A stretch of DNA of 64,000 nt, taken from assembly GCA_017619275.1 (NCBI GenBank), contig JAFZSR010000100.1, positions 1-64,000 of the forward strand, written 5' to 3'. A program made the translations under genes and the position numbers. The notes beneath the pieces were generated by a model. That model was given only the letters and a program-made list of their open reading frames with translations. It did not search any database and had not been told where the DNA came from. Of the stretch, positions 1 to 64,000 are shown in pieces. The DNA comes from Prevotella sp. (GTDB taxonomy: Bacteria; Bacteroidota; Bacteroidia; Bacteroidales; Bacteroidaceae). Numbering within the stretch: position 1 is the stretch's first letter; each line of letters starts with the position of its first letter.

Positions 1-41
1 AATGATAAATGATAAAACGATGCGCTTCATGATAAATGATA
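1..41. repeat. AAATGAT-type 7-bp repeats
   Basis: Degenerate copies of the 7-bp unit AAATGAT lie at 2-19 and 29-41, immediately downstream of the GH31 stop codon. The same unit recurs near 34.5, 36.75 and 59.05 kb. Confidence 0.7.
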
Positions 42-2312
42 TTACTTTAGTTCTACCTTGATGGACTGGCTGCACTCGGTGATGGGCACGTAGACGGTGG
101 TGAGGCGGCGCTGTGCGTCGTAGTTCCACACGCCGTTGCTGCATTTCGTTCCGTTGATGCTGACTGCCTGCGGGCGCTCGGTTCCAAGGAACTCCACGGT
201 GTAGGCGCGCTTTTGGGGCATCCCCTTGAAGCGGCCCTGGCGAGGTTCAATGGTGAGCGTGCTGCCCTGATGGCGCATGGTGGTCGTAGTGTATTCGCCG
301 TTCTTGTAGGCCTCGGTGTCGCCCTCGTCTTCATAGAGCGAGGTCTGTCCGTCGGCACCCGGCACCACCTTCACAATGAGTCGGTCGGGGCGTGTGTTCA
401 GGTTGAGCATGGGCGGATTGTTCACGATGATGCTGCCAGCCCTGTAGAAATAGGGAATCTCGGGCTGGGCGTAGCTGTCGGTGAAGACGCGGTTGCCCTC
501 TTTCACCTCGCCACGGCACACGTCGTACCAGCGTCCTTCGGGCAGCCAGGTCTTGCGCGTGGCCTTGCCATCGGCACCCGACGGGCTGACCACGGGTGCC
601 ACCAGAATGTCGTCGCCAAACAGGTATTCGTCTTCATAGAGGTAGCTCTCGTTCTGCTCGGGCCACTCGTAGTAGAGCGGTCGGCAGAGGCTCACGCCCG
701 TGTCGTAGGCCTGTCGGCAGGCGGTGTAGATGTAGGGCATGAGGGCGTAGCGCAGCTTTACCGTCTCGAGCAGCAGGGGGAAGTTGTCGTACTTCCAGAT
801 GCGGCGCTCAATACCGGGCCAGTTGGTGGCGTGGGTGCGGAAGATGGGGGTGAACACGCCATACTGCATCCAGCGCAGATAGATTTCAGGGTCGTTGTCG
901 CCCGTCTGCTGGTGTCCGCCCAGGTCATGTCCCCAATAGCCGAAGCACACGTTCGAGGCGGTAGCGGTGAAGTAGGGCTGCCAGGCCAGTGTGCCGTAAG
1001 TAGTAAAGGAGTCGCCCGAGAAGCCGATGGGGTAGCGATGGCTACCCAGTCCGCCCCAGCGGTGGAAGATGAGCGGACGATGGTTGGGACGGTTCAGGCG
1101 CATGTCGTTGTAGAAGACGTGGTTGCACCAGAACGTTTCGCCCAGCCCGTCGACATACTTGCTGGTGAGGTTCTGCTGCCAGTCGATCCACCAGAAGTCC
1201 ACACCCTGTTGCTCGCGAGCACGGATGATGCGGCCGAACATGTTGTGGTAGAACTTCTTGTCGCTTAGGTTCCAGGGCACCACCTTCGCTGTGGTGGGCA
1301 GCCCCATGTCGTTGCGCAGCTCCTGGAAGAAGTCCTCGTCGTCGTCCACGCCGTCGGCGGGGTGCAGGTTCAGGCTCACCTTCAATCCGTTGTGGTGCAT
1401 CCACTCGATGAGTCCCACGGGGTCGGCGATGGCGGTGCTGTCCCATGTCCAGCCTGTCCAGCCCTGCGTGTGCCAGTCCATGTCGAAGATCATCACGTCC
1501 ATGGGAATCTGGTTGCGCTTCACGTCGTTCACAATCTCCATGAACTCGTCGCTGGTGTAACGCTGGTACTTGCTGTACCAGTAGCCCAGCACGTAGAGCG
1601 GCGGCATAGGCTGGCGGCCCGCAATCTTGATGTAGTCGCCCAGTGCCTTCTTGTACGCATGGCCGTAGCCCATGAAGTACCAGTCGATGGCCTCCTTGTC
1701 CACAGGCTGTGCCACCCACTCAATGCCGTCCTGCTCTCCTTCGAAGGCGAAGGTGGTGCTGCCGTCGCCACGGCGTGTGAGCGGCGACTCGTCGATGACG
1801 GCCCAGCCGGCACGCGAGAGCAGACCGTTCTCCATCTCCCGACGTTTGTTGTCGCCTATCTGGCCGTCGAGTGTGCGGGTGGTGCCCTTCAGGTTCAGGG
1901 CGTCGTCCTTGCCCGGATACCACACCACCGGCCTGCCGTTCAGCTGCATGTCGATGCGCAGCACCTGGTCGCTGCTCTCACCGCTCAGCTCTCCGCTCTC
2001 ACCTCTAATTTTTCCACCTATTTTATATTTTAACGTCAGTGTGTTGGTCTTGATGTAGAGGTAGCCGTTCCGCTCTTCCTTCGTGAACTGTGGCACGGGC
2101 AGGCGGCGGTTGACCACGGCAAATGTTGCGCGGTCTTCAAACCGTTCGCGCTCGCTGTATTGTATGCGAATCATCTCGGGCGTGAGCACGGTGAAGCGGG
2201 CCTTGCCGGCCGTCACCACGGCGTCGGGATGAGCCACGGGGTTGTTCGGCTGTGCCACGACGTTGGCGGCATAGCCCAGAACCAGGAATAACAATAGTCT
2301 GAATCGTTTCAT
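42..2312 (-). CDS. GH31 family alpha-glycosidase, secreted
   Basis: This is a 756-residue glycoside hydrolase of family 31 (alpha-glucosidase/alpha-xylosidase group). The start at 2312 gives a clean signal peptide (MKRFRLLLFLVLGYAANVVAQ); upstream in-frame codons add a charged stretch and overlap the -7 box, so they were rejected. The nucleophile is Asp377 in WWIDW and the acid/base is Asp434 in FSGDSF, so both catalytic residues are present. The C-terminal part (EDEYLFGDDILVAP, then a beta-sandwich with SLYEDEGDTEAY) matches the usual DUF5110 arrangement. It appears monocistronic, with its own promoter and with the terminator of the next gene upstream. Substrate within GH31 cannot be read from sequence; in this alpha-mannan island it probably trims alpha-linked glucose or xylose side chains (inference). 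Confidence 0.93.
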   Translation of the reverse strand: MKRFRLLLFLVLGYAANVVAQPNNPVAHPDAVVTAGKARFTVLTPEMIRIQYSERERFEDRATFAVVNRRLPVPQFTKEERNGYLYIKTNTLTLKYKIGGKIRGESGELSGESSDQVLRIDMQLNGRPVVWYPGKDDALNLKGTTRTLDGQIGDNKRREMENGLLSRAGWAVIDESPLTRRGDGSTTFAFEGEQDGIEWVAQPVDKEAIDWYFMGYGHAYKKALGDYIKIAGRQPMPPLYVLGYWYSKYQRYTSDEFMEIVNDVKRNQIPMDVMIFDMDWHTQGWTGWTWDSTAIADPVGLIEWMHHNGLKVSLNLHPADGVDDDEDFFQELRNDMGLPTTAKVVPWNLSDKKFYHNMFGRIIRAREQQGVDFWWIDWQQNLTSKYVDGLGETFWCNHVFYNDMRLNRPNHRPLIFHRWGGLGSHRYPIGFSGDSFTTYGTLAWQPYFTATASNVCFGYWGHDLGGHQQTGDNDPEIYLRWMQYGVFTPIFRTHATNWPGIERRIWKYDNFPLLLETVKLRYALMPYIYTACRQAYDTGVSLCRPLYYEWPEQNESYLYEDEYLFGDDILVAPVVSPSGADGKATRKTWLPEGRWYDVCRGEVKEGNRVFTDSYAQPEIPYFYRAGSIIVNNPPMLNLNTRPDRLIVKVVPGADGQTSLYEDEGDTEAYKNGEYTTTTMRHQGSTLTIEPRQGRFKGMPQKRAYTVEFLGTERPQAVSINGTKCSNGVWNYDAQRRLTTVYVPITECSQSIKVELK

Positions 2313-2344
2313 TTTCGATAGTTGGTGTTTGGTTTTTTCCGATG

Positions 2345-2352
2345 CAAAGTTA
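2345..2352 (-). promoter_or_regulatory. -7 promoter box of GH31 gene
   Basis: The minus strand reads TAACTTTG, matching the Bacteroidota -7 consensus TAnnTTTG, about 33 bases upstream of the start codon. No convincing -33 TTTG is seen. Confidence 0.6.
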
Positions 2353-2420
2353 AGCCTATTCTTGCGCACACGCATATAAAATAAGGATTGTATAACAAAT
2401 ATCAGGGTTATACAAAAATT

Positions 2421-2466
2421 AAGTTGCTGATTCTCACTCCATTTTGGTTTCGAGAATCAGCAACTT
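2421..2466 (-). terminator. Rho-independent terminator of the DUF6377-type gene
   Basis: A perfect 15-bp inverted repeat (arms 2421-2435 and 2452-2466, 16-base loop) lies 20 bases after the stop of the regulator gene. On the minus strand it is followed by AATTTTTG. Confidence 0.88.
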
Positions 2467-2486
2467 GTATCAATGGAATCAACGGC

Positions 2487-4088
2487 CTAAATCTGCATGA
2501 TGAGGCTTTCGAACTTGTCGTTGTCGGCGGTGGAGCGGTTTTTGATGCGCGTCTTGTAGGTGTTCACCGTGTGCACCGAATAGTCGAGGAAGCGTGCGAT
2601 GCGCTCGCTGTCGGTAATGCCCAGTCGGATGAGGGCGAAGATGCGCATCTCGCTCGTCAGCGAGTGGTCGTTGGGCGGCATCTTGCGGTCGGCCTCGTCG
2701 AAGAGCAGGTTGAAGCGCTCCACGAAATGGGGGAACAGCTTCAGGAACGTCTCGTCGAACGACTCGTACATGCTCTCGCGCTCGCTGTTCAGCGTCGACT
2801 GCTTCAGCGTGTAGCGCAGGTCGTCATACTGGCGGGCGGTGATCTTGCGGTCGATGGCCAGGTAGGCTTTCTCCAGCTTCTCAATGAACTCGGCGTTCGA
2901 GTAGAACGAGCGGCCGATATACGCCGTCTTAATCTTGTCGGCCTCCACCAGTCTGCGGTTGGCCTCCTGTAGCTCCTCCATGCGTGCCGCAATCTCGGCG
3001 CGCGCCTCGGTCAGTTTGCGGTTCTTGCGGTGGATGAACCAGTAGCTCCATAGGATGCCCGCCAGCAGCAGCACAAAGAGCGCCGTGGTGGCAAAGAGCC
3101 AGTTGCGCTGACTGCGCACGGCATTGTAGCGGTCCTGCTCGATGATGGGCAGGATGTCGTTGATCTCCACCTTGCGCAGACGGCTGTTGTAGAAGTTCAC
3201 GTCCTCCAGCGCCTGGTGCACATAGCGGCTGGCGCGCTCATGGTCGCCACGCTTGTAGATGAGGCGCGACAGGTGGTAGAGGGCGGTAATCTCGCGGGTG
3301 GCCGACTCGTTGTCGGCGATGGCCGACTGTGCGAAGTTCACGATGGCCTGGTCCTCCTCGCCCAGCCATGTGTAGGCCCATGCCATCTCGGCATAGGTCA
3401 TCGCCTTCGTGTGCAGGTCGATGCTGTCGCCCATCTGCAGCAGCTTGTTGAACGATAGCAGTGCCTCGTCATACTCATGGTCGCGCATCTGCCGTGAGCC
3501 GGTGTACGACCACCAGCGGGCGGTGCCTTCGGGCGTCATCTGCTTCAGCGAGTCCATGTAGGTGTTGCTCACCGTGATATACTTTGTGTAGAACGGCTCC
3601 TCGTGCACATAGTCGGCCATGTCGCGCCACAGTCGGCTCTGGTTCTCGTAGTATTCTACCAGCAGTCGGCCCGTGAGCTGTTCGCGGTGAATGGCGGCCA
3701 GCACGTCGCGGGCCTCGCTCAGGATGCCGGCCGAGATGAGCGAGAAGGCGATGGCGTTCTGTGCCTCCGCGATGCAGTCGGCGCGTTGCAGTGCCTCGGC
3801 GCGCTCCAGGCAGTTGTAGGCGTAGTGGCGTGCCGAGTCGTAACAGTAGCTTTTATATTCGTTGTAGAGGTCGTAGGCCAGCTCATAGCCGCGCACGGTG
3901 TTGTCGGCGGTCTGCAGCTGTTGGCGCAGCAGGTCGATGCGTGCCAGCCGCCGCTGCTCAAACGTGTCGCGCTGCTCCAGACTGCGGTCCAGGCGTTCCA
4001 GCCAGTAGTCCATGTCGTTGGCAGCCGCACATACCGATGCGCGCAGGGGAAGGAGCAGCAAAAGAATCGAAAAGGCTATATGTTTCAT
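2487..4088 (-). CDS. TPR/membrane/HTH regulator (DUF6377 type)
   Basis: A 533-residue protein with a signal peptide (MKHIAFSILLLLLPLRASVCA), a TPR-like helical periplasmic region to about residue 325, one transmembrane segment (NWLFATTALFVLLLAGILW), a basic coiled coil, and a cytoplasmic C-terminal domain ending in a LuxR-like helix-turn-helix (LGITDSERIARFLDYSVHTV). This is the layout of Bacteroidota DUF6377 proteins, thought to be membrane-spanning transcription regulators. The start at 4088 was chosen because it begins the signal peptide and follows a good promoter; the upstream extension would include the -7 box. It is a monocistronic gene at the edge of the carbohydrate island. A role in controlling the neighbouring GH genes is possible but not shown by the sequence. 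Confidence 0.82.
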   Translation of the reverse strand: MKHIAFSILLLLLPLRASVCAAANDMDYWLERLDRSLEQRDTFEQRRLARIDLLRQQLQTADNTVRGYELAYDLYNEYKSYCYDSARHYAYNCLERAEALQRADCIAEAQNAIAFSLISAGILSEARDVLAAIHREQLTGRLLVEYYENQSRLWRDMADYVHEEPFYTKYITVSNTYMDSLKQMTPEGTARWWSYTGSRQMRDHEYDEALLSFNKLLQMGDSIDLHTKAMTYAEMAWAYTWLGEEDQAIVNFAQSAIADNESATREITALYHLSRLIYKRGDHERASRYVHQALEDVNFYNSRLRKVEINDILPIIEQDRYNAVRSQRNWLFATTALFVLLLAGILWSYWFIHRKNRKLTEARAEIAARMEELQEANRRLVEADKIKTAYIGRSFYSNAEFIEKLEKAYLAIDRKITARQYDDLRYTLKQSTLNSERESMYESFDETFLKLFPHFVERFNLLFDEADRKMPPNDHSLTSEMRIFALIRLGITDSERIARFLDYSVHTVNTYKTRIKNRSTADNDKFESLIMQI

Positions 4089-4132
4089 CAGTTTTTGTCT
4101 ACGTGGTTTCAGGATTCCATCAAATTGGTAGA

Positions 4133-4162
4133 CAAAGATAGGCAAAAACGACGGAACAATCG
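4133..4162 (-). promoter_or_regulatory. Promoter of the DUF6377-type gene
   Basis: The minus strand carries a TATCTTTG -7 box (4133-4140) with a TTG about 19 bases upstream, close to the Bacteroidota consensus. It lies about 45 bases before the start codon. Confidence 0.65.
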
Positions 4163-4277
4163 CAATCCCCGACCATTAATTAACTTTAATTAGTACACGA
4201 AGGGGTTCAGACAAAGGATGAGCGTGAAAGGCAAACCTGCATATTTATACATTTTCAAAAGGGGTGGCACCCTTCCG

Positions 4278-4340
4278 AAAAAAATCGTCGACTTTTTTCA
4301 AAACGGTAACGATTTTTTGAAAAAAGTCGACGAGTTTTTT
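4278..4340 (-). terminator. Bidirectional terminator after GH38 operon
   Basis: A perfect 18-bp inverted repeat (4286-4303 and 4315-4332) is flanked by an A tract on the left and a T tract on the right, so it can terminate in both directions. It lies about 50 bases after the GH38 stop codon. The GTCG-ACTTTTTTCAAAA core and GGTAACG loop resemble the dispersed intergenic repeat near 14.4, 26.4 and 51.4 kb. Confidence 0.8.
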
Positions 4341-4392
4341 TTGCGGGGCGGCACTACACCAAAAAATGCATAAAAATTCTGATTTGAATGCC

Positions 4393-7300
4393 TTATTGCT
4401 CCCCGTTGTCGAACAGCTCAAATTCGTAGATGCGGGTGGCGTCGCCGGTGGTCTGCGTGGAGCCTACCACGAAGAGGCGGACGTAGCGGGCATCGGTGGG
4501 AGTGAAGCGTCGGTCGGTGACGTTGCTGCGGTTCTGGTCGAACATATCGACGGTGGTCCATTCCTCGTTCTCGCTGCAGCGCACTTGCAGTAAGCAGGTG
4601 CGGGTGATGTAGCTGAAGTCCTCGGCACCGGCATGGAGCAGGCGCCAACGGTTCACCTTATGCGTGGCACCCAGGTCGAAGACCACGTAGTTGGGGGCGG
4701 GCGTGATGTCGCACCATTTGGTGTTGTCGTCGCCGTCGGTGAGGAAGATGGCCCGCTCGCGGTCGTTGCACTCGCCTGTGACTTTCACGATGCGGGCCGA
4801 CTTCAAGAGCGACTGGGGCTGGGCAGAAACGTTGAACGTTGAATGTTGAACGTTCAACGTCGTGGGGAGCGACGTCTGGAAGAGCGGCGCAGCGGGTTGC
4901 AGGTCGGGCTCGCCATCAGTCACAGTGGCGGCGAAGACCACGATGTCGGGGTCGTTGGGCATCAGCACCTCGCAGGGCTGTTGGGGTAGGGTGATGTCGA
5001 TGCGGAACATGTAGGTGTACTCGTAAGGCTCATCGTCGGCAGCGGAATGGCGGTGCGTGCCCACATAGGCCACACGGGCATCCTTGAGGAATCCGTCGGT
5101 GTGGCCGTCGTGCTGCCACTGGCCTATAAAGCCCGTGTAGAAGGGAATGGTGGCGGTGGTGACGCTGTTGCCCACGCGGAATGTGGCCACGCGGTCGCCC
5201 TTGGCAGAAGCGGCCAGCAGGTGGAGGTAGCCCCCTTTCGAGCCCCCTCCAAGGGGTAGGGTCTGACCCTTGCAACTCATACCGTTGAGACCGTCGGGCT
5301 CGCCAAAGCGGAAGGGAATGTCGCCAACGGTGATGCCCTCGGTGGGCAACAGCTCGGCGGCATAGCTATAGCCGCTCTCGAAGTTGGCATCCTGACGGAA
5401 CGCGTTGTAGCTGAAGCAACGACGGTCGAAAGGAAGCGAGATGGTCGTTTGGTTGTTTAGTCGTTTAGTCGTTTGGGTATTTGACCTTAGCTTCAGTTTG
5501 TAGGTCTTCACACTGTAGGGCTGGATGGCGACGCTTAGCGTATGGCCGTCGTGGGTGGCGGCGCCAATGGTCTTCTCAGTGCCGTCGGCCTCTACGACTT
5601 GCAGGATGGGAGCGGCAAAGGTGAGACGGGCGGTCTGTGCCGACTTGCCGCTGAGCTCGTAGACACGGACGACATACTCGTCGCTGGCCTCGGCGCGCTT
5701 CATGCAGCGCACCAGCACGTTGGCATTGTCGCTGCTGACGAAGGAGAACGTGCGCCCCAGCTCGCCCTTGTGCTTCGTGGCGAAGAACACCTTCGGACGG
5801 CTGTTGAGCAGCGTGGCTTGCTGCGAGGCCTGCATCTCGTCGAAGGCGCCCTGATGGCCCACGAGGCTATAGGTGAACACATGGTGGCCCAGGTCCTGCT
5901 GCTCCTGATAGGCGTAGTTGCCGTTGGTCTTGGGCGTGTAGAGCAGCGAAAGGCGCAGGGTGTGGTCGTCGGGCTTGTCCCAGCCGTAGCGCGAGTCGTT
6001 CATTACGGTCACGCCGTAGCTGCCCGAGGCATCGGTGAGGTCGGTCCAGCGATGGGCGTAGACCTCGAACTGGTTGTCGCGGTTGTTGCCGCGCTGAACG
6101 TTGCCGAGGCCGATGTCGTAGGTGGCTTTCTCATTGCCTACGCTGAGCGGGAAGACCGCTTTGAGGAGTGCATTGCTGGAACGCCAGTCGACCTCGTTCT
6201 CGAAGTCGATGCGTGCGGCCTGCGCGCCCTCGTAGAGGTGGATGCGTTGCACAATGTCCGACTGGCCGTATTTCTTCTTCACCACAATGGTCTTGCGCAA
6301 GGCGCCTTGCTCGACGCTGACCTGAGCCTGGTCGTGAACAGGTACGGGAGCCTTATCGAGGGTGCGCTTCTGAATCTCCCAGGCTGGCCAGCGGTAGGAG
6401 CGACAGTCGTTGAACACGGCCAGTCCGATTTGTTGGCCGTCGGCCACCAGCTCCTTGTTGGCCCGCTTGTCGATGAGCGAGACGATGTCGCCATACTCGT
6501 TGACACGAAGGCGGTAGACGGAGTTCTCGATGAACGTTGAATGTTGAACGTTCAACGTTGAACGTTCAACGTTAATTGCTGGGCCGTTATTCAAACTATA
6601 AACAGCAAGGCCAGCGGAGGGGAGGCTGGCCTCGAAGAGGAGCATGGTGCGCCCCTGCTGCTCTACAAGCTGCGAGGGTACGCGGCGGCCCTGTGCATCG
6701 GTCACTCGGCAGCCCTTACTCTTCCAGCCAACGGGAAGTTCCATCTGGCAGACGGTGGTGACGGGGAAGGCCTCGTTGTTATAAACGACGATGGGCTGTC
6801 CGCCTACGTTGGTGTCCATCTTGCGTGCAATGGCGCTGACGCTGTGGGTGAGCACATCCGAGAAAGTCTTCAGGCTGAGCAGCTCGTCGTTCCATGAGAA
6901 CTCGTAGGCACGGGGGATACTGGTGCCGGTGAGGTCGTCGTGGAACTGGTGCCAGATGACGCGGCGCCAGGCCTCGGTGAGCGTCGACTGGGGATAGCTG
7001 GCAGTGCCGAGCCAGTCGGCCATGACGGAGGCACGCTCGGCGGCATCGCCCAGGTGCTCGTTCTGTCGGTTATAGAGCTTCATGGCTGCCTGCGAGGTGT
7101 AGCATCCGTTGCCGTGCAGGTCCATCGTGAGCTCGCCGTCGATGACGGGCAGCTCGGGATGCTGCTCGAAGGGGAGGTAGTCTTTGTAGAGCTGGTCGCT
7201 GGTGGCGCTGATGATTTGGATGGGTCCGTCGCCGCCGATGCCTTTCTCCACGGAGCGCACGGAGCCGATGGTGGGCGAGCCGCCGATGTCGCCAGTGCCG

Positions 7301-8091
7301 TAGTAGCGGTAAACCTGGTTGAGGGGGCTCTCGCCCACCTCGCTGGCGAGTTGCTGGTTCTTCGACAAATCTTCGTCGTTATAGCGCTGACCATAGCCGA
7401 AGCCGTGGGCCATCATGATGCGGCTACCGTCGATGCCCTGCCACAGGCCGATGGTGAAGGGGTAGCGCTTTTTGCCCTCGTAGAAGGGCTGGGTGCGCCA
7501 GGCCAGCTTCTGCGACGAGAAGCCGATGAGACCGCAGTGGCGAGCCAGCGTGGGCAGCGTGTAGGGGAAACCGAAGCAGTCGGGCAGGAACACGTCGGTG
7601 CTCTCGGTGTTGAACTCACTGCGATAGAAGGTCTGGCCAAGCAGGATGTTGCGCAGCCACGACTCGGGCGAGCCGATGATGACCTCGCAGGCATCCCAGC
7701 CGCTGCCGGTGAGGTGCCAGCGGCCACTGGCCACGTAGGGCTTCATCTCGCTGAAGAGCTCGGGATAGTACTCCTTCATCCAGGCGTATTTCACGGCGCC
7801 CTCGAAATTGAAGATGTAGTGGGGGTACTTCTTCAGCAGGAAGAGGTTTTGCGTGAGCGTGTTGCGAATATGGTGGCGGATGGTGGTCTGCACGTCCCAG
7901 TTCCACTGCGTGTCCAGGTGCGCGTCGGCCACCATGTAGGCCTTGCCCTTTGGGCGAGGCTGCTCATGCTCGGCAGAGTCCAAGCACGCTTGGCTCTGCT
8001 CTCGTTCAATCGCAGCCTTTATGGTTTTCTCTTGTGCGAACAGCATGACGCTCGTCAGCAGTCCGCAGGCAATGAGGGATATACGTTTCAT
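4393..8091 (-). CDS. GH38 alpha-mannosidase with C-terminal F5/8-type domain
   Basis: A 1232-residue secreted family 38 alpha-mannosidase. The signal peptide is MKRISLIACGLLTSVMLFAQ. The zinc-site motif HLDTQWNWD gives His58 and Asp60, and DCFGFP gives the nucleophile Asp171. The middle and beta-rich domains follow, and the last 150 residues look like a discoidin (F5/8 type C) carbohydrate-binding domain (KVNRWRLLHAG, RYVRLFVVG). It is the last gene of the operon with the GH2 fusion and GH125, starting 10 bases after the GH125 stop. Four different DNA repeat families interrupt its linkers in frame: TTGAACG-type at 4830-4862 and 6531-6573, GTTTAGTC at 5444-5477, and a G/C-rich palindrome at 5229-5273. 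It is longer than most bacterial GH38 enzymes because of these and the extra domain. Confidence 0.93.
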   Translation of the reverse strand: MKRISLIACGLLTSVMLFAQEKTIKAAIEREQSQACLDSAEHEQPRPKGKAYMVADAHLDTQWNWDVQTTIRHHIRNTLTQNLFLLKKYPHYIFNFEGAVKYAWMKEYYPELFSEMKPYVASGRWHLTGSGWDACEVIIGSPESWLRNILLGQTFYRSEFNTESTDVFLPDCFGFPYTLPTLARHCGLIGFSSQKLAWRTQPFYEGKKRYPFTIGLWQGIDGSRIMMAHGFGYGQRYNDEDLSKNQQLASEVGESPLNQVYRYYGTGDIGGSPTIGSVRSVEKGIGGDGPIQIISATSDQLYKDYLPFEQHPELPVIDGELTMDLHGNGCYTSQAAMKLYNRQNEHLGDAAERASVMADWLGTASYPQSTLTEAWRRVIWHQFHDDLTGTSIPRAYEFSWNDELLSLKTFSDVLTHSVSAIARKMDTNVGGQPIVVYNNEAFPVTTVCQMELPVGWKSKGCRVTDAQGRRVPSQLVEQQGRTMLLFEASLPSAGLAVYSLNNGPAINVERSTLNVQHSTFIENSVYRLRVNEYGDIVSLIDKRANKELVADGQQIGLAVFNDCRSYRWPAWEIQKRTLDKAPVPVHDQAQVSVEQGALRKTIVVKKKYGQSDIVQRIHLYEGAQAARIDFENEVDWRSSNALLKAVFPLSVGNEKATYDIGLGNVQRGNNRDNQFEVYAHRWTDLTDASGSYGVTVMNDSRYGWDKPDDHTLRLSLLYTPKTNGNYAYQEQQDLGHHVFTYSLVGHQGAFDEMQASQQATLLNSRPKVFFATKHKGELGRTFSFVSSDNANVLVRCMKRAEASDEYVVRVYELSGKSAQTARLTFAAPILQVVEADGTEKTIGAATHDGHTLSVAIQPYSVKTYKLKLRSNTQTTKRLNNQTTISLPFDRRCFSYNAFRQDANFESGYSYAAELLPTEGITVGDIPFRFGEPDGLNGMSCKGQTLPLGGGSKGGYLHLLAASAKGDRVATFRVGNSVTTATIPFYTGFIGQWQHDGHTDGFLKDARVAYVGTHRHSAADDEPYEYTYMFRIDITLPQQPCEVLMPNDPDIVVFAATVTDGEPDLQPAAPLFQTSLPTTLNVQHSTFNVSAQPQSLLKSARIVKVTGECNDRERAIFLTDGDDNTKWCDITPAPNYVVFDLGATHKVNRWRLLHAGAEDFSYITRTCLLQVRCSENEEWTTVDMFDQNRSNVTDRRFTPTDARYVRLFVVGSTQTTGDATRIYEFELFDNGEQ
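4830..4862. repeat. TTGAACG-type repeat inside GH38 gene
   Basis: Alternating GTTGAACGTT and reverse-complement units, in frame, encode the low-complexity linker TTLNVQHSTFNVS just before the discoidin-like domain. Confidence 0.8.
5229..5273. repeat. G/C-rich palindrome inside GH38 gene
   Basis: CCCCCTCCAAGGGG-type sequence related to the palindromic element at 26145-26266; it encodes LPLGGGSKGGYLHL in frame. Confidence 0.55.
5444..5477. repeat. GTTTAGTC tandem repeat inside GH38 gene
   Basis: Three to four degenerate copies of the 8-bp unit GTTTAGTC occur in frame and encode TQTTKRLNNQTT in a linker. Confidence 0.65.
6531..6573. repeat. TTGAACG-type repeat inside GH38 gene
   Basis: Five units of the GAACGTT type, in both orientations, encode NVERSTLNVQHSTF in frame between two beta domains. 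Confidence 0.8.
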
Positions 8092-8101
8092 GGCTCTGGC
8101 T

Positions 8102-9613
8102 TTAGAGTGAGCGTCGGCAGCTGTTGAGCAGGTCGGCCTTGCCGTCGGCCAGCAGTTTCAGGATGAGCTCGCCGAAGAGGGTATTCTGCCAAGCAAACCA
8201 AGGGCGGGTGTAATGGGTGGCATCGTCTTTGTGGAACGACTCGTGGATGAAGCCCGTGCTGGCATCGGTGCGCATGAGCATCTCGATGCAGTGACGAATC
8301 TCGGCATCGCTGGTGCTGGTAAAGGCATACATCATGATGGACATGGGCCAGGGCATGTCGTAGCCCACATGGGGGCCGCCGATGCCCTCGCCAGCCTTGC
8401 CACGGAAGAAGGAGGGGTTATCCTCGGACCACAGGAAGCGGCGCGTGTTCTGGTAGATGGGGTCGCTGAGGGGGACATCGCCCAGATAGGCCATGGCCAG
8501 CAGCGACGGCACGTTGGCATCGTCCATGAGCAGGTGGCTGCCGAAGCCATCAACCTCGTAGGCGTAGATCTTGCCGTACTTGGGATGCTCCACCACGGCG
8601 TACTTGCGCAGCGCCTGTTCCACCTCGTCGGCCAGGGCAGTGCACTGAGCGGCGCGGCTGGCATCGCCATTGACGGCGGTGAGGATTTCGGCTGCCTTGC
8701 GCAGCGAGCTGACGGCCATAAAGTTGGAAGGAACGAGGAAGGGGAACACGGTGGCGTCGTCGCTGGGACGGAAGGCCGAGGCGATGAGTCCGACGGGCTT
8801 CACGGGATGGCCTTTGCCGTCCCAGCCCATGGTGTCGAACTGGCGGTCGGTGACGCGGAGGAAGCGGTAGCTGCCCGTGCCCTCCTTGTGCTGCTGCTCG
8901 TGGAAGACGGCGAGGATGTTGTCGATGGCCTGCAGCCACTCGTCGCCGAAGATGGTGGCGTCGGCCGTCACCTTCCAGTAGTGGTAGGCCAAGCGGATGG
9001 GATAGCACTGGGAGTCGATTTCGTACTTGCGCTCGTGGATGCCGGGCTTCATGTCGGTCTTGTCTCTCTGCCACTCGCCCACCTTCGTGGAGTCCTGGTA
9101 GAAGGCGTTAGCGTAGGGGTCGAGGTTGATGCTCTTCAGCTGGCGCAGGATGATGCCGCGGATGAGGCGGCATAGAGCGGGGTCGTCGTTGCAGAACTGC
9201 ACGTAGGGCCACACCTGTGCGCCGGAGTCGCGCAGCCACATGGCGGCGATGTCACCGGTGTAGACGAAGGTGTCGTCGTCGCCGTTGGGCAGCTTGGTGT
9301 AGTGCGCCGTGGTCTCGAGCGTGTTGGGGAAGCAATTCTCGAACATCCACGCCAGATAGGGGTTGCCGCCGAGCTGCTGCTTCACCTTCTCAATCTTCTG
9401 GTCGATGACCTGCGACTGGAACAGGCGCTGCTCCACGGGCGGGCGCTTCGACTGCCCTACGGGGATGTTGGCATCGGCCGTCATGCTGATATACTCGGCG
9501 CCAAAGGCCTGGGTTTTCTCTTCGTCGGACGCTGTGGTCTGCTCCTGGGCAGGCTTCTGTCCGCAAGCCGCCAGCATCAGTGCGGCAGCCATCATTGCAA
9601 ATAGTCGGTTCAT
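8102..9613 (-). CDS. GH125 exo-alpha-1,6-mannosidase lipoprotein
   Basis: A 503-residue family 125 glycoside hydrolase (formerly DUF1237), which removes terminal alpha-1,6-linked mannose. Family hallmarks are MWLRDSGAQVWPYV, LRQLKSINLDPYANAF, KYEIDSQCYPIRLAYHYWK and GPHVGYDMPWPMSIMMYA. An N-terminal lipoprotein signal (LMLAACGQK, lipid Cys17) places it on a membrane surface, probably periplasm-facing or outer. It is the middle gene of a three-gene operon, four bases after the GH2-fusion gene and ten bases before GH38, so all three are made together. Unlike both neighbours it carries no in-frame repeats. GH125 next to GH38, GH76 and GH92 genes is a consistent alpha-mannan degradation signature. 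Confidence 0.94.
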   Translation of the reverse strand: MNRLFAMMAAALMLAACGQKPAQEQTTASDEEKTQAFGAEYISMTADANIPVGQSKRPPVEQRLFQSQVIDQKIEKVKQQLGGNPYLAWMFENCFPNTLETTAHYTKLPNGDDDTFVYTGDIAAMWLRDSGAQVWPYVQFCNDDPALCRLIRGIILRQLKSINLDPYANAFYQDSTKVGEWQRDKTDMKPGIHERKYEIDSQCYPIRLAYHYWKVTADATIFGDEWLQAIDNILAVFHEQQHKEGTGSYRFLRVTDRQFDTMGWDGKGHPVKPVGLIASAFRPSDDATVFPFLVPSNFMAVSSLRKAAEILTAVNGDASRAAQCTALADEVEQALRKYAVVEHPKYGKIYAYEVDGFGSHLLMDDANVPSLLAMAYLGDVPLSDPIYQNTRRFLWSEDNPSFFRGKAGEGIGGPHVGYDMPWPMSIMMYAFTSTSDAEIRHCIEMLMRTDASTGFIHESFHKDDATHYTRPWFAWQNTLFGELILKLLADGKADLLNSCRRSL

Positions 9614-9617
9614 ATAT

Positions 9618-12600
9618 TTATCTTCTTTTAAATACTTTGCAGATGCTTCCGTCTTCGCGGCGGACGATGTTGATGCCCATGAGCATGCTGTCGACCTGAA
9701 TGCCGGAGAGGCTGTAGATACGTTGAACGTTGAACGTTGAACGTTGAACGTCGTTGATGGTGCTCACGTCTTCGGGCTCCTCGGCGCCGTAGATGTTCGT
9801 CAGCTTCAGGTTGGCTTCGCGGATGCGGACCTCGTCCATCTTCATCACTTCGCGGTTGTAGGTCATCAGGCCGTTCACCTCGGTCTCCACGTCGGTGGTC
9901 TGAGTGTAGACGGCGGCGCAGAAGGCGGCCTTGCCTCCGTCGTTGGCCGTGGCGTCCTTCGCCATCGTGACCACCGCCTCCACATTCTGCACGTAGGCGT
10001 CGGTGAGCTGCTTCTCGCTGGCGTAGTTCACGTAGGTGGTGGCGTTGTTCTCATACCAGCGGTGGTCGGTGATGTGGCGGCCCAGTCCGCCAAACTCGCC
10101 CAGCACTACGGGGCGGTTGGGGTCGTAGAGGAAGATGTGGGGCGGACGGTCGTAGTCGTGCAGGTCGACGATGTCGCCAACACCCTGATAGTGGTTGCCG
10201 CCGCTGGCAGCGTTGACGAGGCGGGTGTCGTCGACGGAGCGGGTGAAGTCGACAACCTCCGAGGTCTTGAACTGACCCCAGCTCTCGTTGAACGGTGTCC
10301 AGACCACGATGGCGGGGCTGCCAAGGTGCTGCTCGATGATTTCCTTCCACTGGTTCTTGAAGTTCTGCTCTACGGCGGTGGCGTGCTTGCCGGGATTGGT
10401 GCTCCACTCGCGGGTGACCCACGGCTCGTCGCTGCGGCCCAGGGCGGGCATGTCCTGCCAAACGAGGACGCCCAGACGGTCGCAGTGGTAGTACCAGCGG
10501 GCGGGCTCCACCTTCATGTGCTTGCGAATCATGTTGTAGCCCCAGTCTTTGGTCTTTTGCACATCGTAGGCCAGCGCCTCGTCGGTGGGGGCGGTATAGA
10601 GCCCGTCGGGCCAATAGCCCTGGTCGAGCAGCCCGAAGTGGAACACGTCGCGGTTGTTCAGCTGCATGCGCCACTCGCCGTTGTCAAGCTTGCGCATCGA
10701 AATCTTTCGCATGGCGGCATAGCTTTGCACGCGGTCGCCGCTCTGGAGCGACACCTCCAGGTCGTAGAGCCAGGGATTGGTGGGGCTCCACAGCTTGGCG
10801 TTGGGCACGTTCAGCTCGATGGCGCTGCCAGTAGTGCCGGTGGCCTGGGCCACGGTCTGTCCCTTCAGTTTGAGCACCACGGTGACGGGGTCTGCGTCGG
10901 TGGCGGTGCCACCGACCACCGAACCACCAGTTACGGAACTGCCACCGACCACCGAACCACCAGCTACGGAACTACCACCGACCACGGTGACGTTCAGCTT
11001 GCCGTGGTCAACGTCGGGGGTGGCGACGATGTTGCTGATATAGGATTGAGGCACCGGCTCGAGCCACACTGTCTGCCAGATGCCCGACACTTGGGTGTAC
11101 CAGATGCTGCCCGCGCCGCCGGGGTTGTAGCGCTGCTTGCCCACGGGCTGCGTGGTCTCATCGGTGTTGTCGATAACCATCACAGCCAGGGTGTTCTCGC
11201 CCTCCTTCAGCTGCGAAGTGATGTTGATGGCGAAAGCGCCAAAGCCTCCGGTGTGGTTGCCCACAAGATTGCCGTTGACGTAGACGCGGGCCTGATAGTC
11301 CACGGCGCCGAAGTTGAGCAGCACCTGCTGCCCTGCCCAGCCAGCGGGGATGGTGAATGTGCGCTGATACCACAGGTAGTTGTTCTTGTCGAGCATCCGC
11401 ATCACCCCCGATAGGCTCGACTCCACGGGGAAGGGCACGAGAATCTTGCCGTCCCATTCGGTGGGGATGGTGCGCTTGGTGGTGATGGTGTAATCCCACA
11501 GTCCGTTCAGGTTCAGCCATTCACTCCTCACCATCTGCGGACGGGGGTATTCGGGCAACGGCAGCTGCGGGTTCACCTCTGCTGCCCAGCGTGTCTTTAT
11601 CTTATAGCCCTGTGGCTGCCATGACTCTTCCGAAGGATGTGGCGCATACTTGTCCATGAGCACCTTCATCCAGTGGCCTCCGATGACCGAGCGGGCACGG
11701 AATCCGCGGGCCTCGCCGTTGCCCGTCCAGTACCAGTCGCTCAGCGGCCAGCGGGTGCGGGTTTCGTTGGCATACTTCCACACCAGGTCCGAGAATTTCA
11801 GGAACGTCTCGTTGTCGTCGGCCATTGCTGCCGTCCACATCACCCAGTCGCTCTTAGTGTAGTTCTCGCGGTTGTCGAGGGGAAGACCGTAGGTGTTCTG
11901 CTTCGTCAGGTAGAACTTCATCTCGCGCTCCAGCACTTGCTTGGGGAAGATATGGATGCCCCACAGCTTATCCCACACCAGATTGTACTTCTGACTCCAC
12001 GAGCCGCCACGGTCGAAGGCCAGCTTGTAGTGGTCGCCGTCGCGGGCGTCAATCTCCCACACCTGTGCCATCCGTTTGGCAATGTCCATATATCTGTTAT
12101 ACAGGTCGCTGCGACCGCGCATCTGGCACATCTCGGCGTAGGCGGCGATGCCCATGATGGCTTTGATGCTTAGGTTGGCGTTGTGTGCCCAATGGCCGGC
12201 AAAGTCGTCGGTGCAGAGCTGCGTGTCGGGGTCTTGTCCGTTGTTCACTAAGTAGTTCACCCAGCGCGTGCAGATGTTCCAGTAGGTGTTCACCCAACTG
12301 GTGTTTCCCTCAATCTTGCTGATCATGGCAGCCAGCGTGAGCATGTTGCCACTCTCCTCCAAGGGCATGTCGCCGCCATACACCTGTCCGTTGGCATGGG
12401 GATAGGTGCCCAGGTCGTGGGCGGCCCAGTCCTTGTTCCACTTGCCGGTGCGCTGGTATTCAAAGATAGAGGTCATCATGCCTTTCTGCAGCTCGGTGTT
12501 GTAGAGCAGGAAGAGCGGAGCCGAGGGGTAGGTAAGGTCGACGGTGTTCACGCAACCGTTTGAGTTGTTCTCCTTCGAGAAATAGAGCAGACGGCCACCG

Positions 12601-14213
12601 TCGTCCTCAAACAGTTTGTGGGCGGCCAGCACTTGGCGGTAGCTGCCCGAGAGCAGCTCGGCATATTTCTCGTTGCCGGCGGCCAGCCCATCGTCGTAGA
12701 TGGTCTTGTCCTGCTGGCGACAGCGTTCCATGATGTCACGATAACCAGCGCCCAGCTCGTCGAAGGCCTGGAAGATGGTCTTGCCGTTGCGGGCCCAGTA
12801 GCCCTTGTAATCCTTGTTGAAGTAGCGGATGTCCTTCACCTCGTCGTAGCCAATCATCATGAAGCTGGAGGCTCCCTCCGAGGTCGGGGATTGCAAATCC
12901 CCTCCAACGGGGGAGACACTCCCGAAGTCGTGGACGTAGGCCAGCGAGGTCATGTTCGAGGGCGACTCGTTCTTCACCTCTCCAGTATATGCGGGCAGCT
13001 GGCCTGTGCTGGTGAAGGTGCCCTCCATTACGGCGGTAGGCGCCACGCTCACTTGTCCGTTCTTTCCCGAGAGGTAGAGGTAGCCCCAGTCTATGCAGAT
13101 GAGGTCGCCGGCACGCTTCAGCACGGGCTGCTCTGTAGTGCCAGCCTTGGCATACTGCACGCCGTTCTCGCTCACGATGCAGGCATCGACGGCCTGTGCC
13201 AGCTCGTTCACCGTGAGGCGCGGCGTGGTCGAAACATAGAACTGCACATCGTGGGCTTTGCCGTCGGTGGGGCGCACCTGGTAGGATATATAATTAATAG
13301 GAGTGGAGAGCAGGTCGAGGTCGGTGATAATCATCGGGGCGGTGAACACCACGTCGAGCTCCACAGGGCCGCACGCAAAGGTGTAGTAGGTCGAGGTGGC
13401 CATCACGTCGACGCTCTTCTGCTGTGCTGTCTGCACCTCGGCGCCCGACAGGTAGATGTTCTCGAAGAGACCGAAGTCGATGTAGGCGCCACCCGTGGTG
13501 TTGTGGCAGTGGGCGGCCAGCACATTCTCGCCCGCCACCAGCTTCTGCTTCTCCGCGTCGGTCAGACGGTGCGTCTCGCCTTGCAGCCACGTCTCGCCCG
13601 TGCTGATCACCTGTGTGCCGTTGACGTAAAGCTCGAACACATCGTCGTGCGAGAACTCTATCCAGAGGTCCTTCTGCAGGTCGTCGGCGGTGAGCGTCAC
13701 CTTGCGACGCACATAGATGTCGCTGTTCGTGGCCGTCCATGAAGTGTGTACGTTGGGATATTCGTTGGCGGTGCCCCAGGCGGCCTTCTCCTCGTTCCAG
13801 CTGCTGTCGTTGAATCCGCGCTGCGTCCATGCCGTGCCCGACTGGTAGGTGTGGCTCACGCGTCCTTTCCACGAGTCGCCGCTGTCGGCCATCGGGGCGA
13901 TGGGCTTCAGCAGAAACTGCTGTCCGTTGCCCATCCAGCGGTAGTTGTTGCCGTCCACGCGCAGCAGCCCCTCGATGGGTTTCTCCACGTCAGTCCAGTG
14001 ACGTACGCTGCCATCGGTCAGCTTGTCGAAGGGCGACCAGAACGAGAAGTAGGGGTCGTTCACCAGCAGCGGCACCGACGGCAGACGCAGTGCCGAGCTT
14101 TTGTAGGGTTGGAACAGGTCGGCCTCTCCTCCTTCGGTTTGGCTGGAGGGAGCCGCCATCGTGGGGGCGGCAAGCAGCATGAACGCTGCGGCAAGAAGAT
14201 TTTTTAGTTTCAT
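9618..14213 (-). CDS. Fusion of DUF4965/DUF1793 glutaminase-like protein with GH2
   Basis: A 1531-residue two-enzyme fusion. Residues 1 to about 865 match the whole 811-residue paralogue encoded at 47500-49935 (DUF4964/DUF5127/DUF4965/DUF1793 family, often called glutaminase-like, with a galactose-binding-like insert [13 protein letters not shown]). The remainder is a family 2 glycoside hydrolase with acid/base Glu1310 (TPFNESWG) and nucleophile Glu1373 (VVLGEFGG). The signal peptide [21 protein letters not shown] supports a start at 14213 or 14216. The last 35 residues ([19 protein letters not shown]) resemble a short type-A secretion tail. It is the first gene of the GH2-GH125-GH38 operon. 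Three repeat insertions are in frame (9721-9752, 10909-10985, 12871-12922). The activity of the N-terminal half is not established; a glycosidase-like role is plausible from its alpha/alpha fold and setting. Confidence 0.9.
9721..9752. repeat. TTGAACG-type repeat inside GH2-fusion gene
   Basis: Three and a half tandem 9-bp GTTGAACGT units encode [11 protein letters not shown] just before the C-terminal tail. Confidence 0.8.
10909..10985. repeat. 33-bp tandem repeat in GH2 domain
   Basis: About 2.3 copies of a 33-bp unit beginning CCACCGACCACCGAACCACC encode 11-residue Gly/Ser/Val units ([11 protein letters not shown]) inserted in a beta-sandwich of the GH2 part. Confidence 0.85.
12871..12922. 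repeat. G/C-rich palindromic insertion in GH2-fusion gene
   Basis: Sequence with nested palindromes (GGGGATTGCAAATCCCC and CCCCTCCAACGGGGG) adds about 14 residues ([14 protein letters not shown]) that the paralogue at 47500-49935 lacks at the same place. Confidence 0.7.
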
Positions 14214-14261
14214 CATATTTTGAGCTATTCTGTGTGCACCGTAGTGATGGGCTTTCGAGTG

Positions 14262-14269
14262 CAAAAGTA
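14262..14269 (-). promoter_or_regulatory. -7 promoter box of GH2-GH125-GH38 operon
   Basis: The minus strand reads TACTTTTG (TAnnTTTG), about 50 bases before the start codon. Confidence 0.65.
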
Positions 14270-14273
14270 GCAA

Positions 14274-14330
14274 AAAAACCGTTCATTCAGCAATAAATAA
14301 TGGTCTGTTTACAACAAAAACCGTTCATTC
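14274..14330 (-). promoter_or_regulatory. Paired 15-bp direct repeat, candidate operator
   Basis: AAAAACCGTTCATTC occurs exactly at 14274-14288 and 14316-14330, 42 bp apart (four helical turns), just upstream of the -7 box. On the transcribed strand it reads GAATGAACGG. Related CCGTTCA/TGAACGG sites lie before other genes of this island. Confidence 0.5.
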
Positions 14331-14410
14331 CATCCCATACAGCCGCCAGACCGTTTGCGAGCATTGATTTTCCCCTCTTTCATCTGCTTGTTTCTCAATA
14401 GTTTACCGAC

Positions 14411-14498
14411 CTGCAAAAAATCTCGTACGAGATTTTTTCAAAAGTCGTTACCAAAATTAAAAAAGTCGTTACCAAAATTTCAAAAGGCGTTACCTGTT
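14411..14498. repeat. Dispersed intergenic repeat, copy 1
   Basis: A 24-bp perfect palindrome (14415-14438, core TCTCGTACGAGA flanked by A6 and T6) followed by two AAGTCGTTACCAAAATT units and one AAGGCGTTACC. Nearly the same sequence is found in reverse at 51367-51446 and shortened at 26399-26467. The gap 14217-14661 otherwise holds only the promoter, the direct repeat and a weak hairpin at 14556-14589. Confidence 0.85.
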
Positions 14499-14661
14499 TT
14501 TTCAAAGCGCTGCCGGATTGACAATCGAGCGGCAATTTTTGTCAGAAAAGAAGGGGTGCTGCCGTGGCCTGTGAAGCTCGCGGCAGCACTCTCGTTGTAT
14601 AGATGATTTAGTGTTGGTTCCCAGCTTTGGGGGTGGTTAGCGAAAAACCATCATTAGGCTT

Positions 14662-17607
14662 TTACTTGCGGATGTACTTCTTGCCGTTCATGATGTACAT
14701 TCCCTTTGCGGGGTTCGTGATGTTGCGGCCCTGCAAGTCGAAGATACCTTGAACGTTCACGGTCTGCGGTTGAACGTCGGCGATGCCCATCATATCCTCT
14801 GAAGGCTTCTCCGTGCCGAAGTAGGTGAGTCGGAAATTGTCGACCACCACCCAGTCCTGTGCCCTCTCGCGGAACTTCTGCACCAGGATCATCAGGTCGC
14901 CGGTGGTCACCTCGACGAGTATGCCCGTCTTGTAGAGTCCGCTCTGGAAGTAGTCGCAAGCCTCGTTGATCCACATGGGGAACTCGCCCACGTAGAGGTC
15001 TTCGCCGTTGGGGTCGTCAATCTGGCGGATGGTGCCGTCGTCGTTCATCACGGGCTGTCCGTCCTCGCCAATTTCGTCGATGCGATAGCGCGTGGTGCTG
15101 CGGTTGCCCAGTCCGGGTGCTTTGTCCACCTCGCTGAGGATGTTGGGCAGTGCCACCTGGTTGTCGGTGTTCATGTCGACGAGCTTAGCGGCCTGCACGC
15201 GCTCCTCTCCGGCAGCTTCTGCACGTATTTGATCCTGATGGTTGCCGTCGCGGTAGTATCCCTGCACGCCAATCCAGTACCATCCGGGCAGGAGGTCGTA
15301 GAGGTTCTGGCTGAAGTCGAAGTCGGCGCTGTTCCAGCACTCGAATGCGAAGTCATTGTGGTTGTCGTAGCGTCCCCAGATGCTGCCGTTGTCGTACTGG
15401 CTGACCCATGCCGACACGTCCTCGCGCTGGTTGAAGTTGGGCGACATAATCTTGTAGGAGGCATCCTGCGGCTTCGAAGCGGTGGCGGTGGCAAGCAGCT
15501 CGTCGCGCTCGGCCTTGGTGACCAGCTTCCACTGGTTCTCGGGGTTGTCGATGCCATACATGTCGGTGTCGATGTTGCCGTAGGTGCCGGGACGATAGCC
15601 GAGGAGCATGCGCTCGCCGGTGTCGCTGTTCTTCTCGCCATTGGCGCGTGCGATGACATAGACGCCGCTCTTGCCCTCCACGGGCACGAACTCCCAGAGG
15701 TTCTGGTGGGGTGTGTCCATATAGCCGCCGTAGTTGAGCCAGTGCTCGCCCTCGCCGTTCTGCAGATGGGTGTCGATCTTATAGCCGCTGAAGGGCTCGC
15801 CCTCTTCAGGATACTCGGTGCCGCTGACGAGCGTCACCTCGACGCCGGGGAAGCCCACATAGGCATGTGCGCCCCAGTCGCCACCACCGCAGAGGAAGCG
15901 CTTCAGCCCCACATTGTAGATATAGAAGTCGCCATCGGCAGGTGTGGCGCCCTTGAACACGTCGGCGTGCTTGTCGGCGGCAATCTTCTTGCGCTCCACT
16001 CGCAGCTGGTTGAGTGCGTCGTGAATCTGGTTGGCGGCAGTGGCGTGCTCCAGCACGGCCTTGGCATTGTTGATATAGGCGGCATCGACGCCAGCGCTCT
16101 CGGCAAAGGGGATGGTGGCAGCCAGGAACTGCAGGGGCTCTTGCACGCCACGCACGTCGTTCAGGGCATTGCGCAGGGCGTTGATGGCCTCGTTGAATTG
16201 TTCGAGGTCGGTCACTTCGGCGGCAGCCAGGGCGTCGTTGAGGGCGTTGACGAAGAAGTCGGGCTTGGCACCCTCGAAGGCATTAGCCTCGGCCATCACG
16301 TTGGTGTAATCCTTGGCAGCGGCCAGTGCGTCGCGCAGCTTCATCGAGGCGGCTGCGATGGCGGTGGCATCGTTGCCGTTGAGGGCAGCTTGTGCCTCGC
16401 TGATGGCGTTGGTGAGCACGGCCACGGTGAGTCCGTCGTAGGCGGCGGCCTCGTCGAGGGCAGCCTGCAGGTTGGCCTTCACCTCGGTGAGGTCGATCTC
16501 ATTGCCCAAGTAGGTGAGTGTGAAGTTGTCGAACACGAGCCAGTCGTCGTCGCCACCGCCAATCTTCTGCATGCCGATGGTGAGCGTTCCGTCGCTGACG
16601 ACCACCTTGACGGGGTCGTTCCAGTAGCCACCGAGGAAGAAGCAGTTGGAGGCACGGTCGAGTGCGTTGCCGGGCACGCTGTTGCCGGGGATGTAGACAC
16701 CACCCTGGGGCACGGCGTAGGAGTCGAGGTCCTCTTCGGTGACGCCGCTCTCGAGGATGGACTTGAATGGACGGCTGACATCGTTGAGGAAGAACGAGGC
16801 GCGGATGACCTCTTCGCCAGCATCGCGCTTGGCACCAATTTGCGTCTCGGAGCCGTCGCGGTAGAAGCCCTGCAGCTTGAACTCATAGGTGCCGTTGGGC
16901 AGACCGGTGATGGTCTTCTTCAGTTCGAACTTCGTCTTCTTCCAGCACTCCACGGCGCGGTTGGCATGAACGATGCCATCTCCGCCCTGGGCATAGACGC
17001 CGTCGCCCTCCTGGATGACATCCCAGCGATTGCGCTCGTCCTGATTGGCGAAGTCGTGGCCGCCGATGAGCCATGTGGCATCCTTCGGGTTGTCCTTGGT
17101 GGCGGTCATCATGTAGGCCATGCGCTGCTCGTAGGTGACGAGCACCCACTCCTGATTGAAGCCGAAGTCATCAATCCAGCCCTCGTCGTTAGCGTTAAGA
17201 TAGTGCTGCTCGTTGTCGGTGGAGATGGTGTAGACATTCTCCTTGCCAGCAACAGGGGTGAACTGCCAAAGGGTCTGTGGCTGGTCGGTGTCGAGATAGA
17301 AAGCGGGGTTGTCGCCCAGCTGTGGGCCGTTGATGCTGTTGTTGTGGCCAAACTTGGGGTTGAGGCGGTAGCCACCCTCGCCAGCCACAATCTCGATGTC
17401 GAGACCGTAGTCGCCCAACTCGGCGCGCGTGGTCCAGTAGGCTCCGTTGTTGATGTTGTTCTGCAACCACTTGCCCGTCTCTACCTGATACAGATAGAAC
17501 GTGCCTCCCTCTGCGGGCAGTGCATTGCCCGTCCAGGGAGATGTCTGTGACTGCGTGGAGGCAAATGCCAGCAGGCTCAGTCCGAAGAGTAAAATTCTTT
17601 TTCTCAT
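14662..17607 (-). CDS. Large modular secreted carbohydrate-binding-like protein
   Basis: A 981-residue secreted protein with signal peptide MRKRILLFGLSLLAFASTQS. No named enzyme family is recognised. It has an internal duplication: a trefoil-like module (FYLYQVETGKWLQNN to about residue 155; DFYIYNVGLKRFLCGG near 565), each followed by a beta-sandwich with the motif LPNGTYEFKLQGFYRDG / LLPGWYWIGVQGYYRDG. Between them are two to three FIVAR-like helical repeats (AALDEAAAYDG, AISEAQAAL). The end (IFDLQGRNITNPAKGMYIM) is a short type-IX-like sorting tail. It follows the GH43 gene by 29 bases in the same operon and is paralogous to the protein at 23237-25987. A glycan-capture role at the cell surface is inferred from its modules. 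Confidence 0.85.
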   Translation of the reverse strand: MRKRILLFGLSLLAFASTQSQTSPWTGNALPAEGGTFYLYQVETGKWLQNNINNGAYWTTRAELGDYGLDIEIVAGEGGYRLNPKFGHNNSINGPQLGDNPAFYLDTDQPQTLWQFTPVAGKENVYTISTDNEQHYLNANDEGWIDDFGFNQEWVLVTYEQRMAYMMTATKDNPKDATWLIGGHDFANQDERNRWDVIQEGDGVYAQGGDGIVHANRAVECWKKTKFELKKTITGLPNGTYEFKLQGFYRDGSETQIGAKRDAGEEVIRASFFLNDVSRPFKSILESGVTEEDLDSYAVPQGGVYIPGNSVPGNALDRASNCFFLGGYWNDPVKVVVSDGTLTIGMQKIGGGDDDWLVFDNFTLTYLGNEIDLTEVKANLQAALDEAAAYDGLTVAVLTNAISEAQAALNGNDATAIAAASMKLRDALAAAKDYTNVMAEANAFEGAKPDFFVNALNDALAAAEVTDLEQFNEAINALRNALNDVRGVQEPLQFLAATIPFAESAGVDAAYINNAKAVLEHATAANQIHDALNQLRVERKKIAADKHADVFKGATPADGDFYIYNVGLKRFLCGGGDWGAHAYVGFPGVEVTLVSGTEYPEEGEPFSGYKIDTHLQNGEGEHWLNYGGYMDTPHQNLWEFVPVEGKSGVYVIARANGEKNSDTGERMLLGYRPGTYGNIDTDMYGIDNPENQWKLVTKAERDELLATATASKPQDASYKIMSPNFNQREDVSAWVSQYDNGSIWGRYDNHNDFAFECWNSADFDFSQNLYDLLPGWYWIGVQGYYRDGNHQDQIRAEAAGEERVQAAKLVDMNTDNQVALPNILSEVDKAPGLGNRSTTRYRIDEIGEDGQPVMNDDGTIRQIDDPNGEDLYVGEFPMWINEACDYFQSGLYKTGILVEVTTGDLMILVQKFRERAQDWVVVDNFRLTYFGTEKPSEDMMGIADVQPQTVNVQGIFDLQGRNITNPAKGMYIMNGKKYIRK

Positions 17608-17636
17608 AATAGTGTTAGTTATTGTTTATAAAGATG

Positions 17637-18773
17637 TTATTTCTGTGCAATCTTGCGTGCCAGCCCCTCGACTGACTGTTCGATGACGATGCCTTGTCGG
17701 TTATGGTCGCCCACGGGGATGCCGCCTAAAGTGTAGGTGGCGCGTGGCAGCCCTTGCAGGATGTGGCGATGCTCGATGTTTGCTGCTTCGCCAAAGAGCG
17801 GTGCAGCGGCGGTGGCGGAGGGCGTGCGGTTGCGAACGGTGGGCCATCCGTCCTTGTCCCAGATCACCTGATCGAGATACACCTTGCGGCCGCCGTCGGG
17901 GTCGGCAGCGTCGAAGCCGTGATAGAGCATCCAATACTGGCCAGCGTCGTCGAGCACCAACTCGGCGTTATGGCCGGGGCCCACCACTTTGTTGCTCTTC
18001 TGCAGCACCAGCATGAAGTTGTTCTCCAGAGCCGGGCGGCCGGTCTTGTTCACATAAGGCCCCATGAGGTTTTCGGAACGCGCCACCACCACGCGGTAGG
18101 TGCTGTTGAGTCCGTCGCAGCAGGTGCCGGCCGAACCGAAGAGGTAGTAGTAACCATCTTTCTTATAGATGTAGGTGCCCTCGGTCAGCGTGCCTGCTAT
18201 CTGCACCTTCTCGGCTCCGGGCTTCAGGCTCAGGCCGTCGTCGCTCAGCTGTATGCCATAGATGCCGTGGAAGCTGCCCCAGAACAGGTACTTGCTGCCA
18301 TCTTCCTCTTCGTAATAAAAGGGGTCGATGCTGTTTTGGACGCCAATCTCGCTACTGATGAAAAGCTTGCCCACATCGGTGAAGGGGCCTTGGGGACGGG
18401 TGGCGGTGGCCACGCCGATGCCGCACTCCCACTCGCCACCCCAGGTGCTCTTGGAGTAGTACATGACGTAGCGGCCGTCGATGTAGTTGATGTCGGGCGC
18501 CCAGATGCGGCCGTTGGGCACCATCTGCGGACGGGTTTCGTCGGTGAAGGCTGTGCCCACTCGGCGCCAGTCAACCAGATTGAGAGAACGGTAGATGGGC
18601 ACGTTGCGGATGTTCTCGGTGGCGTAGAGGTAGTAATAGCCGTCGGCAGCCTTGATGACGGTGGGGTCGGGGAGGCTCTCGTCGATGACAGGATTGCTAT
18701 ACTGCTGCTGGGCCTCCACCGTTGAGGTGGCGGTGAGCAATAGTAACAGGAGTGCAAGTGTTCTCGTCTTCAT
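17637..18773 (-). CDS. GH43 family arabinanase/xylosidase-like enzyme
   Basis: A 378-residue five-bladed propeller glycoside hydrolase of family 43. The three catalytic acids are visible: Asp in LPDPTVIK (base), Asp in SIDPFYYEEEDG (pKa modulator) and Glu in LTEGTYIYKKDGYY (acid). Start 18773 gives a signal peptide (MKTRTLALLLLLLTATSTVEA); the longer in-frame version would cross the promoter. The C-terminus (YTLGGIPVGDHNRQGIVI) looks like a degenerate sorting tail. It is close in sequence to the GH43 at 60273-61547. It is the first gene of an operon with the modular protein and is divergent from the HTCS gene. Endo-arabinanase or alpha-L-arabinofuranosidase activity is typical of this branch; the exact substrate is not determined. 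Confidence 0.9.
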   Translation of the reverse strand: MKTRTLALLLLLLTATSTVEAQQQYSNPVIDESLPDPTVIKAADGYYYLYATENIRNVPIYRSLNLVDWRRVGTAFTDETRPQMVPNGRIWAPDINYIDGRYVMYYSKSTWGGEWECGIGVATATRPQGPFTDVGKLFISSEIGVQNSIDPFYYEEEDGSKYLFWGSFHGIYGIQLSDDGLSLKPGAEKVQIAGTLTEGTYIYKKDGYYYLFGSAGTCCDGLNSTYRVVVARSENLMGPYVNKTGRPALENNFMLVLQKSNKVVGPGHNAELVLDDAGQYWMLYHGFDAADPDGGRKVYLDQVIWDKDGWPTVRNRTPSATAAAPLFGEAANIEHRHILQGLPRATYTLGGIPVGDHNRQGIVIEQSVEGLARKIAQK

Positions 18774-18793
18774 GATTTGTTGAAATGATGCTG

Positions 18794-18801
18794 CAAAGTT
18801 A
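18794..18801 (-). promoter_or_regulatory. -7 promoter box of GH43 operon
   Basis: The minus strand reads TAACTTTG, about 21 bases before the start codon. A TGAACGG motif (plus-strand CCGTTCA at 18832-18838) lies about 31 bases further upstream. Confidence 0.6.
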
Positions 18802-18918
18802 GGCAGATTATCATCAGGGGTAGGAAAAATACCGTTCAAAAAACAAGAAAATCTGACAAAAGGGTGTGTGGGATGAATTATTTTTGCTTGCAAAGCGCGA
18901 CGTGTCGATTATTTTTCG

Positions 18919-18926
18919 TAATTTTG
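18919..18926 (+). promoter_or_regulatory. -7 promoter box of HTCS gene
   Basis: TAATTTTG fits TAnnTTTG, 41 bases before the HTCS start. No clear -33 element. Confidence 0.5.
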
Positions 18927-18966
18927 AAGCCGAAAACCTTTACCAAGCAATTAAACTAACGGCTAT

Positions 18967-21900
18967 ATGAAACTCCTCCCGAAAAGATTCATCCGGCTCT
19001 ACACATTATTATATATGTGGATGCTTGCCACCATTGCGGCAGCATCGATCACCGCCCCTACGTTCACCAACTACATGGCTGCCGACGGACTGAGCGACAA
19101 CAATGTGCTGTGCGGGCTGCGCGATAGATACGGATTCGTGTGGCTGGGCACAAACAATGGACTGAATTGCTTCGACGGGGCGCAGAACACCATCTACCGC
19201 AACATGATTGAGGGGAGGAGCGGCATCGAGAACAATACCATCACTGCGCTCTATGAGCACGGCGACGACATCTGGTTCGGCGGCTCCTTCGGCCTCTATG
19301 TCTACGACCGGCAGGCCCACCGCTTCAAAAGTTTCGACAAGCAAACCAAGTATGGCGTGAGCATCAGTGCTACGGTGCAGGACATCGTGGGCACTCAGGA
19401 CGGCAACATCTGGATAGGCACGCAGGGGCAGGGCTTGTTCATCTACAATCCGAAGACCGACGTGCTGACGCAGGACAGTCGGCACGGCGCTTTCGTAAGC
19501 GACATTCTGGCCGTGAACGACAGTCCCGTCTTCGTGGCCACCCTGCAGGGGCATATCCTGCTCTATGGACAGGACGGCACCTACAAGATGGAGCACTCCA
19601 TCCCCGACTATCGCAGCGACAAGCATAACATCAGCCTCGAGGTCGTGGGTTTCCGTCTTTACATTGGATGCGAGCGGGGCTTGTATACCGTGCTCAGGGG
19701 CGACGGCGAGGTGACGGCCGTGCCACGGGTCGACATCGGCATCCATTCGCTGCTGCGAAATGGCAACCAGCTGCTCATGGGCACCGACCAGGGCATTTAT
19801 CTCTACGACCCCGCCACGCAGCAGATGAGGCGCTTCGACAATCCCGACGACAAAAGCGCCGGGCTGACCGACCAGCGGGTGAACGCCTTGGCTTGGGACA
19901 ACGACAGCACGCTGTGGGTGATGACGCAGATGGGCGGCGTGTGCTACATGCCGCAGAGAAGCAGCGACGTGCGCATGGCTCATTTTTCGGAAAACGTGCG
20001 TGGCAACATGATCTATGCTGTTTGCGAGACGCCCGACGGCCGTCTGTGGATAGGCCATGAGAACGGCCTGGGCATCTACAACCCCGCCACACAGCTCATC
20101 GACGACTATCCCGCTCCAGCGCTGAAGCAGGAGGTGAACGTGCTCATGGCCGACGGCAACGACCTGTGGATTGGCACACGCCGTCAGGGCGTGTTCGTGC
20201 TCAACACCGTCAGCCACGAACTGCGCCACTATCAATATTCTGCCGACAAGTCCTACACCGTGCCCAGCAACGAGATCACCTGTCTGCTGCGCACCTCCGA
20301 GGGCGTCATCTATGTGGGCACCAGCTGGGGCTTGTGCCGCTACGAACGCGAGACCGAGAACTTCATGTGGTATTTTGAGATTGGCTCCACGACGCGTGTC
20401 ACCAGTATGGCCGAAGACCACGACGGCTGCGTGTGGGCTTCGACTAGCAATCACGGACTGTTTAAGCAGTGGGAGAAGGGCAGCACGTTCCGCAACTTCA
20501 CCTACCAGCAGGAGGAGGCGCAGTCGCTGGCCAATAACAATGTATCGTCTGTTTTCTGCGACCACAGCGGCCAGATTTGGGTGGTCTATAACGGGACAGG
20601 CCTGGCTCGTTATATGTCCGACACGGAGAGCTTTGAGCCTTTCGTGGCCGACATCCCCGAGATTCAGGACCAGCAGATTTATTTCATCGTTGAGGACCTT
20701 CAGCACAACCTGTGGATGGGCGTAGAGACAGGCATGCTTTGCATGGATGCCAGCCGCGATGCCGCCTCCATCCAGGTGCTTCGCGGTGGCAGCGACATGG
20801 CGCGCCAGCTCAAGCCCCGCAACTCTGCCTGCGTCAGCCGTGGCGGCGAGCTCTTCGCCGGACGCTTCAACATGTTGGCCCATTTCCATCCCGACCGCAT
20901 CAAGATTGACAACAGTCGGGCGCCCGTCTACATCACCCATCTGACGTCGACTTCGACGCAGACCTCCACCACGCTGCCTTATCACGACGCTGCCTCGCCG
21001 CAGGGGGCTGCCCAGCAGGTCTCGCTCACGCTGCCCTATTCCGACAACGGTTTTACGCTGCATTTCTCGCAGCCACGCTTCATCGGGGCCAGCAGTCAGC
21101 GACGCTTTGAATACCGCATGCAGGGAATCGACGCTTCGTGGACCAAGGGCACGAAGAACGCCGAGGCCACCTACCTAAACATGCCGCCAGGCGACTACGT
21201 CTTCCTGCTGCGCGAGGCCGGCAACACCGACGAGGGCAGCTTTGCCCGCCTCAACATCACCATCCTGCCGCCCTGGTATCGCACCAACCTGGCCTATTTC
21301 ATCTACGTCCTCCTCATCGCCTCGGCCATTGCCTGGCTGCTCTATCGCTACAACAGCAGGTTGAAGAAGCGTTATAACCGTAGGCTGAAGGAGTATCAGA
21401 CGGAGCAGGAGAAAGCCAACTTCGAGTCGAAGATACGCTTCTTCGTCGACATCGTCCACGAGATTCGTACCCCGCTGACGCTCATCAGTCTGCCGCTGGA
21501 ACAGATGGAGGAGAGTCCGCTGAGCGACGAGAACCGTCGCCATGCCAGCGCCATACGCCGCAACATGAACTATCTGCTGGGCATCACCAACCAGCTGCTC
21601 GACTTCCAGAAGGCCGAGCACGGGAAGATTCAGCTCAATCTCCGCAGTAGCGATGTGGGCCAGCTGCTTAACGATACCTTCCTGCAGTTCACCGATGCCA
21701 TGGAGGTGCAGGGCAAGCGCATCCAGCTGCAGCTGCCCGACGAGCCTATCGTCAGCACCATCGATGCCGACAAGGTGCAGAAGGTGATGATGAACCTCAT
21801 TGGCAACGCCGCCAAGTACGCCCGCTCCGAGATTATCGTGCGATTGGAGTTGCTGCCTGCGCCCAATGGAGAAACAGCCGGCGCCCCCATTGACCAGCTG

Positions 21901-23121
21901 CGCATCTCCGTCATCGACGATGGCCCCGGCGTGCCGAAGGAGGAGCGCGACAAGATCTTCGACCTCTACTACCAGATTGGCCGCTCGGCCTTGCCGCTCG
22001 GCGCTGCCCACGACGAGCATGTTGCAGCCACTCTGGGCACCGGCCTCGGCCTCTCCTACGCCAAGATGCTGGCACAGGCCCACGATGGCGACCTCGTCTA
22101 TGCCGACGCCGTGGGGGGAGGGTCAAACTTCCAGCTGGTGCTGCCAATAAAAGAGAACCAGCGGACCGCCCAGACCTCCACCCTGCAGACCCACCCCTGG
22201 CCCCTCCCTTGTAGGGAGGGGAGTGGTTACACTCAAGACCAAATATCTGATGGAGAACAATCTGCGGAAGGACTATCTACTCCCCTCCCTGCAAGGGAGG
22301 GGGCGGGGGAGGGTCCGCTGGGGATGGGCCTGCAGTCTCAGTTCCGCATCCTCATCGTGGAGGACAACGAAGAGCTGCTGCAGATGACCACCGACGCCCT
22401 GCGACAGCATTTCCGCATCCTCAAAGCCCGTGATGGCATCGAGGCGCTCGACGTGCTGAAATACAACGATGTCGACATCATCGTGAGCGATGTGATGATG
22501 CCCCGCATGGACGGCATCGAGCTGTGCACCAAAGTGAAACAGGACATCAACTACTCGCACATCCCCGTCGTCCTGCTCACGGCGAAGACCAGCGTCGAGG
22601 CCAAGGTGGAAGGGATGCAGAGCGGAGCCGACATCTATCTGGAGAAGCCCTTCTCGGTGAAGCAGCTGCACCTGCAAATCCTGAACCTGCTGCGGATGCG
22701 TCAGACCTATTACGAGCGCATGCGCAACATCAACCTCGACGGCAACGACAGCCCCGACGACCCATCGGCCAGCACCCCCACCAACCAGCTGGGCCTCAAT
22801 CAGCAAGACCTCCTGTTCATGGAGCGGCTGCAGAAGATGGTGGCCGAGAACATGCGCGACGAGGAGTTCTCCATCGACCAGCTGGCCGAGCAGATGAACA
22901 TGAGCCGCAGCAGCTTCTACCGCAAGATTAAAGCCCTCACCGACATGACCCCCGTGGACTACCTGAAGATGCGCCGTCTGGAGCAGGCCGCCACGCTCCT
23001 GCGTCAGGGCATCCGCATCACCGAGGTGGCCGAGCGGGTGGGATTCACCAGCAGCAGCTACTTTGCAAAGTGCTTCAAAGCCCGTTTTGGCGTATTGCCA
23101 AAGGACTTTATAGCACGATGA
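18967..23121 (+). CDS. Hybrid two-component system regulator (HTCS)
   Basis: A 1384-residue single-chain sensor and transcription factor. In order: signal sequence; about 14 Reg_prop beta-propeller blades (e.g. FVWLGTNNGLNCFD, NIWIGTQGQGLFIYN) to about 690; a Y_Y_Y domain (about 690-765); a transmembrane helix (about 773-793); HisKA with phospho-acceptor His831 (VHEIRTPLTLI); HATPase with NAAKYA, DDGPGVP and GTGLGLSYAK; a receiver with Asp1175 (IIVSDVMMP); and an AraC-type helix-turn-helix at the end (ITEVAERVGFTSSSYFAKCF). It would bind a glycan fragment in the periplasm and activate GH and SusCD genes. The linker between kinase and receiver (about 1074-1117) is encoded by an inserted G/C-rich palindromic repeat. 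It is the only HTCS in the window and lies between divergently transcribed GH operons. Confidence 0.96.
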   Translation: MKLLPKRFIRLYTLLYMWMLATIAAASITAPTFTNYMAADGLSDNNVLCGLRDRYGFVWLGTNNGLNCFDGAQNTIYRNMIEGRSGIENNTITALYEHGDDIWFGGSFGLYVYDRQAHRFKSFDKQTKYGVSISATVQDIVGTQDGNIWIGTQGQGLFIYNPKTDVLTQDSRHGAFVSDILAVNDSPVFVATLQGHILLYGQDGTYKMEHSIPDYRSDKHNISLEVVGFRLYIGCERGLYTVLRGDGEVTAVPRVDIGIHSLLRNGNQLLMGTDQGIYLYDPATQQMRRFDNPDDKSAGLTDQRVNALAWDNDSTLWVMTQMGGVCYMPQRSSDVRMAHFSENVRGNMIYAVCETPDGRLWIGHENGLGIYNPATQLIDDYPAPALKQEVNVLMADGNDLWIGTRRQGVFVLNTVSHELRHYQYSADKSYTVPSNEITCLLRTSEGVIYVGTSWGLCRYERETENFMWYFEIGSTTRVTSMAEDHDGCVWASTSNHGLFKQWEKGSTFRNFTYQQEEAQSLANNNVSSVFCDHSGQIWVVYNGTGLARYMSDTESFEPFVADIPEIQDQQIYFIVEDLQHNLWMGVETGMLCMDASRDAASIQVLRGGSDMARQLKPRNSACVSRGGELFAGRFNMLAHFHPDRIKIDNSRAPVYITHLTSTSTQTSTTLPYHDAASPQGAAQQVSLTLPYSDNGFTLHFSQPRFIGASSQRRFEYRMQGIDASWTKGTKNAEATYLNMPPGDYVFLLREAGNTDEGSFARLNITILPPWYRTNLAYFIYVLLIASAIAWLLYRYNSRLKKRYNRRLKEYQTEQEKANFESKIRFFVDIVHEIRTPLTLISLPLEQMEESPLSDENRRHASAIRRNMNYLLGITNQLLDFQKAEHGKIQLNLRSSDVGQLLNDTFLQFTDAMEVQGKRIQLQLPDEPIVSTIDADKVQKVMMNLIGNAAKYARSEIIVRLELLPAPNGETAGAPIDQLRISVIDDGPGVPKEERDKIFDLYYQIGRSALPLGAAHDEHVAATLGTGLGLSYAKMLAQAHDGDLVYADAVGGGSNFQLVLPIKENQRTAQTSTLQTHPWPLPCREGSGYTQDQISDGEQSAEGLSTPLPAREGAGEGPLGMGLQSQFRILIVEDNEELLQMTTDALRQHFRILKARDGIEALDVLKYNDVDIIVSDVMMPRMDGIELCTKVKQDINYSHIPVVLLTAKTSVEAKVEGMQSGADIYLEKPFSVKQLHLQILNLLRMRQTYYERMRNINLDGNDSPDDPSASTPTNQLGLNQQDLLFMERLQKMVAENMRDEEFSIDQLAEQMNMSRSSFYRKIKALTDMTPVDYLKMRRLEQAATLLRQGIRITEVAERVGFTSSSYFAKCFKARFGVLPKDFIAR
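22186..22317. repeat. Palindromic G/C-rich element in HTCS coding sequence
   Basis: Two arms, CCCCTCCCTTGTAGGGAGGG-type (22200-22222) and CCCCTCCCTGCAAGGGAGGG-type (22281-22302), are homologous to the right and left arms of the intergenic element at 26145-26266. The insert stays open in frame. Confidence 0.8.
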
Positions 23122-23151
23122 ACAGATTTTCGCTTTCTTTGAATAGCATTT

Positions 23152-23184
23152 TTTGTACAAAAAACGGAAAATGCTATAATTTTG
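23152..23184 (+). promoter_or_regulatory. Promoter of modular secreted protein gene
   Basis: TTTG (23152-23155), 21 bases, then TAATTTTG (23177-23184): a good Bacteroidota promoter 53 bases before the start. A small inverted repeat (GCATTTT / AAAATGC) overlaps the spacer. Confidence 0.7.
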
Positions 23185-23236
23185 TGCCCAGATTCTTAAC
23201 TAACAATCTCCATTTATTCACCAAAAACTATTTTTT

Positions 23237-25987
23237 ATGAACAGACATTCTACTTTCGCATTGGGGCTTCTCATGGCCTCATTCGCCCTGGGCACACAGG
23301 CCCAGCCCAGTTCGCCCTGGGTGGGCAACCCGCTCGCAGAGGGCGAGTTCTACCTCTACAACGTTGAGTCGGGACTATGGCTGCAGAACAACGACAGCAA
23401 GACGGAAGACTGGACGACGCGTGCCGCCATCGGCACACGTGGCTTCGAGTGGAAAATTGTGGCCAGCGACGGCGCCTATGCCCTGCAGCCCAATTTCTAC
23501 ATCAACCAATCGTCGAACCTGGCCTTCTCCATCAACCCCGACAACAACTACATCGACACTGGCGACGGTAAGACATGGGAAATCAAGCCCTACGATGCCA
23601 TGATCGAGGCTGGCGTGAGCAACGCCTATGCCATCAACAGCGGCAACAAGGTGCTGGGCACCGTGAAGTACAACGAGGGCCAACGCCAGAACAACCTCTT
23701 CACCCAGGAGGGCGACGAGCGCTGGTATCTGGAGAACCCCGACTACAACGTCAACATGAGCGAGCGCAACACGTGGCAGCTTGTCACCAAACAGGAGCGC
23801 CTTGCCAAGATGGTGGCCGAAGCCTCGCCCAGCAATCCCGTGGATGCCTCGTGGCTCATCCCCGCTGCCGACCTGGCCAACAACGACAAGCGTTATGAGC
23901 TGTGGACACGCGACTGGGATGGCGGCAACAACGTGAAGGGCGGCGACGGCGCCGTACACGGCAGCTGCTGCTTGGAGAGTTGGAACTCCAACCACATCGA
24001 CTTCAGCATCACGCTCACCGACCTGCCCAACGGCACCTATCGCTTCAACCTGCAGGGCTACTACCGCGACGGTGGCCGCTCCGCAGTGGTGGCACACCGC
24101 AACGACGGCACCGAGACCATCCGTTCCTACTACTTTGCCAACGAGGTGGAGCACCCCCTCATGTCCATCCTCGACGGAGCCATGACGGCCGAGGGCACCA
24201 GTGGATACGCCTACACAGAGGGTGGTTTCTGGTACCCCGACAGCCATGGCGACGCCAACCGCTGCTTCAACCTGCACAAGGGCTACGTGAACGATGAGAT
24301 CGAGGTGGTCGTCACCACCCACATGCTCAAGATTGGCATCAAGAAGAGTGAGAAGGTGAACGACGACTGGACCGTCGTCGACAACTTCCACCTCACCTAT
24401 CTGGGCAACAACATCGACGTGAGCACATTTGTCGAGGCTCTCAACAACGCCATCAGCGAGGCCGAGCAGTTCGACCTCACCACCACCTCCATCATTCTTG
24501 CCGTCCAACTCCAGAACGCTATTGATGAGGCCAAGTCGAAGGTCAACTCAAATGATCCCGACGAGCTGTCGGATGCCACCGCTGCCGTCATCGCTGCCCT
24601 CAATGCCGCCAAGGCTGTCAACATCGTGGTGCTGAACCAGACATTGGAAGTGGCCGAAGACGGTGTCGACGTGTCGGATGCCGCCAGCGCCATCGTCTTC
24701 GCTACCACAGCCGACGAGGTGAACAAAGCCCTCTTCGACCTGCGCACCGCTCGCAAGCTACACGCCATGCGTTTGCCCGATGTCTACACCGGCTCAGCTC
24801 CTGAAGACGGCGTGGAATACTTCTTCTACAATGTGGGCACCGGCCTCTTCCTCAACAACGGCTCCGACTGGAACACCCACACCGCCGTCGACGTCTACGC
24901 CCTGCCCATCACCCTCGTGGCCGATGGCGAGAACTTCAAGCTGAAGAACCACGCCTTCTACCGCGACGAGCAGTGGATCAACTTCAACGCCTACGTAGAC
25001 ACCGGCAACCAAGACCTCTGGTATTTCCTACCCGTCGAGGGCAAGGACAACGTCTACAACATCGTGGTCTTCGACCGTCACGACCTGGCCCTGGGCTACA
25101 ACCCCTACGGACACACCGACCGTGGCATGGACTACCACTACCCGCTGAACGTAGCCAAGGAGCAGACCGACCTGGGGAACCCCAACAACCAATGGAAGCT
25201 CGTCAGCCGTGCTGAGCTGGAGGCCCTCTACGAGAACGCCACCGCCGAGCAGCCCGCCGACGTATCCTATCTCATTGCCAACCCCGGCCTGAGCCGCGTG
25301 TGGGACATCAACAAGTGGTCGCTGGTCCGCGATGGCGGTGATTCACACCACGTCTCCATCGATGACGATGGCAACTTCGACCGCAACAGCGACTATGGCT
25401 TCGAGGTTTGGAACGCCAACTCGTTCACCTTCTCGCAGCAGCTCAGCGGCCTGAAGCCCGGTTTCTACGAGGTCGGCGTCAGCGGATTCTTCCGTCAGGG
25501 CGACGGCAACTTCCAGACGTCGGTGGTCAACGCTGGCGAGTCACTCATCAGCGAGGCTTACCTTGAGGCTAACGGCGAGCAGGCTCCTCTACCCAACATA
25601 GCCACCGAGGCTGGCAAGCTGCCCGGCATCTTCTCGCAGCCCAGCGACAATGGCACCTTCGCCAACTGGCCACGCGAGGCATTGCACGCCTTCCAGACGG
25701 GACTCTATCGCACCGCCAAGGTGGTGTGCAGCGTTCAGGACGACGGTGAGCTCACCATTGCCGTGAAGCAGGATCAGAAGACCACCGATGCCAGCTGGGC
25801 ACTCTTCGACACCTTCCGCCTTGCCTATCTCGGCACCGACATCAGCACCGCCATCACCGACCTCGAGCCTTCAACAGACAATGCTCAAGGGATCAACGGG
25901 CAACGTGTCTACAACCTGAAGGGACAGCAGGTGACCGCCCCCGTCAAGGGCCTCTACATCATCAATGGCAAAAAGGTTGTGAAGTAA
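23237..25987 (+). CDS. Large modular secreted protein, paralogue of 14662-17607
   Basis: A 916-residue secreted protein of the same layout as the 981-residue one on the other side of the HTCS. It has a signal peptide (MNRHSTFALGLLMASFALGTQAQ), a first trefoil-like module (FYLYNVESGLWLQNND), a beta-sandwich (LPNGTYRFNLQGYYRDGG), FIVAR-like helical repeats (LNNAISEAEQFD), a second trefoil-like module (YFFYNVGTGLFLNNG), a second sandwich (LKPGFYEVGVSGFFRQG) and the tail VYNLKGQQVTAPVKGLYII. No enzyme signature is seen. It has its own promoter and a strong hairpin after it, so it is probably monocistronic. Inferred role: extracellular glycan binding co-regulated with the GH genes. Confidence 0.85.
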   Translation: MNRHSTFALGLLMASFALGTQAQPSSPWVGNPLAEGEFYLYNVESGLWLQNNDSKTEDWTTRAAIGTRGFEWKIVASDGAYALQPNFYINQSSNLAFSINPDNNYIDTGDGKTWEIKPYDAMIEAGVSNAYAINSGNKVLGTVKYNEGQRQNNLFTQEGDERWYLENPDYNVNMSERNTWQLVTKQERLAKMVAEASPSNPVDASWLIPAADLANNDKRYELWTRDWDGGNNVKGGDGAVHGSCCLESWNSNHIDFSITLTDLPNGTYRFNLQGYYRDGGRSAVVAHRNDGTETIRSYYFANEVEHPLMSILDGAMTAEGTSGYAYTEGGFWYPDSHGDANRCFNLHKGYVNDEIEVVVTTHMLKIGIKKSEKVNDDWTVVDNFHLTYLGNNIDVSTFVEALNNAISEAEQFDLTTTSIILAVQLQNAIDEAKSKVNSNDPDELSDATAAVIAALNAAKAVNIVVLNQTLEVAEDGVDVSDAASAIVFATTADEVNKALFDLRTARKLHAMRLPDVYTGSAPEDGVEYFFYNVGTGLFLNNGSDWNTHTAVDVYALPITLVADGENFKLKNHAFYRDEQWINFNAYVDTGNQDLWYFLPVEGKDNVYNIVVFDRHDLALGYNPYGHTDRGMDYHYPLNVAKEQTDLGNPNNQWKLVSRAELEALYENATAEQPADVSYLIANPGLSRVWDINKWSLVRDGGDSHHVSIDDDGNFDRNSDYGFEVWNANSFTFSQQLSGLKPGFYEVGVSGFFRQGDGNFQTSVVNAGESLISEAYLEANGEQAPLPNIATEAGKLPGIFSQPSDNGTFANWPREALHAFQTGLYRTAKVVCSVQDDGELTIAVKQDQKTTDASWALFDTFRLAYLGTDISTAITDLEPSTDNAQGINGQRVYNLKGQQVTAPVKGLYIINGKKVVK

Positions 25988-26004
25988 TACATCATTTGCG
26001 TATA

Positions 26005-26050
26005 GTAAGCCCCCAAAGTTCTTGCTTGTCGAAGAACTTTGGGGGCTTAC
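26005..26050 (+). terminator. Strong hairpin after modular secreted protein gene
   Basis: Perfect 19-bp inverted repeat (26005-26023, 26032-26050) with an 8-base loop, 17 bases after the stop. No T tract follows, so termination is likely but not certain; an mRNA 3'-end stabiliser is an alternative. Confidence 0.65.
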
Positions 26051-26106
26051 CTATTAAGGTCGTTAAAACCGAAAAGTTCTTTGCAAAAGCAAAGCAGCAG
26101 AGTAGA

Positions 26107-26136
26107 GTTGTTTTAGTTGTCTAAGTTGTCTTAAAA
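26107..26136. repeat. AGTTGTCTT-type short tandem repeat
   Basis: Three degenerate 9-10 bp units (GTTGTTTTA, GTTGTCTAA, GTTGTCTTA) lie between the hairpin and the palindromic element. Confidence 0.5.
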
Positions 26137-26144
26137 ACAACAAG

Positions 26145-26266
26145 GCGCAGCCACTCCCCTCCCTTCAAGGGGAGGGGCAGGGGTGGGGTCTGTATATTCC
26201 TCATTCGCAGGACTTTAGAGGCCCCACCCCTAACCCCTCCCCTTGAAGGGAGGGGAGTGGCTGCGC
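26145..26266. repeat. MITE-like palindromic element with 46-bp arms
   Basis: Long near-perfect inverted repeat: arms 26145-26190 and 26221-26266 begin GCGCAGCCACTCCCCTCCC and contain nested CCCCTCCCTTCAAGGGGAGGGG palindromes; the spacer is about 30 bases and there is no coding capacity. Related arms occur inside the HTCS gene and in other genes. This and the neighbouring repeats fill the 650-base gap 25988-26637. Confidence 0.85.
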
Positions 26267-26398
26267 GTAGTTTATCTCAGATTGGTCTTAATGACGGTTT
26301 GGTTTAATGCGACTTCCATTCAGTACAAGCCTGCCGATAAACAAGCTTCTGGAGCGTATGTCAAAACGGCTGATTTTCAGTAACTATTTTGGGCCCCA

Positions 26399-26467
26399 AA
26401 AATCTCGTATGAGATTTTTTCAAAAGTCGTTAACTTTTTTCAAAAAGTCGTTACCAAAATTTCGGAA
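26399..26467. repeat. Dispersed intergenic repeat, copy 2
   Basis: AATCTCGTATGAGATTTTTT followed by two AAGTCGTTA units; a shorter, diverged version of the repeat at 14411-14498. Confidence 0.8.
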
Positions 26468-26576
26468 AGCGCCACCAGGTTTTTTAGAGGTCGCATTTCA
26501 TAATCGTCCGCCATTTTGTTCACATGATCTGGGAAGACGGCGCTTCGACCGAAAATCGTTGTTTTCTGAACAGGAA

Positions 26577-26611
26577 TTTGCGTAGGGAATGACTTTTTTT
26601 CTTTAATTTTG
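26577..26611 (+). promoter_or_regulatory. Promoter of GH43 pair
   Basis: TTTG (26577-26580) and TAATTTTG (26604-26611) with a 23-base spacer, 26 bases before the start codon. Confidence 0.55.
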
Positions 26612-26637
26612 CAGTGGAATTAAAATAGAAACAGAAA

Positions 26638-27720
26638 ATGAGAAAAAGGTTGTTACTGATGATGACGCTGCTGACGACCATCCTGGCGACGGCTGCAGCG
26701 CAGAAAAGCATTGTGACGCTGGCCGACCCGTATGTCCTGCTTGATGGCGACACCTATTACGCCTATGGCACGGGCGAGGCCGACGGCATTGCCGTGTGGA
26801 CTTCTACCGACCTGCAGCACTGGTCGCGCCATGGCGCGCTGGCCCTGCACAAGCAGCACACCACCGAGACGCAGTGGTTCTGGGCGCCCGAGGTGTACAA
26901 GAAGAACGGGCAGTACTATATGTACTACTCGGCCAACGAGCACCTCTACGTTGCCACCGCCACCCAGCCTACCGGGCCCTTCCACCAGGTGGGCGAGTGC
27001 ATGACGAAGGCGATGCTGGGCGACGAGAAATGTATCGACAGCAGCGTGTTCTTCGACGACGACGGACAGGCGTGGCTCTTTTTCGTGCGCTTCACCGACG
27101 GCAACTGCATCTGGATGTGCCAGCTCGACGATGACCTCGTCACGCCCAAGGCGGCCACGCTGAGCAAGTGCATCAACGTGAGCCAGGCTTGGGAGGACAA
27201 GCTGGGACGCGTCAACGAGGGGCCTTTTGTGCTGAAGCATGGCGGCATCTACTATCTCACCTATTCGGGCAATGACTTTCGCAGCCACGACTATGGCGTG
27301 GGCTATGCGATGACACGCACCCTCGCGCCTGCCAACGGCGCTGCTCCCACATGGTCGAAATACTCGGGCAACCCCATCGTGCATCGCGTAGAAGGCCTCT
27401 ATGGCACAGGCCACCACTCTTTCTTCACCGACAAGGAGGGCAGCCTGCGCATCGTGTTCCATGCCCACGACGATGAGACGGAGGTCTATCCCCGCCGGAT
27501 GTACATCGGAAAGATGGAGTTTGTGGGCAACAGGCTGCAGATGACTGCCGATCCGCTCATCCGTCCCTCAGAACCCAACCTCTCGAACATCGGTGCGCCC
27601 CTCCACCAGTCGGCCTCATCCCTTCACCCCTCCTACCTCTCGCTGCTTGGCATTCTGGCAGAGCGGCCGGGGCACGGCATCTATATTTCGCAGGGGCAGA
27701 AGATCATGTATAAAAACTAA
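26638..27720 (+). CDS. GH43 family glycoside hydrolase
   Basis: A 360-residue secreted family 43 enzyme with signal peptide MRKRLLLMMTLLTTILATAAAQ. Catalytic acids are present: Asp in LADPYVLLDG, Asp in CIDSSVFFDDDGQ and Glu in VNEGPFVLKHGG. Other family landmarks are FWAPEVYKKNGQYYMYYSA and YGTGHHSFF. The C-terminal 30 residues (LSLLGILAERPGHGIYISQG) resemble the short sorting tails of the neighbours. It is followed after only five bases by a second, distantly related GH43 gene, so the two are co-transcribed. Beta-xylosidase or alpha-L-arabinofuranosidase activity is usual for such proteins; the substrate here is not known. Confidence 0.9.
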   Translation: MRKRLLLMMTLLTTILATAAAQKSIVTLADPYVLLDGDTYYAYGTGEADGIAVWTSTDLQHWSRHGALALHKQHTTETQWFWAPEVYKKNGQYYMYYSANEHLYVATATQPTGPFHQVGECMTKAMLGDEKCIDSSVFFDDDGQAWLFFVRFTDGNCIWMCQLDDDLVTPKAATLSKCINVSQAWEDKLGRVNEGPFVLKHGGIYYLTYSGNDFRSHDYGVGYAMTRTLAPANGAAPTWSKYSGNPIVHRVEGLYGTGHHSFFTDKEGSLRIVFHAHDDETEVYPRRMYIGKMEFVGNRLQMTADPLIRPSEPNLSNIGAPLHQSASSLHPSYLSLLGILAERPGHGIYISQGQKIMYKN

Positions 27721-27725
27721 TTGAA

Positions 27726-28712
27726 ATGAAGAAGCACCTTATTCTGTCCATCATTGTTTCGTTGCTGTTCGCTGCTCCCACGGGCTTGAATGCCCAGCCC
27801 GCCATGAGCGGGAATCCCATTGTTGAGGGTTGGTATGCCGACCCCGAGGCCGTTGTCTTCAACAAGCAGTGCTGGGTGTTCCCTACCTATTCTGCGCCCT
27901 ACGACGAGCAGCTGCATTTCGACGCCTTCGCCTCGAAAGACCTGGTGCACTGGAAGAAACACCCCCGAGTGCTCACCAGCAAAGAGGTGAGTTGGGCTCG
28001 GCGAGCCATGTGGGCACCGGCCATTGTGAAGAAGGACAAGAAGTACTATCTTTTCTTCGCCGCCAACGATGTGCATGAGGGCGAGGTGGGCGGCATCGGC
28101 GTGGCCGTGAGCCGCAAGCCGCAGGGACCCTATAAGGATGCGCTGGGAAAGCCGCTCATACAGCATATCGTCAATGGCGCACAGCCCATCGACCAGTTTG
28201 TTTTCCGCGACGACGATGGCCAGTATTATATGTATTATGGGGGATGGGGCCACTGCAATGTGGTGCGCCTTGCCGATGATTTGTTGAGCATCGTCCCCTT
28301 CGCCGATGGCACCACCTACAAGGAGGTGACGCCTGAGCGCTATGTCGAGGGGCCGTTCATGCTGAAGCGAAGGGGCAAGTATTATTTCATGTGGAGCGAA
28401 GGAGGGTGGGGTGGCCCCGACTATTGCGTGAGCTATGCCATCTCCGACTCGCCGTTGGGACCTTTCCAGCGCATTGGGAAGATTCTGGAGCAAGACCCGC
28501 AGGTGGCCACTGGTGCAGGCCATCACTCGGTGGTTTGCACAGGCAACGATGAGTGGTACATCGTCTATCACCGTCGTCCCTTGGGCGAGACCGACGCCAA
28601 TCATCGTGTCACCTGCATCGACCGCATGGAGTTCGACGAGCAGGGATTCATCAAAAAAGTTGCCATCACCCAGGAAGGCGTGAAGGCAACTAAAATCAAA
28701 CTCGGGAGATAA
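27726..28712 (+). CDS. GH43 family glycoside hydrolase
   Basis: A 328-residue secreted family 43 enzyme with signal peptide MKKHLILSIIVSLLFAAPTGLNAQ. The base is Asp in WYADPEAVVF, the pKa-modulating Asp is in PIDQFVFRDDDGQYY, and the acid Glu is in YVEGPFMLKRRGKYYFMWS. Further landmarks are MWAPAIVKKDKKYYLFFAA and GAGHHSVV. It is the second gene of the pair starting at 26638 and lacks a sorting tail. It differs clearly from the other GH43 proteins in the window and belongs to another subfamily, so the cluster probably attacks more than one side-chain linkage. Confidence 0.9.
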   Translation: MKKHLILSIIVSLLFAAPTGLNAQPAMSGNPIVEGWYADPEAVVFNKQCWVFPTYSAPYDEQLHFDAFASKDLVHWKKHPRVLTSKEVSWARRAMWAPAIVKKDKKYYLFFAANDVHEGEVGGIGVAVSRKPQGPYKDALGKPLIQHIVNGAQPIDQFVFRDDDGQYYMYYGGWGHCNVVRLADDLLSIVPFADGTTYKEVTPERYVEGPFMLKRRGKYYFMWSEGGWGGPDYCVSYAISDSPLGPFQRIGKILEQDPQVATGAGHHSVVCTGNDEWYIVYHRRPLGETDANHRVTCIDRMEFDEQGFIKKVAITQEGVKATKIKLGR

Positions 28713-28753
28713 ACTTTAACCTAAAAGGTCATAAGGCCAATCCGGGAAAAACT

Positions 28754-28790
28754 ACACTTTGAAAACGAACACTTTTTTTTTACGCTCATT
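28754..28790. repeat. GAAAACGAACAC repeat, copy 1
   Basis: Sequence GAAAACGAACACTTTTTT then ACGCTCATT recurs almost exactly at 62134-62168. The remaining gap 28713-28902 holds only the promoter of the next gene. Confidence 0.75.
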
Positions 28791-28876
28791 TTATTATTAG
28801 GTCAACTGCTATATCATTGCCTAAAAATATATTGCATTTTTTTGCCCTGAATGATAGGAGTCAGAAAAATAATCAT

Positions 28877-28884
28877 TAAATTTG
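28877..28884 (+). promoter_or_regulatory. -7 promoter box of second GH31 gene
   Basis: TAAATTTG fits TAnnTTTG, 19 bases before the start codon at 28903. Confidence 0.55.
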
Positions 28885-28902
28885 CACGCAAAAGTTTTAA
28901 AC

Positions 28903-31275
28903 ATGAAAAGACGATTATTATTTGCCCTGCTCTGCTTGGTGGCCGTGGCAGCATCAAAAGCCCAGATTCAGACCAATGCTGGCGTGCAGTATCTTCAGTG
29001 CATGCCGAAGGATGTGTCAACCGATTTCAACGACCTCAGTAACACCTATTTCCTTGCCGACTCGCTTGCCGCTTTCGACCGTGCGAAGGGCGAAGGCCTG
29101 GTGCAGTGGAAACGCTATCGCTTGTCGCCCCGACAAGCCTTCAACCTGAATGGCTATTGGCCGGTGCGCATGCAGATGCTCGACTTCCCCGATGCGGCCT
29201 ACGACAACGACCCCGCCCTGCGCCTGAGCATCGAGTTCGTGTCGCCTCGCACGGCGCGCATCCGTATGCTCACCACTCCCATCGTGCCAGACGATACCGA
29301 TGCCGACGACCCGATGTTCGGCCCTGTGTTCAAGGTGCGATACTACTCAGATATCGACGGGAAGAGGCTCACCACGCCGTCGTGGCGTTCTTCCGACGAT
29401 GGCCGAACCATCGTCTACAAATCAGACTTCGGCAGCATCGCCATCCAGCGCCACCCCTTCCGTCTGGTGCTGAAGGATGCCCGTGGCCGTGTGCTCACCC
29501 AGACGCGCCACATCATCGACAACGACTCCACGCAGGTGAAGCTGCTGCCCTTCTCGTTCATCAAGCGCGGCAGCGACAACTCACGCTCTGTCAACCCCGT
29601 GTTCCTGCTCTCGCCTGGCGAGCGCATCTATGGCTGTGGCGAGTCGTTCACATCTTTGAATAAGGTGGGGCAGAAGGTACACCTCAGCGTCACCGACCCG
29701 CAGGGACCCGAAACCGACGGCATGTACAAGCCCGTTCCCTTCTATTTCAGCAATCGTGGCTATGGCATCTTCATGCACACGTCGGCTCCCGTCACTGCCG
29801 ATTTCGGTGCCTCGTATATCGGAGCCCAGCGCCTGTTCATGGCCGATGAGCAGATAGACCTCTTCGTCTTCTTTGGCGAGCCGAAGGACATCCTCAACGA
29901 GTACACCAACATCACTGGCAAAAGTCCCATGCTGCCACTTTGGAGCTTTGGCACATGGATGAGCCGCATCACCTATTTTTCGCAGCAGGAGGGGCTCGAC
30001 ATAGCCAAGAAGCTTCGCGCCAACCGCATCCCCGCCGACGTCATCCACTTCGACACCGGCTGGTTTGGCACCGACTGGCAGTGCGACTATGAGTTTGCCC
30101 ACGACCGCTTCCCCTCGCCCGAGAAGATGCTGAAGCAGTTGGCACAGGACGGTTTCCACACCTGTCTGTGGCAGTTGCCCTACTTCACTCCCAAGAACCG
30201 TTTCTTCCCCGAGATTGTCAAAAACAATCTCCACGTCAGGAATGCCACGGGCGGCATGCCCGTTGAAGATGCCATCCTCGATTTCACCAATCCCGAAACC
30301 GTCAGCTGGTATCAGTCCAAGATTTCGGGCCTGCTGAAGCAGGGCGTCTCCACCATCAAGTGCGACTTCGGCGAGGCTGCACCCTATAATGGCATCTACC
30401 ACAACGGGCGTGGTGGCCTGTATGAGCACAACCTCTATCCCCTGCGCTACAACAAAGCCCTGTGGGAGGCTGTCAACCGCCAGTATTTCGGCGAGGGCAT
30501 CATCTGGGCCCGCTCCGCATGGGCCGGCAGTCAGCGCTATGCCCTGCACTGGGGCGGCGATGCTGCCACGAATGATATTGGTATGTTGGGCGACCTGCGT
30601 GGTGGTCTGAGTTTTGGCCTGAGCGGCTTCTCGTTCTGGAGTCACGACATGGGTGGCTTCGTCACCGCTTCGCCCGAGGACATCTATCGCCGTTGGCTGC
30701 CCTTCGGTTTCCTGTCGAGCCATACCCGCGCCCACGGCGCACCGCCCACGGAGCCGTGGCTCATCAGCGAGTCGTTCACCGATGCCTTCCGTCAGTGTGC
30801 CGAGATGAAATACAAGCTGATGCCTTATGTTTATGCTCAGGCGAAAGACTGCTCTGAGCGAGGGCTGCCCATGGTGCGCGCCCTGCTGGTGGAGTTCCCC
30901 CACGACCCAGGCGCTTGGCTGGTGGAGGATGAGTATCTCTTTGGCAGTCAGATGCTCGTTGCCCCGCTCATGGAGAGTGGCAACAGTCGCATGGTCTATC
31001 TCCCCTCGCAGGAGGCTGGTGGGAGTCTCAAGTGGATTGACTATCAGACGGGGCGCGTCTATGGCAGTGGCTTCCAGACCATCGAGGCCGGCCCCATCCC
31101 CGCCATCATCCTTGTTCGCGACGGCAGCATCATCCCCCATGCTCCGTTGGCACAGCGCACCGACCAGATTAAATGGAACGCCATTGAACTGAAGGAGTAC
31201 AAGGCCGATGCCACTCGCTGCACGGGTCTGCTCTTCAAGCCTGGCGATACGAAGCTACAAACCATAGAGAAATGA
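28903..31275 (+). CDS. GH31 family alpha-xylosidase-like enzyme
   Basis: A 790-residue secreted family 31 glycosidase. Start 28903 gives the signal peptide MKRRLLFALLCLVAVAASKAQ. It has an N-terminal galactose-mutarotase-like beta domain (IYGCGESFTSLNKVGQKVHL), nucleophile Asp in STIKCDFGEAAP and acid/base Asp in ALHWGGDAATND, and then FSFWSHDMGGF. The KxDFGE form and the overall order are typical of alpha-xylosidase-like GH31 proteins and differ from the WWIDW form of the GH31 at the left end, so the two probably have different specificities. It may be followed in the same transcript by the broken GNAT gene 7 bases downstream. Confidence 0.92.
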   Translation: MKRRLLFALLCLVAVAASKAQIQTNAGVQYLQCMPKDVSTDFNDLSNTYFLADSLAAFDRAKGEGLVQWKRYRLSPRQAFNLNGYWPVRMQMLDFPDAAYDNDPALRLSIEFVSPRTARIRMLTTPIVPDDTDADDPMFGPVFKVRYYSDIDGKRLTTPSWRSSDDGRTIVYKSDFGSIAIQRHPFRLVLKDARGRVLTQTRHIIDNDSTQVKLLPFSFIKRGSDNSRSVNPVFLLSPGERIYGCGESFTSLNKVGQKVHLSVTDPQGPETDGMYKPVPFYFSNRGYGIFMHTSAPVTADFGASYIGAQRLFMADEQIDLFVFFGEPKDILNEYTNITGKSPMLPLWSFGTWMSRITYFSQQEGLDIAKKLRANRIPADVIHFDTGWFGTDWQCDYEFAHDRFPSPEKMLKQLAQDGFHTCLWQLPYFTPKNRFFPEIVKNNLHVRNATGGMPVEDAILDFTNPETVSWYQSKISGLLKQGVSTIKCDFGEAAPYNGIYHNGRGGLYEHNLYPLRYNKALWEAVNRQYFGEGIIWARSAWAGSQRYALHWGGDAATNDIGMLGDLRGGLSFGLSGFSFWSHDMGGFVTASPEDIYRRWLPFGFLSSHTRAHGAPPTEPWLISESFTDAFRQCAEMKYKLMPYVYAQAKDCSERGLPMVRALLVEFPHDPGAWLVEDEYLFGSQMLVAPLMESGNSRMVYLPSQEAGGSLKWIDYQTGRVYGSGFQTIEAGPIPAIILVRDGSIIPHAPLAQRTDQIKWNAIELKEYKADATRCTGLLFKPGDTKLQTIEK

Positions 31276-31282
31276 GAATACG

Positions 31283-31747
31283 ATGATAAGACGAGCAAAG
31301 AAAGAAGACATCAAGCGCATCATCGAGCTGCTTCATCAGGTGAACATGGTGCACCACGTGCTGCGCCCCGACCTGTTCAAGCCTCACACCACCAAGTATA
31401 ACGAGCAGGAACTTGAAGGCATGCTCAGCGACGACAGCAAGCCCATCTTCGTTTGCGACGAAGAGGGGATGGTGTAGGGCTATGCTTTTTGCCAGGTCAG
31501 TGAAGTCAAGGACCATCTGCTGTTGCAAGACATCAAGATGCTGTATATCGACGACATCTGTGTCGACGAGGCAGCGCGTGGCAGGCACGTGGGGAAGTCG
31601 CTCTACGAGCATGTCCGCGCCTATGCCCAGTCCATCGGCTGCGACCACATCACCCTGAACGTTTGGGAGGGCAACATCCCCGCCCTGCGCTTCTATCAGA
31701 GCATGGGCATGCAGGTGCAGAAGACAACGATGGAGGTGATATTGTAG
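31283..31747 (+). pseudogene. GNAT family N-acetyltransferase broken by one stop codon
   Basis: Reading straight through a single TAG at 31475-31477 gives one 154-codon GNAT protein. Before the stop it reads MIRRAKKEDIKRIIELLHQ to FVCDEEGMV. After it, in the same frame, come GYAFCQV, the acetyl-CoA loop ICVDEAARGRHVGKSLYEHV and the C-terminal NVWEGNIPALRFYQSMGMQ. Both halves are otherwise intact and uninterrupted, so the mutation is recent, or the base is a sequencing error, or the stop is suppressed. A TTG-to-TAG or AAG-to-TAG change would explain it. The substrate of the ancestral enzyme is unknown. It is only 7 bases after the GH31 gene. Confidence 0.88.
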
Positions 31748-31771
31748 AGAGGGCGCCAGGAAGGATAGCTG

Positions 31772-31825
31772 CTATAGATTCTATAGAAACTATAGAGACT
31801 ATAGATACTATAGAAACTATAGAAG
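31772..31825. repeat. Six tandem 9-bp CTATAGAAA units
   Basis: Six uninterrupted 9-bp units, each CTATAGANN, occupy the space between the converging GNAT and acyltransferase genes. Confidence 0.92.
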
Positions 31826-31830
31826 CCGGC

Positions 31831-32952
31831 CTAACACCCGCAGAGGTAGCGGCTGCCGGGCAGCAGCGACATGAGCTTGGTGGTGATGATGCAGCAGATG
31901 TAGGTGAGCAGCGCTATTGCAGGGATGGCCAACCATACGGGCAGCAGCGGATTGGCGGGGTCGCCATTGATGATGAGGCCGGCGATGGGGGCGAGGAAGA
32001 ACATGTGCATGAGGTACATGCCGAACGACAGCTTCGACACCTCAGTCACCACTGCGGGCGCCTTGCCTTTCTTGGGCTGGATGCAGGTGAAGAGAAGGAA
32101 GAGGCCGAAGGTGGCGCACAGCACGTTGGGTGTGCAGAACTCCCAGCTCCATTCCAGCAGGGGCGTCTCAATAGGCTGGCCGGGAACGCCCTTCCACCAA
32201 AACGACCAAGCCGTGAAGGCGGCGCCAATGAGGAAGAACAGTGTGCCGAGGCGCAGACGGCGCTGGCGCGACCACTGCAGATGCACGCGGATGTAGTGGG
32301 CCAAGACGAGATAGCCCAGATAGCCCGAGCAATACCAGAAGGCCGTGAACTGATTCCAGAAACATTCGCCCCACAGCTCGGGCGACACGAAGAGATGGAG
32401 CCAAGGGATGAGCGTGGTAAATGCGAAGAAGCCAATGAACGTCAGCTCCTCGCGGGCCGTCGCTTTCTGCAGCCAGGGCGAGACCACGGGGATGATGATG
32501 TAGAGGCTGATGAGCGGATACATGAACCACAGATGGCCCGCCATTGAGGGGAAGTTGAAGGGCAACAGCTTCAGGTCGTTGACCGACTGCTCCCACGTCA
32601 TGCCTCCCCACAGCAGGGGCAGCAGCGAATAGAGCAGCAGGAAGCAGATGAAAGGCGGCAGGATGCGCATGAAACGGCGGCGGTAGAAGCTGCCCATGGT
32701 CTGACCAGCCCCCATGGGTGCAAGGAGGTAGGCCGACACAATCATGAACAGTGGCACGGCGGTGCGGCTGACGCCCCCGTCGTAGAAGGCTACCCAGAAA
32801 CGGTTGGCCTCGTTGGCCACATACGACATGTTGCTGGCCAATCCCACCGAGGCATCGGCGCCATAGAAGTTCTCGCTGGCATGGACAAGCATCACCAGCA
32901 GACAAGCCACCACGCGGACATAGTCCAAGAATGCAATACGCTCCTTGTTCAT
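31831..32952 (-). CDS. Acyltransferase 3 family membrane protein
   Basis: A 373-residue integral membrane acyltransferase of the OatA/NodX (acyltransferase 3) type. The N-terminus IAFLDYVRVVACLLVMLVHASENF has the family's conserved Arg and His24. About ten hydrophobic segments follow (e.g. LTFIGFFAFTTLIPWLHLFV, FFLAPIAGLIINGDPANPLLPVWLAIPA is split over two helices). Members transfer acyl groups, usually acetyl, to cell-surface sugars. It starts three bases after the GH76 stop and is the last gene of the nine-gene mannan operon. That coupling suggests it acts on glycans handled by the operon or on the cell's own polysaccharides (inference). No repeats interrupt it. Confidence 0.88.
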   Translation of the reverse strand: MNKERIAFLDYVRVVACLLVMLVHASENFYGADASVGLASNMSYVANEANRFWVAFYDGGVSRTAVPLFMIVSAYLLAPMGAGQTMGSFYRRRFMRILPPFICFLLLYSLLPLLWGGMTWEQSVNDLKLLPFNFPSMAGHLWFMYPLISLYIIIPVVSPWLQKATAREELTFIGFFAFTTLIPWLHLFVSPELWGECFWNQFTAFWYCSGYLGYLVLAHYIRVHLQWSRQRRLRLGTLFFLIGAAFTAWSFWWKGVPGQPIETPLLEWSWEFCTPNVLCATFGLFLLFTCIQPKKGKAPAVVTEVSKLSFGMYLMHMFFLAPIAGLIINGDPANPLLPVWLAIPAIALLTYICCIITTKLMSLLPGSRYLCGC

Positions 32953-32955
32953 AAG

Positions 32956-34533
32956 CTATCTGATGTATTTCTTTCCTTTTTCAATAGTGAGACCTCTTGC
33001 GGCGGCATACTGCCCCAAGAGGTTGTAGGCGGTGTGGTGCGCTGGCAGCGCTGTCGACGGCAGGGAATGGATAGCCTGGGTGTGGTCGGCTTGCCGCTGC
33101 TGCCACACGGCCAGCATGGCATACTCGGATGCGAAAGCCAGCTGGTGGAAGCCCTTGGTGGTGTTGGGGTCGCCGGTGCTCACCATCCATCCGCTGAGCA
33201 GGTTGATGGGCAGCATGTTCTCGCGGTTGTAGTGGTCGAAGGCGTAGTCGAGGTTCTGCTGATAGGACAAGAGGGCGTTCTCGGCATGCGTCTTGCCGTT
33301 GTAGACGGTGGTGTTGTAGGGCGCAGCATCGACGTAGGCCCGCATCAGCACATCGTCGAACCAGGCGTTGAATCCCTCCTCGGCTTTCGGGTCGGTGGGC
33401 CACTCGTAATAGGTGACGCCGTTGATGCGACGGCCCTTGGCGAAGTTGCGCCAGCTGCTCTGTGCCAGGGCGTTCACATCTTCGAGATAGGCCTCTTCGC
33501 CCGTGACGCGGTAGAGCTCGGCGGTGCCGGCCAGCATGGTGCCGGTGTTGTAGGTATAGGCGGTGCCTGATGGGCCGTGGCTGTCGACGTGGGTGCGGTA
33601 CTTGTTGCGGCCCTCGCCCACATATTGTATCTCGCCGGTCACGGCGCCCAGCATGTCCCAGTAAACGCCCGTCTGCTTGTTGAGCAGCTTCTCCTTCTGC
33701 CAGGCGTAGACCTTGCGGGCCATCTCCAGATAGACGTCACTGTGGCGGCGCATGGTGTTGGTGCGTGTGCCGTCGGGCAGGATGTAGTAGTGACGCAGGT
33801 CGGCAGGCTCATCGTCGGCCTTGTAGATTTCGTAGAGCCACACCAGGGGCTGGATGAGGGGGCCATTACTGCACGAGTGCTTCGAGTTGTAGCCGGGTCC
33901 CCAGCTGATGCCGCCGTAGTCGTTGCCGTCGGCATCGGGGCAGCAGTCCCAGCCGTCGATGCAGTAGTTGGCCAGATATTCGGCCTTCTTCAGATAGTCC
34001 TCGTCGGCGGTGAGCTTGTAGGCGCGCACCAGCTCTCGGCATATCCACATCTGGTCGTCGTAGACGTTCTCGATGCCAGTGACGGCGGCCGACCCCTTGG
34101 AGCCGCCGCGGTGCACGCCGTAGATGCTCCACGAGGCGATGCGGGCGTAGGAGTTGAGGGTGTAGGTGCCTCGATAGTAGTCGAGCGAGCCGAAGAGCTG
34201 CTTCAGGCGGGTGACGAAGCGGTCGTGGTGGTCAGTATAGAGCTGCGGGGCCTGTTCCTTCAGCGCGTCGAGGGCCTCTAGCACCGAGCAGTGGGCCTCC
34301 AGTGCAGCGGTGTAGGGCCACACGTCGGCGGTGCCGCTGCCCTGCTTCGTCTCGGTATTATAGAGGTCATACATGCGCAGGTTGTTGGTCGAGCCGGTGA
34401 AGGAGTGTTCCATCGTGGCATCGGTCATCAGGATGGCTCGCTGCAGGTTCTGAACGGCGAGGTCTTGCGCAGCTGCGCTGCTAAATGACAAATGATAAAT
34501 GATAAATGATAAAAATGCCAGTGTCTTTTTCAT
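32956..34533 (-). CDS. GH76 endo-alpha-1,6-mannanase
   Basis: A 525-residue secreted family 76 enzyme, which cuts the alpha-1,6-mannose backbone of fungal-type mannan. The catalytic aspartate pair is Asp159-Asp160 in VYDDQMWICRELV, and GGISWGPGYNSKHSCSNGP is the other hallmark. Its signal peptide, MKKTLAFLSFIIYHLSFSS, is unusual: the hydrophobic core is encoded by four tandem AAATGAT units (34483-34510). The C-terminal sequence AYNLLGQYAAARGLTIEKG looks like a sorting tail. Its ATG overlaps the stop of the preceding GH76 gene (ATGA), implying translational coupling. It acts with the GH76 and GH92 upstream in the same operon. Confidence 0.93.
   Translation of the reverse strand: MKKTLAFLSFIIYHLSFSSAAAQDLAVQNLQRAILMTDATMEHSFTGSTNNLRMYDLYNTETKQGSGTADVWPYTAALEAHCSVLEALDALKEQAPQLYTDHHDRFVTRLKQLFGSLDYYRGTYTLNSYARIASWSIYGVHRGGSKGSAAVTGIENVYDDQMWICRELVRAYKLTADEDYLKKAEYLANYCIDGWDCCPDADGNDYGGISWGPGYNSKHSCSNGPLIQPLVWLYEIYKADDEPADLRHYYILPDGTRTNTMRRHSDVYLEMARKVYAWQKEKLLNKQTGVYWDMLGAVTGEIQYVGEGRNKYRTHVDSHGPSGTAYTYNTGTMLAGTAELYRVTGEEAYLEDVNALAQSSWRNFAKGRRINGVTYYEWPTDPKAEEGFNAWFDDVLMRAYVDAAPYNTTVYNGKTHAENALLSYQQNLDYAFDHYNRENMLPINLLSGWMVSTGDPNTTKGFHQLAFASEYAMLAVWQQRQADHTQAIHSLPSTALPAHHTAYNLLGQYAAARGLTIEKGKKYIR
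34483..34510. repeat. Four tandem AAATGAT units in GH76 signal peptide
   Basis: Four 7-bp units (first ends AC instead of AT) encode the hydrophobic core of the signal peptide (FIIYHLSF). Confidence 0.9.
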
Positions 34534-36803
34534 CGTATGATGTATTTCTTTTTATTGAAAATTGACCATTGACCATTGACCATTGAACGTTGACCGTTGA
34601 ACGATGAACGTTGACCGTTAATGCGGCGGCCCAGGAGGTCGTAGACATAATGGTCAATGGTCAATGGTGAATGGTCAATGTTGAACGTTGCCTGTTCAAC
34701 GTTCATCGTTGATTGTTCAACGTCGAAGAGTTTCCATGCCCCCAGCATGATGTTGGCGGAGTTCTGCGTCTCGGTGATGACGAGGCGATAGTAGCGGTAG
34801 GGCTGGCCAACGTTGGGATTGATGAGGGCGTAGTCGTCGGTGAGCAGACCGGCACGGCGCAGCTCGTCGACGGCTTCCATCAGCATGAGGCCCGTCTGTT
34901 GGCGCGAGGTATCGTGTACGTCATTATTGATGTTGTACTGCTGCGTCCAGTAGGGGTTAAGGACGAACCACGTCTTGTCGAGGGCGGCCAGCTCGGCCGA
35001 GCGTGCCTGTTCGAGGAGCCACTTCGTGTAGCGCACCTGGTGCTCGGTGTCGAGCTTGCCAGAGAGAATCCACTGGGCGAGGTAGCGGATAAAGATGCCC
35101 TTGAACAGTCCGCCATCGTCCTGGTTGTAGTTCTGACGCTCGTTCATGATGCCCTTGGGCGAATACCACTTGCCAAAGAGCAGCAGGTCCATCAGGTCGG
35201 TAGCCGTCTGGCGGTAGTGCTCCTCGTTGGTAATCTTGTAAAGCTCCAGCAAACCGCCCACCCATGTGCCTTGGTTGTAGCTGAAGGTCACCTCGTGGTT
35301 GTCGTTCTGCGGGGTGTCCTTCATCACGCCGTCGGGAAAGCGGCAGTGGTCGCGCATGTATTCATAGATGCGGATGGCCCAGTCGAGGTATTGCTGGTCC
35401 TTCGTGTGCTGGTAGAGGCGTGCGGCAAGAATCATGGCAGGACAATTGGAGCAGGCGTTCTTCGTGGCGCCGTCGCCGTTGATGTTTTTGTTCCAATGGA
35501 TGCCGCCACCGTCAACGTCGTCCCATCCTTTCACAATGTCGTTGAAGAGCGTCTTCACCTGCGTCAGGTACTGGTGGTTCAGGTTGGCATTGGCATCGCA
35601 GGCACGCAGCAGGGCCAGCGCCATCCACTCCATGTCGTCGTAGAAATGGTTGATGAGGGTGTTGCCGTTGCGAAGTCTGGTGCCGTTGACAAGGTGAGTG
35701 AGCTTGGAGAGCACAGCCGACTGTTGCGTGCGATTGTAGCGGTCAACATAGTTGTCGACGCCGTGTGCCGCCCACCAGTAGCCGCCCCAATCCTCGTTGC
35801 GCTTCTTCGGGTCCACGGCCCAGTCGCATATCCAGTAGGTGCCGTTGGCGCTCTGATTGCGCTCCAGCTGCTGCTCGCAGAAGTCCATCATGCGGTCGGC
35901 TATGGAGGCGTAGTTTCCCCCAGCCCCCGAGGAGGCCAACGTGTAGCGCTGCTCGTAGTAGTCGATAGCCATCGAGGCGGCATTGTGCTGGATGTCGAGT
36001 GTGACCCACTGCTCTCCGTCGTTGCTGGCCAACAGCTCCCAGCAGTTGGGACGCATGTCGCGCTGCGCCGAGCTGGTCATGCCAATGGCGTAACCCGTGA
36101 TGGTGGTGGGGTTGTTGAACTCGTATTGCAGCCAAGCGTTCTGCAGACCGTTGTAGCGTGTCTCGCCGTTGAAGTTGTCAATCATCTGGCGGTCGGCATT
36201 CTGTATCTGCGCCATCGTCTTCGGGTCGTTGTCGATGAGATTGCTGATGCTGCCAGCCTTGGCCGAGCCAGTGAGGGTGCCGTTCTCTGTCGTGGCGATG
36301 TTCTCGCCGTCGGTCTGCGGATGGCCGAACAGCTGGAACTCGGCTATCCGCAAGCCCTCGCTGCCCGAGGCGCTCTTCAGCACCAGCTTGAAAGCCGTAA
36401 AAGCAGTGCTGGGGCCGCCGTTCACTTGGCGCTCGCGGTAGCGGCCGGTATAGCTGAGCGAGTAGGTGCGGATGTTCTGCCACGTCACGCCGTCGGTAGA
36501 ACCCAGCAGCTGCAACTGCTTCAGGTCGCAGTTGGCATCGTCGGCGCTCACCACGGAGAAGCCTTTCATCACATAGGGACGGCGTGCCTTGAGGATGATT
36601 TCCTCGGTACCTGCCAGCTGCGGCAGGGTGAAGACAGTGAGGTCGTTCTTGTCGAACAGGGGCGTCAGGTCGGCCTCGAAGCCTACGGCCTCGTAGGTGC
36701 AGTCGTCGGTGATGCTGTAGTCGGCGAGCGTCTTTTGTGCAGCTACGCTGCTATATGATAATTGATAAATGAAAAATGATACGAATGCCAGGAGCTTTTT
36801 CAT
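34530..36803 (-). CDS. GH76 enzyme with N-terminal discoidin-like domain
   Basis: A 757-residue secreted family 76 alpha-mannanase. The N-terminal 275 residues are non-catalytic beta modules (LQLLGSTDGVTWQNI and ITGYAIGMTSSAQRDMRPNC point to one or two F5/8 type C domains). The catalytic alpha-toroid follows, with Asp389-Asp390 in FYDDMEWMALALLRA and GGIHWNKN plus KNACSNCPA. The signal peptide core (FVSFFIYQLSYSS) is encoded by degenerate AAATGAT units. The last 75 residues are largely TTGAACG/TTGACCA repeat translation around a type-A tail (VYDLLGRRI). Start and stop overlap both neighbours by ATGA. It probably differs from the shorter GH76 in substrate binding. Confidence 0.92.
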   Translation of the reverse strand: MKKLLAFVSFFIYQLSYSSVAAQKTLADYSITDDCTYEAVGFEADLTPLFDKNDLTVFTLPQLAGTEEIILKARRPYVMKGFSVVSADDANCDLKQLQLLGSTDGVTWQNIRTYSLSYTGRYRERQVNGGPSTAFTAFKLVLKSASGSEGLRIAEFQLFGHPQTDGENIATTENGTLTGSAKAGSISNLIDNDPKTMAQIQNADRQMIDNFNGETRYNGLQNAWLQYEFNNPTTITGYAIGMTSSAQRDMRPNCWELLASNDGEQWVTLDIQHNAASMAIDYYEQRYTLASSGAGGNYASIADRMMDFCEQQLERNQSANGTYWICDWAVDPKKRNEDWGGYWWAAHGVDNYVDRYNRTQQSAVLSKLTHLVNGTRLRNGNTLINHFYDDMEWMALALLRACDANANLNHQYLTQVKTLFNDIVKGWDDVDGGGIHWNKNINGDGATKNACSNCPAMILAARLYQHTKDQQYLDWAIRIYEYMRDHCRFPDGVMKDTPQNDNHEVTFSYNQGTWVGGLLELYKITNEEHYRQTATDLMDLLLFGKWYSPKGIMNERQNYNQDDGGLFKGIFIRYLAQWILSGKLDTEHQVRYTKWLLEQARSAELAALDKTWFVLNPYWTQQYNINNDVHDTSRQQTGLMLMEAVDELRRAGLLTDDYALINPNVGQPYRYYRLVITETQNSANIMLGAWKLFDVEQSTMNVEQATFNIDHSPLTIDHYVYDLLGRRINGQRSSFNGQRSMVNGQWSIFNKKKYIIR
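34557..34722. repeat. TTGACCA/TTGAACG repeat tract at GH76 C-terminus
   Basis: Two blocks (34557-34620 and 34649-34722) of 7-10 bp units in both orientations, separated by the codons for YVYDLLGRRI. All are in frame and encode NGQRSMVNGQWS and STMNVEQATFN. Confidence 0.88.
36753..36781. repeat. Degenerate AAATGAT units in second GH76 signal peptide
   Basis: About four diverged 7-bp units encode the core FFIYQLSY of the signal peptide. Confidence 0.75.
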
Positions 36804-39052
36804 CTTTCTAATTCTTTTGTGAAGGAATAGGGAGCTGCTTCGGCGCCGATACCACGACGGCGGTTAGGCGTGTCCTGCATCTGGCAAACGATGACGCCGC
36901 CTTTCATCAGGTCACTGTGCTCAAAATAGTTGCGGTCGTAGCTCTGTCCGTTCAGTGTCATGCTGCCGATGTAGGGCTTGTCGGCGTTGCGGGCCTCGAT
37001 GACGAGCGTCTTGCTTTGGGGCAGGTGCACGGTAATCTTATCGAAGTAAGGCGCACCAATGGCATACTGGCCAGAGCCTGGGCAGACGGGATAGAAGCCC
37101 ATTGCCGAGAACACGTACCAGGCTGATGTCTGTCCGTTGTCCTCATCGCCGCAGTAGCCGTCGGGGGCAGCGGTATAGAAGCGGTCCATCACCTCACGCA
37201 CACGCTGCTGGGCCTTCCAGGGCTGTGCAGCCCAGTCGTAAAGATAGATCATGTGCTGGATGGGCTGGTTGCCGTGGGCGTAGTTGCCCATGTTCATAAT
37301 CTGCATCTCGCGAATCTCATGGATGACGCCGCCGTAGTAGCTCTCGTCGAAGAGCGGTGGCACGTTGAACACGGAGTCGAGCATCTGCACGAAGACATCC
37401 TTGCCGCCGATCAGGCGGATGAGACCCTCGGGGTCGTGGAACACCGACCACGTGTAGTGCCAGGCGTTGCCCTCGGTGAAGGCGTCGCCCCACTTCAGCG
37501 GCGAGAACGGACTTTGGAAGGTGCCGTCCTCGTTGCGACCACGCATGAGCTTGCTTTCTTTGTCGAACACATTCTTATAATTCATGGCATGCTGGCGGAA
37601 GGGCTTCAGTTCCTTCTCCTTCTTGCCCAATGCCTTGCCCAGTTGGTAGATGCACCAGTCGTCGTAGGCGTACTCCAGCGTGCGGGCCACGTTCTCGTTG
37701 ATTTTCACATCGTAGGGCACATAGCCGAGACGGTTGTAGTAGTCGAAGCCGAGACGGCCAGTAGAGGATACGTCTGGATGCACGGCATTAGCTCCATGAA
37801 CGACAGCCTGCCAGAGGGTTTCGATGTCGTATGGGGTAACAGTAAGAGGTGAGAGCTTGAGCCAAGCGTCGGCGACGACGGAGGCAGAGTTGTTGCCCAC
37901 CATGCAACCGCGATGGCCGGGACTGGCCCATTCGGGCAGGAAGCCGCTCTCCTTGTAGCAGTTCACCAGCCCTTCCTGCATCTTCTCGTTCATCTCGGGA
38001 TAGACCAGATTGAGCAGGGGGAAGAGACAGCGGAATGTGTCCCAAAAGCCGGTGTCGGTGAAGTAGTAGCCGGGGCAGACCTTGCCCGTGTGGGGGCTGT
38101 AGTGGACTGGGTTGCCATTGGCATCCATCTCATAGAACGAGCGGGGGAAGAGCACCGAGCGATAGAGGCAGGAGTAGAACGTGCGCAGGTGGTCGATGTT
38201 CGGGTCGTCGACCTCGATGCGCCCCAGCACGTCGTTCCAGCGCTGGCGACCGTCGGCACACACTTGGTCGAAGGAACGATTGCCCAGTTCCTTCAGGTTC
38301 TGCCAGGCCTGCTCCTCGCTGATGAACGAGGCTGCCACGCGTGCCACCACCTGCTGGCCACGACGCGTCTGCATCGTTACCACCACACCCTGACGGTCGC
38401 CGTCGGCCCGCTTACTCACCGTGAAGTCGCAGTCGAGCTGAATGACGAAATAGCAGCGGAAGTTCTGCGGAACGCCACCACTGTTCTTTACCGTGTAGCC
38501 CGTGATGGTGCGGCGCGAGGCATCGGCACGTACCACCGAGCCGCCGTCGAAGCCGTCGACCACGATGTTGGCCTGCACCGTCTCGGGAAACGTGAAGCGC
38601 ATCATGGCGGCGCGCTCCGTGGGCGTCATCTCGGCCATCACATCCCAATCAGCCAGATACACCTTATAGTAATAGGGCGTAGCCGTCTCGGCCTTATGCG
38701 AAAACCATGAGGCACGCTCGTCCTCGCCCAGCTGCGGCTTGCCTGTGGTGGCCATGATGGCCAGCTGGCCGTAGTCGTTGATCCACGGCGAAGGCTGGTG
38801 GGTGAGCTTTAGGCCCCTGATCTTGTCCTCGGTGTAGACATACTGCCAGCCGTCGCCCATCTTGCCTGTCTGTGGCGTCCAGAAGTTCATGCCCCAAGGC
38901 AGGGCCACGGCGGGGTAGGTGTTGCCTGTGGAGAGCGAGTGCTTCGACAGTGTCCCCACCAGGGTGCTGACATAATCTACGGGCATCGGCGCGGCCAGCA
39001 TGCTCAGCCCGGCCGTCATTGCTATGCTAAAGAGCCATTTCCTCATAATCAT
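36800..39052 (-). CDS. GH92 exo-alpha-mannosidase
   Basis: A 750-residue secreted family 92 calcium-dependent alpha-mannosidase, typically removing alpha-1,2 or alpha-1,3 mannose side branches. Hallmarks are LTHQPSPWINDYGQ, FDESYYGGVIHEIREM, MGNYAHGNQPIQHMIYLY and the catalytic GYCGDEDNGQTSAWYVFSAM. The start is ATG at 39052 (MIMRKWLFSIAM...) or 39046; the signal peptide is the same. It overlaps the following GH76 gene by ATGA, and it lies 52 bases after the DUF1735 gene. GH92 exposes the mannan backbone for GH76. Confidence 0.95.
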   Translation of the reverse strand: MIMRKWLFSIAMTAGLSMLAAPMPVDYVSTLVGTLSKHSLSTGNTYPAVALPWGMNFWTPQTGKMGDGWQYVYTEDKIRGLKLTHQPSPWINDYGQLAIMATTGKPQLGEDERASWFSHKAETATPYYYKVYLADWDVMAEMTPTERAAMMRFTFPETVQANIVVDGFDGGSVVRADASRRTITGYTVKNSGGVPQNFRCYFVIQLDCDFTVSKRADGDRQGVVVTMQTRRGQQVVARVAASFISEEQAWQNLKELGNRSFDQVCADGRQRWNDVLGRIEVDDPNIDHLRTFYSCLYRSVLFPRSFYEMDANGNPVHYSPHTGKVCPGYYFTDTGFWDTFRCLFPLLNLVYPEMNEKMQEGLVNCYKESGFLPEWASPGHRGCMVGNNSASVVADAWLKLSPLTVTPYDIETLWQAVVHGANAVHPDVSSTGRLGFDYYNRLGYVPYDVKINENVARTLEYAYDDWCIYQLGKALGKKEKELKPFRQHAMNYKNVFDKESKLMRGRNEDGTFQSPFSPLKWGDAFTEGNAWHYTWSVFHDPEGLIRLIGGKDVFVQMLDSVFNVPPLFDESYYGGVIHEIREMQIMNMGNYAHGNQPIQHMIYLYDWAAQPWKAQQRVREVMDRFYTAAPDGYCGDEDNGQTSAWYVFSAMGFYPVCPGSGQYAIGAPYFDKITVHLPQSKTLVIEARNADKPYIGSMTLNGQSYDRNYFEHSDLMKGGVIVCQMQDTPNRRRGIGAEAAPYSFTKELER

Positions 39053-39104
39053 TTCATTCAAATTTTTATGTAAAACGGACAATAGCCATTGTTTATTGTT
39101 GATT

Positions 39105-40187
39105 CTACCACTGAATGGCCTGATCCTCGTTTGGAATCTGCGTGTTCAGCTGACGTTCGAGGGTGAGGATACCCTTGGTGGTGTAGTGCATCGGATAGTT
39201 CTCCACGGAGGTGTAGTCGGTGTAGTCGTACTCGATGCCGCTGATGATGACGTAGTGGTGCAGCAGGTAGGGACGCACGTCGTCGGCCTGCTCGTAGATG
39301 CGGTAGGAAGCGGTGCCGTGCTGCACGAAGTTGTTCTTCTCGGCGTTGTCCGACGAGAGGCGCACGGTGCCTTGTTTGCCGTCGGCCGAAGTGGGAACGA
39401 ACTCGAATTTCACCTTGTAGTAGCGGCGGTCGACGCGTGTCTCGTCGATGTTGCCCATGTAGAAGAACACACTGTTCTCATCCACCACATAGGCACGTGC
39501 CGTCTCCATACCCGTGGCGTTGTTGGGGTCGGCGGCGTTGGTCACGGTGAGCGTGGTGGCCGAGTAGTTGCCCGAATAATCGTTGTAGGGATAGACGCGC
39601 AACATGGCCTTGGCGTAGTTCTTGCGAGGATGGGGCTGATAGCCGCTGGCCGTCTTCACCTCGATGGGCAGCACCCATTTCTCTACCATATCGATGCCCT
39701 TGAAGTCGAAGCTGATGCGCAGCAGACCGATATCGTCGCCGCTCTTCACCGTCACGTTGGCAGGGTACTGGGCGTAGTCGCTCATGTCCTTGTAGTAGAG
39801 GTCGGTGATGTCGGCTCGGTAGGTGGGGCTGCCGAAGCGCTCATAGTTGAGGATGGCGAGTGTGTCGCTGTGACCCACCTGTACGTTGATGTCGCTGCCG
39901 TTGCGGGTGGTGCCGGCCACGATGACGGGGAGGTCGTAGCTCGACTTTCCCTCGCTGCCAAACATCAGCGAGCCGTCGTCATTGTGGCGCGAGTAGGGCA
40001 CATAGACCGCCGTCACACCATTGTCGTTGAGGGGAGCCTTGAAGCTGATATACTTCTCGTACTGCTCGTCCTGCCACTCGTCGTTGCAAGAGGTGAGGGA
40101 AGCGATGGCGAAGAGCAGCAGACCTACTCCCCAGACCCTCCTTGCGAGGGAGGGGAGTATATAGTTGTTTACGTTACAGCTTTTCAT
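39105..40187 (-). CDS. DUF1735/DUF4361-type surface lipoprotein
   Basis: A 360-residue outer-membrane lipoprotein (lipid Cys34 in ASLTSCNDEW), placed where SusE lies in other operons. An Ig-like N-terminal domain (YISFKAPLNDNGVTAVYVPY) and a C-terminal lipocalin-like half (YVVDENSVFFYMGNIDETRVDR) match the DUF1735 plus DUF4361 arrangement of SusCD-linked proteins. It is predicted to bind glycan at the cell surface. The stretch NNYILPSLARRVWGVGLLL in its signal peptide is encoded by a G/C-rich CCCTCCTTGCGAGGGAGGGG repeat at 40124-40160. It is the fifth gene of the mannan operon. Confidence 0.82.
   Translation of the reverse strand: MKSCNVNNYILPSLARRVWGVGLLLFAIASLTSCNDEWQDEQYEKYISFKAPLNDNGVTAVYVPYSRHNDDGSLMFGSEGKSSYDLPVIVAGTTRNGSDINVQVGHSDTLAILNYERFGSPTYRADITDLYYKDMSDYAQYPANVTVKSGDDIGLLRISFDFKGIDMVEKWVLPIEVKTASGYQPHPRKNYAKAMLRVYPYNDYSGNYSATTLTVTNAADPNNATGMETARAYVVDENSVFFYMGNIDETRVDRRYYKVKFEFVPTSADGKQGTVRLSSDNAEKNNFVQHGTASYRIYEQADDVRPYLLHHYVIISGIEYDYTDYTSVENYPMHYTTKGILTLERQLNTQIPNEDQAIQW
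40124..40160. repeat. G/C-rich palindrome in lipoprotein signal peptide
   Basis: CCCTCCTTGCGAGGGAGGGG, a relative of the element at 26145-26266, lies within codons 10-22 of the DUF1735 lipoprotein gene. Confidence 0.75.
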
Positions 40188-40230
40188 ATTCGTCAGGAAT
40201 TAGATGTTTTGTTCTTTTTATGATGTAATC

Positions 40231-40265
40231 ACTCCCATCCCTCACGGGGAGGGGCAGGGGGAGGG
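40231..40265. repeat. G/C-rich palindrome between SusD and lipoprotein genes
   Basis: CCCTCACGGGGAGGGG and a following G-rich run lie 10 bases after the SusD stop codon (minus strand). Confidence 0.65.
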
Positions 40266-40274
40266 CCTTCTTCT

Positions 40275-42491
40275 TTAGTCGTTATACTTCCATCCAGGGT
40301 TCTGCACCAGGTTCTTGTTGCGCTTCAGGTCGGTAAACGAGATGGGCCAGAAGTACATCTTGTCGGTAAACGTAGCCGAGAGGTTGTAGACGGGAATGAC
40401 TTGCATGAACTCGTCTTTGTTCTGTACCGTCTGGAAGACATTCAGGCCGTAGACGCGCTTGTTCTCCTCAACGGGGGCGTCCATCCAGCGGCGCAGGTCG
40501 AAGTAGCGCTTGCCTTCGCCCATGAACTCAATCATACGCTCACGCTTGAGCTTTGCCCGCAGGTCGTCCTTGCTGGTATAGTCGCTCTGCGAGTAGTCGG
40601 GCAGTCCGGCACGGATGCGCACGGGACGTATGCCACGCTTCATCTCGCTTAGGTCGCGGCCCTTGATGGTGATGGCGTTGCCCTTCCAGTCGGTCTGCTG
40701 ATAGCTGTTGCCCTCGGTCAGCTCGTTCAGGCATTCGGCATACATCAGCAGGATGTCGGCGTAGCGGATGGCTGGCTCGAACTTCACGTGGATGTGGCCG
40801 TAGGAGCCGCCGCCACTGGGCTGAGCATCAAAATAGTCCTGCGGATGATAGTATTTCTTCACACCGATGCCGGTGCGCAGATAGGCAAACGAGTTGCGGT
40901 AGCCGTCGGAACCACTGCGGTAATAAGTCACCTGACGGTTGTGGTCGGTGGAAGAGCTCTTTCCTAACTGTTCCCAGATAGTGCCGTTGTAAGCCACAGA
41001 GGCATAGAAGCGCGGCTCACGAGCACAGTATTGGTGCGACACGTTCATACGCTGCTGGTTGCCCACGCTGCGGTTGGTAGGGTTGACCAGCACCTCGGGA
41101 TATGCGTCGTTCTGAGCCTCGCTGCGACTGATAAAACCAGTGGCGCGATCGCGGTCGTTGCCAGGGTTGTCGACGGTGGCAACACCCGGCTGGCGCCATT
41201 CGCGGTACATGCCGTCCACGTCGGAGCCGTCCTTCATATAATAGGTGTCCACCATCTTTTGCGTCAGACCGTGCGTATTCCAGCCGTTCAACGACGTAGG
41301 CATGGCATGACCAACGAGCGATGCGATGCCGTTGTCGTGGTCGCCCAACTCGATGTTGCCACGGGTGAAGATAAGTTCCGGGTTGCCGGCAGCACTGGCC
41401 ACGCCGTTGAACAGGTTGCGATACGACAGGTAGGGGTCGATGTTCTTCCAGCCTTCGGGCCAATTCTTGTCGGAGAAGTCCTCGTCATACGGAGGAGTAA
41501 CGGTGACAGGACGGTCGTCGGTGGCCACGTCGTTGAAAGGCTCGGTGTAGAGCTGGTAGACGTTGAGGTCGATGACGTCTTTGCAGGCGGCAGCGGCGCG
41601 TGCCCAGCGGGTCTCGTCGTAGGTGAGCGAGAGTAGGGGAGTGCCGTCGAAGTTCTTCAGCTGCTTGGCCACGTCGTCGGTGACGTTTGCAGGGTGATGG
41701 CCGTTCTGCAGCTGACCGTTGGCCAATGGGCTGGCGGCGTAGGTCAGCACGATGGCGCGGGTGGCCAAGGCGGCGCCGATGGTGGGACGCATCACGTTGT
41801 TCTCATCGCGGCGCAGGCTCTTTAGCTCACGGGTGGCCTGCAGCATCTGGTCGGCAATGTAGGTGGCGCACTCCTCGTAGGTGGAGCGCGGCGTGGCCAA
41901 CTCGTCGTAAGCCAGCGTATAGTCGGCACCCTCATCGGCCATGATGGGCACAGGACCGAACTTGCGCAGCAGCAGCCAGTAGTAGTAGGCGCGGACAAAG
42001 CGGGCCTGACCTCGGTAGTCCTCCACCTCGTCGGCACTCATGGCCTTGTTGCGGTCGATGTTGTGGATGAAGATGCTGGCCTGATAGATGCCCTGATAGC
42101 AGCGCACCCAAGCGTTCTGTCCCTCGCTCTCGTCGTAGTTGCCTTCGTGGAAGGAGTTATAGGAGGCGTAGTCGGCATCCTTGGAGTCGCCGAAGCTGTT
42201 GTCGCGGTCGCCGTAGTACATGTCGTCGGCAAAGTTGAAGGGATTCCATGCACTGCCGTCGGCACCGGTGGCGCCCTTCGAGCCTACCTCAATGTTACAG
42301 CCGTTGAGGAAGGAATAGGCATGTGCCAGCCACTGGTCGCATTGAATCCTGTCGGTGAAGACACTTTCCAGCGTCTTGCGGTCCTCGAAGTATTTGTCGC
42401 TGTCCAAGTCGGTGCAGGAGGTCGGCACTGCGACGAAGCCGCAGCTTGCGCAAAGTGCACCGAGGAAAGTCTTGATATTATTCGTTTTCAT
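40275..42491 (-). CDS. SusD/RagB family glycan-binding lipoprotein
   Basis: A 738-residue SusD homologue, the lid of the SusC transporter. It has a lipoprotein signal (VAVPTSCTDLD, Cys26), SusD-like TPR helices (ARFVRAYYYWLLLRKFGPVP) and the conserved C-terminal block (RMIEFMGEGKRYFDLRRWMD). It is longer than the usual 500-650 residues because of extra loops in the middle. The first ATG is at 42491; the earlier in-frame start would be TTG and was rejected. It follows SusC by 30 bases. It should capture mannan fragments at the cell surface. Confidence 0.94.
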   Translation of the reverse strand: MKTNNIKTFLGALCASCGFVAVPTSCTDLDSDKYFEDRKTLESVFTDRIQCDQWLAHAYSFLNGCNIEVGSKGATGADGSAWNPFNFADDMYYGDRDNSFGDSKDADYASYNSFHEGNYDESEGQNAWVRCYQGIYQASIFIHNIDRNKAMSADEVEDYRGQARFVRAYYYWLLLRKFGPVPIMADEGADYTLAYDELATPRSTYEECATYIADQMLQATRELKSLRRDENNVMRPTIGAALATRAIVLTYAASPLANGQLQNGHHPANVTDDVAKQLKNFDGTPLLSLTYDETRWARAAAACKDVIDLNVYQLYTEPFNDVATDDRPVTVTPPYDEDFSDKNWPEGWKNIDPYLSYRNLFNGVASAAGNPELIFTRGNIELGDHDNGIASLVGHAMPTSLNGWNTHGLTQKMVDTYYMKDGSDVDGMYREWRQPGVATVDNPGNDRDRATGFISRSEAQNDAYPEVLVNPTNRSVGNQQRMNVSHQYCAREPRFYASVAYNGTIWEQLGKSSSTDHNRQVTYYRSGSDGYRNSFAYLRTGIGVKKYYHPQDYFDAQPSGGGSYGHIHVKFEPAIRYADILLMYAECLNELTEGNSYQQTDWKGNAITIKGRDLSEMKRGIRPVRIRAGLPDYSQSDYTSKDDLRAKLKRERMIEFMGEGKRYFDLRRWMDAPVEENKRVYGLNVFQTVQNKDEFMQVIPVYNLSATFTDKMYFWPISFTDLKRNKNLVQNPGWKYND

Positions 42492-42521
42492 AATCTTCAA
42501 AGTTCAATGGTAAATGTTCAA

Positions 42522-45500
42522 TTACAGGTTCACTTGCATACCCAGCGTGACGGCTTTGGTGATGGGATAGTCCTCGCCACGCGGTTGGAGCGACTCGGGA
42601 TCCCAGATGCTGAACTTCTTGTGCAGGAAGAACAGATTCGTGGCCGAAACGTAGAAACGTACGTTCTGGAAATGAATCTTGTTGATCAGCGTCTTGGGCA
42701 TCGTGTAGCCGATGTCGAGGTTCTTCAGGCGCAGATAGCGTCCGTCGCGCAGCCAGAAGGTGCTGTTGCGGAAGTTGTTGGCATTACCGCCATAGCTCAA
42801 ACGCGGATAGGCGGCGTTCACGTCCTCGTTGGGCTGCAGACCCAGCAGCTGTGCCGTCTCGGTATCCACCCAACGGTCTTCCAGCAGACCTTTGAACACG
42901 TTACCCCATTGACCCTCGCTAAAGGCGTAGACGTTTTTGCCGTAGGTCATGAACGTGCTCTTGCCGGCGCCCTGGAAATGCAGGTTGAAGTCGAACTGTT
43001 TCCACGTGATGGAAAGGCCCAAACCGTAGATGAGGTTCGGTCGGCTGGTGGCACCGATGGCACATTCGTCGCCAGCGTCGATGATGCCGTCGCCGTTCAC
43101 ATCCTTATATTTGATGTCACCAGGCTGCACAGGACCAAAGGTCTGTGCGGGCGAGTTGCGGATGTCGTCGTAGTCCTTGAACAGGCCCAGGGCGATGAGG
43201 CCGCGCACCTGATTGACGCGGTAGCCGTGCTGGTTCTGGTATGGATACACGTTGTTCTCCTCGTCGTAGTCGCCAATCTCGTTCTTCGAGTAGGTCATGT
43301 TGCCGCGGACGGTGATGCCCACATCGCCTATCTTCTGCTCATAGCGGAAATTTCCGTCGATACCGCGCGACTTCACCGAGCCTACGTTGGCACGCGGATA
43401 GTTGTTATCCCAGTATTCCAGACCCACGGTGGTGGGCAGGAAACGGCGCTCCTGATAGATGCCGGTACGCTCTTCGTTAAAGTAGTCGACGGTGAGCGAG
43501 AACTTATTATTGAACAGCACCAGGTCGATGCCCAAGTCGTTCTTCGTAGCCACCTCCCAGGTGACGCCCTCGGAAGCCACCTGACGATAGCGGATGCCCG
43601 AATAGGTGTTGCTGGAATACTGTCCCCAGGAGTAGCCGGCTCCACTCTGCTCGATGGTGTAGAGATAGGGGAAGCGGGTGCTGCCCGTGGCATCGCTACC
43701 CACCTTTCCGTGTGAGAAGCGGACCTTGAACATGTCGAGCCACGGAGCCTTTTGCTTCACCCAAGGCTCCTCGCCGATGTTCCAAGCCAGCGACCATGCA
43801 GGGAAGAAGCCCCAGCGGTGGCCATCGGAGAAATTCTCCGAGCCGTTGTAGCCGAAGTTGTAGTCGAGGAAATAGCGGTATTTGTAGTTATAGGTGAACT
43901 GTGCGGCCAAGCCTTTGTTCTTGCGCGACACAGAGTTCTTCACGTCCGTGCCCAGATTCTGTGTAGAGATTTGTTGGTCTTCGGTGAACTTAACGTTAGC
44001 GCCGAAATAGTGGGCAGCATCAAACGAGCGGTCCCAATGCAGCAGCAGGTCGAGGAACTCACGGCGCCAGCCATCGTTCGATGTGGTCTGTTCCATGTCC
44101 CTGGCGTTCTGCACCATCTGGAAATCCAATTCGCCAGTTTCCGTGTTGCGCGAGCGGGCACTGTAGAGTGCAGGCAGGTGGTGCAGGTGGATGGCGTTCT
44201 GGTTGTAGGTGTCGAAGCCGAAGCGGCCAGTAAAGTGCAATCCCTTGGTGATGAAGCCGAGGTCCTGCTCCAGAGTGATGTTCGTCTGGATATTATTGTC
44301 CCACTCGTTGTTGTAGCCCGTCTGCGTGGAGCTGACCCACGGGTTGATATAGTTCTCGTCGAGCGTATAGGTGATGACACCGTTCTCCTCGGTGGCGTTG
44401 AACACGCCCTTGGCGGGATAGTAACCGTTGGAGTACATCACGGGGGTGTAGAGCGCGTTGTAGCCAAAGAGTTGTCCCCATACCTTGTCGTCGCCGATAC
44501 CGGGTGAGTTGCGCTTGTTCAGGTTGCCGCCGATGCCCAGTTTGAGCAACGTGGTCTTGGTCACGTCGATGTCGACGTTCATGCGATAGTTCCAGCGCTT
44601 GTAGTTGGCATTGGTATCGTATTTCTTGCGCAGCGTCTCGTCGGTCTTGTACATTCCCTCGTCCTCGGTGTAGGCCATCGAAACGTAGTATCGGGCCGTC
44701 TCACCACCGCCGCTCAGGTTGACATTGGCTCGATAGCTCAAGGCACCGTCCTTCAGCAGCAAGTCCTGCCAGTCCACGTTGGGATAGAGGTCGGGGTCGA
44801 GGCCTTCGCGGATGATGTCGAGCTCCACGGGCTGGTAGAGCACGCCGAGGTTGCGGGTGACGCGGGCCTCGTTCAGATAGTTGGCGTACTGGAAACCATC
44901 GACAAACTCGGGCGTAATGGTGCGGGTGTGGTACGAGGTTTCCACTTTGCCGTTGATTTGCACCTTGCCAGCCTTACCGTGCTTGGTGGTGATGAGGATG
45001 ACGCCGTTGGCGCCCTTCGAGCCGTAGATGGCCGTGGCCGAGGCATCCTTCAGCACCGAGAAGTTTTCGATATCCTCGATGTTGATGTCGTCGATGTTCT
45101 CACGCTCGAAGCCGTCGACGAGGATGTAGGCCTTGCTGCTGGCGCCGAAGGTGGAGATGCCTCGAATCCAGAATTCGCTGGTGTTCTTGCCCGGCTGTCC
45201 CGAACTCTGGAAAGCCATGATGCCCGGCACGTTACCGGCCAGCGTGTTCGTTAGGTTCGACGTGCTGTAGTGCTTCAGGTCTTCCATCTTCACATTCGAC
45301 ACGGCACCGGTGACGGTGAGCTTCTTCTGCGTGCCCATACCCGTTACCACCACCTCGTCGATGGCGTTCTGCACGTCCTCCTGCATCACCACGTCGATGG
45401 TAGTTTTGTCGCCCTTCACCAGTTCCTCTTGTGACTTGAAGCCGATGTAGGAGAAAACCAGCGTGCGGAACTCCTGCACCTTGATGGTATAATTGCCATC

Positions 45501-45671
45501 AAAGTCGGTGATGGTGCCCAGTCCTTTCGAGTCTTTCACAATGACGCTGGCACCGATGATTCCATCACCATGGGCATCGGTCACGCGTCCCGTTATCGTC
45601 AGTTCCTTTTGTGCCAAGGCCGAGAGGGTCGCACCCAGCACGAGGAAGAGTATTGCTATATATCTTTTCAT
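42522..45671 (-). CDS. SusC/RagA family TonB-dependent transporter
   Basis: A 1049-residue outer-membrane receptor. It has a signal peptide (MKRYIAILFLVLGATLSALAQ), a carboxypeptidase-regulatory-like N-terminal domain (GRVTDAHGDGIIGASV), the SusC-type plug start DEVVVTGMGTQKKLTVTGAV, the plug motif SEFWIRGISTFG, and a beta-barrel ending in KAVTLGMQVNL. It imports oligosaccharides with SusD in a TonB-driven step. It is the third gene of the nine-gene operon; a 78-base gap with AATCCGTTA repeats separates it from the IPT gene. It is the same length as, and clearly homologous to, the SusC at 53866-57015. Confidence 0.96.
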   Translation of the reverse strand: MKRYIAILFLVLGATLSALAQKELTITGRVTDAHGDGIIGASVIVKDSKGLGTITDFDGNYTIKVQEFRTLVFSYIGFKSQEELVKGDKTTIDVVMQEDVQNAIDEVVVTGMGTQKKLTVTGAVSNVKMEDLKHYSTSNLTNTLAGNVPGIMAFQSSGQPGKNTSEFWIRGISTFGASSKAYILVDGFERENIDDINIEDIENFSVLKDASATAIYGSKGANGVILITTKHGKAGKVQINGKVETSYHTRTITPEFVDGFQYANYLNEARVTRNLGVLYQPVELDIIREGLDPDLYPNVDWQDLLLKDGALSYRANVNLSGGGETARYYVSMAYTEDEGMYKTDETLRKKYDTNANYKRWNYRMNVDIDVTKTTLLKLGIGGNLNKRNSPGIGDDKVWGQLFGYNALYTPVMYSNGYYPAKGVFNATEENGVITYTLDENYINPWVSSTQTGYNNEWDNNIQTNITLEQDLGFITKGLHFTGRFGFDTYNQNAIHLHHLPALYSARSRNTETGELDFQMVQNARDMEQTTSNDGWRREFLDLLLHWDRSFDAAHYFGANVKFTEDQQISTQNLGTDVKNSVSRKNKGLAAQFTYNYKYRYFLDYNFGYNGSENFSDGHRWGFFPAWSLAWNIGEEPWVKQKAPWLDMFKVRFSHGKVGSDATGSTRFPYLYTIEQSGAGYSWGQYSSNTYSGIRYRQVASEGVTWEVATKNDLGIDLVLFNNKFSLTVDYFNEERTGIYQERRFLPTTVGLEYWDNNYPRANVGSVKSRGIDGNFRYEQKIGDVGITVRGNMTYSKNEIGDYDEENNVYPYQNQHGYRVNQVRGLIALGLFKDYDDIRNSPAQTFGPVQPGDIKYKDVNGDGIIDAGDECAIGATSRPNLIYGLGLSITWKQFDFNLHFQGAGKSTFMTYGKNVYAFSEGQWGNVFKGLLEDRWVDTETAQLLGLQPNEDVNAAYPRLSYGGNANNFRNSTFWLRDGRYLRLKNLDIGYTMPKTLINKIHFQNVRFYVSATNLFFLHKKFSIWDPESLQPRGEDYPITKAVTLGMQVNL

Positions 45672-45673
45672 AT

Positions 45674-45745
45674 TCGTATAATCCGTATAATCCGTTGTAC
45701 GATTAATCCGTTAAATCCGTTAAATCCGTTAAATCCGTTGTCCGT
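45674..45745. repeat. AATCCGTTA 9-bp tandem repeats before susC
   Basis: Four perfect or near-perfect 9-bp units (45704-45739) with degenerate ones on both sides fill the gap between the IPT gene and susC. The same unit, reversed, occurs between susC and susD at 57018-57056. Confidence 0.9.
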
Positions 45746-45749
45746 TGTC

Positions 45750-47486
45750 CTATTGTGCTTCCAGGTTTTCTTCCATGGTGATGGTGCGGATGGCGAAGTT
45801 GCTGGTGTCCAGGATATAGAATATCAGCGTGTTCTCGCCCGTGATGGCATCGCGGTGCACATCGTTCACCAAGCCAGTGGGACGGTGGAAGCGTGCGAAG
45901 TCGCGCAGCTCGCCGTTCTCATTGCCGTAGGTGTTGCCATCGGCATGGGTGGCAAAGCCGCCGCCGGCATAGGTCTTCACAATGCCTTCGGGCGTGAGCA
46001 GACGGATGGCATCGTTCTGGCTGTCGCAGAAATAGAAGTCGTAGATGTCGTCGCGTCCTTCGGCCTCATATTGCTCGTTCTTCACAAACGTGCCCTGATA
46101 GGGACGGTTGAGCAGGGCCGAGAGGCCTACGCCGTCGGTAAAGCCTGCATGCGACATGTCGCCGGCAATGCGATAGGGCGGTGAGAAGCGCTTGGTCTGC
46201 TCGTTATAGTCGGTGCGCAGGATGTAGTTGCGGTTGATGACCACGATGTAGGCGTATTTGCCGCTGGGGTGGATATCGATCTGGAACTCCCAGCTCACAT
46301 CCTGCACGGTGAACAGCTTTTCGAAGGCACCTGTGCCCGAGCTGTTGCCCGTATTGATGTCGTTCAGATTCTGGTTGGCGTAGGGATTCCAGCTCGTGCC
46401 CGAGCCGCCCAGCGTGTCGGGCAGCTGTGTCTCCCAGTATTTGTTCATGTCGAGGCGCAGCACCTCGCCCTGTGCGAAGCTGGTGAAATAGAGCTCGCCA
46501 TTGGGATGCAGCGAGGCACCGTTGCATTGGCGGTAGTTGGCCAGCTGGCGCACGGTGGAGCCGCTGCTGAAGTTGCCCTCGGGGTCGCGGTCGACGATGT
46601 AGACCGAGTTGGCGCGGTAGTTGCTGTCGTCGTTGTCGGCCGAGATAATCAGGTGCTCGCGCCATTTCTTCTGGTCGGCTGTGGCGGTTTGGTCCCATCC
46701 CTCGGGGGCATAGCCGCTCTTCTGGCCCGTCTCCTCGTCAACAATATAATCGAAACTGCCGTCCTCATTATACATGAAGGGGTCGACGGCGAAGTCGATG
46801 GTGCGCAGACGCTGGTTGGAGAATTTCGACAGCGGCAGGATGGTCTGCACGGTGCGCTCCTTCAGGTCGATGAGCTGTATGCCGTGTGCCACGGTGCCGA
46901 AGTGTGGTTCCTGGTCGTAGACCACGAAGAGCTGGTCGTGGTTGTAGGGCGAGAACTGCATCACGCCGTCGTTCTTGAAGCCGCTGCAGTCGTCGAACGA
47001 GCCGTCGATCCACACGGCGTCGGCCTCGCGGTCGTAGCTTTTGCCGCAGAGCTTGCCCACCACCATCTTGCGCTCATACTCGAAGCGGTTGGCGGCCTTG
47101 CCCGTTTGCTTGTCGACGGTGACCTGCACCGATGCATACAGGCGGTTGCCCTCTATCTGGTCGTAGGCAGCGCCCGGCAGATAGCAGTAGATGGCATTGT
47201 TCTTCACGCTGACCAGCACAGCCTCCTTGCCGCCGATGTTGACGTTGACGATCGACGAGTCGTTGCCGAAGTTCTGGCCAAGGATGACCACCTGCTGGCC
47301 CACGCTGCCCTTGGTGGGGGTGAAGCTGGTAATGGTTACCGGCTTCGACGGGTCGTAGGGGTCCGACGTCTGCACGCCGTAGTAGTCTTCCACGGTGGTC
47401 GACGACTCGCAGGAAGCGAGGGCTGCCACGATGAGGCAGCATAGCAAACCAGCCGAGGTCAAGGTTTTCATTCTTATCGTTCTCAT
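45750..47486 (-). CDS. IPT/TIG domain surface lipoprotein with propeller-like repeats
   Basis: A 578-residue lipoprotein (Cys26 in AALASCESS). An IPT/TIG domain follows the anchor (ITSFTPTKGSVGQQVVILGQNFG). The remainder has NHL-like propeller repeats (GELYFTSFAQGEVLRLDMN; DGVGLSALLNRPYQGTFV). Proteins of this layout are common in SusCD operons and are thought to bind glycans on the cell surface. Start at 47486 is used; an alternative in-frame ATG at 47471 (MKTLTSAG...) gives the same lipoprotein signal. It lies 13 bases after the glutaminase-like gene and before susC. No catalytic signature was recognised. Confidence 0.83.
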   Translation of the reverse strand: MRTIRMKTLTSAGLLCCLIVAALASCESSTTVEDYYGVQTSDPYDPSKPVTITSFTPTKGSVGQQVVILGQNFGNDSSIVNVNIGGKEAVLVSVKNNAIYCYLPGAAYDQIEGNRLYASVQVTVDKQTGKAANRFEYERKMVVGKLCGKSYDREADAVWIDGSFDDCSGFKNDGVMQFSPYNHDQLFVVYDQEPHFGTVAHGIQLIDLKERTVQTILPLSKFSNQRLRTIDFAVDPFMYNEDGSFDYIVDEETGQKSGYAPEGWDQTATADQKKWREHLIISADNDDSNYRANSVYIVDRDPEGNFSSGSTVRQLANYRQCNGASLHPNGELYFTSFAQGEVLRLDMNKYWETQLPDTLGGSGTSWNPYANQNLNDINTGNSSGTGAFEKLFTVQDVSWEFQIDIHPSGKYAYIVVINRNYILRTDYNEQTKRFSPPYRIAGDMSHAGFTDGVGLSALLNRPYQGTFVKNEQYEAEGRDDIYDFYFCDSQNDAIRLLTPEGIVKTYAGGGFATHADGNTYGNENGELRDFARFHRPTGLVNDVHRDAITGENTLIFYILDTSNFAIRTITMEENLEAQ

Positions 47487-47499
47487 ATCTGTTTTTTTA

Positions 47500-49935
47500 T
47501 TATTTCAGTTTCTCTTCCAGCACGCGCATCCAGAAGCCGCCGATGACCGAGCGGGCTTTGAAGCCCACCATGCGGCCCGTCTTCGTGTCATACCAGTCGC
47601 TGGTAGGCACGCGGCTTTCGGTCTCGTTCATGTATTTGTAGACGGGCTCCACGAACTTCAGGAACGTTTCCTTGTCGCTGGCCATAGCCGCTGTCCACAT
47701 AATCCAGTCGTTCTTGGTGTAGTCCTTGCGAATGTCGAGGGGCAGACCGTATTTGTTCTGCTTCTTCAGGTAATACTTCACGTCGCGCTCCATGGTGCCG
47801 GCGGGGAAGACGTTGGTCTGCCACAGCTTGTCCCATACCATGTTGTACTTCTGGCTCCAGGTGTTCGCACGGTCGAAGGCCAGCCTGTAGTGGTCACCCT
47901 CGCGTGCGTCCTTCTCCCATTTCTGGGCCATCTCCTTGGCACGGGTCCTATATTTGTCGGCCACCGTGTTGAGACCCTTCATGCGGGCCATCTCGGCATA
48001 GCCAGCCACGCCCATGATGGCCTTGATGCTCAGGTTGGCGTTGTGTGCCCAGTGTCCGGCGAAGTCGTCGGTGCAGAGCTGGTTCTCCGGGTCCTGTCCG
48101 TTCTCCGAGAGGTAATCGGCCCAAGTGGTGATCACACCCCAGTATTTGTCTACGTAGTTCGTGTTGCCGTCGAGCATGCATAGCTGGGCGGCCAGCGTGA
48201 GCATGTTGCCGGCCTCCTCCAGCGGCATGTCGCCACCATACACCTGTCCGTTGGCGATAGGGTAGGTGCCCAGGTCGTGGGCGGCGAAGGGCTTCGTCCA
48301 GCGACCGCTGAGCGAATAGTCGAAGATAGAGGTCATCATGGCCTTCTGCAGCTCAGGGTTGTAGCAGAGGAACAGCGGAGCCTCCGGGTAGGTGAGGTCG
48401 ACGGTGTTCACGCAGCCATTGCTGTTGTTCTCCTTCGAGAAGAAGAGCAGGTTGCCCTCGTCGTCCTGGAACAGCTTGTGGGCGGCGATGACGTGGCGGT
48501 AGCTGGCCGAGAGTATCTCGGCGTAGTGCTCGTTGCCGGCAGCCAAGCCGTCGTCGTAGATCATCTTGTCGAACTCGCGGCAGCGCTGCATGATGTTCTG
48601 ATACTGCGAGTTCATGCGCTGGAACATTTGGAAGATGCTCACCGTGCCACCATGTGCCCAGTAGCCCTTGTAGCGCTTGTACATATATTCAATGTCCTGA
48701 ATCTCGTCGTAGCCCATCATCATGAAGCTGGCGGCCTGCTTGGTGGTGCCAAACTCATGCGTGTAGCACAGCAGCGGCGTGTTGGCGGCATCGGCGCCCA
48801 CGGTCACGCTGCCGTTGATGGCGGGGATATAGAAGTAGCCCCAGTCAATGCAGATGCCGTCGCCCTTCTTGGCCAGGATGGGCTGGTCGATGGTGCCGGT
48901 GCGCACATACTGCACGCCATTCTTTTCCATCAGCGTGGTGCTGGTGGGCTGGCTGGCTTTGTTGAGCGCCATCTCGGGCGTGGCGATGATTTTCAGCTGC
49001 ACGTCGTGTGCGTTGCCGTCGGTGCTGCGCACCTGATAGGAGATGTAGTTGATGGGCGAAGAGAGCAGGTCGTAGTCATCGATCAGCATGGGAGCTGTGA
49101 AGACCACGTCCAGCTCTACGGGCCCGCATATAAAGGTATAATATGTGTTGGTGGCTAATACGTCGACCGTCTTCTGCTTGGCAGTCTCTATGCCTGCATC
49201 GCTCCTGCCTATGTTCTTGAACAGGCCGAAGTCGGTATAGGCGCCGCCGGTGGTGTTGTGGCAATGGGCGGCAATCACGTTCTCTCCCTCGTGCAGCAGG
49301 GCCTTCAGCTTGGCGTCGAGGTGCAGCTGAACACCCTCCACCCAGGTCTCGCCAGTGTCGGCCACCTTGGTGCCGTTGAGGTAGAGTTCGAACACGTCGT
49401 CGTGCGAATAAACGATGTAGAGGTCTTCCTTCAGGTCGCTGGCCTTCAGGTTGATGGTGCGGCGCACGTAGAGGTCGCTGTTCAGCTCGCTCCAGCGGGT
49501 GCGCACGAAGCTCAGGTCTGGACTTCCCCAGGCGGCCTTGCCCCGTCGCCAGCTGTCGTTCATGTTGAAGGCGGGCTTCATCCATCCTGCCGGCTGCTGC
49601 GACTGGCGGCTGTAGTCGGCCTCCCAGGCCTCCTCGTCGGCCATGGGCACGATGCTCTTCAGCACGGCGCGCTCGGCACCCATCCAGCGGTAGGTTTTGC
49701 CGTCAACCTTGAGCAGCCCCTCCAAGGGCTTCTCGTCATTGGTCCAGTGGCGCGTGGTGCCGTCGGTCAGCTGGTCGTAGGGCGACCACACGCTGAAGTA
49801 GGGGTCGCTCACCACCAGCGGCACGCTGGGCAGCCGCAGGTGGGTGGTTTTGTACGGAGTGAACAGCTCAGACTGTCGGGCCATGACCGTCATCGTCATG
49901 GCTCCCATCACACAAAATGTCAATAGTCTTTTCAT
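47500..49935 (-). CDS. DUF4965/DUF1793 glutaminase-like secreted protein
   Basis: An 811-residue secreted protein, stand-alone paralogue of the first half of the fusion at 9618-14213. The order is DUF4964-like start ([20 protein letters not shown]), an inserted galactose-binding-like sandwich (DVFELYLNGTKVADTGETWV), DUF5127/DUF4965 (SFMMMGYDEIQDIEYMYKR) and the DUF1793 alpha-toroid ([34 protein letters not shown]). Start 49935 gives signal peptide MKRLLTFCVMGAMTMTVMA and an AAAAGAGAA stretch before it. It is the first gene of the mannan operon, behind a leader of about 170 bases. The family name comes from fungal glutaminase A; in Bacteroidota glycan operons a sugar-directed role seems more likely (inference). 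Confidence 0.88.
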   Translation of the reverse strand: MKRLLTFCVMGAMTMTVMARQSELFTPYKTTHLRLPSVPLVVSDPYFSVWSPYDQLTDGTTRHWTNDEKPLEGLLKVDGKTYRWMGAERAVLKSIVPMADEEAWEADYSRQSQQPAGWMKPAFNMNDSWRRGKAAWGSPDLSFVRTRWSELNSDLYVRRTINLKASDLKEDLYIVYSHDDVFELYLNGTKVADTGETWVEGVQLHLDAKLKALLHEGENVIAAHCHNTTGGAYTDFGLFKNIGRSDAGIETAKQKTVDVLATNTYYTFICGPVELDVVFTAPMLIDDYDLLSSPINYISYQVRSTDGNAHDVQLKIIATPEMALNKASQPTSTTLMEKNGVQYVRTGTIDQPILAKKGDGICIDWGYFYIPAINGSVTVGADAANTPLLCYTHEFGTTKQAASFMMMGYDEIQDIEYMYKRYKGYWAHGGTVSIFQMFQRMNSQYQNIMQRCREFDKMIYDDGLAAGNEHYAEILSASYRHVIAAHKLFQDDEGNLLFFSKENNSNGCVNTVDLTYPEAPLFLCYNPELQKAMMTSIFDYSLSGRWTKPFAAHDLGTYPIANGQVYGGDMPLEEAGNMLTLAAQLCMLDGNTNYVDKYWGVITTWADYLSENGQDPENQLCTDDFAGHWAHNANLSIKAIMGVAGYAEMARMKGLNTVADKYRTRAKEMAQKWEKDAREGDHYRLAFDRANTWSQKYNMVWDKLWQTNVFPAGTMERDVKYYLKKQNKYGLPLDIRKDYTKNDWIMWTAAMASDKETFLKFVEPVYKYMNETESRVPTSDWYDTKTGRMVGFKARSVIGGFWMRVLEEKLK

Positions 49936-50115
49936 ACGTTCTCTTTTTATCATGTTCTTAATCTGTTTCCTTGAAGGTTTTTCCTGAAAAATCTTTTTAC
50001 CCTAAAAGACTAATACCCTTTTTTGTGTTTTCTAAGTAGTCGACATCCCGTCGCATCCATCTCTAACTAATTTTTTACTAACTAAACTATCTGTCTGAAA
50101 AAACTTTTTCGCTTG

Positions 50116-50123
50116 CAAAGTAA
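50116..50123 (-). promoter_or_regulatory. Likely -7 box of the nine-gene mannan operon
   Basis: The minus strand reads TTACTTTG, one base off TAnnTTTG, giving a leader of about 170 bases before the start at 49935. A TGAACGG motif (CCGTTCA, 50175-50181) lies about 52 bases upstream of it. The gap 49936-50300 holds this and the divergent promoter only. Confidence 0.5.
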
Positions 50124-50247
50124 CACATAAAATCACGAAACGAAGGAAAATAAATATTCAAAGAGCATGAAAAACCGTTCAAACCGCAAGAAAACAACTC
50201 GTGTTGAACGAAAAATGTTGCGGGCAGACATTTTCTGACGAAAAATT

Positions 50248-50278
50248 TTTGTTGGATGAAAAGTAAGTTGTATTTTTG
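50248..50278 (+). promoter_or_regulatory. Consensus promoter of GH43-like gene
   Basis: TTTG (50248-50251), exactly 19 bases, TATTTTTG (50271-50278): the best Bacteroidota promoter match in the window, 23 bases before the start. TTGAACGAAAAATG lies about 50 bases upstream of the -7 box. Confidence 0.8.
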
Positions 50279-50300
50279 CATCACCAATGTGTAACTTCTT

Positions 50301-51326
50301 ATGAAAAGTTTATATACCATCCTTCTTGCCGTCTGCCTGTTTGCCCTGTCGTCCTGTCACCGAGGCGCCGAGGCGCCCATCGCCGCTGACGACGATATAC
50401 TGCTTGAGCATGTGGGCTATCCACAGGCCATCTTCCACGAGGGCAACTATTATTTCACCTTTCAGAGCTTGGGCGGCGACTCCGTCGAGCTGTTCTGCAC
50501 CAGCAAGCTTGAAGACCTTGCGCAGGCTCGCCGACGCACCGTGTGGAGCGCCCGCCGCGACACGATGACCCATTTCTGGTCGCCCGAAATCTACCGCGTC
50601 AACGACAAGTGGTATATCTATTTCGAGGGCGACGACGGCAACACCGACAACCACAACCTCTTCGTCATGGAGTGTGCCGACCCCGACCCCATGACCGGCC
50701 AGTTTGTGCTGAAAGGCCCCATCGAGACGCATGCCGCATGGAACTATGGCATCCATCCCAACCTGCTGCAGATGCCCGACGGCCAGCTCTATCTGCTCTG
50801 GAGCGGCTGGCCCGAGCGCCGCCACGAGACGGAGACACAATGTATATATATCGCGCGCATGGAGAACCCCTGGACTACCAGCTCCAACCGTGTGATGATC
50901 TCCCTGCCCGACCATGAGTGGGAGCGCCAATGGATCAACCCCGACGGTCACCGCTCGGCCTATCCCATCTATGTGAACGAGAATCCCGAGGCCTTCGTCA
51001 CCCCCGACGGCCAGCGCGTTGTGGTGCTCTACTCCGCCAGTGGCATCTGGACGGTCTACACCTCTGTGGGCATGTTGTCGGCACCCGTCACGGCCAACCT
51101 GCTCGACACTGCCGTATGGACCAAGCGGCAGGAACCGCTGGTGGTGAAAGATTCCACCAATGCCTCCTGCCTCTCAAATGTATATCTCGTCCCCTCTGCC
51201 GACGGCAGCCACACCGACATGCTCTACGAGGACAAGCGCATCGTCGACGGCAACATCATCCGCGACATCCGTCTGCGACGCAACATCAAATGGACCACCG
51301 GCGGCGAGCCTATCTTGCGCGAATAA
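50301..51326 (+). CDS. GH43-like lipoprotein lacking expected catalytic Asp residues
   Basis: A 341-residue lipoprotein (Cys19 in FALSSCHRG) with a five-bladed family 43-like propeller: HFWSPEIYRVNDKWYIYFEG, LYLLWSGWPERR, IYIARMENPW and VVLYSASGIW are typical of one branch of GH43. The usual base motif (DP) is YPQAIFHEG here, and the usual pKa-modulator motif (IDGT) is IHPNLLQ; the acid Glu is kept in VNENPEAFV. It may be a non-catalytic glycan binder or use another mechanism. It has its own promoter at the left edge of the second SusCD cluster and is divergent from the mannan operon. Confidence 0.82.
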   Translation: MKSLYTILLAVCLFALSSCHRGAEAPIAADDDILLEHVGYPQAIFHEGNYYFTFQSLGGDSVELFCTSKLEDLAQARRRTVWSARRDTMTHFWSPEIYRVNDKWYIYFEGDDGNTDNHNLFVMECADPDPMTGQFVLKGPIETHAAWNYGIHPNLLQMPDGQLYLLWSGWPERRHETETQCIYIARMENPWTTSSNRVMISLPDHEWERQWINPDGHRSAYPIYVNENPEAFVTPDGQRVVVLYSASGIWTVYTSVGMLSAPVTANLLDTAVWTKRQEPLVVKDSTNASCLSNVYLVPSADGSHTDMLYEDKRIVDGNIIRDIRLRRNIKWTTGGEPILRE

Positions 51327-51366
51327 TACGCCTCTTTTACAAAGGTTTTTGAGGCAAGCGTTACCC

Positions 51367-51446
51367 TCCAAAATTTTGGTAACGACTTTTTTAATTTTGG
51401 TAACGACTTTTGAAAAAATCTCGTACGAGATTTTTTTGCAGGTCGC
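51367..51446. repeat. Dispersed intergenic repeat, copy 3 (inverted)
   Basis: On the minus strand it matches 14405-14480 almost base for base: ATCTCGTACGAGAT palindrome followed by two AAGTCGTTACCAAAATT units. It lies just after the GH43-like gene, where it may also terminate transcription. Confidence 0.88.
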
Positions 51447-51533
51447 GTGCAGGTTGTTTGTCGGCCACATGTGTATAATCTTACAGCGCGAATAATTAGT
51501 CAAAAGAAGGAAACAATTTGTTCAAAACGCTGG

Positions 51534-51591
51534 TGAACGGAATGTTTTCTGTTTACAGATGCTGTGGTTTCGTGCAGAATGACTAACTTTG
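51534..51591 (+). promoter_or_regulatory. Promoter region of the alpha/alpha-toroid gene
   Basis: TAACTTTG -7 box at 51584-51591, 23 bases before the start. TGAACGG at 51534-51540 lies about 43 bases upstream of it, as in other promoters of the island. Confidence 0.55.
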
Positions 51592-51614
51592 CAGCATCTA
51601 TCCATCAATGCACA

Positions 51615-53663
51615 ATGAAAACATTCCGACTTTTAATTCTTCCGATGGCTTTGCTGTCGTTATCGCTGACAGCCGAAGCAGCAGCGCAGTTCACGCTGCG
51701 CCTGAAAAATCCTGGCAATGACGCCACAGTCTACCCGCTGCAGCAGCAGGGCAACGAACTGAAGGCCCGGCAGCTATTGCCGCTCGACATCACCACCGTC
51801 ACCACCAAGGAGGGCGACGACACGAGGCTGAGCGTGACGCTGACTGCCCGCCAGCGCGTTTGGTTCAACCTGGGCGTGCTCATCCCCACCAGCTATGCCA
51901 CCGACGACTGCGACTTCTATCTGCCTGGCTTCTGGTATCACAAGAACCTGCGCTCGCCCCGCGAGGCCCCGTCGTTTCACACCTCGAAGGATTGGAACGT
52001 GCGCGAGGACCGTCTGTCGTCGCCCCTGACGGGCGTCTACTGCAATGGCAGCGCGCTCACCGTGCTGCATGAGGCGACGGCGGGGTTTGTTGGCCAGCAA
52101 GGCCAAAAACCGAAACGAGTGAGCGAGCTGGGCGACGCGCTCACCACCCACCAGGAGGGCGAGGTGATACTGGGCGGCCCCACGTCGGTAGGCTACATGG
52201 GCTTTGAGGGGAGCAGCGGACGGGCCGCCCTCTCCTTCGGCTATCCGTATGTGGAGACGCCGCGCCGCTACATTCGCAAGCTCACACTCGTGAACCCCAT
52301 CACCACCTTCGCTCGGCTGGAGCAGGGCGAGAGCATGACCCTGACATGGCTCATCCGCGAGACGAAGCCGGCCGACTATGGTGAGTTTGTGGCCCAGACG
52401 TGGCTCTACTGCATGGCTAAGCTCAACCCGCAGCCGTTGCAGCCACGCTTCACGCCCGACGAGGCGAAGGCCCAGCTGGCCAACTATTTCCGCAAGGCCT
52501 ACGTCGACCAGTATGCACTGAAATATCACTCGGGCCATGGCCTGCGCATCGACGACTGCAAGCCCGTGGACCATGTGCAGATAGGCTTCTGCGGACGTGT
52601 GCTGCTCAACGGCTTCAACGCCTTGGAATATGGCGAGCAAACTGGCGACGCCGAGCTGGTGCGCATGGGACAGGCCATTTTCGACAGCTGGCTGCAGCAT
52701 GGTCTTACGGCAAAGGGCTACTTCAAGGACGACTTCCACATTGCCCACGGCATCCCCGCCGACCAGGACATCGTGCACAGCATTCGCCAGCAGTCGGAGG
52801 GAGTGTATGCCGTGCTGCACTATCTGCGCTATGAGAAACAGCACGGGAGGAAGCACAAGGAGTGGGAGATGAAGATGCGCACCCTGCTCGACAACATGGT
52901 GACGCTCCTGAAGGACGACGGACACTATCCGCGCAAATACCGCGACGACCACAGCGACGTGGACGCCTCGGGCGGCAGCACGCCTTCGGCCACCTCGACG
53001 CTGGTCATGGGCTACAAATACTTTGGCGACAAACGATATCTGCAAGCCGCCAAGCGCACGGTGGACTACCTGGAGCGCGAAATTATCTCGAAGAGCGATT
53101 ACTTCTCGTCGACCCTCGACGCGAACTGCGAGGACAAGGAGGCTGCCATCAGCGCCGTCACCGCCACCTACTACCTGGCCATGGTGACCAAGGGGCAGGA
53201 GCGGCAGCACTACATCGACCTCTGCAAGCAGGCCGCCTTTTTCGCCCTGTCGTGGTACTATCTGTGGGATGTGCCCTTCGCACAGGGACAGATGCTGGGC
53301 GACCTGGGTTTCAAGAGCCGCGGCTGGAGCAACGTGTCGGTGGAGAACAACCACGTCGACGTGTTCGTCTTCGAGCTGGCCCACATCGTGAAATGGCTGG
53401 CCCAGGAAACCGGGCAGCCCCAGTTCGAAAAGATTTACGACGTCATCCGCTCGTCGCTCACCCAGCTGCTGCCCACGAAGGACCGTCTCTGCGGCATTGG
53501 CGTGCCGGGCTTCAACCCCGAGGTGGTGCAGCACACGCAGTGGGACTATGGCAAGAACGGCAAGGGATTCTATAACGACATCTTCGCCCCTGGCTGGACC
53601 ACCGCCTCGCTGTGGGAGCTCTTCTCGCCCGAGCGAACGGTGGGTTTCCTGACGGGGAAGTAG
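51615..53663 (+). CDS. Unrecognised secreted alpha/alpha-toroid protein, likely glycan-active
   Basis: A 682-residue secreted protein with signal peptide MKTFRLLILPMALLSLSLTAEA; start 51615 is chosen because earlier in-frame codons cross the -7 box. No named family was recognised. The N-terminal 240 residues are beta-rich (FNLGVLIPTSYATDDCDFYLPGFWYH is a conserved-looking aromatic patch read in two parts). From about residue 290 it is all-helical with repeated hairpins, like six-hairpin glycosidases; candidate acidic motifs are HSGHGLRIDDCKP, DDFHIAHGIPADQD, YRDDHSDVDASGG and SVENNHVDVFVFELA. It stands alone, with its own promoter and a strong terminator, between GH43 and SusC genes. A new glycoside hydrolase or lyase activity is possible (inference). 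Confidence 0.8.
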   Translation: MKTFRLLILPMALLSLSLTAEAAAQFTLRLKNPGNDATVYPLQQQGNELKARQLLPLDITTVTTKEGDDTRLSVTLTARQRVWFNLGVLIPTSYATDDCDFYLPGFWYHKNLRSPREAPSFHTSKDWNVREDRLSSPLTGVYCNGSALTVLHEATAGFVGQQGQKPKRVSELGDALTTHQEGEVILGGPTSVGYMGFEGSSGRAALSFGYPYVETPRRYIRKLTLVNPITTFARLEQGESMTLTWLIRETKPADYGEFVAQTWLYCMAKLNPQPLQPRFTPDEAKAQLANYFRKAYVDQYALKYHSGHGLRIDDCKPVDHVQIGFCGRVLLNGFNALEYGEQTGDAELVRMGQAIFDSWLQHGLTAKGYFKDDFHIAHGIPADQDIVHSIRQQSEGVYAVLHYLRYEKQHGRKHKEWEMKMRTLLDNMVTLLKDDGHYPRKYRDDHSDVDASGGSTPSATSTLVMGYKYFGDKRYLQAAKRTVDYLEREIISKSDYFSSTLDANCEDKEAAISAVTATYYLAMVTKGQERQHYIDLCKQAAFFALSWYYLWDVPFAQGQMLGDLGFKSRGWSNVSVENNHVDVFVFELAHIVKWLAQETGQPQFEKIYDVIRSSLTQLLPTKDRLCGIGVPGFNPEVVQHTQWDYGKNGKGFYNDIFAPGWTTASLWELFSPERTVGFLTGK

Positions 53664-53739
53664 GAGAAAAAGACGCAGATTTCTGTTATACAAACCCCAG
53701 GGGGGAAGAAGCGTAACGAACTGATTTACAAAAGAGAGC

Positions 53740-53780
53740 AGAAATGTATTATCGGCAAACGGTAATACATTTCTTTTTTT
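53740..53780 (+). terminator. Rho-independent terminator
   Basis: A 15-bp stem (53740-53754 and 53760-53774, one G-U pair) with a 5-base loop is followed by a T tract, about 75 bases after the stop of the toroid gene. Confidence 0.9.
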
Positions 53781-53805
53781 ACGTGCGCAGGTTGCGGAAT
53801 ATGCC

Positions 53806-53813
53806 TACCTTTG
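53806..53813 (+). promoter_or_regulatory. -7 promoter box of second SusCDE operon
   Basis: TACCTTTG fits TAnnTTTG, 53 bases before the susC start and after the terminator. Confidence 0.6.
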
Positions 53814-53865
53814 CACCAGACAATTCGAAACTGAAAGAAAAGATTGATAACTAACAAAAACGTTT

Positions 53866-56800
53866 ATGACTCAACAACGAATCTGGAAATCCTGTCGCAC
53901 TGCGATGCCCGCCGCCCTGCTGCTGCTGGGCACGGCTGCAATGACGTTTCCTGCAGCTGTGCTCACGCCAGCCTTCGCCGAGGAGCAGCAGTCGCAGAGT
54001 CAAGTGACAGGTCTGGTCACCGACCAGGACAAGCAACCTCTCATCGGAGTAACCGTGCAGGTGGTGGGCACCTCTACCATGGCCATCACCGACGCCGACG
54101 GTATGTTTAAGATTATGGCTCCCTCGAAGAGCAACACCATGCTGGAGTTCACCTACCTGGGCTACAAGAAGAAGCAGGTGAAGGTGAACGGCGCCAAGAT
54201 TCTGCAGGTGCAGATGGAGGAGGACACCAACGAGATGAACGAGGTGGTGGTGACGGGCTACAGCTCGCAGAAGAAAGCCTCGATCATCGGCTCCATCGAG
54301 ACCATCAAGCCCGCCGAGCTGCAGTTTGGTACTACGCGTACAATGTCTAATAATCTGGCCGGTAAGCTCAGCGGCGTTATCGGCATCCAGCGCTCGGGTG
54401 AGCCTGGCTACGACGACTCCGACTTCTGGATTCGAGGCATGTCGACGTTCCACGGCAGCAACGCCCCGCTGGTGCTCATCGACGGTGTGGCCCGCGACTT
54501 GAACAATGTCGACATTGCCGAAGTGGAGTCGTTCTCCATCCTGAAGGATGCTTCGGCCCAGGCCATGTATGGTGTGCGCGGTGCCAACGGCGTCATCGTC
54601 ATCACCACGAAGCGCGGCAAGATTGGCGCCCCGCAGGTGCGTTTCCATGTGGAGCACGCCATCAGCGAGCCCACGATGTTCCCCGAGTTCCTCAACGCTT
54701 CGCAGTATATGAGTCTGCTCAACGAGCTGGCTGCCAGCGACGGCAAGTCACTGCCCTTCACACAGGAAGCCATCGACCGCACCGCCTCGGGCTACGACCC
54801 CGACCTCTATCCCGACGTGAACTGGATTGACGCCATCACCAAGGACTATGCCCATACCACCCGTTCCAACCTGGACATCAGCGGCGGTAGCGACTTCCTG
54901 CGCTACAGCATCGTGGCCAGCTACTTCCAGGAAGGTGGCATCCTGGAGCAGGACAAGAGCCTCATCGTGGACAACGCCACGAACAACCAGCAGTTCAACC
55001 TGCGCACCAATATCGACATGGACGTGACGAAGACCACCCTGCTGCGCGTGAACATTGGCGGCTACCTGAACCGCTTCAAGAAGCAGCGCGTCGACACCAA
55101 CGTGGCCTTCGACAACGCCTTCAAGACACTGCCCTTCGTGCATCCCGCCCGCTATAGCGACGGTGCCATCCCCTTGATTTCCAACCGTGTGAACCCCTGG
55201 CGTGACGTCACGCAGGGCGGCTATGCCTTCCGCACCTCGTCGAAGATTCAGACGCTCTTCAGCGTGGAGCAAGACCTGCGCCAGATTACCAAGGGCCTGA
55301 AGGCCAAGGTGATGTTCAGCTTCGACCGCTGGAACCAGAGCGAGCGCGGTCGCACGGCCAACGTGGGCACCGTGTTCCCCGCCACGGGTCGCGACGAGGA
55401 GGGCAACCTCATCTACACTCAGTTCCAGACGGGCGACGAGTCGATGGGCAGCTACACCAACGGCGGCTACGGCAATACCAATATCTATTTAGAGGCCGAC
55501 CTGATGTATGCCCGCCGCTTCGGCAAGTTTGACCTCGACGCCCTGTTCCTCTACAACCAGCAGGCCTACGACGACGGCGACATCCAGGACTACCGCAAGC
55601 AGGGCATCGCCGGACGCCTCTCGGGCACCTACGACGACCGTTATGTGGCAGAGTTCAACTTCGGCTACAACGGTTCTGAGAACTTCGCCAAGGGCAAGCG
55701 CTTCGGCTTCTTCCCCTCCTTCGCCTTGGGATGGCTGCTCAGCGAGGAGCCTTTCATGGAGCCGATGAAAAAGACCTTCGACAAGATTAAGTTCCGTGCC
55801 AGCATTGGCTTGGCCGGCGACGACAATATAGGCAGCAACCGCCGCTTCGCCTATCTCACCAAGATCGACACCTACGACAACGCCTACACCTGGGGCACCA
55901 CCGGACAGCGCAACTACGGCGGCATCAACGAGGGTGAGTACGGCGTGGAAGGCCTCACCTGGGAGACCGTGCTGAAAAAGAATTTCGGCGTGGAGCTGGG
56001 CCTTTTTGGCATGATTGACTTCAATTTCGACATCTTCAAGGAGAACCGTGAGGACATCTTCATGCGCCGCAACAGTATGCCCACCCAGAGCGGAATTCCC
56101 GCCGAGAAACTGCCCTATGCCAACTACGGAAAGATGGAGAACCACGGCGTGGAGTTCACGCTGAACTTCCACAAGCAGTGGAACAAGGACTGGTTCACCT
56201 CGGCCTACGGCAACTTTACCTTCGCCAAGAACAAGGTAACGGAGTTCGATGAGCCAGCATCGAAGTTGGGCACCCACCGTGCACAGACCGGCCGCTCGTG
56301 GGGCGAACTCTTCGGACTGACGGCCGACCGTCTGTTTACCGACGACGACTTTAACATCACGCTCGACGCAGACGGCAACAAAGTCTACGCGCTGAAGGAC
56401 GGTATCCCCCTGCAGCAGGTTGGCGCCACCGTGCTTCGTCCAGGCGACATCAAATATATTGACCGCAACAACGACGGCATCATCACCGAGGAGGACGAAG
56501 GCTTCATTGGCGGTACCGTCGACCCCCGCATCGTCTATGGCTTTGGCGGCGTCATCAACTATAAGAAGATTGACGTGAACTTCTTCTTCCAGGGTGTGGG
56601 CGATGTCTACCGCATCATCGGCGGACAGCCTTACTTCATGCCTGGCGGCGGCACCACCACCGAGGGTAACGCCTACGCTAAGTACATCGACGACCGCTGG
56701 ACAGAGGACAACCCCCAGCAGAACGTCTTCTGGCCCAGACTGAGCTACGGCCCCAACCAGAACAACTACCGCGCCTCGACGTGGTGGAAGAAGGACATGA

Positions 56801-57015
56801 GCTTCCTGCGCTGTAAGACCATCGAAGTGGGCTACACCCTGCCCAAGGCTTGGCTGGAGCCTATCTACGGCAAGAGCTGCCGAGTCTTCGTCAGTGGCAA
56901 CAACCTCTTCTGCCTGAGCGGCTTCAAGCTGTGGGATCCCGAGCTGGGCACTAGCAATGGTCTACAGTATCCTCTGAACCGCTCCATCATGTTCGGACTC
57001 GACCTCAACTTCTAA
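53866..57015 (+). CDS. SusC/RagA family TonB-dependent transporter
   Basis: A 1049-residue outer-membrane transporter. It has a rather long signal sequence (about 38 residues, ending AVLTPAFAEE), a carboxypeptidase-regulatory-like domain (GLVTDQDKQPLIGVTVQVVG), the SusC plug start NEVVVTGYSSQKKASIIGSI and DSDFWIRGMSTFHGSNAP, then a beta-barrel ending RSIMFGLDLNF. It starts the second SusCDE operon (SusC, SusD, SusE, GH43). Compared with the SusC at 42522-45671 it has a different N-terminal leader but the same length and motifs, pointing to duplication of a SusC within the island followed by divergence for another ligand. Confidence 0.96.
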   Translation: MTQQRIWKSCRTAMPAALLLLGTAAMTFPAAVLTPAFAEEQQSQSQVTGLVTDQDKQPLIGVTVQVVGTSTMAITDADGMFKIMAPSKSNTMLEFTYLGYKKKQVKVNGAKILQVQMEEDTNEMNEVVVTGYSSQKKASIIGSIETIKPAELQFGTTRTMSNNLAGKLSGVIGIQRSGEPGYDDSDFWIRGMSTFHGSNAPLVLIDGVARDLNNVDIAEVESFSILKDASAQAMYGVRGANGVIVITTKRGKIGAPQVRFHVEHAISEPTMFPEFLNASQYMSLLNELAASDGKSLPFTQEAIDRTASGYDPDLYPDVNWIDAITKDYAHTTRSNLDISGGSDFLRYSIVASYFQEGGILEQDKSLIVDNATNNQQFNLRTNIDMDVTKTTLLRVNIGGYLNRFKKQRVDTNVAFDNAFKTLPFVHPARYSDGAIPLISNRVNPWRDVTQGGYAFRTSSKIQTLFSVEQDLRQITKGLKAKVMFSFDRWNQSERGRTANVGTVFPATGRDEEGNLIYTQFQTGDESMGSYTNGGYGNTNIYLEADLMYARRFGKFDLDALFLYNQQAYDDGDIQDYRKQGIAGRLSGTYDDRYVAEFNFGYNGSENFAKGKRFGFFPSFALGWLLSEEPFMEPMKKTFDKIKFRASIGLAGDDNIGSNRRFAYLTKIDTYDNAYTWGTTGQRNYGGINEGEYGVEGLTWETVLKKNFGVELGLFGMIDFNFDIFKENREDIFMRRNSMPTQSGIPAEKLPYANYGKMENHGVEFTLNFHKQWNKDWFTSAYGNFTFAKNKVTEFDEPASKLGTHRAQTGRSWGELFGLTADRLFTDDDFNITLDADGNKVYALKDGIPLQQVGATVLRPGDIKYIDRNNDGIITEEDEGFIGGTVDPRIVYGFGGVINYKKIDVNFFFQGVGDVYRIIGGQPYFMPGGGTTTEGNAYAKYIDDRWTEDNPQQNVFWPRLSYGPNQNNYRASTWWKKDMSFLRCKTIEVGYTLPKAWLEPIYGKSCRVFVSGNNLFCLSGFKLWDPELGTSNGLQYPLNRSIMFGLDLNF

Positions 57016-57017
57016 AC

Positions 57018-57056
57018 AACGGATTGAACGAATTTAACGGATTTATTGGATTCGAA
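57018..57056. repeat. AACGGATT repeats between susC and susD
   Basis: Three degenerate 9-bp units (AACGGATTG, AACGAATTT, AACGGATTT) are the reverse complement of the AATCCGTTA units before the other susC at 45674-45745. Confidence 0.75.
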
Positions 57057-57058
57057 AA

Positions 57059-59026
57059 ATGAAAACCATCATGATTACCAAGAATATCAAGCATATCATC
57101 GCCGCTTTCTCCGTAGGTTGCGGCTTAGTCGCAACAGCACCCCTCACCTCGTGCAGCGACTATCTCGACAAAGAGCCCGACATTGAGCTTACCACCGACA
57201 TGGTGTTCCAGAACAGGGACAAGGTGTATGCCTGGCTGGCCAATATCTATAACACCATCGTACACGCCCCCGACAAGTGGAGCCTCACCCGCGACGGCTA
57301 CGAGGTGATGGCAGACGACATCGTGCCCTCAGAGCGCTGGCAACAGTGGGACTGGGCCGAGAGCATCGGCAAGATTACCGGCAAGTGGACCATCAACAGC
57401 ACATGGGCCGGCGACCTTTGGGCGCGCATGCCGCAGGGCATCCGCCACGGCTACATCTTCAACAACATGGTGAAGGCCATGCCCGACCACGACCTGCCGC
57501 AGAGCGAGGTGGACAACATGAAGGCCGAGGTGAAGTTCCTCACCGCCTACGCCTGGTGGCTCATGGCCGAGAATTACGGCGGTATCCCCTTCACGCCCGG
57601 CTATATCGCCCCGAGCGATGCCCCCATCAGCGAGCTGCTGGTAGGTCAGGCTAAGTTCGACGACGTGGTGGACTACTGCGACCGCGAGATGCTCGAAGCT
57701 GCCAATGTGCTGCCCGTCGTCTATCAGGACCCCTCGAAGTATGGCCGCATCAACAAGATTATGGCCTTGACGCAGCGCTCGCGCATGCTGCTCTTCGCCG
57801 CCAGTCCGCTGGTGAACGGCAACCCTTGGTACACCGACTATGTGAACGACAAGGGCGAGCAGATCTTCAACTCTGTCTACGACCACAACAAGTGGGTGAA
57901 GGCCGCCGAGGCCTGCAAGCTCGTCATCGACGAGGCCGAGGCTGCCGGCTACGAGCTGTATAAGGAGATGGGACCCAATGGCAAGGTCGACCCGTTCATG
58001 TCGACCTACAACGTCCACATCAAGCGCTGGAGCGAGGGTAACCACGAGATTACCTTCCCCATCACGAAGGAGAGCAACTACCAGGGCACGTACCTGCGTG
58101 TGGTCTCTGTGCGCGACTTTGGTGGCGGCAACGGCCTTGGCGTCTATCAGGGACTGGTCGATGCCTTCTTCATGGAGAACGGCCTACCCATCACTGACCC
58201 GAAGTCGGGCTATGTGGAGGATGGCTTCTCCACCGCTGTGGAGAGCCGTGCCGACCAGACCGTGTGGAAGTATGGCACCGGCAAGGAGGGCGACGTCACA
58301 GCACGCGGCACCTACAACATGTACACCCACCGCGAACCCCGCTTCTACAACGCCGTCTCGTTCCACAACGCCTGGCTCGCCGTCGACAACCGCGCCTACA
58401 ACTTCCTCTACAACGGCAAGGACAACATTCAGAGCAGCTCGCCCCACGATGCTCCGCAGAACGGCTATCTGGCCCGCAAGGCACTCTGTGTGACCGACAA
58501 CTACAAAACGGGCGAGGTGACGGGTCGCCAGGGCTTCACCTATCGTCTGGCCTTCACCTACCTCGACTATGCCGAGGCCGTGAACGAGGCTTACAACGAT
58601 GAGTCGCACCGTCGGGATGCCATCAAGTATGTCAACCTCATCCGCGAGCGTGCCGGTGTGCGCCAGTACACCTTTGCCACCGTGGCCGACGACGACCCCG
58701 ACTATATCCAGATTGCCGACACGCAGGACGACGTGCGCCGCGTGGTGCGCATGGAGCGCCGTGTGGAGCTGTGCTGCGAGAACAACCGCTGGTACGACAT
58801 CCGCCGTTGGAAGATTGCCGAGGACATTCCCGAGATGTGTGGCGACTGCTACGGCATGAACGCCCTCGACCGCTCGGGTCGCACCAAGGAGGGATTCCAT
58901 GTGCGCACCAAGTTCTTCACCCGCGTTTGGAAGCGCCAGTATTACTGGTTCCCCATCTACGTCGACGAGTTCGAGAAGAATCCCAACCTGAAGGAGGCTC
59001 CCTTCTGGCTAGAGGGAGAGGAGTAG
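57059..59026 (+). CDS. SusD/RagB family glycan-binding lipoprotein
   Basis: A 655-residue SusD homologue with lipoprotein signal (ATAPLTSCSDYLDKEP, Cys32). SusD-like features are the NTERM start YLDKEPDIELTTDMVF, TPR-type helices (VKFLTAYAWWLMAENYGGIP), and the C-terminal RMERRVELCCENNRWYDIRR block. It lies 43 bases after SusC, separated only by the AACGGATT repeats, and before SusE. It is clearly different from the SusD at 40275-42491, so this operon probably captures a different glycan. Confidence 0.95.
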   Translation: MKTIMITKNIKHIIAAFSVGCGLVATAPLTSCSDYLDKEPDIELTTDMVFQNRDKVYAWLANIYNTIVHAPDKWSLTRDGYEVMADDIVPSERWQQWDWAESIGKITGKWTINSTWAGDLWARMPQGIRHGYIFNNMVKAMPDHDLPQSEVDNMKAEVKFLTAYAWWLMAENYGGIPFTPGYIAPSDAPISELLVGQAKFDDVVDYCDREMLEAANVLPVVYQDPSKYGRINKIMALTQRSRMLLFAASPLVNGNPWYTDYVNDKGEQIFNSVYDHNKWVKAAEACKLVIDEAEAAGYELYKEMGPNGKVDPFMSTYNVHIKRWSEGNHEITFPITKESNYQGTYLRVVSVRDFGGGNGLGVYQGLVDAFFMENGLPITDPKSGYVEDGFSTAVESRADQTVWKYGTGKEGDVTARGTYNMYTHREPRFYNAVSFHNAWLAVDNRAYNFLYNGKDNIQSSSPHDAPQNGYLARKALCVTDNYKTGEVTGRQGFTYRLAFTYLDYAEAVNEAYNDESHRRDAIKYVNLIRERAGVRQYTFATVADDDPDYIQIADTQDDVRRVVRMERRVELCCENNRWYDIRRWKIAEDIPEMCGDCYGMNALDRSGRTKEGFHVRTKFFTRVWKRQYYWFPIYVDEFEKNPNLKEAPFWLEGEE

Positions 59027-59044
59027 GCGGGCGGCCTGCGGCCA

Positions 59045-59065
59045 AAATGATAAATGACAAATGAT
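59045..59065. repeat. Three AAATGAT units between susD and susE
   Basis: Three tandem 7-bp units (AAATGAT, AAATGAC, AAATGAT) lie directly upstream of the susE-like start. Confidence 0.85.
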
Positions 59066-59078
59066 AAAAACAATCAAT

Positions 59079-60260
59079 ATGAAAAAGGATTTGTTTGAAA
59101 AGACAAAGGAATTGCTTCACTTTGTTGTCTATATACTCCTCCCCCTCGTTGGGGGAGGCTGGATGGGGGTTGCTTGCAACGAGGATCCCGAGTATTTCCA
59201 GCTCCAGACCTATCCCGACCAGATGCACATCGACGTGTCGCAGACCGAGATTGTGTTCAACAAGGGCATCGCCAACCAGCCCGCCCTCACCTTCAACTGG
59301 CAGAAGGCCGTCAGCCCCATCAATGCCTCCGACGAGGTGACCTACAAGATGGCCTTCTACGACACCAACCAGAAGACCGAGAACCACTCCGAGTATATCG
59401 ACCTGGGCGATGTCACCACCGCCTCCTTCACCCACGACGAGCTCAACAGCATCGTGTCGCGATGGGTCATCCCCGGACAGCCCCTGCAAGTCACGGCACA
59501 GCTGCTGGCCATCGTGCACAACAAGGAGAAGTACGTCAAGCCCATACAGTCGACCGTCGACTTCACGGCCACCTGCTACGAAAAGTATCCCACCTACATG
59601 TACATCCGCTACACCGACGACCTCACCCAGGTCACCAAGACCGAGCGCATGGAGCAGCGACAGATGGGAACGGGCATCTACGAGGTGACGCTCAACCTGG
59701 AGCCTTGCACCTACTATTTCCTTACCACCCTTGAGGACTATCCTGCCTACGGCGTTGCTGCCAACCAGACAGGCAAGCCAGGCATCTACACGATGGACTA
59801 CGTCACCAGCGGCACCGTCAACCCCTTCACCACCACTGAGTATGGCCGCCGCACCATCGTCATCGACACCAACGCCGATGAGAACAACTGCCGCATGTAT
59901 CTGCCCCTGCCTTCGTCGAACATGCCCTGGATAGTGGGCAACGCCACCGACATTGGCTGGGAGACCAACCAGCCCGCAGGCAAGTTCACCGTGGCCGACC
60001 CGTTGCACGAGCCTTACATCTACACCTGGACGGGCAACCTCATTGCCGGCGGCGAGTTCAAGATTGGCTTGGGCTCCAGCTGGGGCGACCAGTTCTTCTA
60101 TGCCCCCACGGCCAATGCCGACCCCTTTGCCACCGAGACGCTCTTGCCCTATCGCCTGCAGGACGATGGCGGCGACTTGAAGTGGGTGCCCACCCAGAGC
60201 GGCGTCTATACCGTCAAGCTCTCGCTGCTCGTCAACGACATGTATATCAAGCTCTATTGA
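59079..60260 (+). CDS. SusE/SusF family outer-membrane glycan-binding lipoprotein
   Basis: A 393-residue lipoprotein in the SusE position. An N-terminal SusE domain (PALTFNWQKAVSPINASDEV) is followed by C-terminal SusF-like starch-binding-type modules (MPWIVGNATDIGWETNQPAG and YIYTWTGNLIAGGEFKIGLG). The start at 59079 (MKKDLFEK) was chosen; an ATG at 59061 falls in the AAATGAT repeat. The signal peptide ILLPLVGGGWMGVAC is odd: it is encoded by a CCCCCTCGTTGGGGGAGG palindrome at 59135-59170, and lipidation would be at Cys33. It binds glycan at the surface with SusC/SusD. Confidence 0.9.
   Translation: MKKDLFEKTKELLHFVVYILLPLVGGGWMGVACNEDPEYFQLQTYPDQMHIDVSQTEIVFNKGIANQPALTFNWQKAVSPINASDEVTYKMAFYDTNQKTENHSEYIDLGDVTTASFTHDELNSIVSRWVIPGQPLQVTAQLLAIVHNKEKYVKPIQSTVDFTATCYEKYPTYMYIRYTDDLTQVTKTERMEQRQMGTGIYEVTLNLEPCTYYFLTTLEDYPAYGVAANQTGKPGIYTMDYVTSGTVNPFTTTEYGRRTIVIDTNADENNCRMYLPLPSSNMPWIVGNATDIGWETNQPAGKFTVADPLHEPYIYTWTGNLIAGGEFKIGLGSSWGDQFFYAPTANADPFATETLLPYRLQDDGGDLKWVPTQSGVYTVKLSLLVNDMYIKLY
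59135..59170. repeat. G/C-rich palindrome in SusE signal peptide
   Basis: CTCCCCCTCGTTGGGGGAGG encodes the hydrophobic core of the lipoprotein signal. Confidence 0.8.
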
Positions 60261-60272
60261 CCCTTATTCGCC

Positions 60273-61547
60273 ATGAATATGTTGCATAAATCAATATTTG
60301 CCTTCGGCCTGGCCATGATGACCATCGTGGCCTGCGCCGACGGCGAGCAACCCGCCACCTACCAGAATCCCGTCATCGACCGCAGCTTGCCCGACCCCAC
60401 GGTCATCCGCGCACAGGATGGTTATTTCTACCTCTACGCCACCGAGGACACCCACAACGTGCCCATCTACCGCTCGGCCGACCTGGTGAAGTGGCGCTAC
60501 ATGGGCACCGCCTTCACCGATGCTACACGCCCCATGGACATGGTGCCCAACGGCGGCATCTGGGCGCCCGACATCAACTACATCGACGGCAAATATGTGC
60601 TCTACTACTCCAAGTCCACTTGGGGAGGCTCCTGGGAGGCAGGCATCGGCGTGGCGTGGTCGAACCGTCCCAACGGTGGCTTCCACGATGCCCACAAGCT
60701 TTTCGTCAGCAACGAGATTGGCATCGAGAACTGCATCGATCCCTATTTTATGCAGGACGACGACGGTCGCAACTACCTGTTCTTCGGCTCCTTCCACGAC
60801 ATCTATGCCGTAGAACTCACTGCCGACGGCCTCAACCTCGTGGAGGGCACCACCCCCGTGAAGATTGCCGGAGGACTCATCGAGGCCACCACCATCGTCA
60901 AGCACGACGGCTATTTCTACCTCATTGGCTCCACGGGCACTTGCTGCGAGGGCGCCAACAGCACCTACCGCCTGGTGATGACGCGCTCGAGGAACCTCCT
61001 CGGACCCTACGTCGACCGTTACGGCCGTACGGCCATCGGCGACAACTTCTCGCCGCTGCTCAACAAGAGCCCCCAGGTCTATGGTCCCGGCCACTGCTCG
61101 CGTTTCGTTACCGACGATGCCAATCAAACGTGGATGCTCTATCACGGCTATCAGGCCAGCGATGTGGATGGCGGCCGCAAGGTCTATCTCGACAAGATTA
61201 GATGGGGCACCGACGGCTGGCCTACGGTGCAGGGCATGCGTCCCTCCGTGGAGGCCGAGGCCCCGCTCTTCGGCGATGTGGCTGGCATTGCCTCGCCCAG
61301 GGCCCAGCGCGAAGAAGAGCCAGCAGTCATCCTCCTGTCTACCAATGTGCCTGGCGTCTATCGCTTGGAGGGTGCCGACGATGGCGTTTTCAGCTGGCAG
61401 CTCATCAGTGCTGCCGGCCGACCGATGCAGCGTGGTACGGCGCGTCGAACGGCCATTGTCGATGCCTCGCACATGGCAAAGGGGATGTATGTCATTCACA
61501 TCGATTCGCCAAAAGGAATTCAAAACCTGAAAGTGATGAATCTTTAG
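60273..61547 (+). CDS. GH43 lipoprotein with C-terminal sorting-like domain
   Basis: A 424-residue family 43 enzyme, the last gene of the SusCDE operon, starting 12 bases after SusE. Catalytic acids are kept: Asp in LPDPTVIRAQDG, Asp in NCIDPYFMQDDDG and Glu in GLIEATTIVKHDGYFY. It is close in sequence to the GH43 at 17637-18773. Lipoprotein signal: MTIVACADGE (Cys21). After the propeller, the last 75 residues (VYRLEGADDGVFSWQLISAAG, ending GMYVIHIDSPKGIQNLKVMNL read in two parts) look like a full type-A type-IX sorting domain, which is unusual together with a lipobox. Arabinanase or arabinofuranosidase activity is likely. Confidence 0.91.
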   Translation: MNMLHKSIFAFGLAMMTIVACADGEQPATYQNPVIDRSLPDPTVIRAQDGYFYLYATEDTHNVPIYRSADLVKWRYMGTAFTDATRPMDMVPNGGIWAPDINYIDGKYVLYYSKSTWGGSWEAGIGVAWSNRPNGGFHDAHKLFVSNEIGIENCIDPYFMQDDDGRNYLFFGSFHDIYAVELTADGLNLVEGTTPVKIAGGLIEATTIVKHDGYFYLIGSTGTCCEGANSTYRLVMTRSRNLLGPYVDRYGRTAIGDNFSPLLNKSPQVYGPGHCSRFVTDDANQTWMLYHGYQASDVDGGRKVYLDKIRWGTDGWPTVQGMRPSVEAEAPLFGDVAGIASPRAQREEEPAVILLSTNVPGVYRLEGADDGVFSWQLISAAGRPMQRGTARRTAIVDASHMAKGMYVIHIDSPKGIQNLKVMNL

Positions 61548-61572
61548 TTGAACGTAGGTTTTCATAGAAAAC

Positions 61573-61603
61573 AAAAAAGAGGGGTGATTCCCCTCTTTTT
61601 TCG
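61573..61603 (+). terminator. Rho-independent terminator of SusCDE-GH43 operon
   Basis: Perfect 12-bp stem AAAAAAGAGGGG/CCCCTCTTTTTT with a 5-base loop, 25 bases after the stop codon; bidirectional. Confidence 0.93.
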
Positions 61604-61719
61604 TTAGGATTCTTTAGGTTCTATGGATAGGGTAGGAAGAAAGCGGCCAGGTAACAACAAAATGAGGGGAAAAGTAGAAATAATGATGCTTTTCCTTCAT
61701 CGTTCTCAAGTTTTATTAC

Positions 61720-61727
61720 TATTTTTG
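61720..61727 (+). promoter_or_regulatory. -7 promoter box of a short transcript
   Basis: TATTTTTG fits TAnnTTTG. It would start a transcript of about 215 bases covering a small reading frame and ending at the 61881-61946 hairpin. Confidence 0.45.
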
Positions 61728-61770
61728 CACAAAGAATTGCGAAAGAAGATCTTAACAAAAACTTATAGAC

Positions 61771-61962
61771 ATGAAAGCTTATGTTTTTTTGGCAGCAATG
61801 CTGCTTGGCCTGATGCTCATGGAAGACCACCGCCTCATCTTCTTCTCAGACGGAGCCACCTGTATCCGTGACAACATCAAGAAAGAAATTGCGGGAAATT
61901 ACCACTCCGCATGGCTTATTTCCCCTAATTTCCCACAATTTCTTTCTTTATCAAACAGATAG
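61771..61962 (+). CDS. Possible 63-residue membrane or secreted small protein
   Basis: A 63-codon frame starting MKAYVFLAAMLLGLMLMEDH, a plausible short membrane segment, with a -7 box 43 bases upstream. No family was recognised. Its 3' half is made of a 21-bp inverted repeat, so only the first 35 residues look protein-like. It may be a remnant of a longer gene, or the transcript may be a small non-coding RNA. It lies in the gap 61548-62205, which otherwise holds a terminator and repeats. Confidence 0.3.
   Translation: MKAYVFLAAMLLGLMLMEDHRLIFFSDGATCIRDNIKKEIAGNYHSAWLISPNFPQFLSLSNR
61881..61946. repeat. 21-bp inverted repeat (strong hairpin)
   Basis: Arms 61881-61901 and 61926-61946 match at 20 of 21 positions, with a 24-base loop; TTTCTTTC follows. 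Could end the short transcript from 61720. Confidence 0.75.
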
Positions 61963-62072
61963 CTTTGATACGTATTTGAATAAGGTGAATAATTTACGGC
62001 AATAATATAGCAGTTGTCCTATCTAATATGAAAAAATGGAACGGTTGAAAAAGAAGCGCATCAAGTTTTAAA

Positions 62073-62136
62073 GTGTACATGGCCGATGTACAGTGTGTAC
62101 ATCGCCGTTGTACAGTGTGTACATCGGTCATGTACA
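62073..62136. repeat. Three palindromic TGTACA units with 22-bp period
   Basis: Units at 62073-62092, 62095-62114 and 62117-62136 each read GTGTACATNGNNNNTGTACA, an imperfect palindrome. They lie about 70 bases beyond the 3' end of the Crp/Fnr gene. Confidence 0.85.
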
Positions 62137-62168
62137 CTCTGAAAACGAACACTTTTTTTACGCTCATT
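62134..62168. repeat. GAAAACGAACAC repeat, copy 2
   Basis: Continues directly from the TGTACA array and repeats the sequence at 28754-28790 almost exactly. Confidence 0.75.
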
Positions 62169-62205
62169 ATGTTGGCACAGACGCCATTAAGACGTATGCG
62201 GCATT

Positions 62206-62865
62206 TTATTTCAGGCTTTTCAAAATCTCTATTTTCTTGCCGTCGATGCGTATGACGCCACTCTCCTGCAGTTCGTTGAGGGCACGTTGCAGAGAATACT
62301 TCTGAATGCCGAAATGGTTGGCCAGTTCCTGACGCGACATCGTCAGCATTATCGTGGTGGATTGTTGACGACGCTGCTCCTCCTTCAGGTAGAAGATAAT
62401 CTTGTCGCGGATGCTCAACAGTAGCATTTCGACCTTCTTTGTCAGTTCGGCAATAAGATTTGAGAGAATAACGATGAAATTTTTCGCCAGACGGGCATCG
62501 AGTTGGACCAGGCGGTTGAAGTCTGCCGACGGAATCCGTAGAACCTTCGTGTTTGTCGTTGACTGCACTGTGACGGGATACCTTCGGTTTTGTGCGAAGA
62601 GGAAGGCAGGGGCAAACATCATGCCGGTGTGAAAGACGGACATACGGATAAAACGATCTGAGGAACCATCGAGATAAGCAACCGCCTCGCCCTCAATCAT
62701 GATGTTAGCATGATTACAGTCTTCGCCCGTAACAAACAGGTAGTCGCCTTTCTCTAAACGTAAGACACGATAGTGAACGGTGTGCATCAGATTAATGATC
62801 TCATGGTCGGTCAGCCCATTAAAAAGCGGGCATTGACGAAGATTAAAAAGAGTCTCTATGTCCAT
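62206..62865 (-). CDS. Crp/Fnr family transcription regulator
   Basis: A 219-residue regulator with an N-terminal cyclic-nucleotide-binding-like sensor domain (PLFNGLTDHEIINLM, LEKGDYLFVTGED) and a C-terminal Crp-type winged helix (MSRQELANHFGIQKYSLQRA). Only two cysteines are present (Cys12 and one in GEDCNH), so an Fnr-type iron-sulfur cluster is unlikely. It is divergent from nrfH and nrfA. Bacteroidota Crp/Fnr proteins of the HcpR kind respond to nitric oxide or nitrite; a similar role next to nrfHA is inference. The -7 box is only 9 bases before the start, so the mRNA would be nearly leaderless. Confidence 0.9.
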   Translation of the reverse strand: MDIETLFNLRQCPLFNGLTDHEIINLMHTVHYRVLRLEKGDYLFVTGEDCNHANIMIEGEAVAYLDGSSDRFIRMSVFHTGMMFAPAFLFAQNRRYPVTVQSTTNTKVLRIPSADFNRLVQLDARLAKNFIVILSNLIAELTKKVEMLLLSIRDKIIFYLKEEQRRQQSTTIMLTMSRQELANHFGIQKYSLQRALNELQESGVIRIDGKKIEILKSLK

Positions 62866-62873
62866 AACATCTG

Positions 62874-62881
62874 CAAAGATA
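62874..62881 (-). promoter_or_regulatory. -7 promoter box of Crp/Fnr gene
   Basis: The minus strand reads TATCTTTG only 9 bases before the ATG at 62865, implying transcription starts within a few bases of the start codon. Confidence 0.55.
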
Positions 62882-62896
62882 GCGAGAAAGAATTAA

Positions 62897-62915
62897 TTGT
62901 TCTTAAAATTAACAA
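62897..62915. promoter_or_regulatory. Candidate Crp/Fnr-type operator
   Basis: TTGTT-N9-AACAA inverted repeat in the shared region between the Crp/Fnr gene and nrfH. Half-site form and position would suit a Crp/Fnr protein, but it is short and A/T-rich. Confidence 0.3.
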
Positions 62916-63006
62916 ACTTTTATACGCATGGGGCACATTTGTTACCAGTTCCTTTCCTGTTTTTTTATTTAATTTGCAATATAATTTCAATCTATTACTT
63001 GAAGGC

Positions 63007-63627
63007 ATGAACTCGATTGAAAGAATAAAACACGCTTGGGCAAAATTTACCGGGCTTTTTTCCTATCGGCAGAAGATAGGCCTGATAGTCATCGCCGGTG
63101 TGCTTGTGGGGTTGGGAGGCCTGTTCTCTTACCTCCTTCGCGTACATACTTATTTTATAGGCGATAATCCGTCGGCATGCGTCAACTGCCACATCATGAC
63201 ACCTTATTATGCCACGTGGAACCATTCTTCGCATAATGGACGCGCAACGTGTAACGACTGTCACGTTCCCCACCAAAACCTGCTTTTCAAATATGGATTT
63301 AAGGCCATCGACGGACTGAAGCACTCAGCATACTTCATCTTGAACGCTGAACCGCAGGCTATCAGGGCCGAAAAACTGACGGGTGAGGTGGTGATGGACA
63401 ATTGCATCCGCTGCCATTATCAGCTGAACACCGAATTTGTGAAAACGGGACGTATTGGCTACATGGCTACGTTGAGTGGTGAGGGAAAAGCGTGCTGGGA
63501 TTGTCATCGACAGGTTCCCCATGGCAAAATGAACTCACTCTCTTCGACGCCTTGGGCCGAGACACAGGTGCCAATCCCCGATAGTCCTGTACCCGAATGG
63601 CTGCAAGGAATGTTAAGGAAAAAGTGA
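63007..63627 (+). CDS. nrfH: Cytochrome c nitrite reductase small subunit NrfH
   Basis: A 206-residue membrane-anchored tetraheme cytochrome that passes electrons from menaquinol to NrfA in ammonia-forming nitrite respiration. One transmembrane helix (about residues 23-44) is followed by four CxxCH heme sites: CVNCH (58-62), CNDCH (82-86), CIRCH (133-137) and CWDCH (163-167). The start at 63007 gives the normal family length; the frame stays open upstream, but that stretch is promoter-like and not coding. It is 69 bases before nrfA and divergent from the Crp/Fnr gene. Confidence 0.95.
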   Translation: MNSIERIKHAWAKFTGLFSYRQKIGLIVIAGVLVGLGGLFSYLLRVHTYFIGDNPSACVNCHIMTPYYATWNHSSHNGRATCNDCHVPHQNLLFKYGFKAIDGLKHSAYFILNAEPQAIRAEKLTGEVVMDNCIRCHYQLNTEFVKTGRIGYMATLSGEGKACWDCHRQVPHGKMNSLSSTPWAETQVPIPDSPVPEWLQGMLRKK

Positions 63628-63696
63628 ATCGTGACAAAAAAACACTACCGCAGCAGTATTAAATCGTAAACAAGTAAAAACGTAAATATAAAAGCT

Positions 63697-64000
63697 ATGG
63701 CAAAGAAACTGAAAACATGGCAAGGATGGTTGCTTTTCGGAGGCAGCATGGTTGTGGTCTTCGTGCTGGGACTGCTCATTTCGTCGCTTATGCAGCGCCG
63801 TGCCGAGGTGGCGAGCGTTTTCAACAACAAGCGAACTCCTTTCGAGGATGCTATTGTGGCACAAAACGAGAAGTTCAAGCAGGACTATCCCCGTGAGTAC
63901 GAGACATGGGCCATGACTGAGGACACCTCGTTTACCAACTCCAAGTACAACGGCTCCGTGGCTGTTGACGTGCTGGAGCAACGCCCTGAGATGGTGGTGC
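63697..64000 (+). CDS. nrfA: Cytochrome c nitrite reductase NrfA (partial, 5' end)
   Basis: The first 101 codons of the pentaheme nitrite reductase, cut off by the window end. The protein starts MAKKLKTWQGWLLFGGSM with an uncleaved-anchor or signal helix (GGSMVVVFVLGLLISSLM). The next residues (RTPFEDAIVAQNEKFKQDYP, YETWAMTEDTSF) match the N-terminus of Bacteroidota NrfA. It reduces nitrite to ammonia with six electrons from NrfH. The heme motifs lie beyond the window. Confidence 0.92.
   Translation, partial: MAKKLKTWQGWLLFGGSMVVVFVLGLLISSLMQRRAEVASVFNNKRTPFEDAIVAQNEKFKQDYPREYETWAMTEDTSFTNSKYNGSVAVDVLEQRPEMVV

Follow-up and report, generated by a model that had tools for sequence, protein, structure and literature searches.

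The heptanucleotide repeats of cyanobacteria go by the name STRR. Together with the TAACTGA repeats of Beggiatoaceae and the GGGAATC repeats of Xanthomonas they have been described as dispersed heptamers; in the sections of the two reports drawn on here, TAACTGA repeats are called intergenic, and GGGAATC repeats include intragenic copies and are underrepresented on the coding strand (PMC4679880, PMC4692102). RPE of Rickettsia, a class of palindromic repeats, have entered many unrelated genes in frame, and the proteins tolerate them (parts of PMC2229807 and PMC10969869), and intragenic REPs are known, uvrA included (part of PMC3733652). The initial annotation of the DNA analysed here knew of no named system of this sort; for in-frame palindromes, these two are precedents, as far as the cited parts of the sources go. 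The mobile YPAL/RU-2 repeat of Yersinia is fused in frame at locus YPO1552, where it makes up part of a signal peptide (part of PMC2229807). Heptamer repeats, REPs, palindromes in frame and a single signal peptide made in part by a repeat are thus all on record. In a limited literature search, no published account was found of such elements being recruited time and again, across a genus, as export signals, nothing closer was found in the Prevotella/Bacteroidetes repeat literature, and protein strings (38 letters) and two TAAATGA-type DNA strings were absent from the main texts searched.

A stretch of 64,000 nucleotides (the window) from a Prevotella-like gut bacterium was analysed with 40 further stretches of the same draft genome (127 contigs, 85% complete; 845 kb including the window, the own-genome sample) and with genomes of its relatives. 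Small repeats strewn through gaps also sit in frame within many genes of this bacterium and its relatives; this observation of the initial annotation holds with corrections, and its true extent exceeds what was stated there. A single unnamed process, to which the annotation ascribed it, is not supported. The elements fall into three classes or more, of which two match known kinds (dispersed heptamer repeats and the palindromes of REP/BIME): GC-rich REP-like palindromes, often as inverted pairs (E1), a short hairpin followed by a TAAATGA-type heptamer array (E2), and TTGAACG/ATTGACC-type heptamer arrays (E3). Each class was found both in gaps and in frame within genes, and the in-gene copies, lineage-specific wherever compared with orthologues, form flexible linkers and what look like export tags on secreted proteins.

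Six arrays of period 7, one of period 8 and three of period 9 were counted in the window (0 each in 20 Markov-1 shuffles), and TRF finds the same loci. Searches of the whole draft genome gave 462 matches to CGTTCAACGTTCAACGTT (up to 2 mismatches; overlapping matches within an array included) and 0 for a reversed-pattern control, and 88 forward and 91 reverse matches to the REP pattern against 0 in the control, which correspond to about 90 sites, the pattern being near-palindromic. By these measures the short tandem and palindromic repeats are present above chance where they had been annotated, and the reading frames of the window genes that carry them are kept open. Period-7 arrays dominate the own-genome sample: there are 79 of them, whereas no other period between 4 and 12 has more than 32 (range 0-32). 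Each copy of a 7-nt unit gained or lost would shift the frame. The arrays lie in genes in 42 cases and between genes in 37, at a density about sevenfold higher in non-coding than in coding DNA (0.386 vs 0.056 per kb, sample densities being inflated because stretches were drawn mostly from contigs with known matches). The in-gene arrays present a sense strand without TGA in 33/42 cases, the opposite orientation in 7 and neither in 2, a bias inflated by ORF-based gene calling. They cluster near protein ends, 27/42 falling in the initial 8% or the final 7% of gene length, and lie for the most part outside Pfam domains: of the 16 arrays in 14 scanned proteins of the sample, 14 fell outside the best stretch of every listed family and two within a Porin_10 envelope. 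In 18/19 unit families here and 21/22 in relatives, one or both strands contain a stop codon, compared with 50% of random heptamers; we rejected it as a designed feature of the units, the families being related and AT-biased, and the excess is left unexplained.

The features of the window are collected in Table 1. Sharing of six units between gaps and genes had been proposed; within the window this applies, as repeats, only to AAATGAT and the GC palindrome. TTGAACG forms arrays there only in genes, the gaps holding single units (50204, 57024, 61548 and, on the other strand, 50176), and elsewhere in the genome its arrays occur in gaps as well as genes; AATCCGTTA and CTATAGAAA are confined to gaps in the window, and only GH38 carries GTTTAGTC. 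A plus-strand ORF across CTATAGAAA (31663-32547) was discarded as spurious, antisense to an acyltransferase-like gene. The families had also been called unrelated, which does not hold for all of them: TTGAACG, ATTGACC and AATGGTC arrays intergrade within the E3 pair of the second GH76 gene. Confinement to linkers and termini mostly stands, and is slightly too strong because the GH2 tract 10907-10985, a 33-bp repeat of a different kind, falls within the envelope of the Pfam GH2 domain (aa 1078-1185). The GC tracts 5243-5261 (GH38) and 12898-12916 (GH2) are weak palindromes and were not counted alone. The coding of signal peptides by the elements, the most striking part of the material, had been missed.

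Table 1. Repeat elements of the window, with gene context; signal peptides are putative.
Positions	Strand	Element	Context
1..41		AAATGAT-type repeats	gap at window edge
4828..4860	-	E3 array	GH38 aa 1078-1089, before F5/8 type C domain (aa 1113)
5442..5476	-	8-nt repeat (TGGTCGTT/GTTTAGTC)	GH38 aa ~871-884
6531..6573	-	E3 TTGAACG array	GH38 aa 507-521, immediately before Glyco_hydro_38C (aa 521)
9720..9751	-	E3 array	GH2 fusion aa 1508-1519, before C-terminal tail
22190..22316	+	inverted E1 pair, in frame	HTCS gene, linker between HATPase_c (to aa 1062) and Response_reg (from aa 1128)
26139..26272		inverted E1 pair, tails inward	intergenic
31772..31824		9-nt CTATAGAAA array	intergenic
34469..34513	-	E2 composite: hairpin GCAGC-TGC-GCTGC 34469-34481, AAATGAT array 34483-34513	read on - strand, putative signal peptide MKKTLAFLSFIIYHLSFSSAAAQ of GH76 gene 32956-34533
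34554..34727	-	inverted pair of E3 arrays	around tail motif YVYDLLGRRI, GH76 gene 34530-36803
36739..36781	-	degenerate E2 composite: hairpin GCAGC-TAC-GCTGC 36739-36751, TAAATGA-like array	putative signal peptide FFIYQLSYSSVAAQ of GH76 gene 34530-36803
40129..40165	-	E1 palindrome	5' end of DUF4973/BT_3044-like lipoprotein gene 39105-40187 (YILPSLARRVWGVG)
40220..40265	-	left E1 palindrome	upstream of start codon of 39105-40187
45675..45739		9-nt AATCCGTTA array; related copy 57018-57045	intergenic
59033..59070	+	E2 composite, opposite sense: hairpin GGCC-TGC-GGCC, AAATGAT array	intergenic, just upstream of SusE-like start
59124..59170	+	E1 REP-like palindrome	putative lipoprotein signal-peptide core VVYILLPLVGGGWMGVAC of SusE-like gene 59079-60260

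E1 palindromes were found in 72/200 genomes of the genus and in none of the controls; copies are paired in opposite orientation (e.g. C6:1198+/1251-), with inverted terminal palindromes of ~45 bp as judged by eye, or unpaired. E1 pairs enclose start codons and, judging from the translations, supply unrelated proteins with the hydrophobic core of a lipoprotein signal peptide (YILLPLxGGGWxGVxC), at 41 places in 21/200 genomes; ten such proteins scanned fall into six Pfam groups (Fasciclin, SusD, SusE, FKBP_C, Peptidase_Mx1, TIG). Thirty of the 41 places were read (L224, L232-L260), L243, L251 and L260 were dropped for want of the motif, and seven older loci were removed as duplicates. A second REP lies upstream of the start at 25/27 distinct motif loci (loose pattern), against a background of 6/241 genes in the own-genome sample and 1/383 in the loci of relatives. 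One of the two exceptions is the SusE-like gene of the window, counted as lacking a left REP because what the loose pattern hits there is SusD sequence, namely the conserved 3' end of that gene (cf. L209); its orthologues L208 and L209 have different signal peptides. In the DUF4973/BT_3044-like gene the ATG (first base 40187) sits between the two palindromes. The n-region is common to part of the set as well, so some copies probably spread as entire 5' cassettes. No Y1 transposase flanked by REP was found in 10 Y1_Tnp loci scanned, nor in a set of 6 that shares two loci with them; the draft genome has one truncated Y1_Tnp of 142 aa, and matches occurred in 26/35 genomes searched. With no REP at the examined Y1_Tnp loci, a RAYT as mover of E1 was rejected for now, in a draft genome that is 85% complete.

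Read in reverse, E2 copies encode complete-looking signal peptides of the Sec type, with a putative SPase I site (LSFIIYHLSF-SxAxA-Q), in 40/200 genomes. The array corresponds to the hydrophobic core and the hairpin to the AxA region, the c-region following the base pairing of the hairpin. Codon 2 is complementary to codon 4 in 39/44 signal peptides with Q at c-region position 6 (0/10,000 shuffles reached this) and in 40/51 of all distinct ones (55 loci less two without match and two duplicates); in a poorer register, 36/55 loci were paired. The covariation score was 0.595, compared with 0.183 for shuffles and 0.099-0.200 when slid, and two of five covariation measures were not above shuffles (two-sided-change pairs 194/500, pair-type number 309/500). 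Base pairing couples residues 2 and 4 of the cleavage region, which makes E2 an unusually clean case; we know of no protein-level selection that would impose such a tie. Among TAAATGA-type arrays, 8/14 are preceded by a hairpin, against 6.1% of random 20-mers; as a general companion of heptamer arrays the hairpin was rejected, TTGAACG-type arrays having one upstream in 1/50 and downstream in 4/50. Among six aligned orthologues, own gene included, the degenerate E2 copy of the second GH76 gene occurs only here and in G083.

Alignment with orthologues showed the tracts to be lineage-specific at linkers of GH38, HTCS and the housekeeping gene pyrK; near orthologues of GH38 and pyrK have different repeat families or none at identical linkers. 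Orthologues from the nearest genomes, at 77-88% protein identity, differ at the same places in residues as well as repeats, and identical residues with unrelated codons were not the pattern found. In pyrK the linker is built here from TTGAACG arrays (57 aa); in its place G083 (226/293 identical residues) has two ATTGACC-type arrays as an inverted pair and G166 (202/293) has an E1 pair, all three confirmed in DNA (DNA of ten linkers read in all). In 27 other aligned pyrK orthologues the linker measures 8-29 aa, and L264/L265 and L270 among them carry a different repeat, L274 and L284 single GC palindromes. GH38 and HTCS linkers show the same same-site replacement, three GH38 orthologues (L031, L032, L033) having other repeats at aa ~871-884. 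In some linkers, such as REC-LytTR, replacement occurred without gain in length, which simple insertion does not account for.

We consider it probable that small dispersed element families give rise to in-frame linkers and to recurrently retained export signals. Elements would be copied from site to site, by non-autonomous mobility or by recombination or template switching between copies; selection would purge copies that break frame or fold, leave neutral copies in linkers, and repeatedly keep those that function as export signals. The mode of spread is unproven: no movement was observed among the compared genomes, and no exact empty site with target duplication was seen because the nearest of them are only 77-88% identical at proteins. 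Of the active, frame-filtered process first envisaged there remain a gain and turnover that outpace protein divergence and a distribution that looks frame-filtered. Whole cassettes (signal peptide, linker) might instead pass from one paralogous gene end to another by ordinary homologous recombination or gene conversion, the repeats being immobile passengers that give homology. The n-regions common to part of the E1 set, three cassettes on the single contig C11 of G096 and the resemblance of the G083 SusE signal peptide (L209) to the SusD signal peptide of the window fit this; we nonetheless regard it as unlikely, as inter-REP loops, compared by eye, look very different from gene to gene (22 were extracted, a few of them from the wrong strand), E2 stems differ by compensatory changes rather than by descent of one cassette, and linkers of non-paralogous housekeeping genes receive repeats as well.

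Slippage and template switching classically yield tandem arrays and perfect palindromes. Were such local errors to act independently in each low-complexity linker, nothing would need to move; hairpin stems that vary in sequence and stay paired agree with this, and an explanation of heptamers by slippage is cited in the relevant part of PMC4692102. However, one unit family makes up 42/79 arrays of the own-genome sample and its 18-base probe is absent from 54/59 other genomes searched, independent origin would not repeat the CGTTCAACGTTCAACGTT unit as often as was counted, and E1 elements are not simple sequence, which leaves this reading less likely still. Ordinary conserved or convergent low-complexity protein (linkers, hydrophobic signal peptides) with DNA repetitive by chance is very improbable and already contradicted: the tracts do occupy naturally variable, low-complexity regions, but the same DNA letters stand in untranslated gaps, for E2 also on the opposite strand, the residues are not common to orthologues, and the E2 codon complementarity has no protein-level reason. 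Least probable of all is an assembly artefact, which the fragmented, incomplete state of the draft metagenome genome would allow, since the element kinds recur in many independent genomes and REP copies are present in the two-contig, 99%-complete G156 and G170.

Beyond the favoured copying of dispersed elements, we would stop just short of calling it probable that a genus-wide pool of tiny elements is a portable source of export signals and linkers, secretion and domain spacing evolving by element traffic. Insertion of a REP pair would turn the 5' end of a gene into that of a lipoprotein gene, a reversed hairpin-heptamer element would supply a signal peptide for SPase I, with a nucleic-acid hairpin dictating the cleavage region, and linkers, those of housekeeping enzymes included, would be lengthened by heptamer arrays. 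Non-coding repeats would so become protein parts by a concrete, testable route, with signal peptides and linkers datable by strain comparison. In annotation, unrelated lipoproteins with similar signal peptides (e.g. YILLPLVGGGW) may be wrongly taken for homologues, and N-termini or C-terminal tails of this kind, when used as protein queries, bring up matches to the elements.

Compared with REP/BIME and their RAYT transposases, E1 shares the short GC-rich palindrome with asymmetric foot, the ~90 sites and the frequent inverted pairs; it differs in that no REP-linked Y1 transposase was found at the examined loci, in being used again and again at start codons and as putative lipoprotein signal peptide, and apparently in its foot, which by eye reads CTATATACT/CTACT, with GTAG on the other strand only and in part of the copies, rather than a clear GTAG or CGTC tag. 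Of the marks of a MITE, terminal inverted repeats may have a counterpart in the ~45-bp palindromes of E1 pairs, and no clean empty site was seen that would show target-site duplications. The elements appear to work like RPE, being inserted in frame in unrelated genes and missing from orthologues, a likeness of behaviour for which family membership is not claimed; unlike RPE, they belong to another phylum, lie mainly in linkers and termini, share sites with heptamer arrays and appear to give rise to export signals. With the heptamers, as the cited sections describe them, they have in common seven-base units, short arrays, very many sites, patchiness between relatives and frequent placement beside gene starts; unlike the TAACTGA repeats, the arrays here are by count not mainly intergenic, and one family has an adjacent hairpin and encodes putative signal peptides. 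For YPAL/RU-2 one locus is named in the part of the source cited above, whereas here dozens of genes in many species are concerned, the elements belong to two classes, and a hairpin would set the cleavage region.

The window contains six tandem arrays of period 7, one of period 8 and three of period 9, with none in 20 Markov shuffles. The initial annotation had placed six short units both in intergenic gaps and inside genes; as repeats in the window, two of the units were found in both, two formed arrays solely in genes, one of them also being present as single units in gaps, and the last two were confined to gaps. The sample of the own genome (845 kb, the window plus 40 stretches picked mostly from contigs with matches) holds 79 period-7 arrays, 42 of which belong to the TTGAACG unit family; the 42 that lie in genes are a different set. 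With approximate gene models (codon scoring), by which 89% of the sample is coding, array density is 0.386 per kb outside genes versus 0.056 per kb inside. Nine of the 42 in-gene arrays fall within the initial 8% of their gene, 18 within the final 7% and 15 between, and the stop-free reading direction outnumbers the other 33 to 7. A Pfam scan of 14 sample proteins, with 16 arrays between them, put 14 arrays outside the best-matching stretch of each listed family and the other two, both in a Porin_10 protein, inside. Stop codons are present on one strand or both in 18 of 19 heptamer unit families of the own genome and 21 of 22 in relatives, versus about 50% of random heptamers; the TAACTGA heptamer of Beggiatoaceae likewise fits this pattern.

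The own draft genome comprises 3.59 Mb in 127 contigs and is 85% complete; genomes were compared at one per species. An 18-base TTGAACG probe, allowing up to one mismatch, gave 232 matches in it. In a search of 59 other genomes at the same threshold, it was found in 5 of 35 from the same genus (64, 23, 9, 2 and 1 matches) and in none of 24 from other genera. The window, positions 1-64000 of contig C126, carries polysaccharide-utilisation genes. Among named relatives, the one closest to its GH38 gene lies in a Prevotella genome assembled from a water-buffalo rumen metagenome (best segment 83% identical).

At fixed linkers, the inserted tracts differ between lineages. For GH38, 19 of 80 fetched orthologues were aligned. 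The linker before the C-terminal domain holds TTGAACG arrays in the own genome, a GC palindrome (DNA CCCTCCCCTATAGGGAGGGG, peptide VPLPYREGMGES) in the nearest orthologue, L031, SLPSPREGMGVG-type peptides in L061 and L063, and, judged by peptide, a third heptamer in L033; most remaining orthologues look ordinary. At a second GH38 linker the own genome has an 8-mer, L033 a GC-rich insert, and both L031 and L032 repeats resembling heptamers. For pyrK, a housekeeping gene whose product has the Pfam DHODB Fe-S and NAD-binding domains, 150 genomes including the own one were searched, and 30 of the places that matched were examined. The pyrK linker before LLVGGGVGVAPL measures 57 residues in the own genome, with TTGAACG arrays in inverted order, 36 in the relative G083 (226 of 293 aligned residues identical), with inverted ATTGACC-type arrays, and 45 in the relative G166 (202 of 293), with a pair of REP-like palindromes (E1), the DNA agreeing in both relatives; in the 27 further orthologues aligned it spans 8-29 residues, including a different repeat in L264/L265 and L270, and single GC palindromes in L274 and L284. 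The HTCS gene has an E1 pair between HATPase_c and receiver domain; at this place the nearest orthologue (79%) has a Ser/Glu repeat, and G083 a separate E1 pair whose loop differs. Arrays are also present in UvrA, a REC-LytTR regulator and MnmE, all identified by Pfam, and in further genes that resemble DXS and RNase R by their sequence motifs. Since the array-bearing REC-LytTR linker is no longer than in 29 aligned orthologues, replacement must occur besides insertion.

TTGAACG/ATTGACC-type arrays (E3) make interdomain and pre-tail linkers, sometimes as inverted pairs. Among ten neighbouring array pairs of any unit, at most 250 bases apart, five show the inverted arrangement with TGA first, and the converse inversion did not occur. 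In the own-genome sample, E3 arrays lack the hairpin that accompanies TAAATGA-type arrays (E2).

The E1 unit, approximately GACCC[A/T]CCCCC..CCCCTCCCT....AGGGAGGGGAGT..ATAG, often occurs as inverted pairs spaced about 50-110 bases, some wider; its strict form was found in 72 of 200 genomes of the genus, with no match for a reversed-pattern control. The N-terminus of the SusE-like protein of the window matched many unrelated proteins, the shared part being a translated REP (VYILLPLxGGGWxGVxC). With one E1 signal peptide as query, 41 places were obtained in 21 of the 200 genomes, in open frames of 213-784 residues, except for a single weak match in a frame of 3476. Among the 30 places examined, 27 contain the E1 motif; in 25 of these the start codon is enclosed by two REPs, the second one lying upstream. 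By the same loose test, a REP lies upstream of 6 of 241 genes in the own-genome sample and, in relatives' loci, of 1 of 383. The start codon of the DUF4973/BT_3044-like lipoprotein of the window likewise lies between two REPs; the SusE-like gene of the window has no second REP upstream. Ten proteins with E1 signal peptides fall into six Pfam groups.

SusE orthologues L208 (88%) and L209 (82%) have signal peptides different from that of the window, with no REP seen in them or in the 90 bases upstream, and similarity restarts at the lipobox Cys; given the rapid divergence of signal peptides, this sharp edge does not prove that an insertion took place there. The TIG protein of locus L256, compared with its window counterpart, presents the reverse case. 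Separately, the SusE signal peptide of G083 (L209, MITKNFRHIFAAFSVGCGLAATLASC) resembles that of the neighbouring SusD gene in the window (MITKNIKHIIAAFSVGCGLVATAPLTSC), which suggests that adjacent genes may exchange signal peptides.

The signal peptide of one GH76 gene of the window, MKKTLAF-LSFIIYHLSF-SSAAAQ, is coded by E2. A search with these 23 residues hit 40 of 200 genomes (E up to 0.05), not every hit being a gene; 55 of the hits listed (L341-L395) were examined. LSFIIYHLSF followed by S-x-A-x-A-Q is common to different proteins, and its two x residues vary together (SSA-A, SPA-G, SHA-V, SYA-V, SDA-V, SRA-A, SGA-A), since codons 2 and 4 are reverse complements. Allowing wobble, the codons pair at all three positions in 40 of 51 distinct loci in register, and in 39 of the 44 whose sixth position is Q; collection by similarity to one query favours AxAQ endings, not codon complementarity. 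Shuffling codon 4 among these 44 loci gave a mean of 11.4 paired (maximum 22) and never 39 in 10,000 shuffles. In a set of 29 distinct segments, pairing in the five-pair stem reaches 93% versus 71.5% in shuffles, with 32 two-sided changes versus 11.5 and a covariation score of 0.595 versus 0.183; with the partner shifted by 1-3 columns the score falls to 0.099-0.200. Two further measures on these segments, how many pairs show two-sided change and how many pair types there are, were not above shuffles. Such covariation could stem from selection acting on the structure of RNA or DNA, or from the way in which palindromes are formed and repaired. Of the 14 TAAATGA-family arrays in the own-genome sample, 8 (four in gaps, four in signal peptides) have a hairpin immediately upstream and one has it downstream, compared with 6.1% for random 20-mers; the layout also occurs in gaps in the opposite direction. 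Among six aligned GH76 orthologues, own included, the heptamer signal peptide is confined to the own genome and G083, and the mature proteins begin alike despite this difference.

Element copies would probably arise genome-wide through a copying process, and in-gene copies would persist only if they leave the reading frame open and the protein can accommodate them. Some copies at 5' ends would supply the hydrophobic core and the approach to the cleavage site or lipobox, and E1 copies there would also supply the start-codon surroundings. From the sequences, and from the kinds of protein that carry them (SusD, SusE, fasciclin and the like), we infer that N-termini coded by E1 and E2 export proteins.

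The remaining features are collected in the table. The palindrome AAAAATCTCGTACGAGATTTTT, intergenic in its three window copies, has 25 sites in the 845-kb sample and is possibly an operator or terminator; the GTGTACATGGCCGATGTACAGT copies look like operator iterons. The fusion gene joins a GtaA-type six-hairpin (glutaminase A) region and a GH2 region in one protein of 1551 residues, and its N-terminal half is repeated elsewhere in the window (blocks of about 75-82% DNA identity). A coding repeat within its GH2 domain envelope stands outside the dispersed families. An acetyltransferase-like frame adjoining the CTATAGAAA array, perhaps a pseudogene, is by eye apparently split into two fragments by an in-frame TAG.

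Positions of individual features in the window
Feature	Position	Strand	Remark
Palindrome AAAAATCTCGTACGAGATTTTT with one or two nearby 21-nt repeats holding AAAAGTCGTTACCAAAATT	14416-14507, 26398-26489, 51367-51445 (also 4232-4386)
GTGTACATGGCCGATGTACAGT, three 22-bp tandem copies	62073-62138		Gap past 3' end of Crp/Fnr-like gene
Crp/Fnr-like gene	62206-62865	-	Family by eye
GtaA/GH2 fusion gene	9618-14273
33-bp coding repeat in GH2 fusion	10907-10985
Acetyltransferase-like frame	31276-31747
GH76 gene with E2 signal peptide	32956-34533
Window counterpart of TIG protein L256	45750-47486
Repeat of N-terminal half of fusion	47500-49953
SusD signal peptide	57059-57150

The nearest systems already described are the following: REPs, intragenic ones among them (PMC3733652), heptamer repeats of TAACTGA (PMC4679880) and GGGAATC (PMC4692102), and Rickettsia palindromic elements (RPEs) with element-derived open reading frames, as well as one Yersinia signal peptide partly built by a repeat (PMC2229807, PMC10969869). 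Our literature search found in print neither recurrent genus-wide recruitment of such elements as signal peptides nor a hairpin that sets a signal-peptide c-region. E1 works like a REP, yet none of the Y1_Tnp (RAYT-type) transposase loci scanned carried it; the tracts described here behave like RPE inserts, without known kinship to them.
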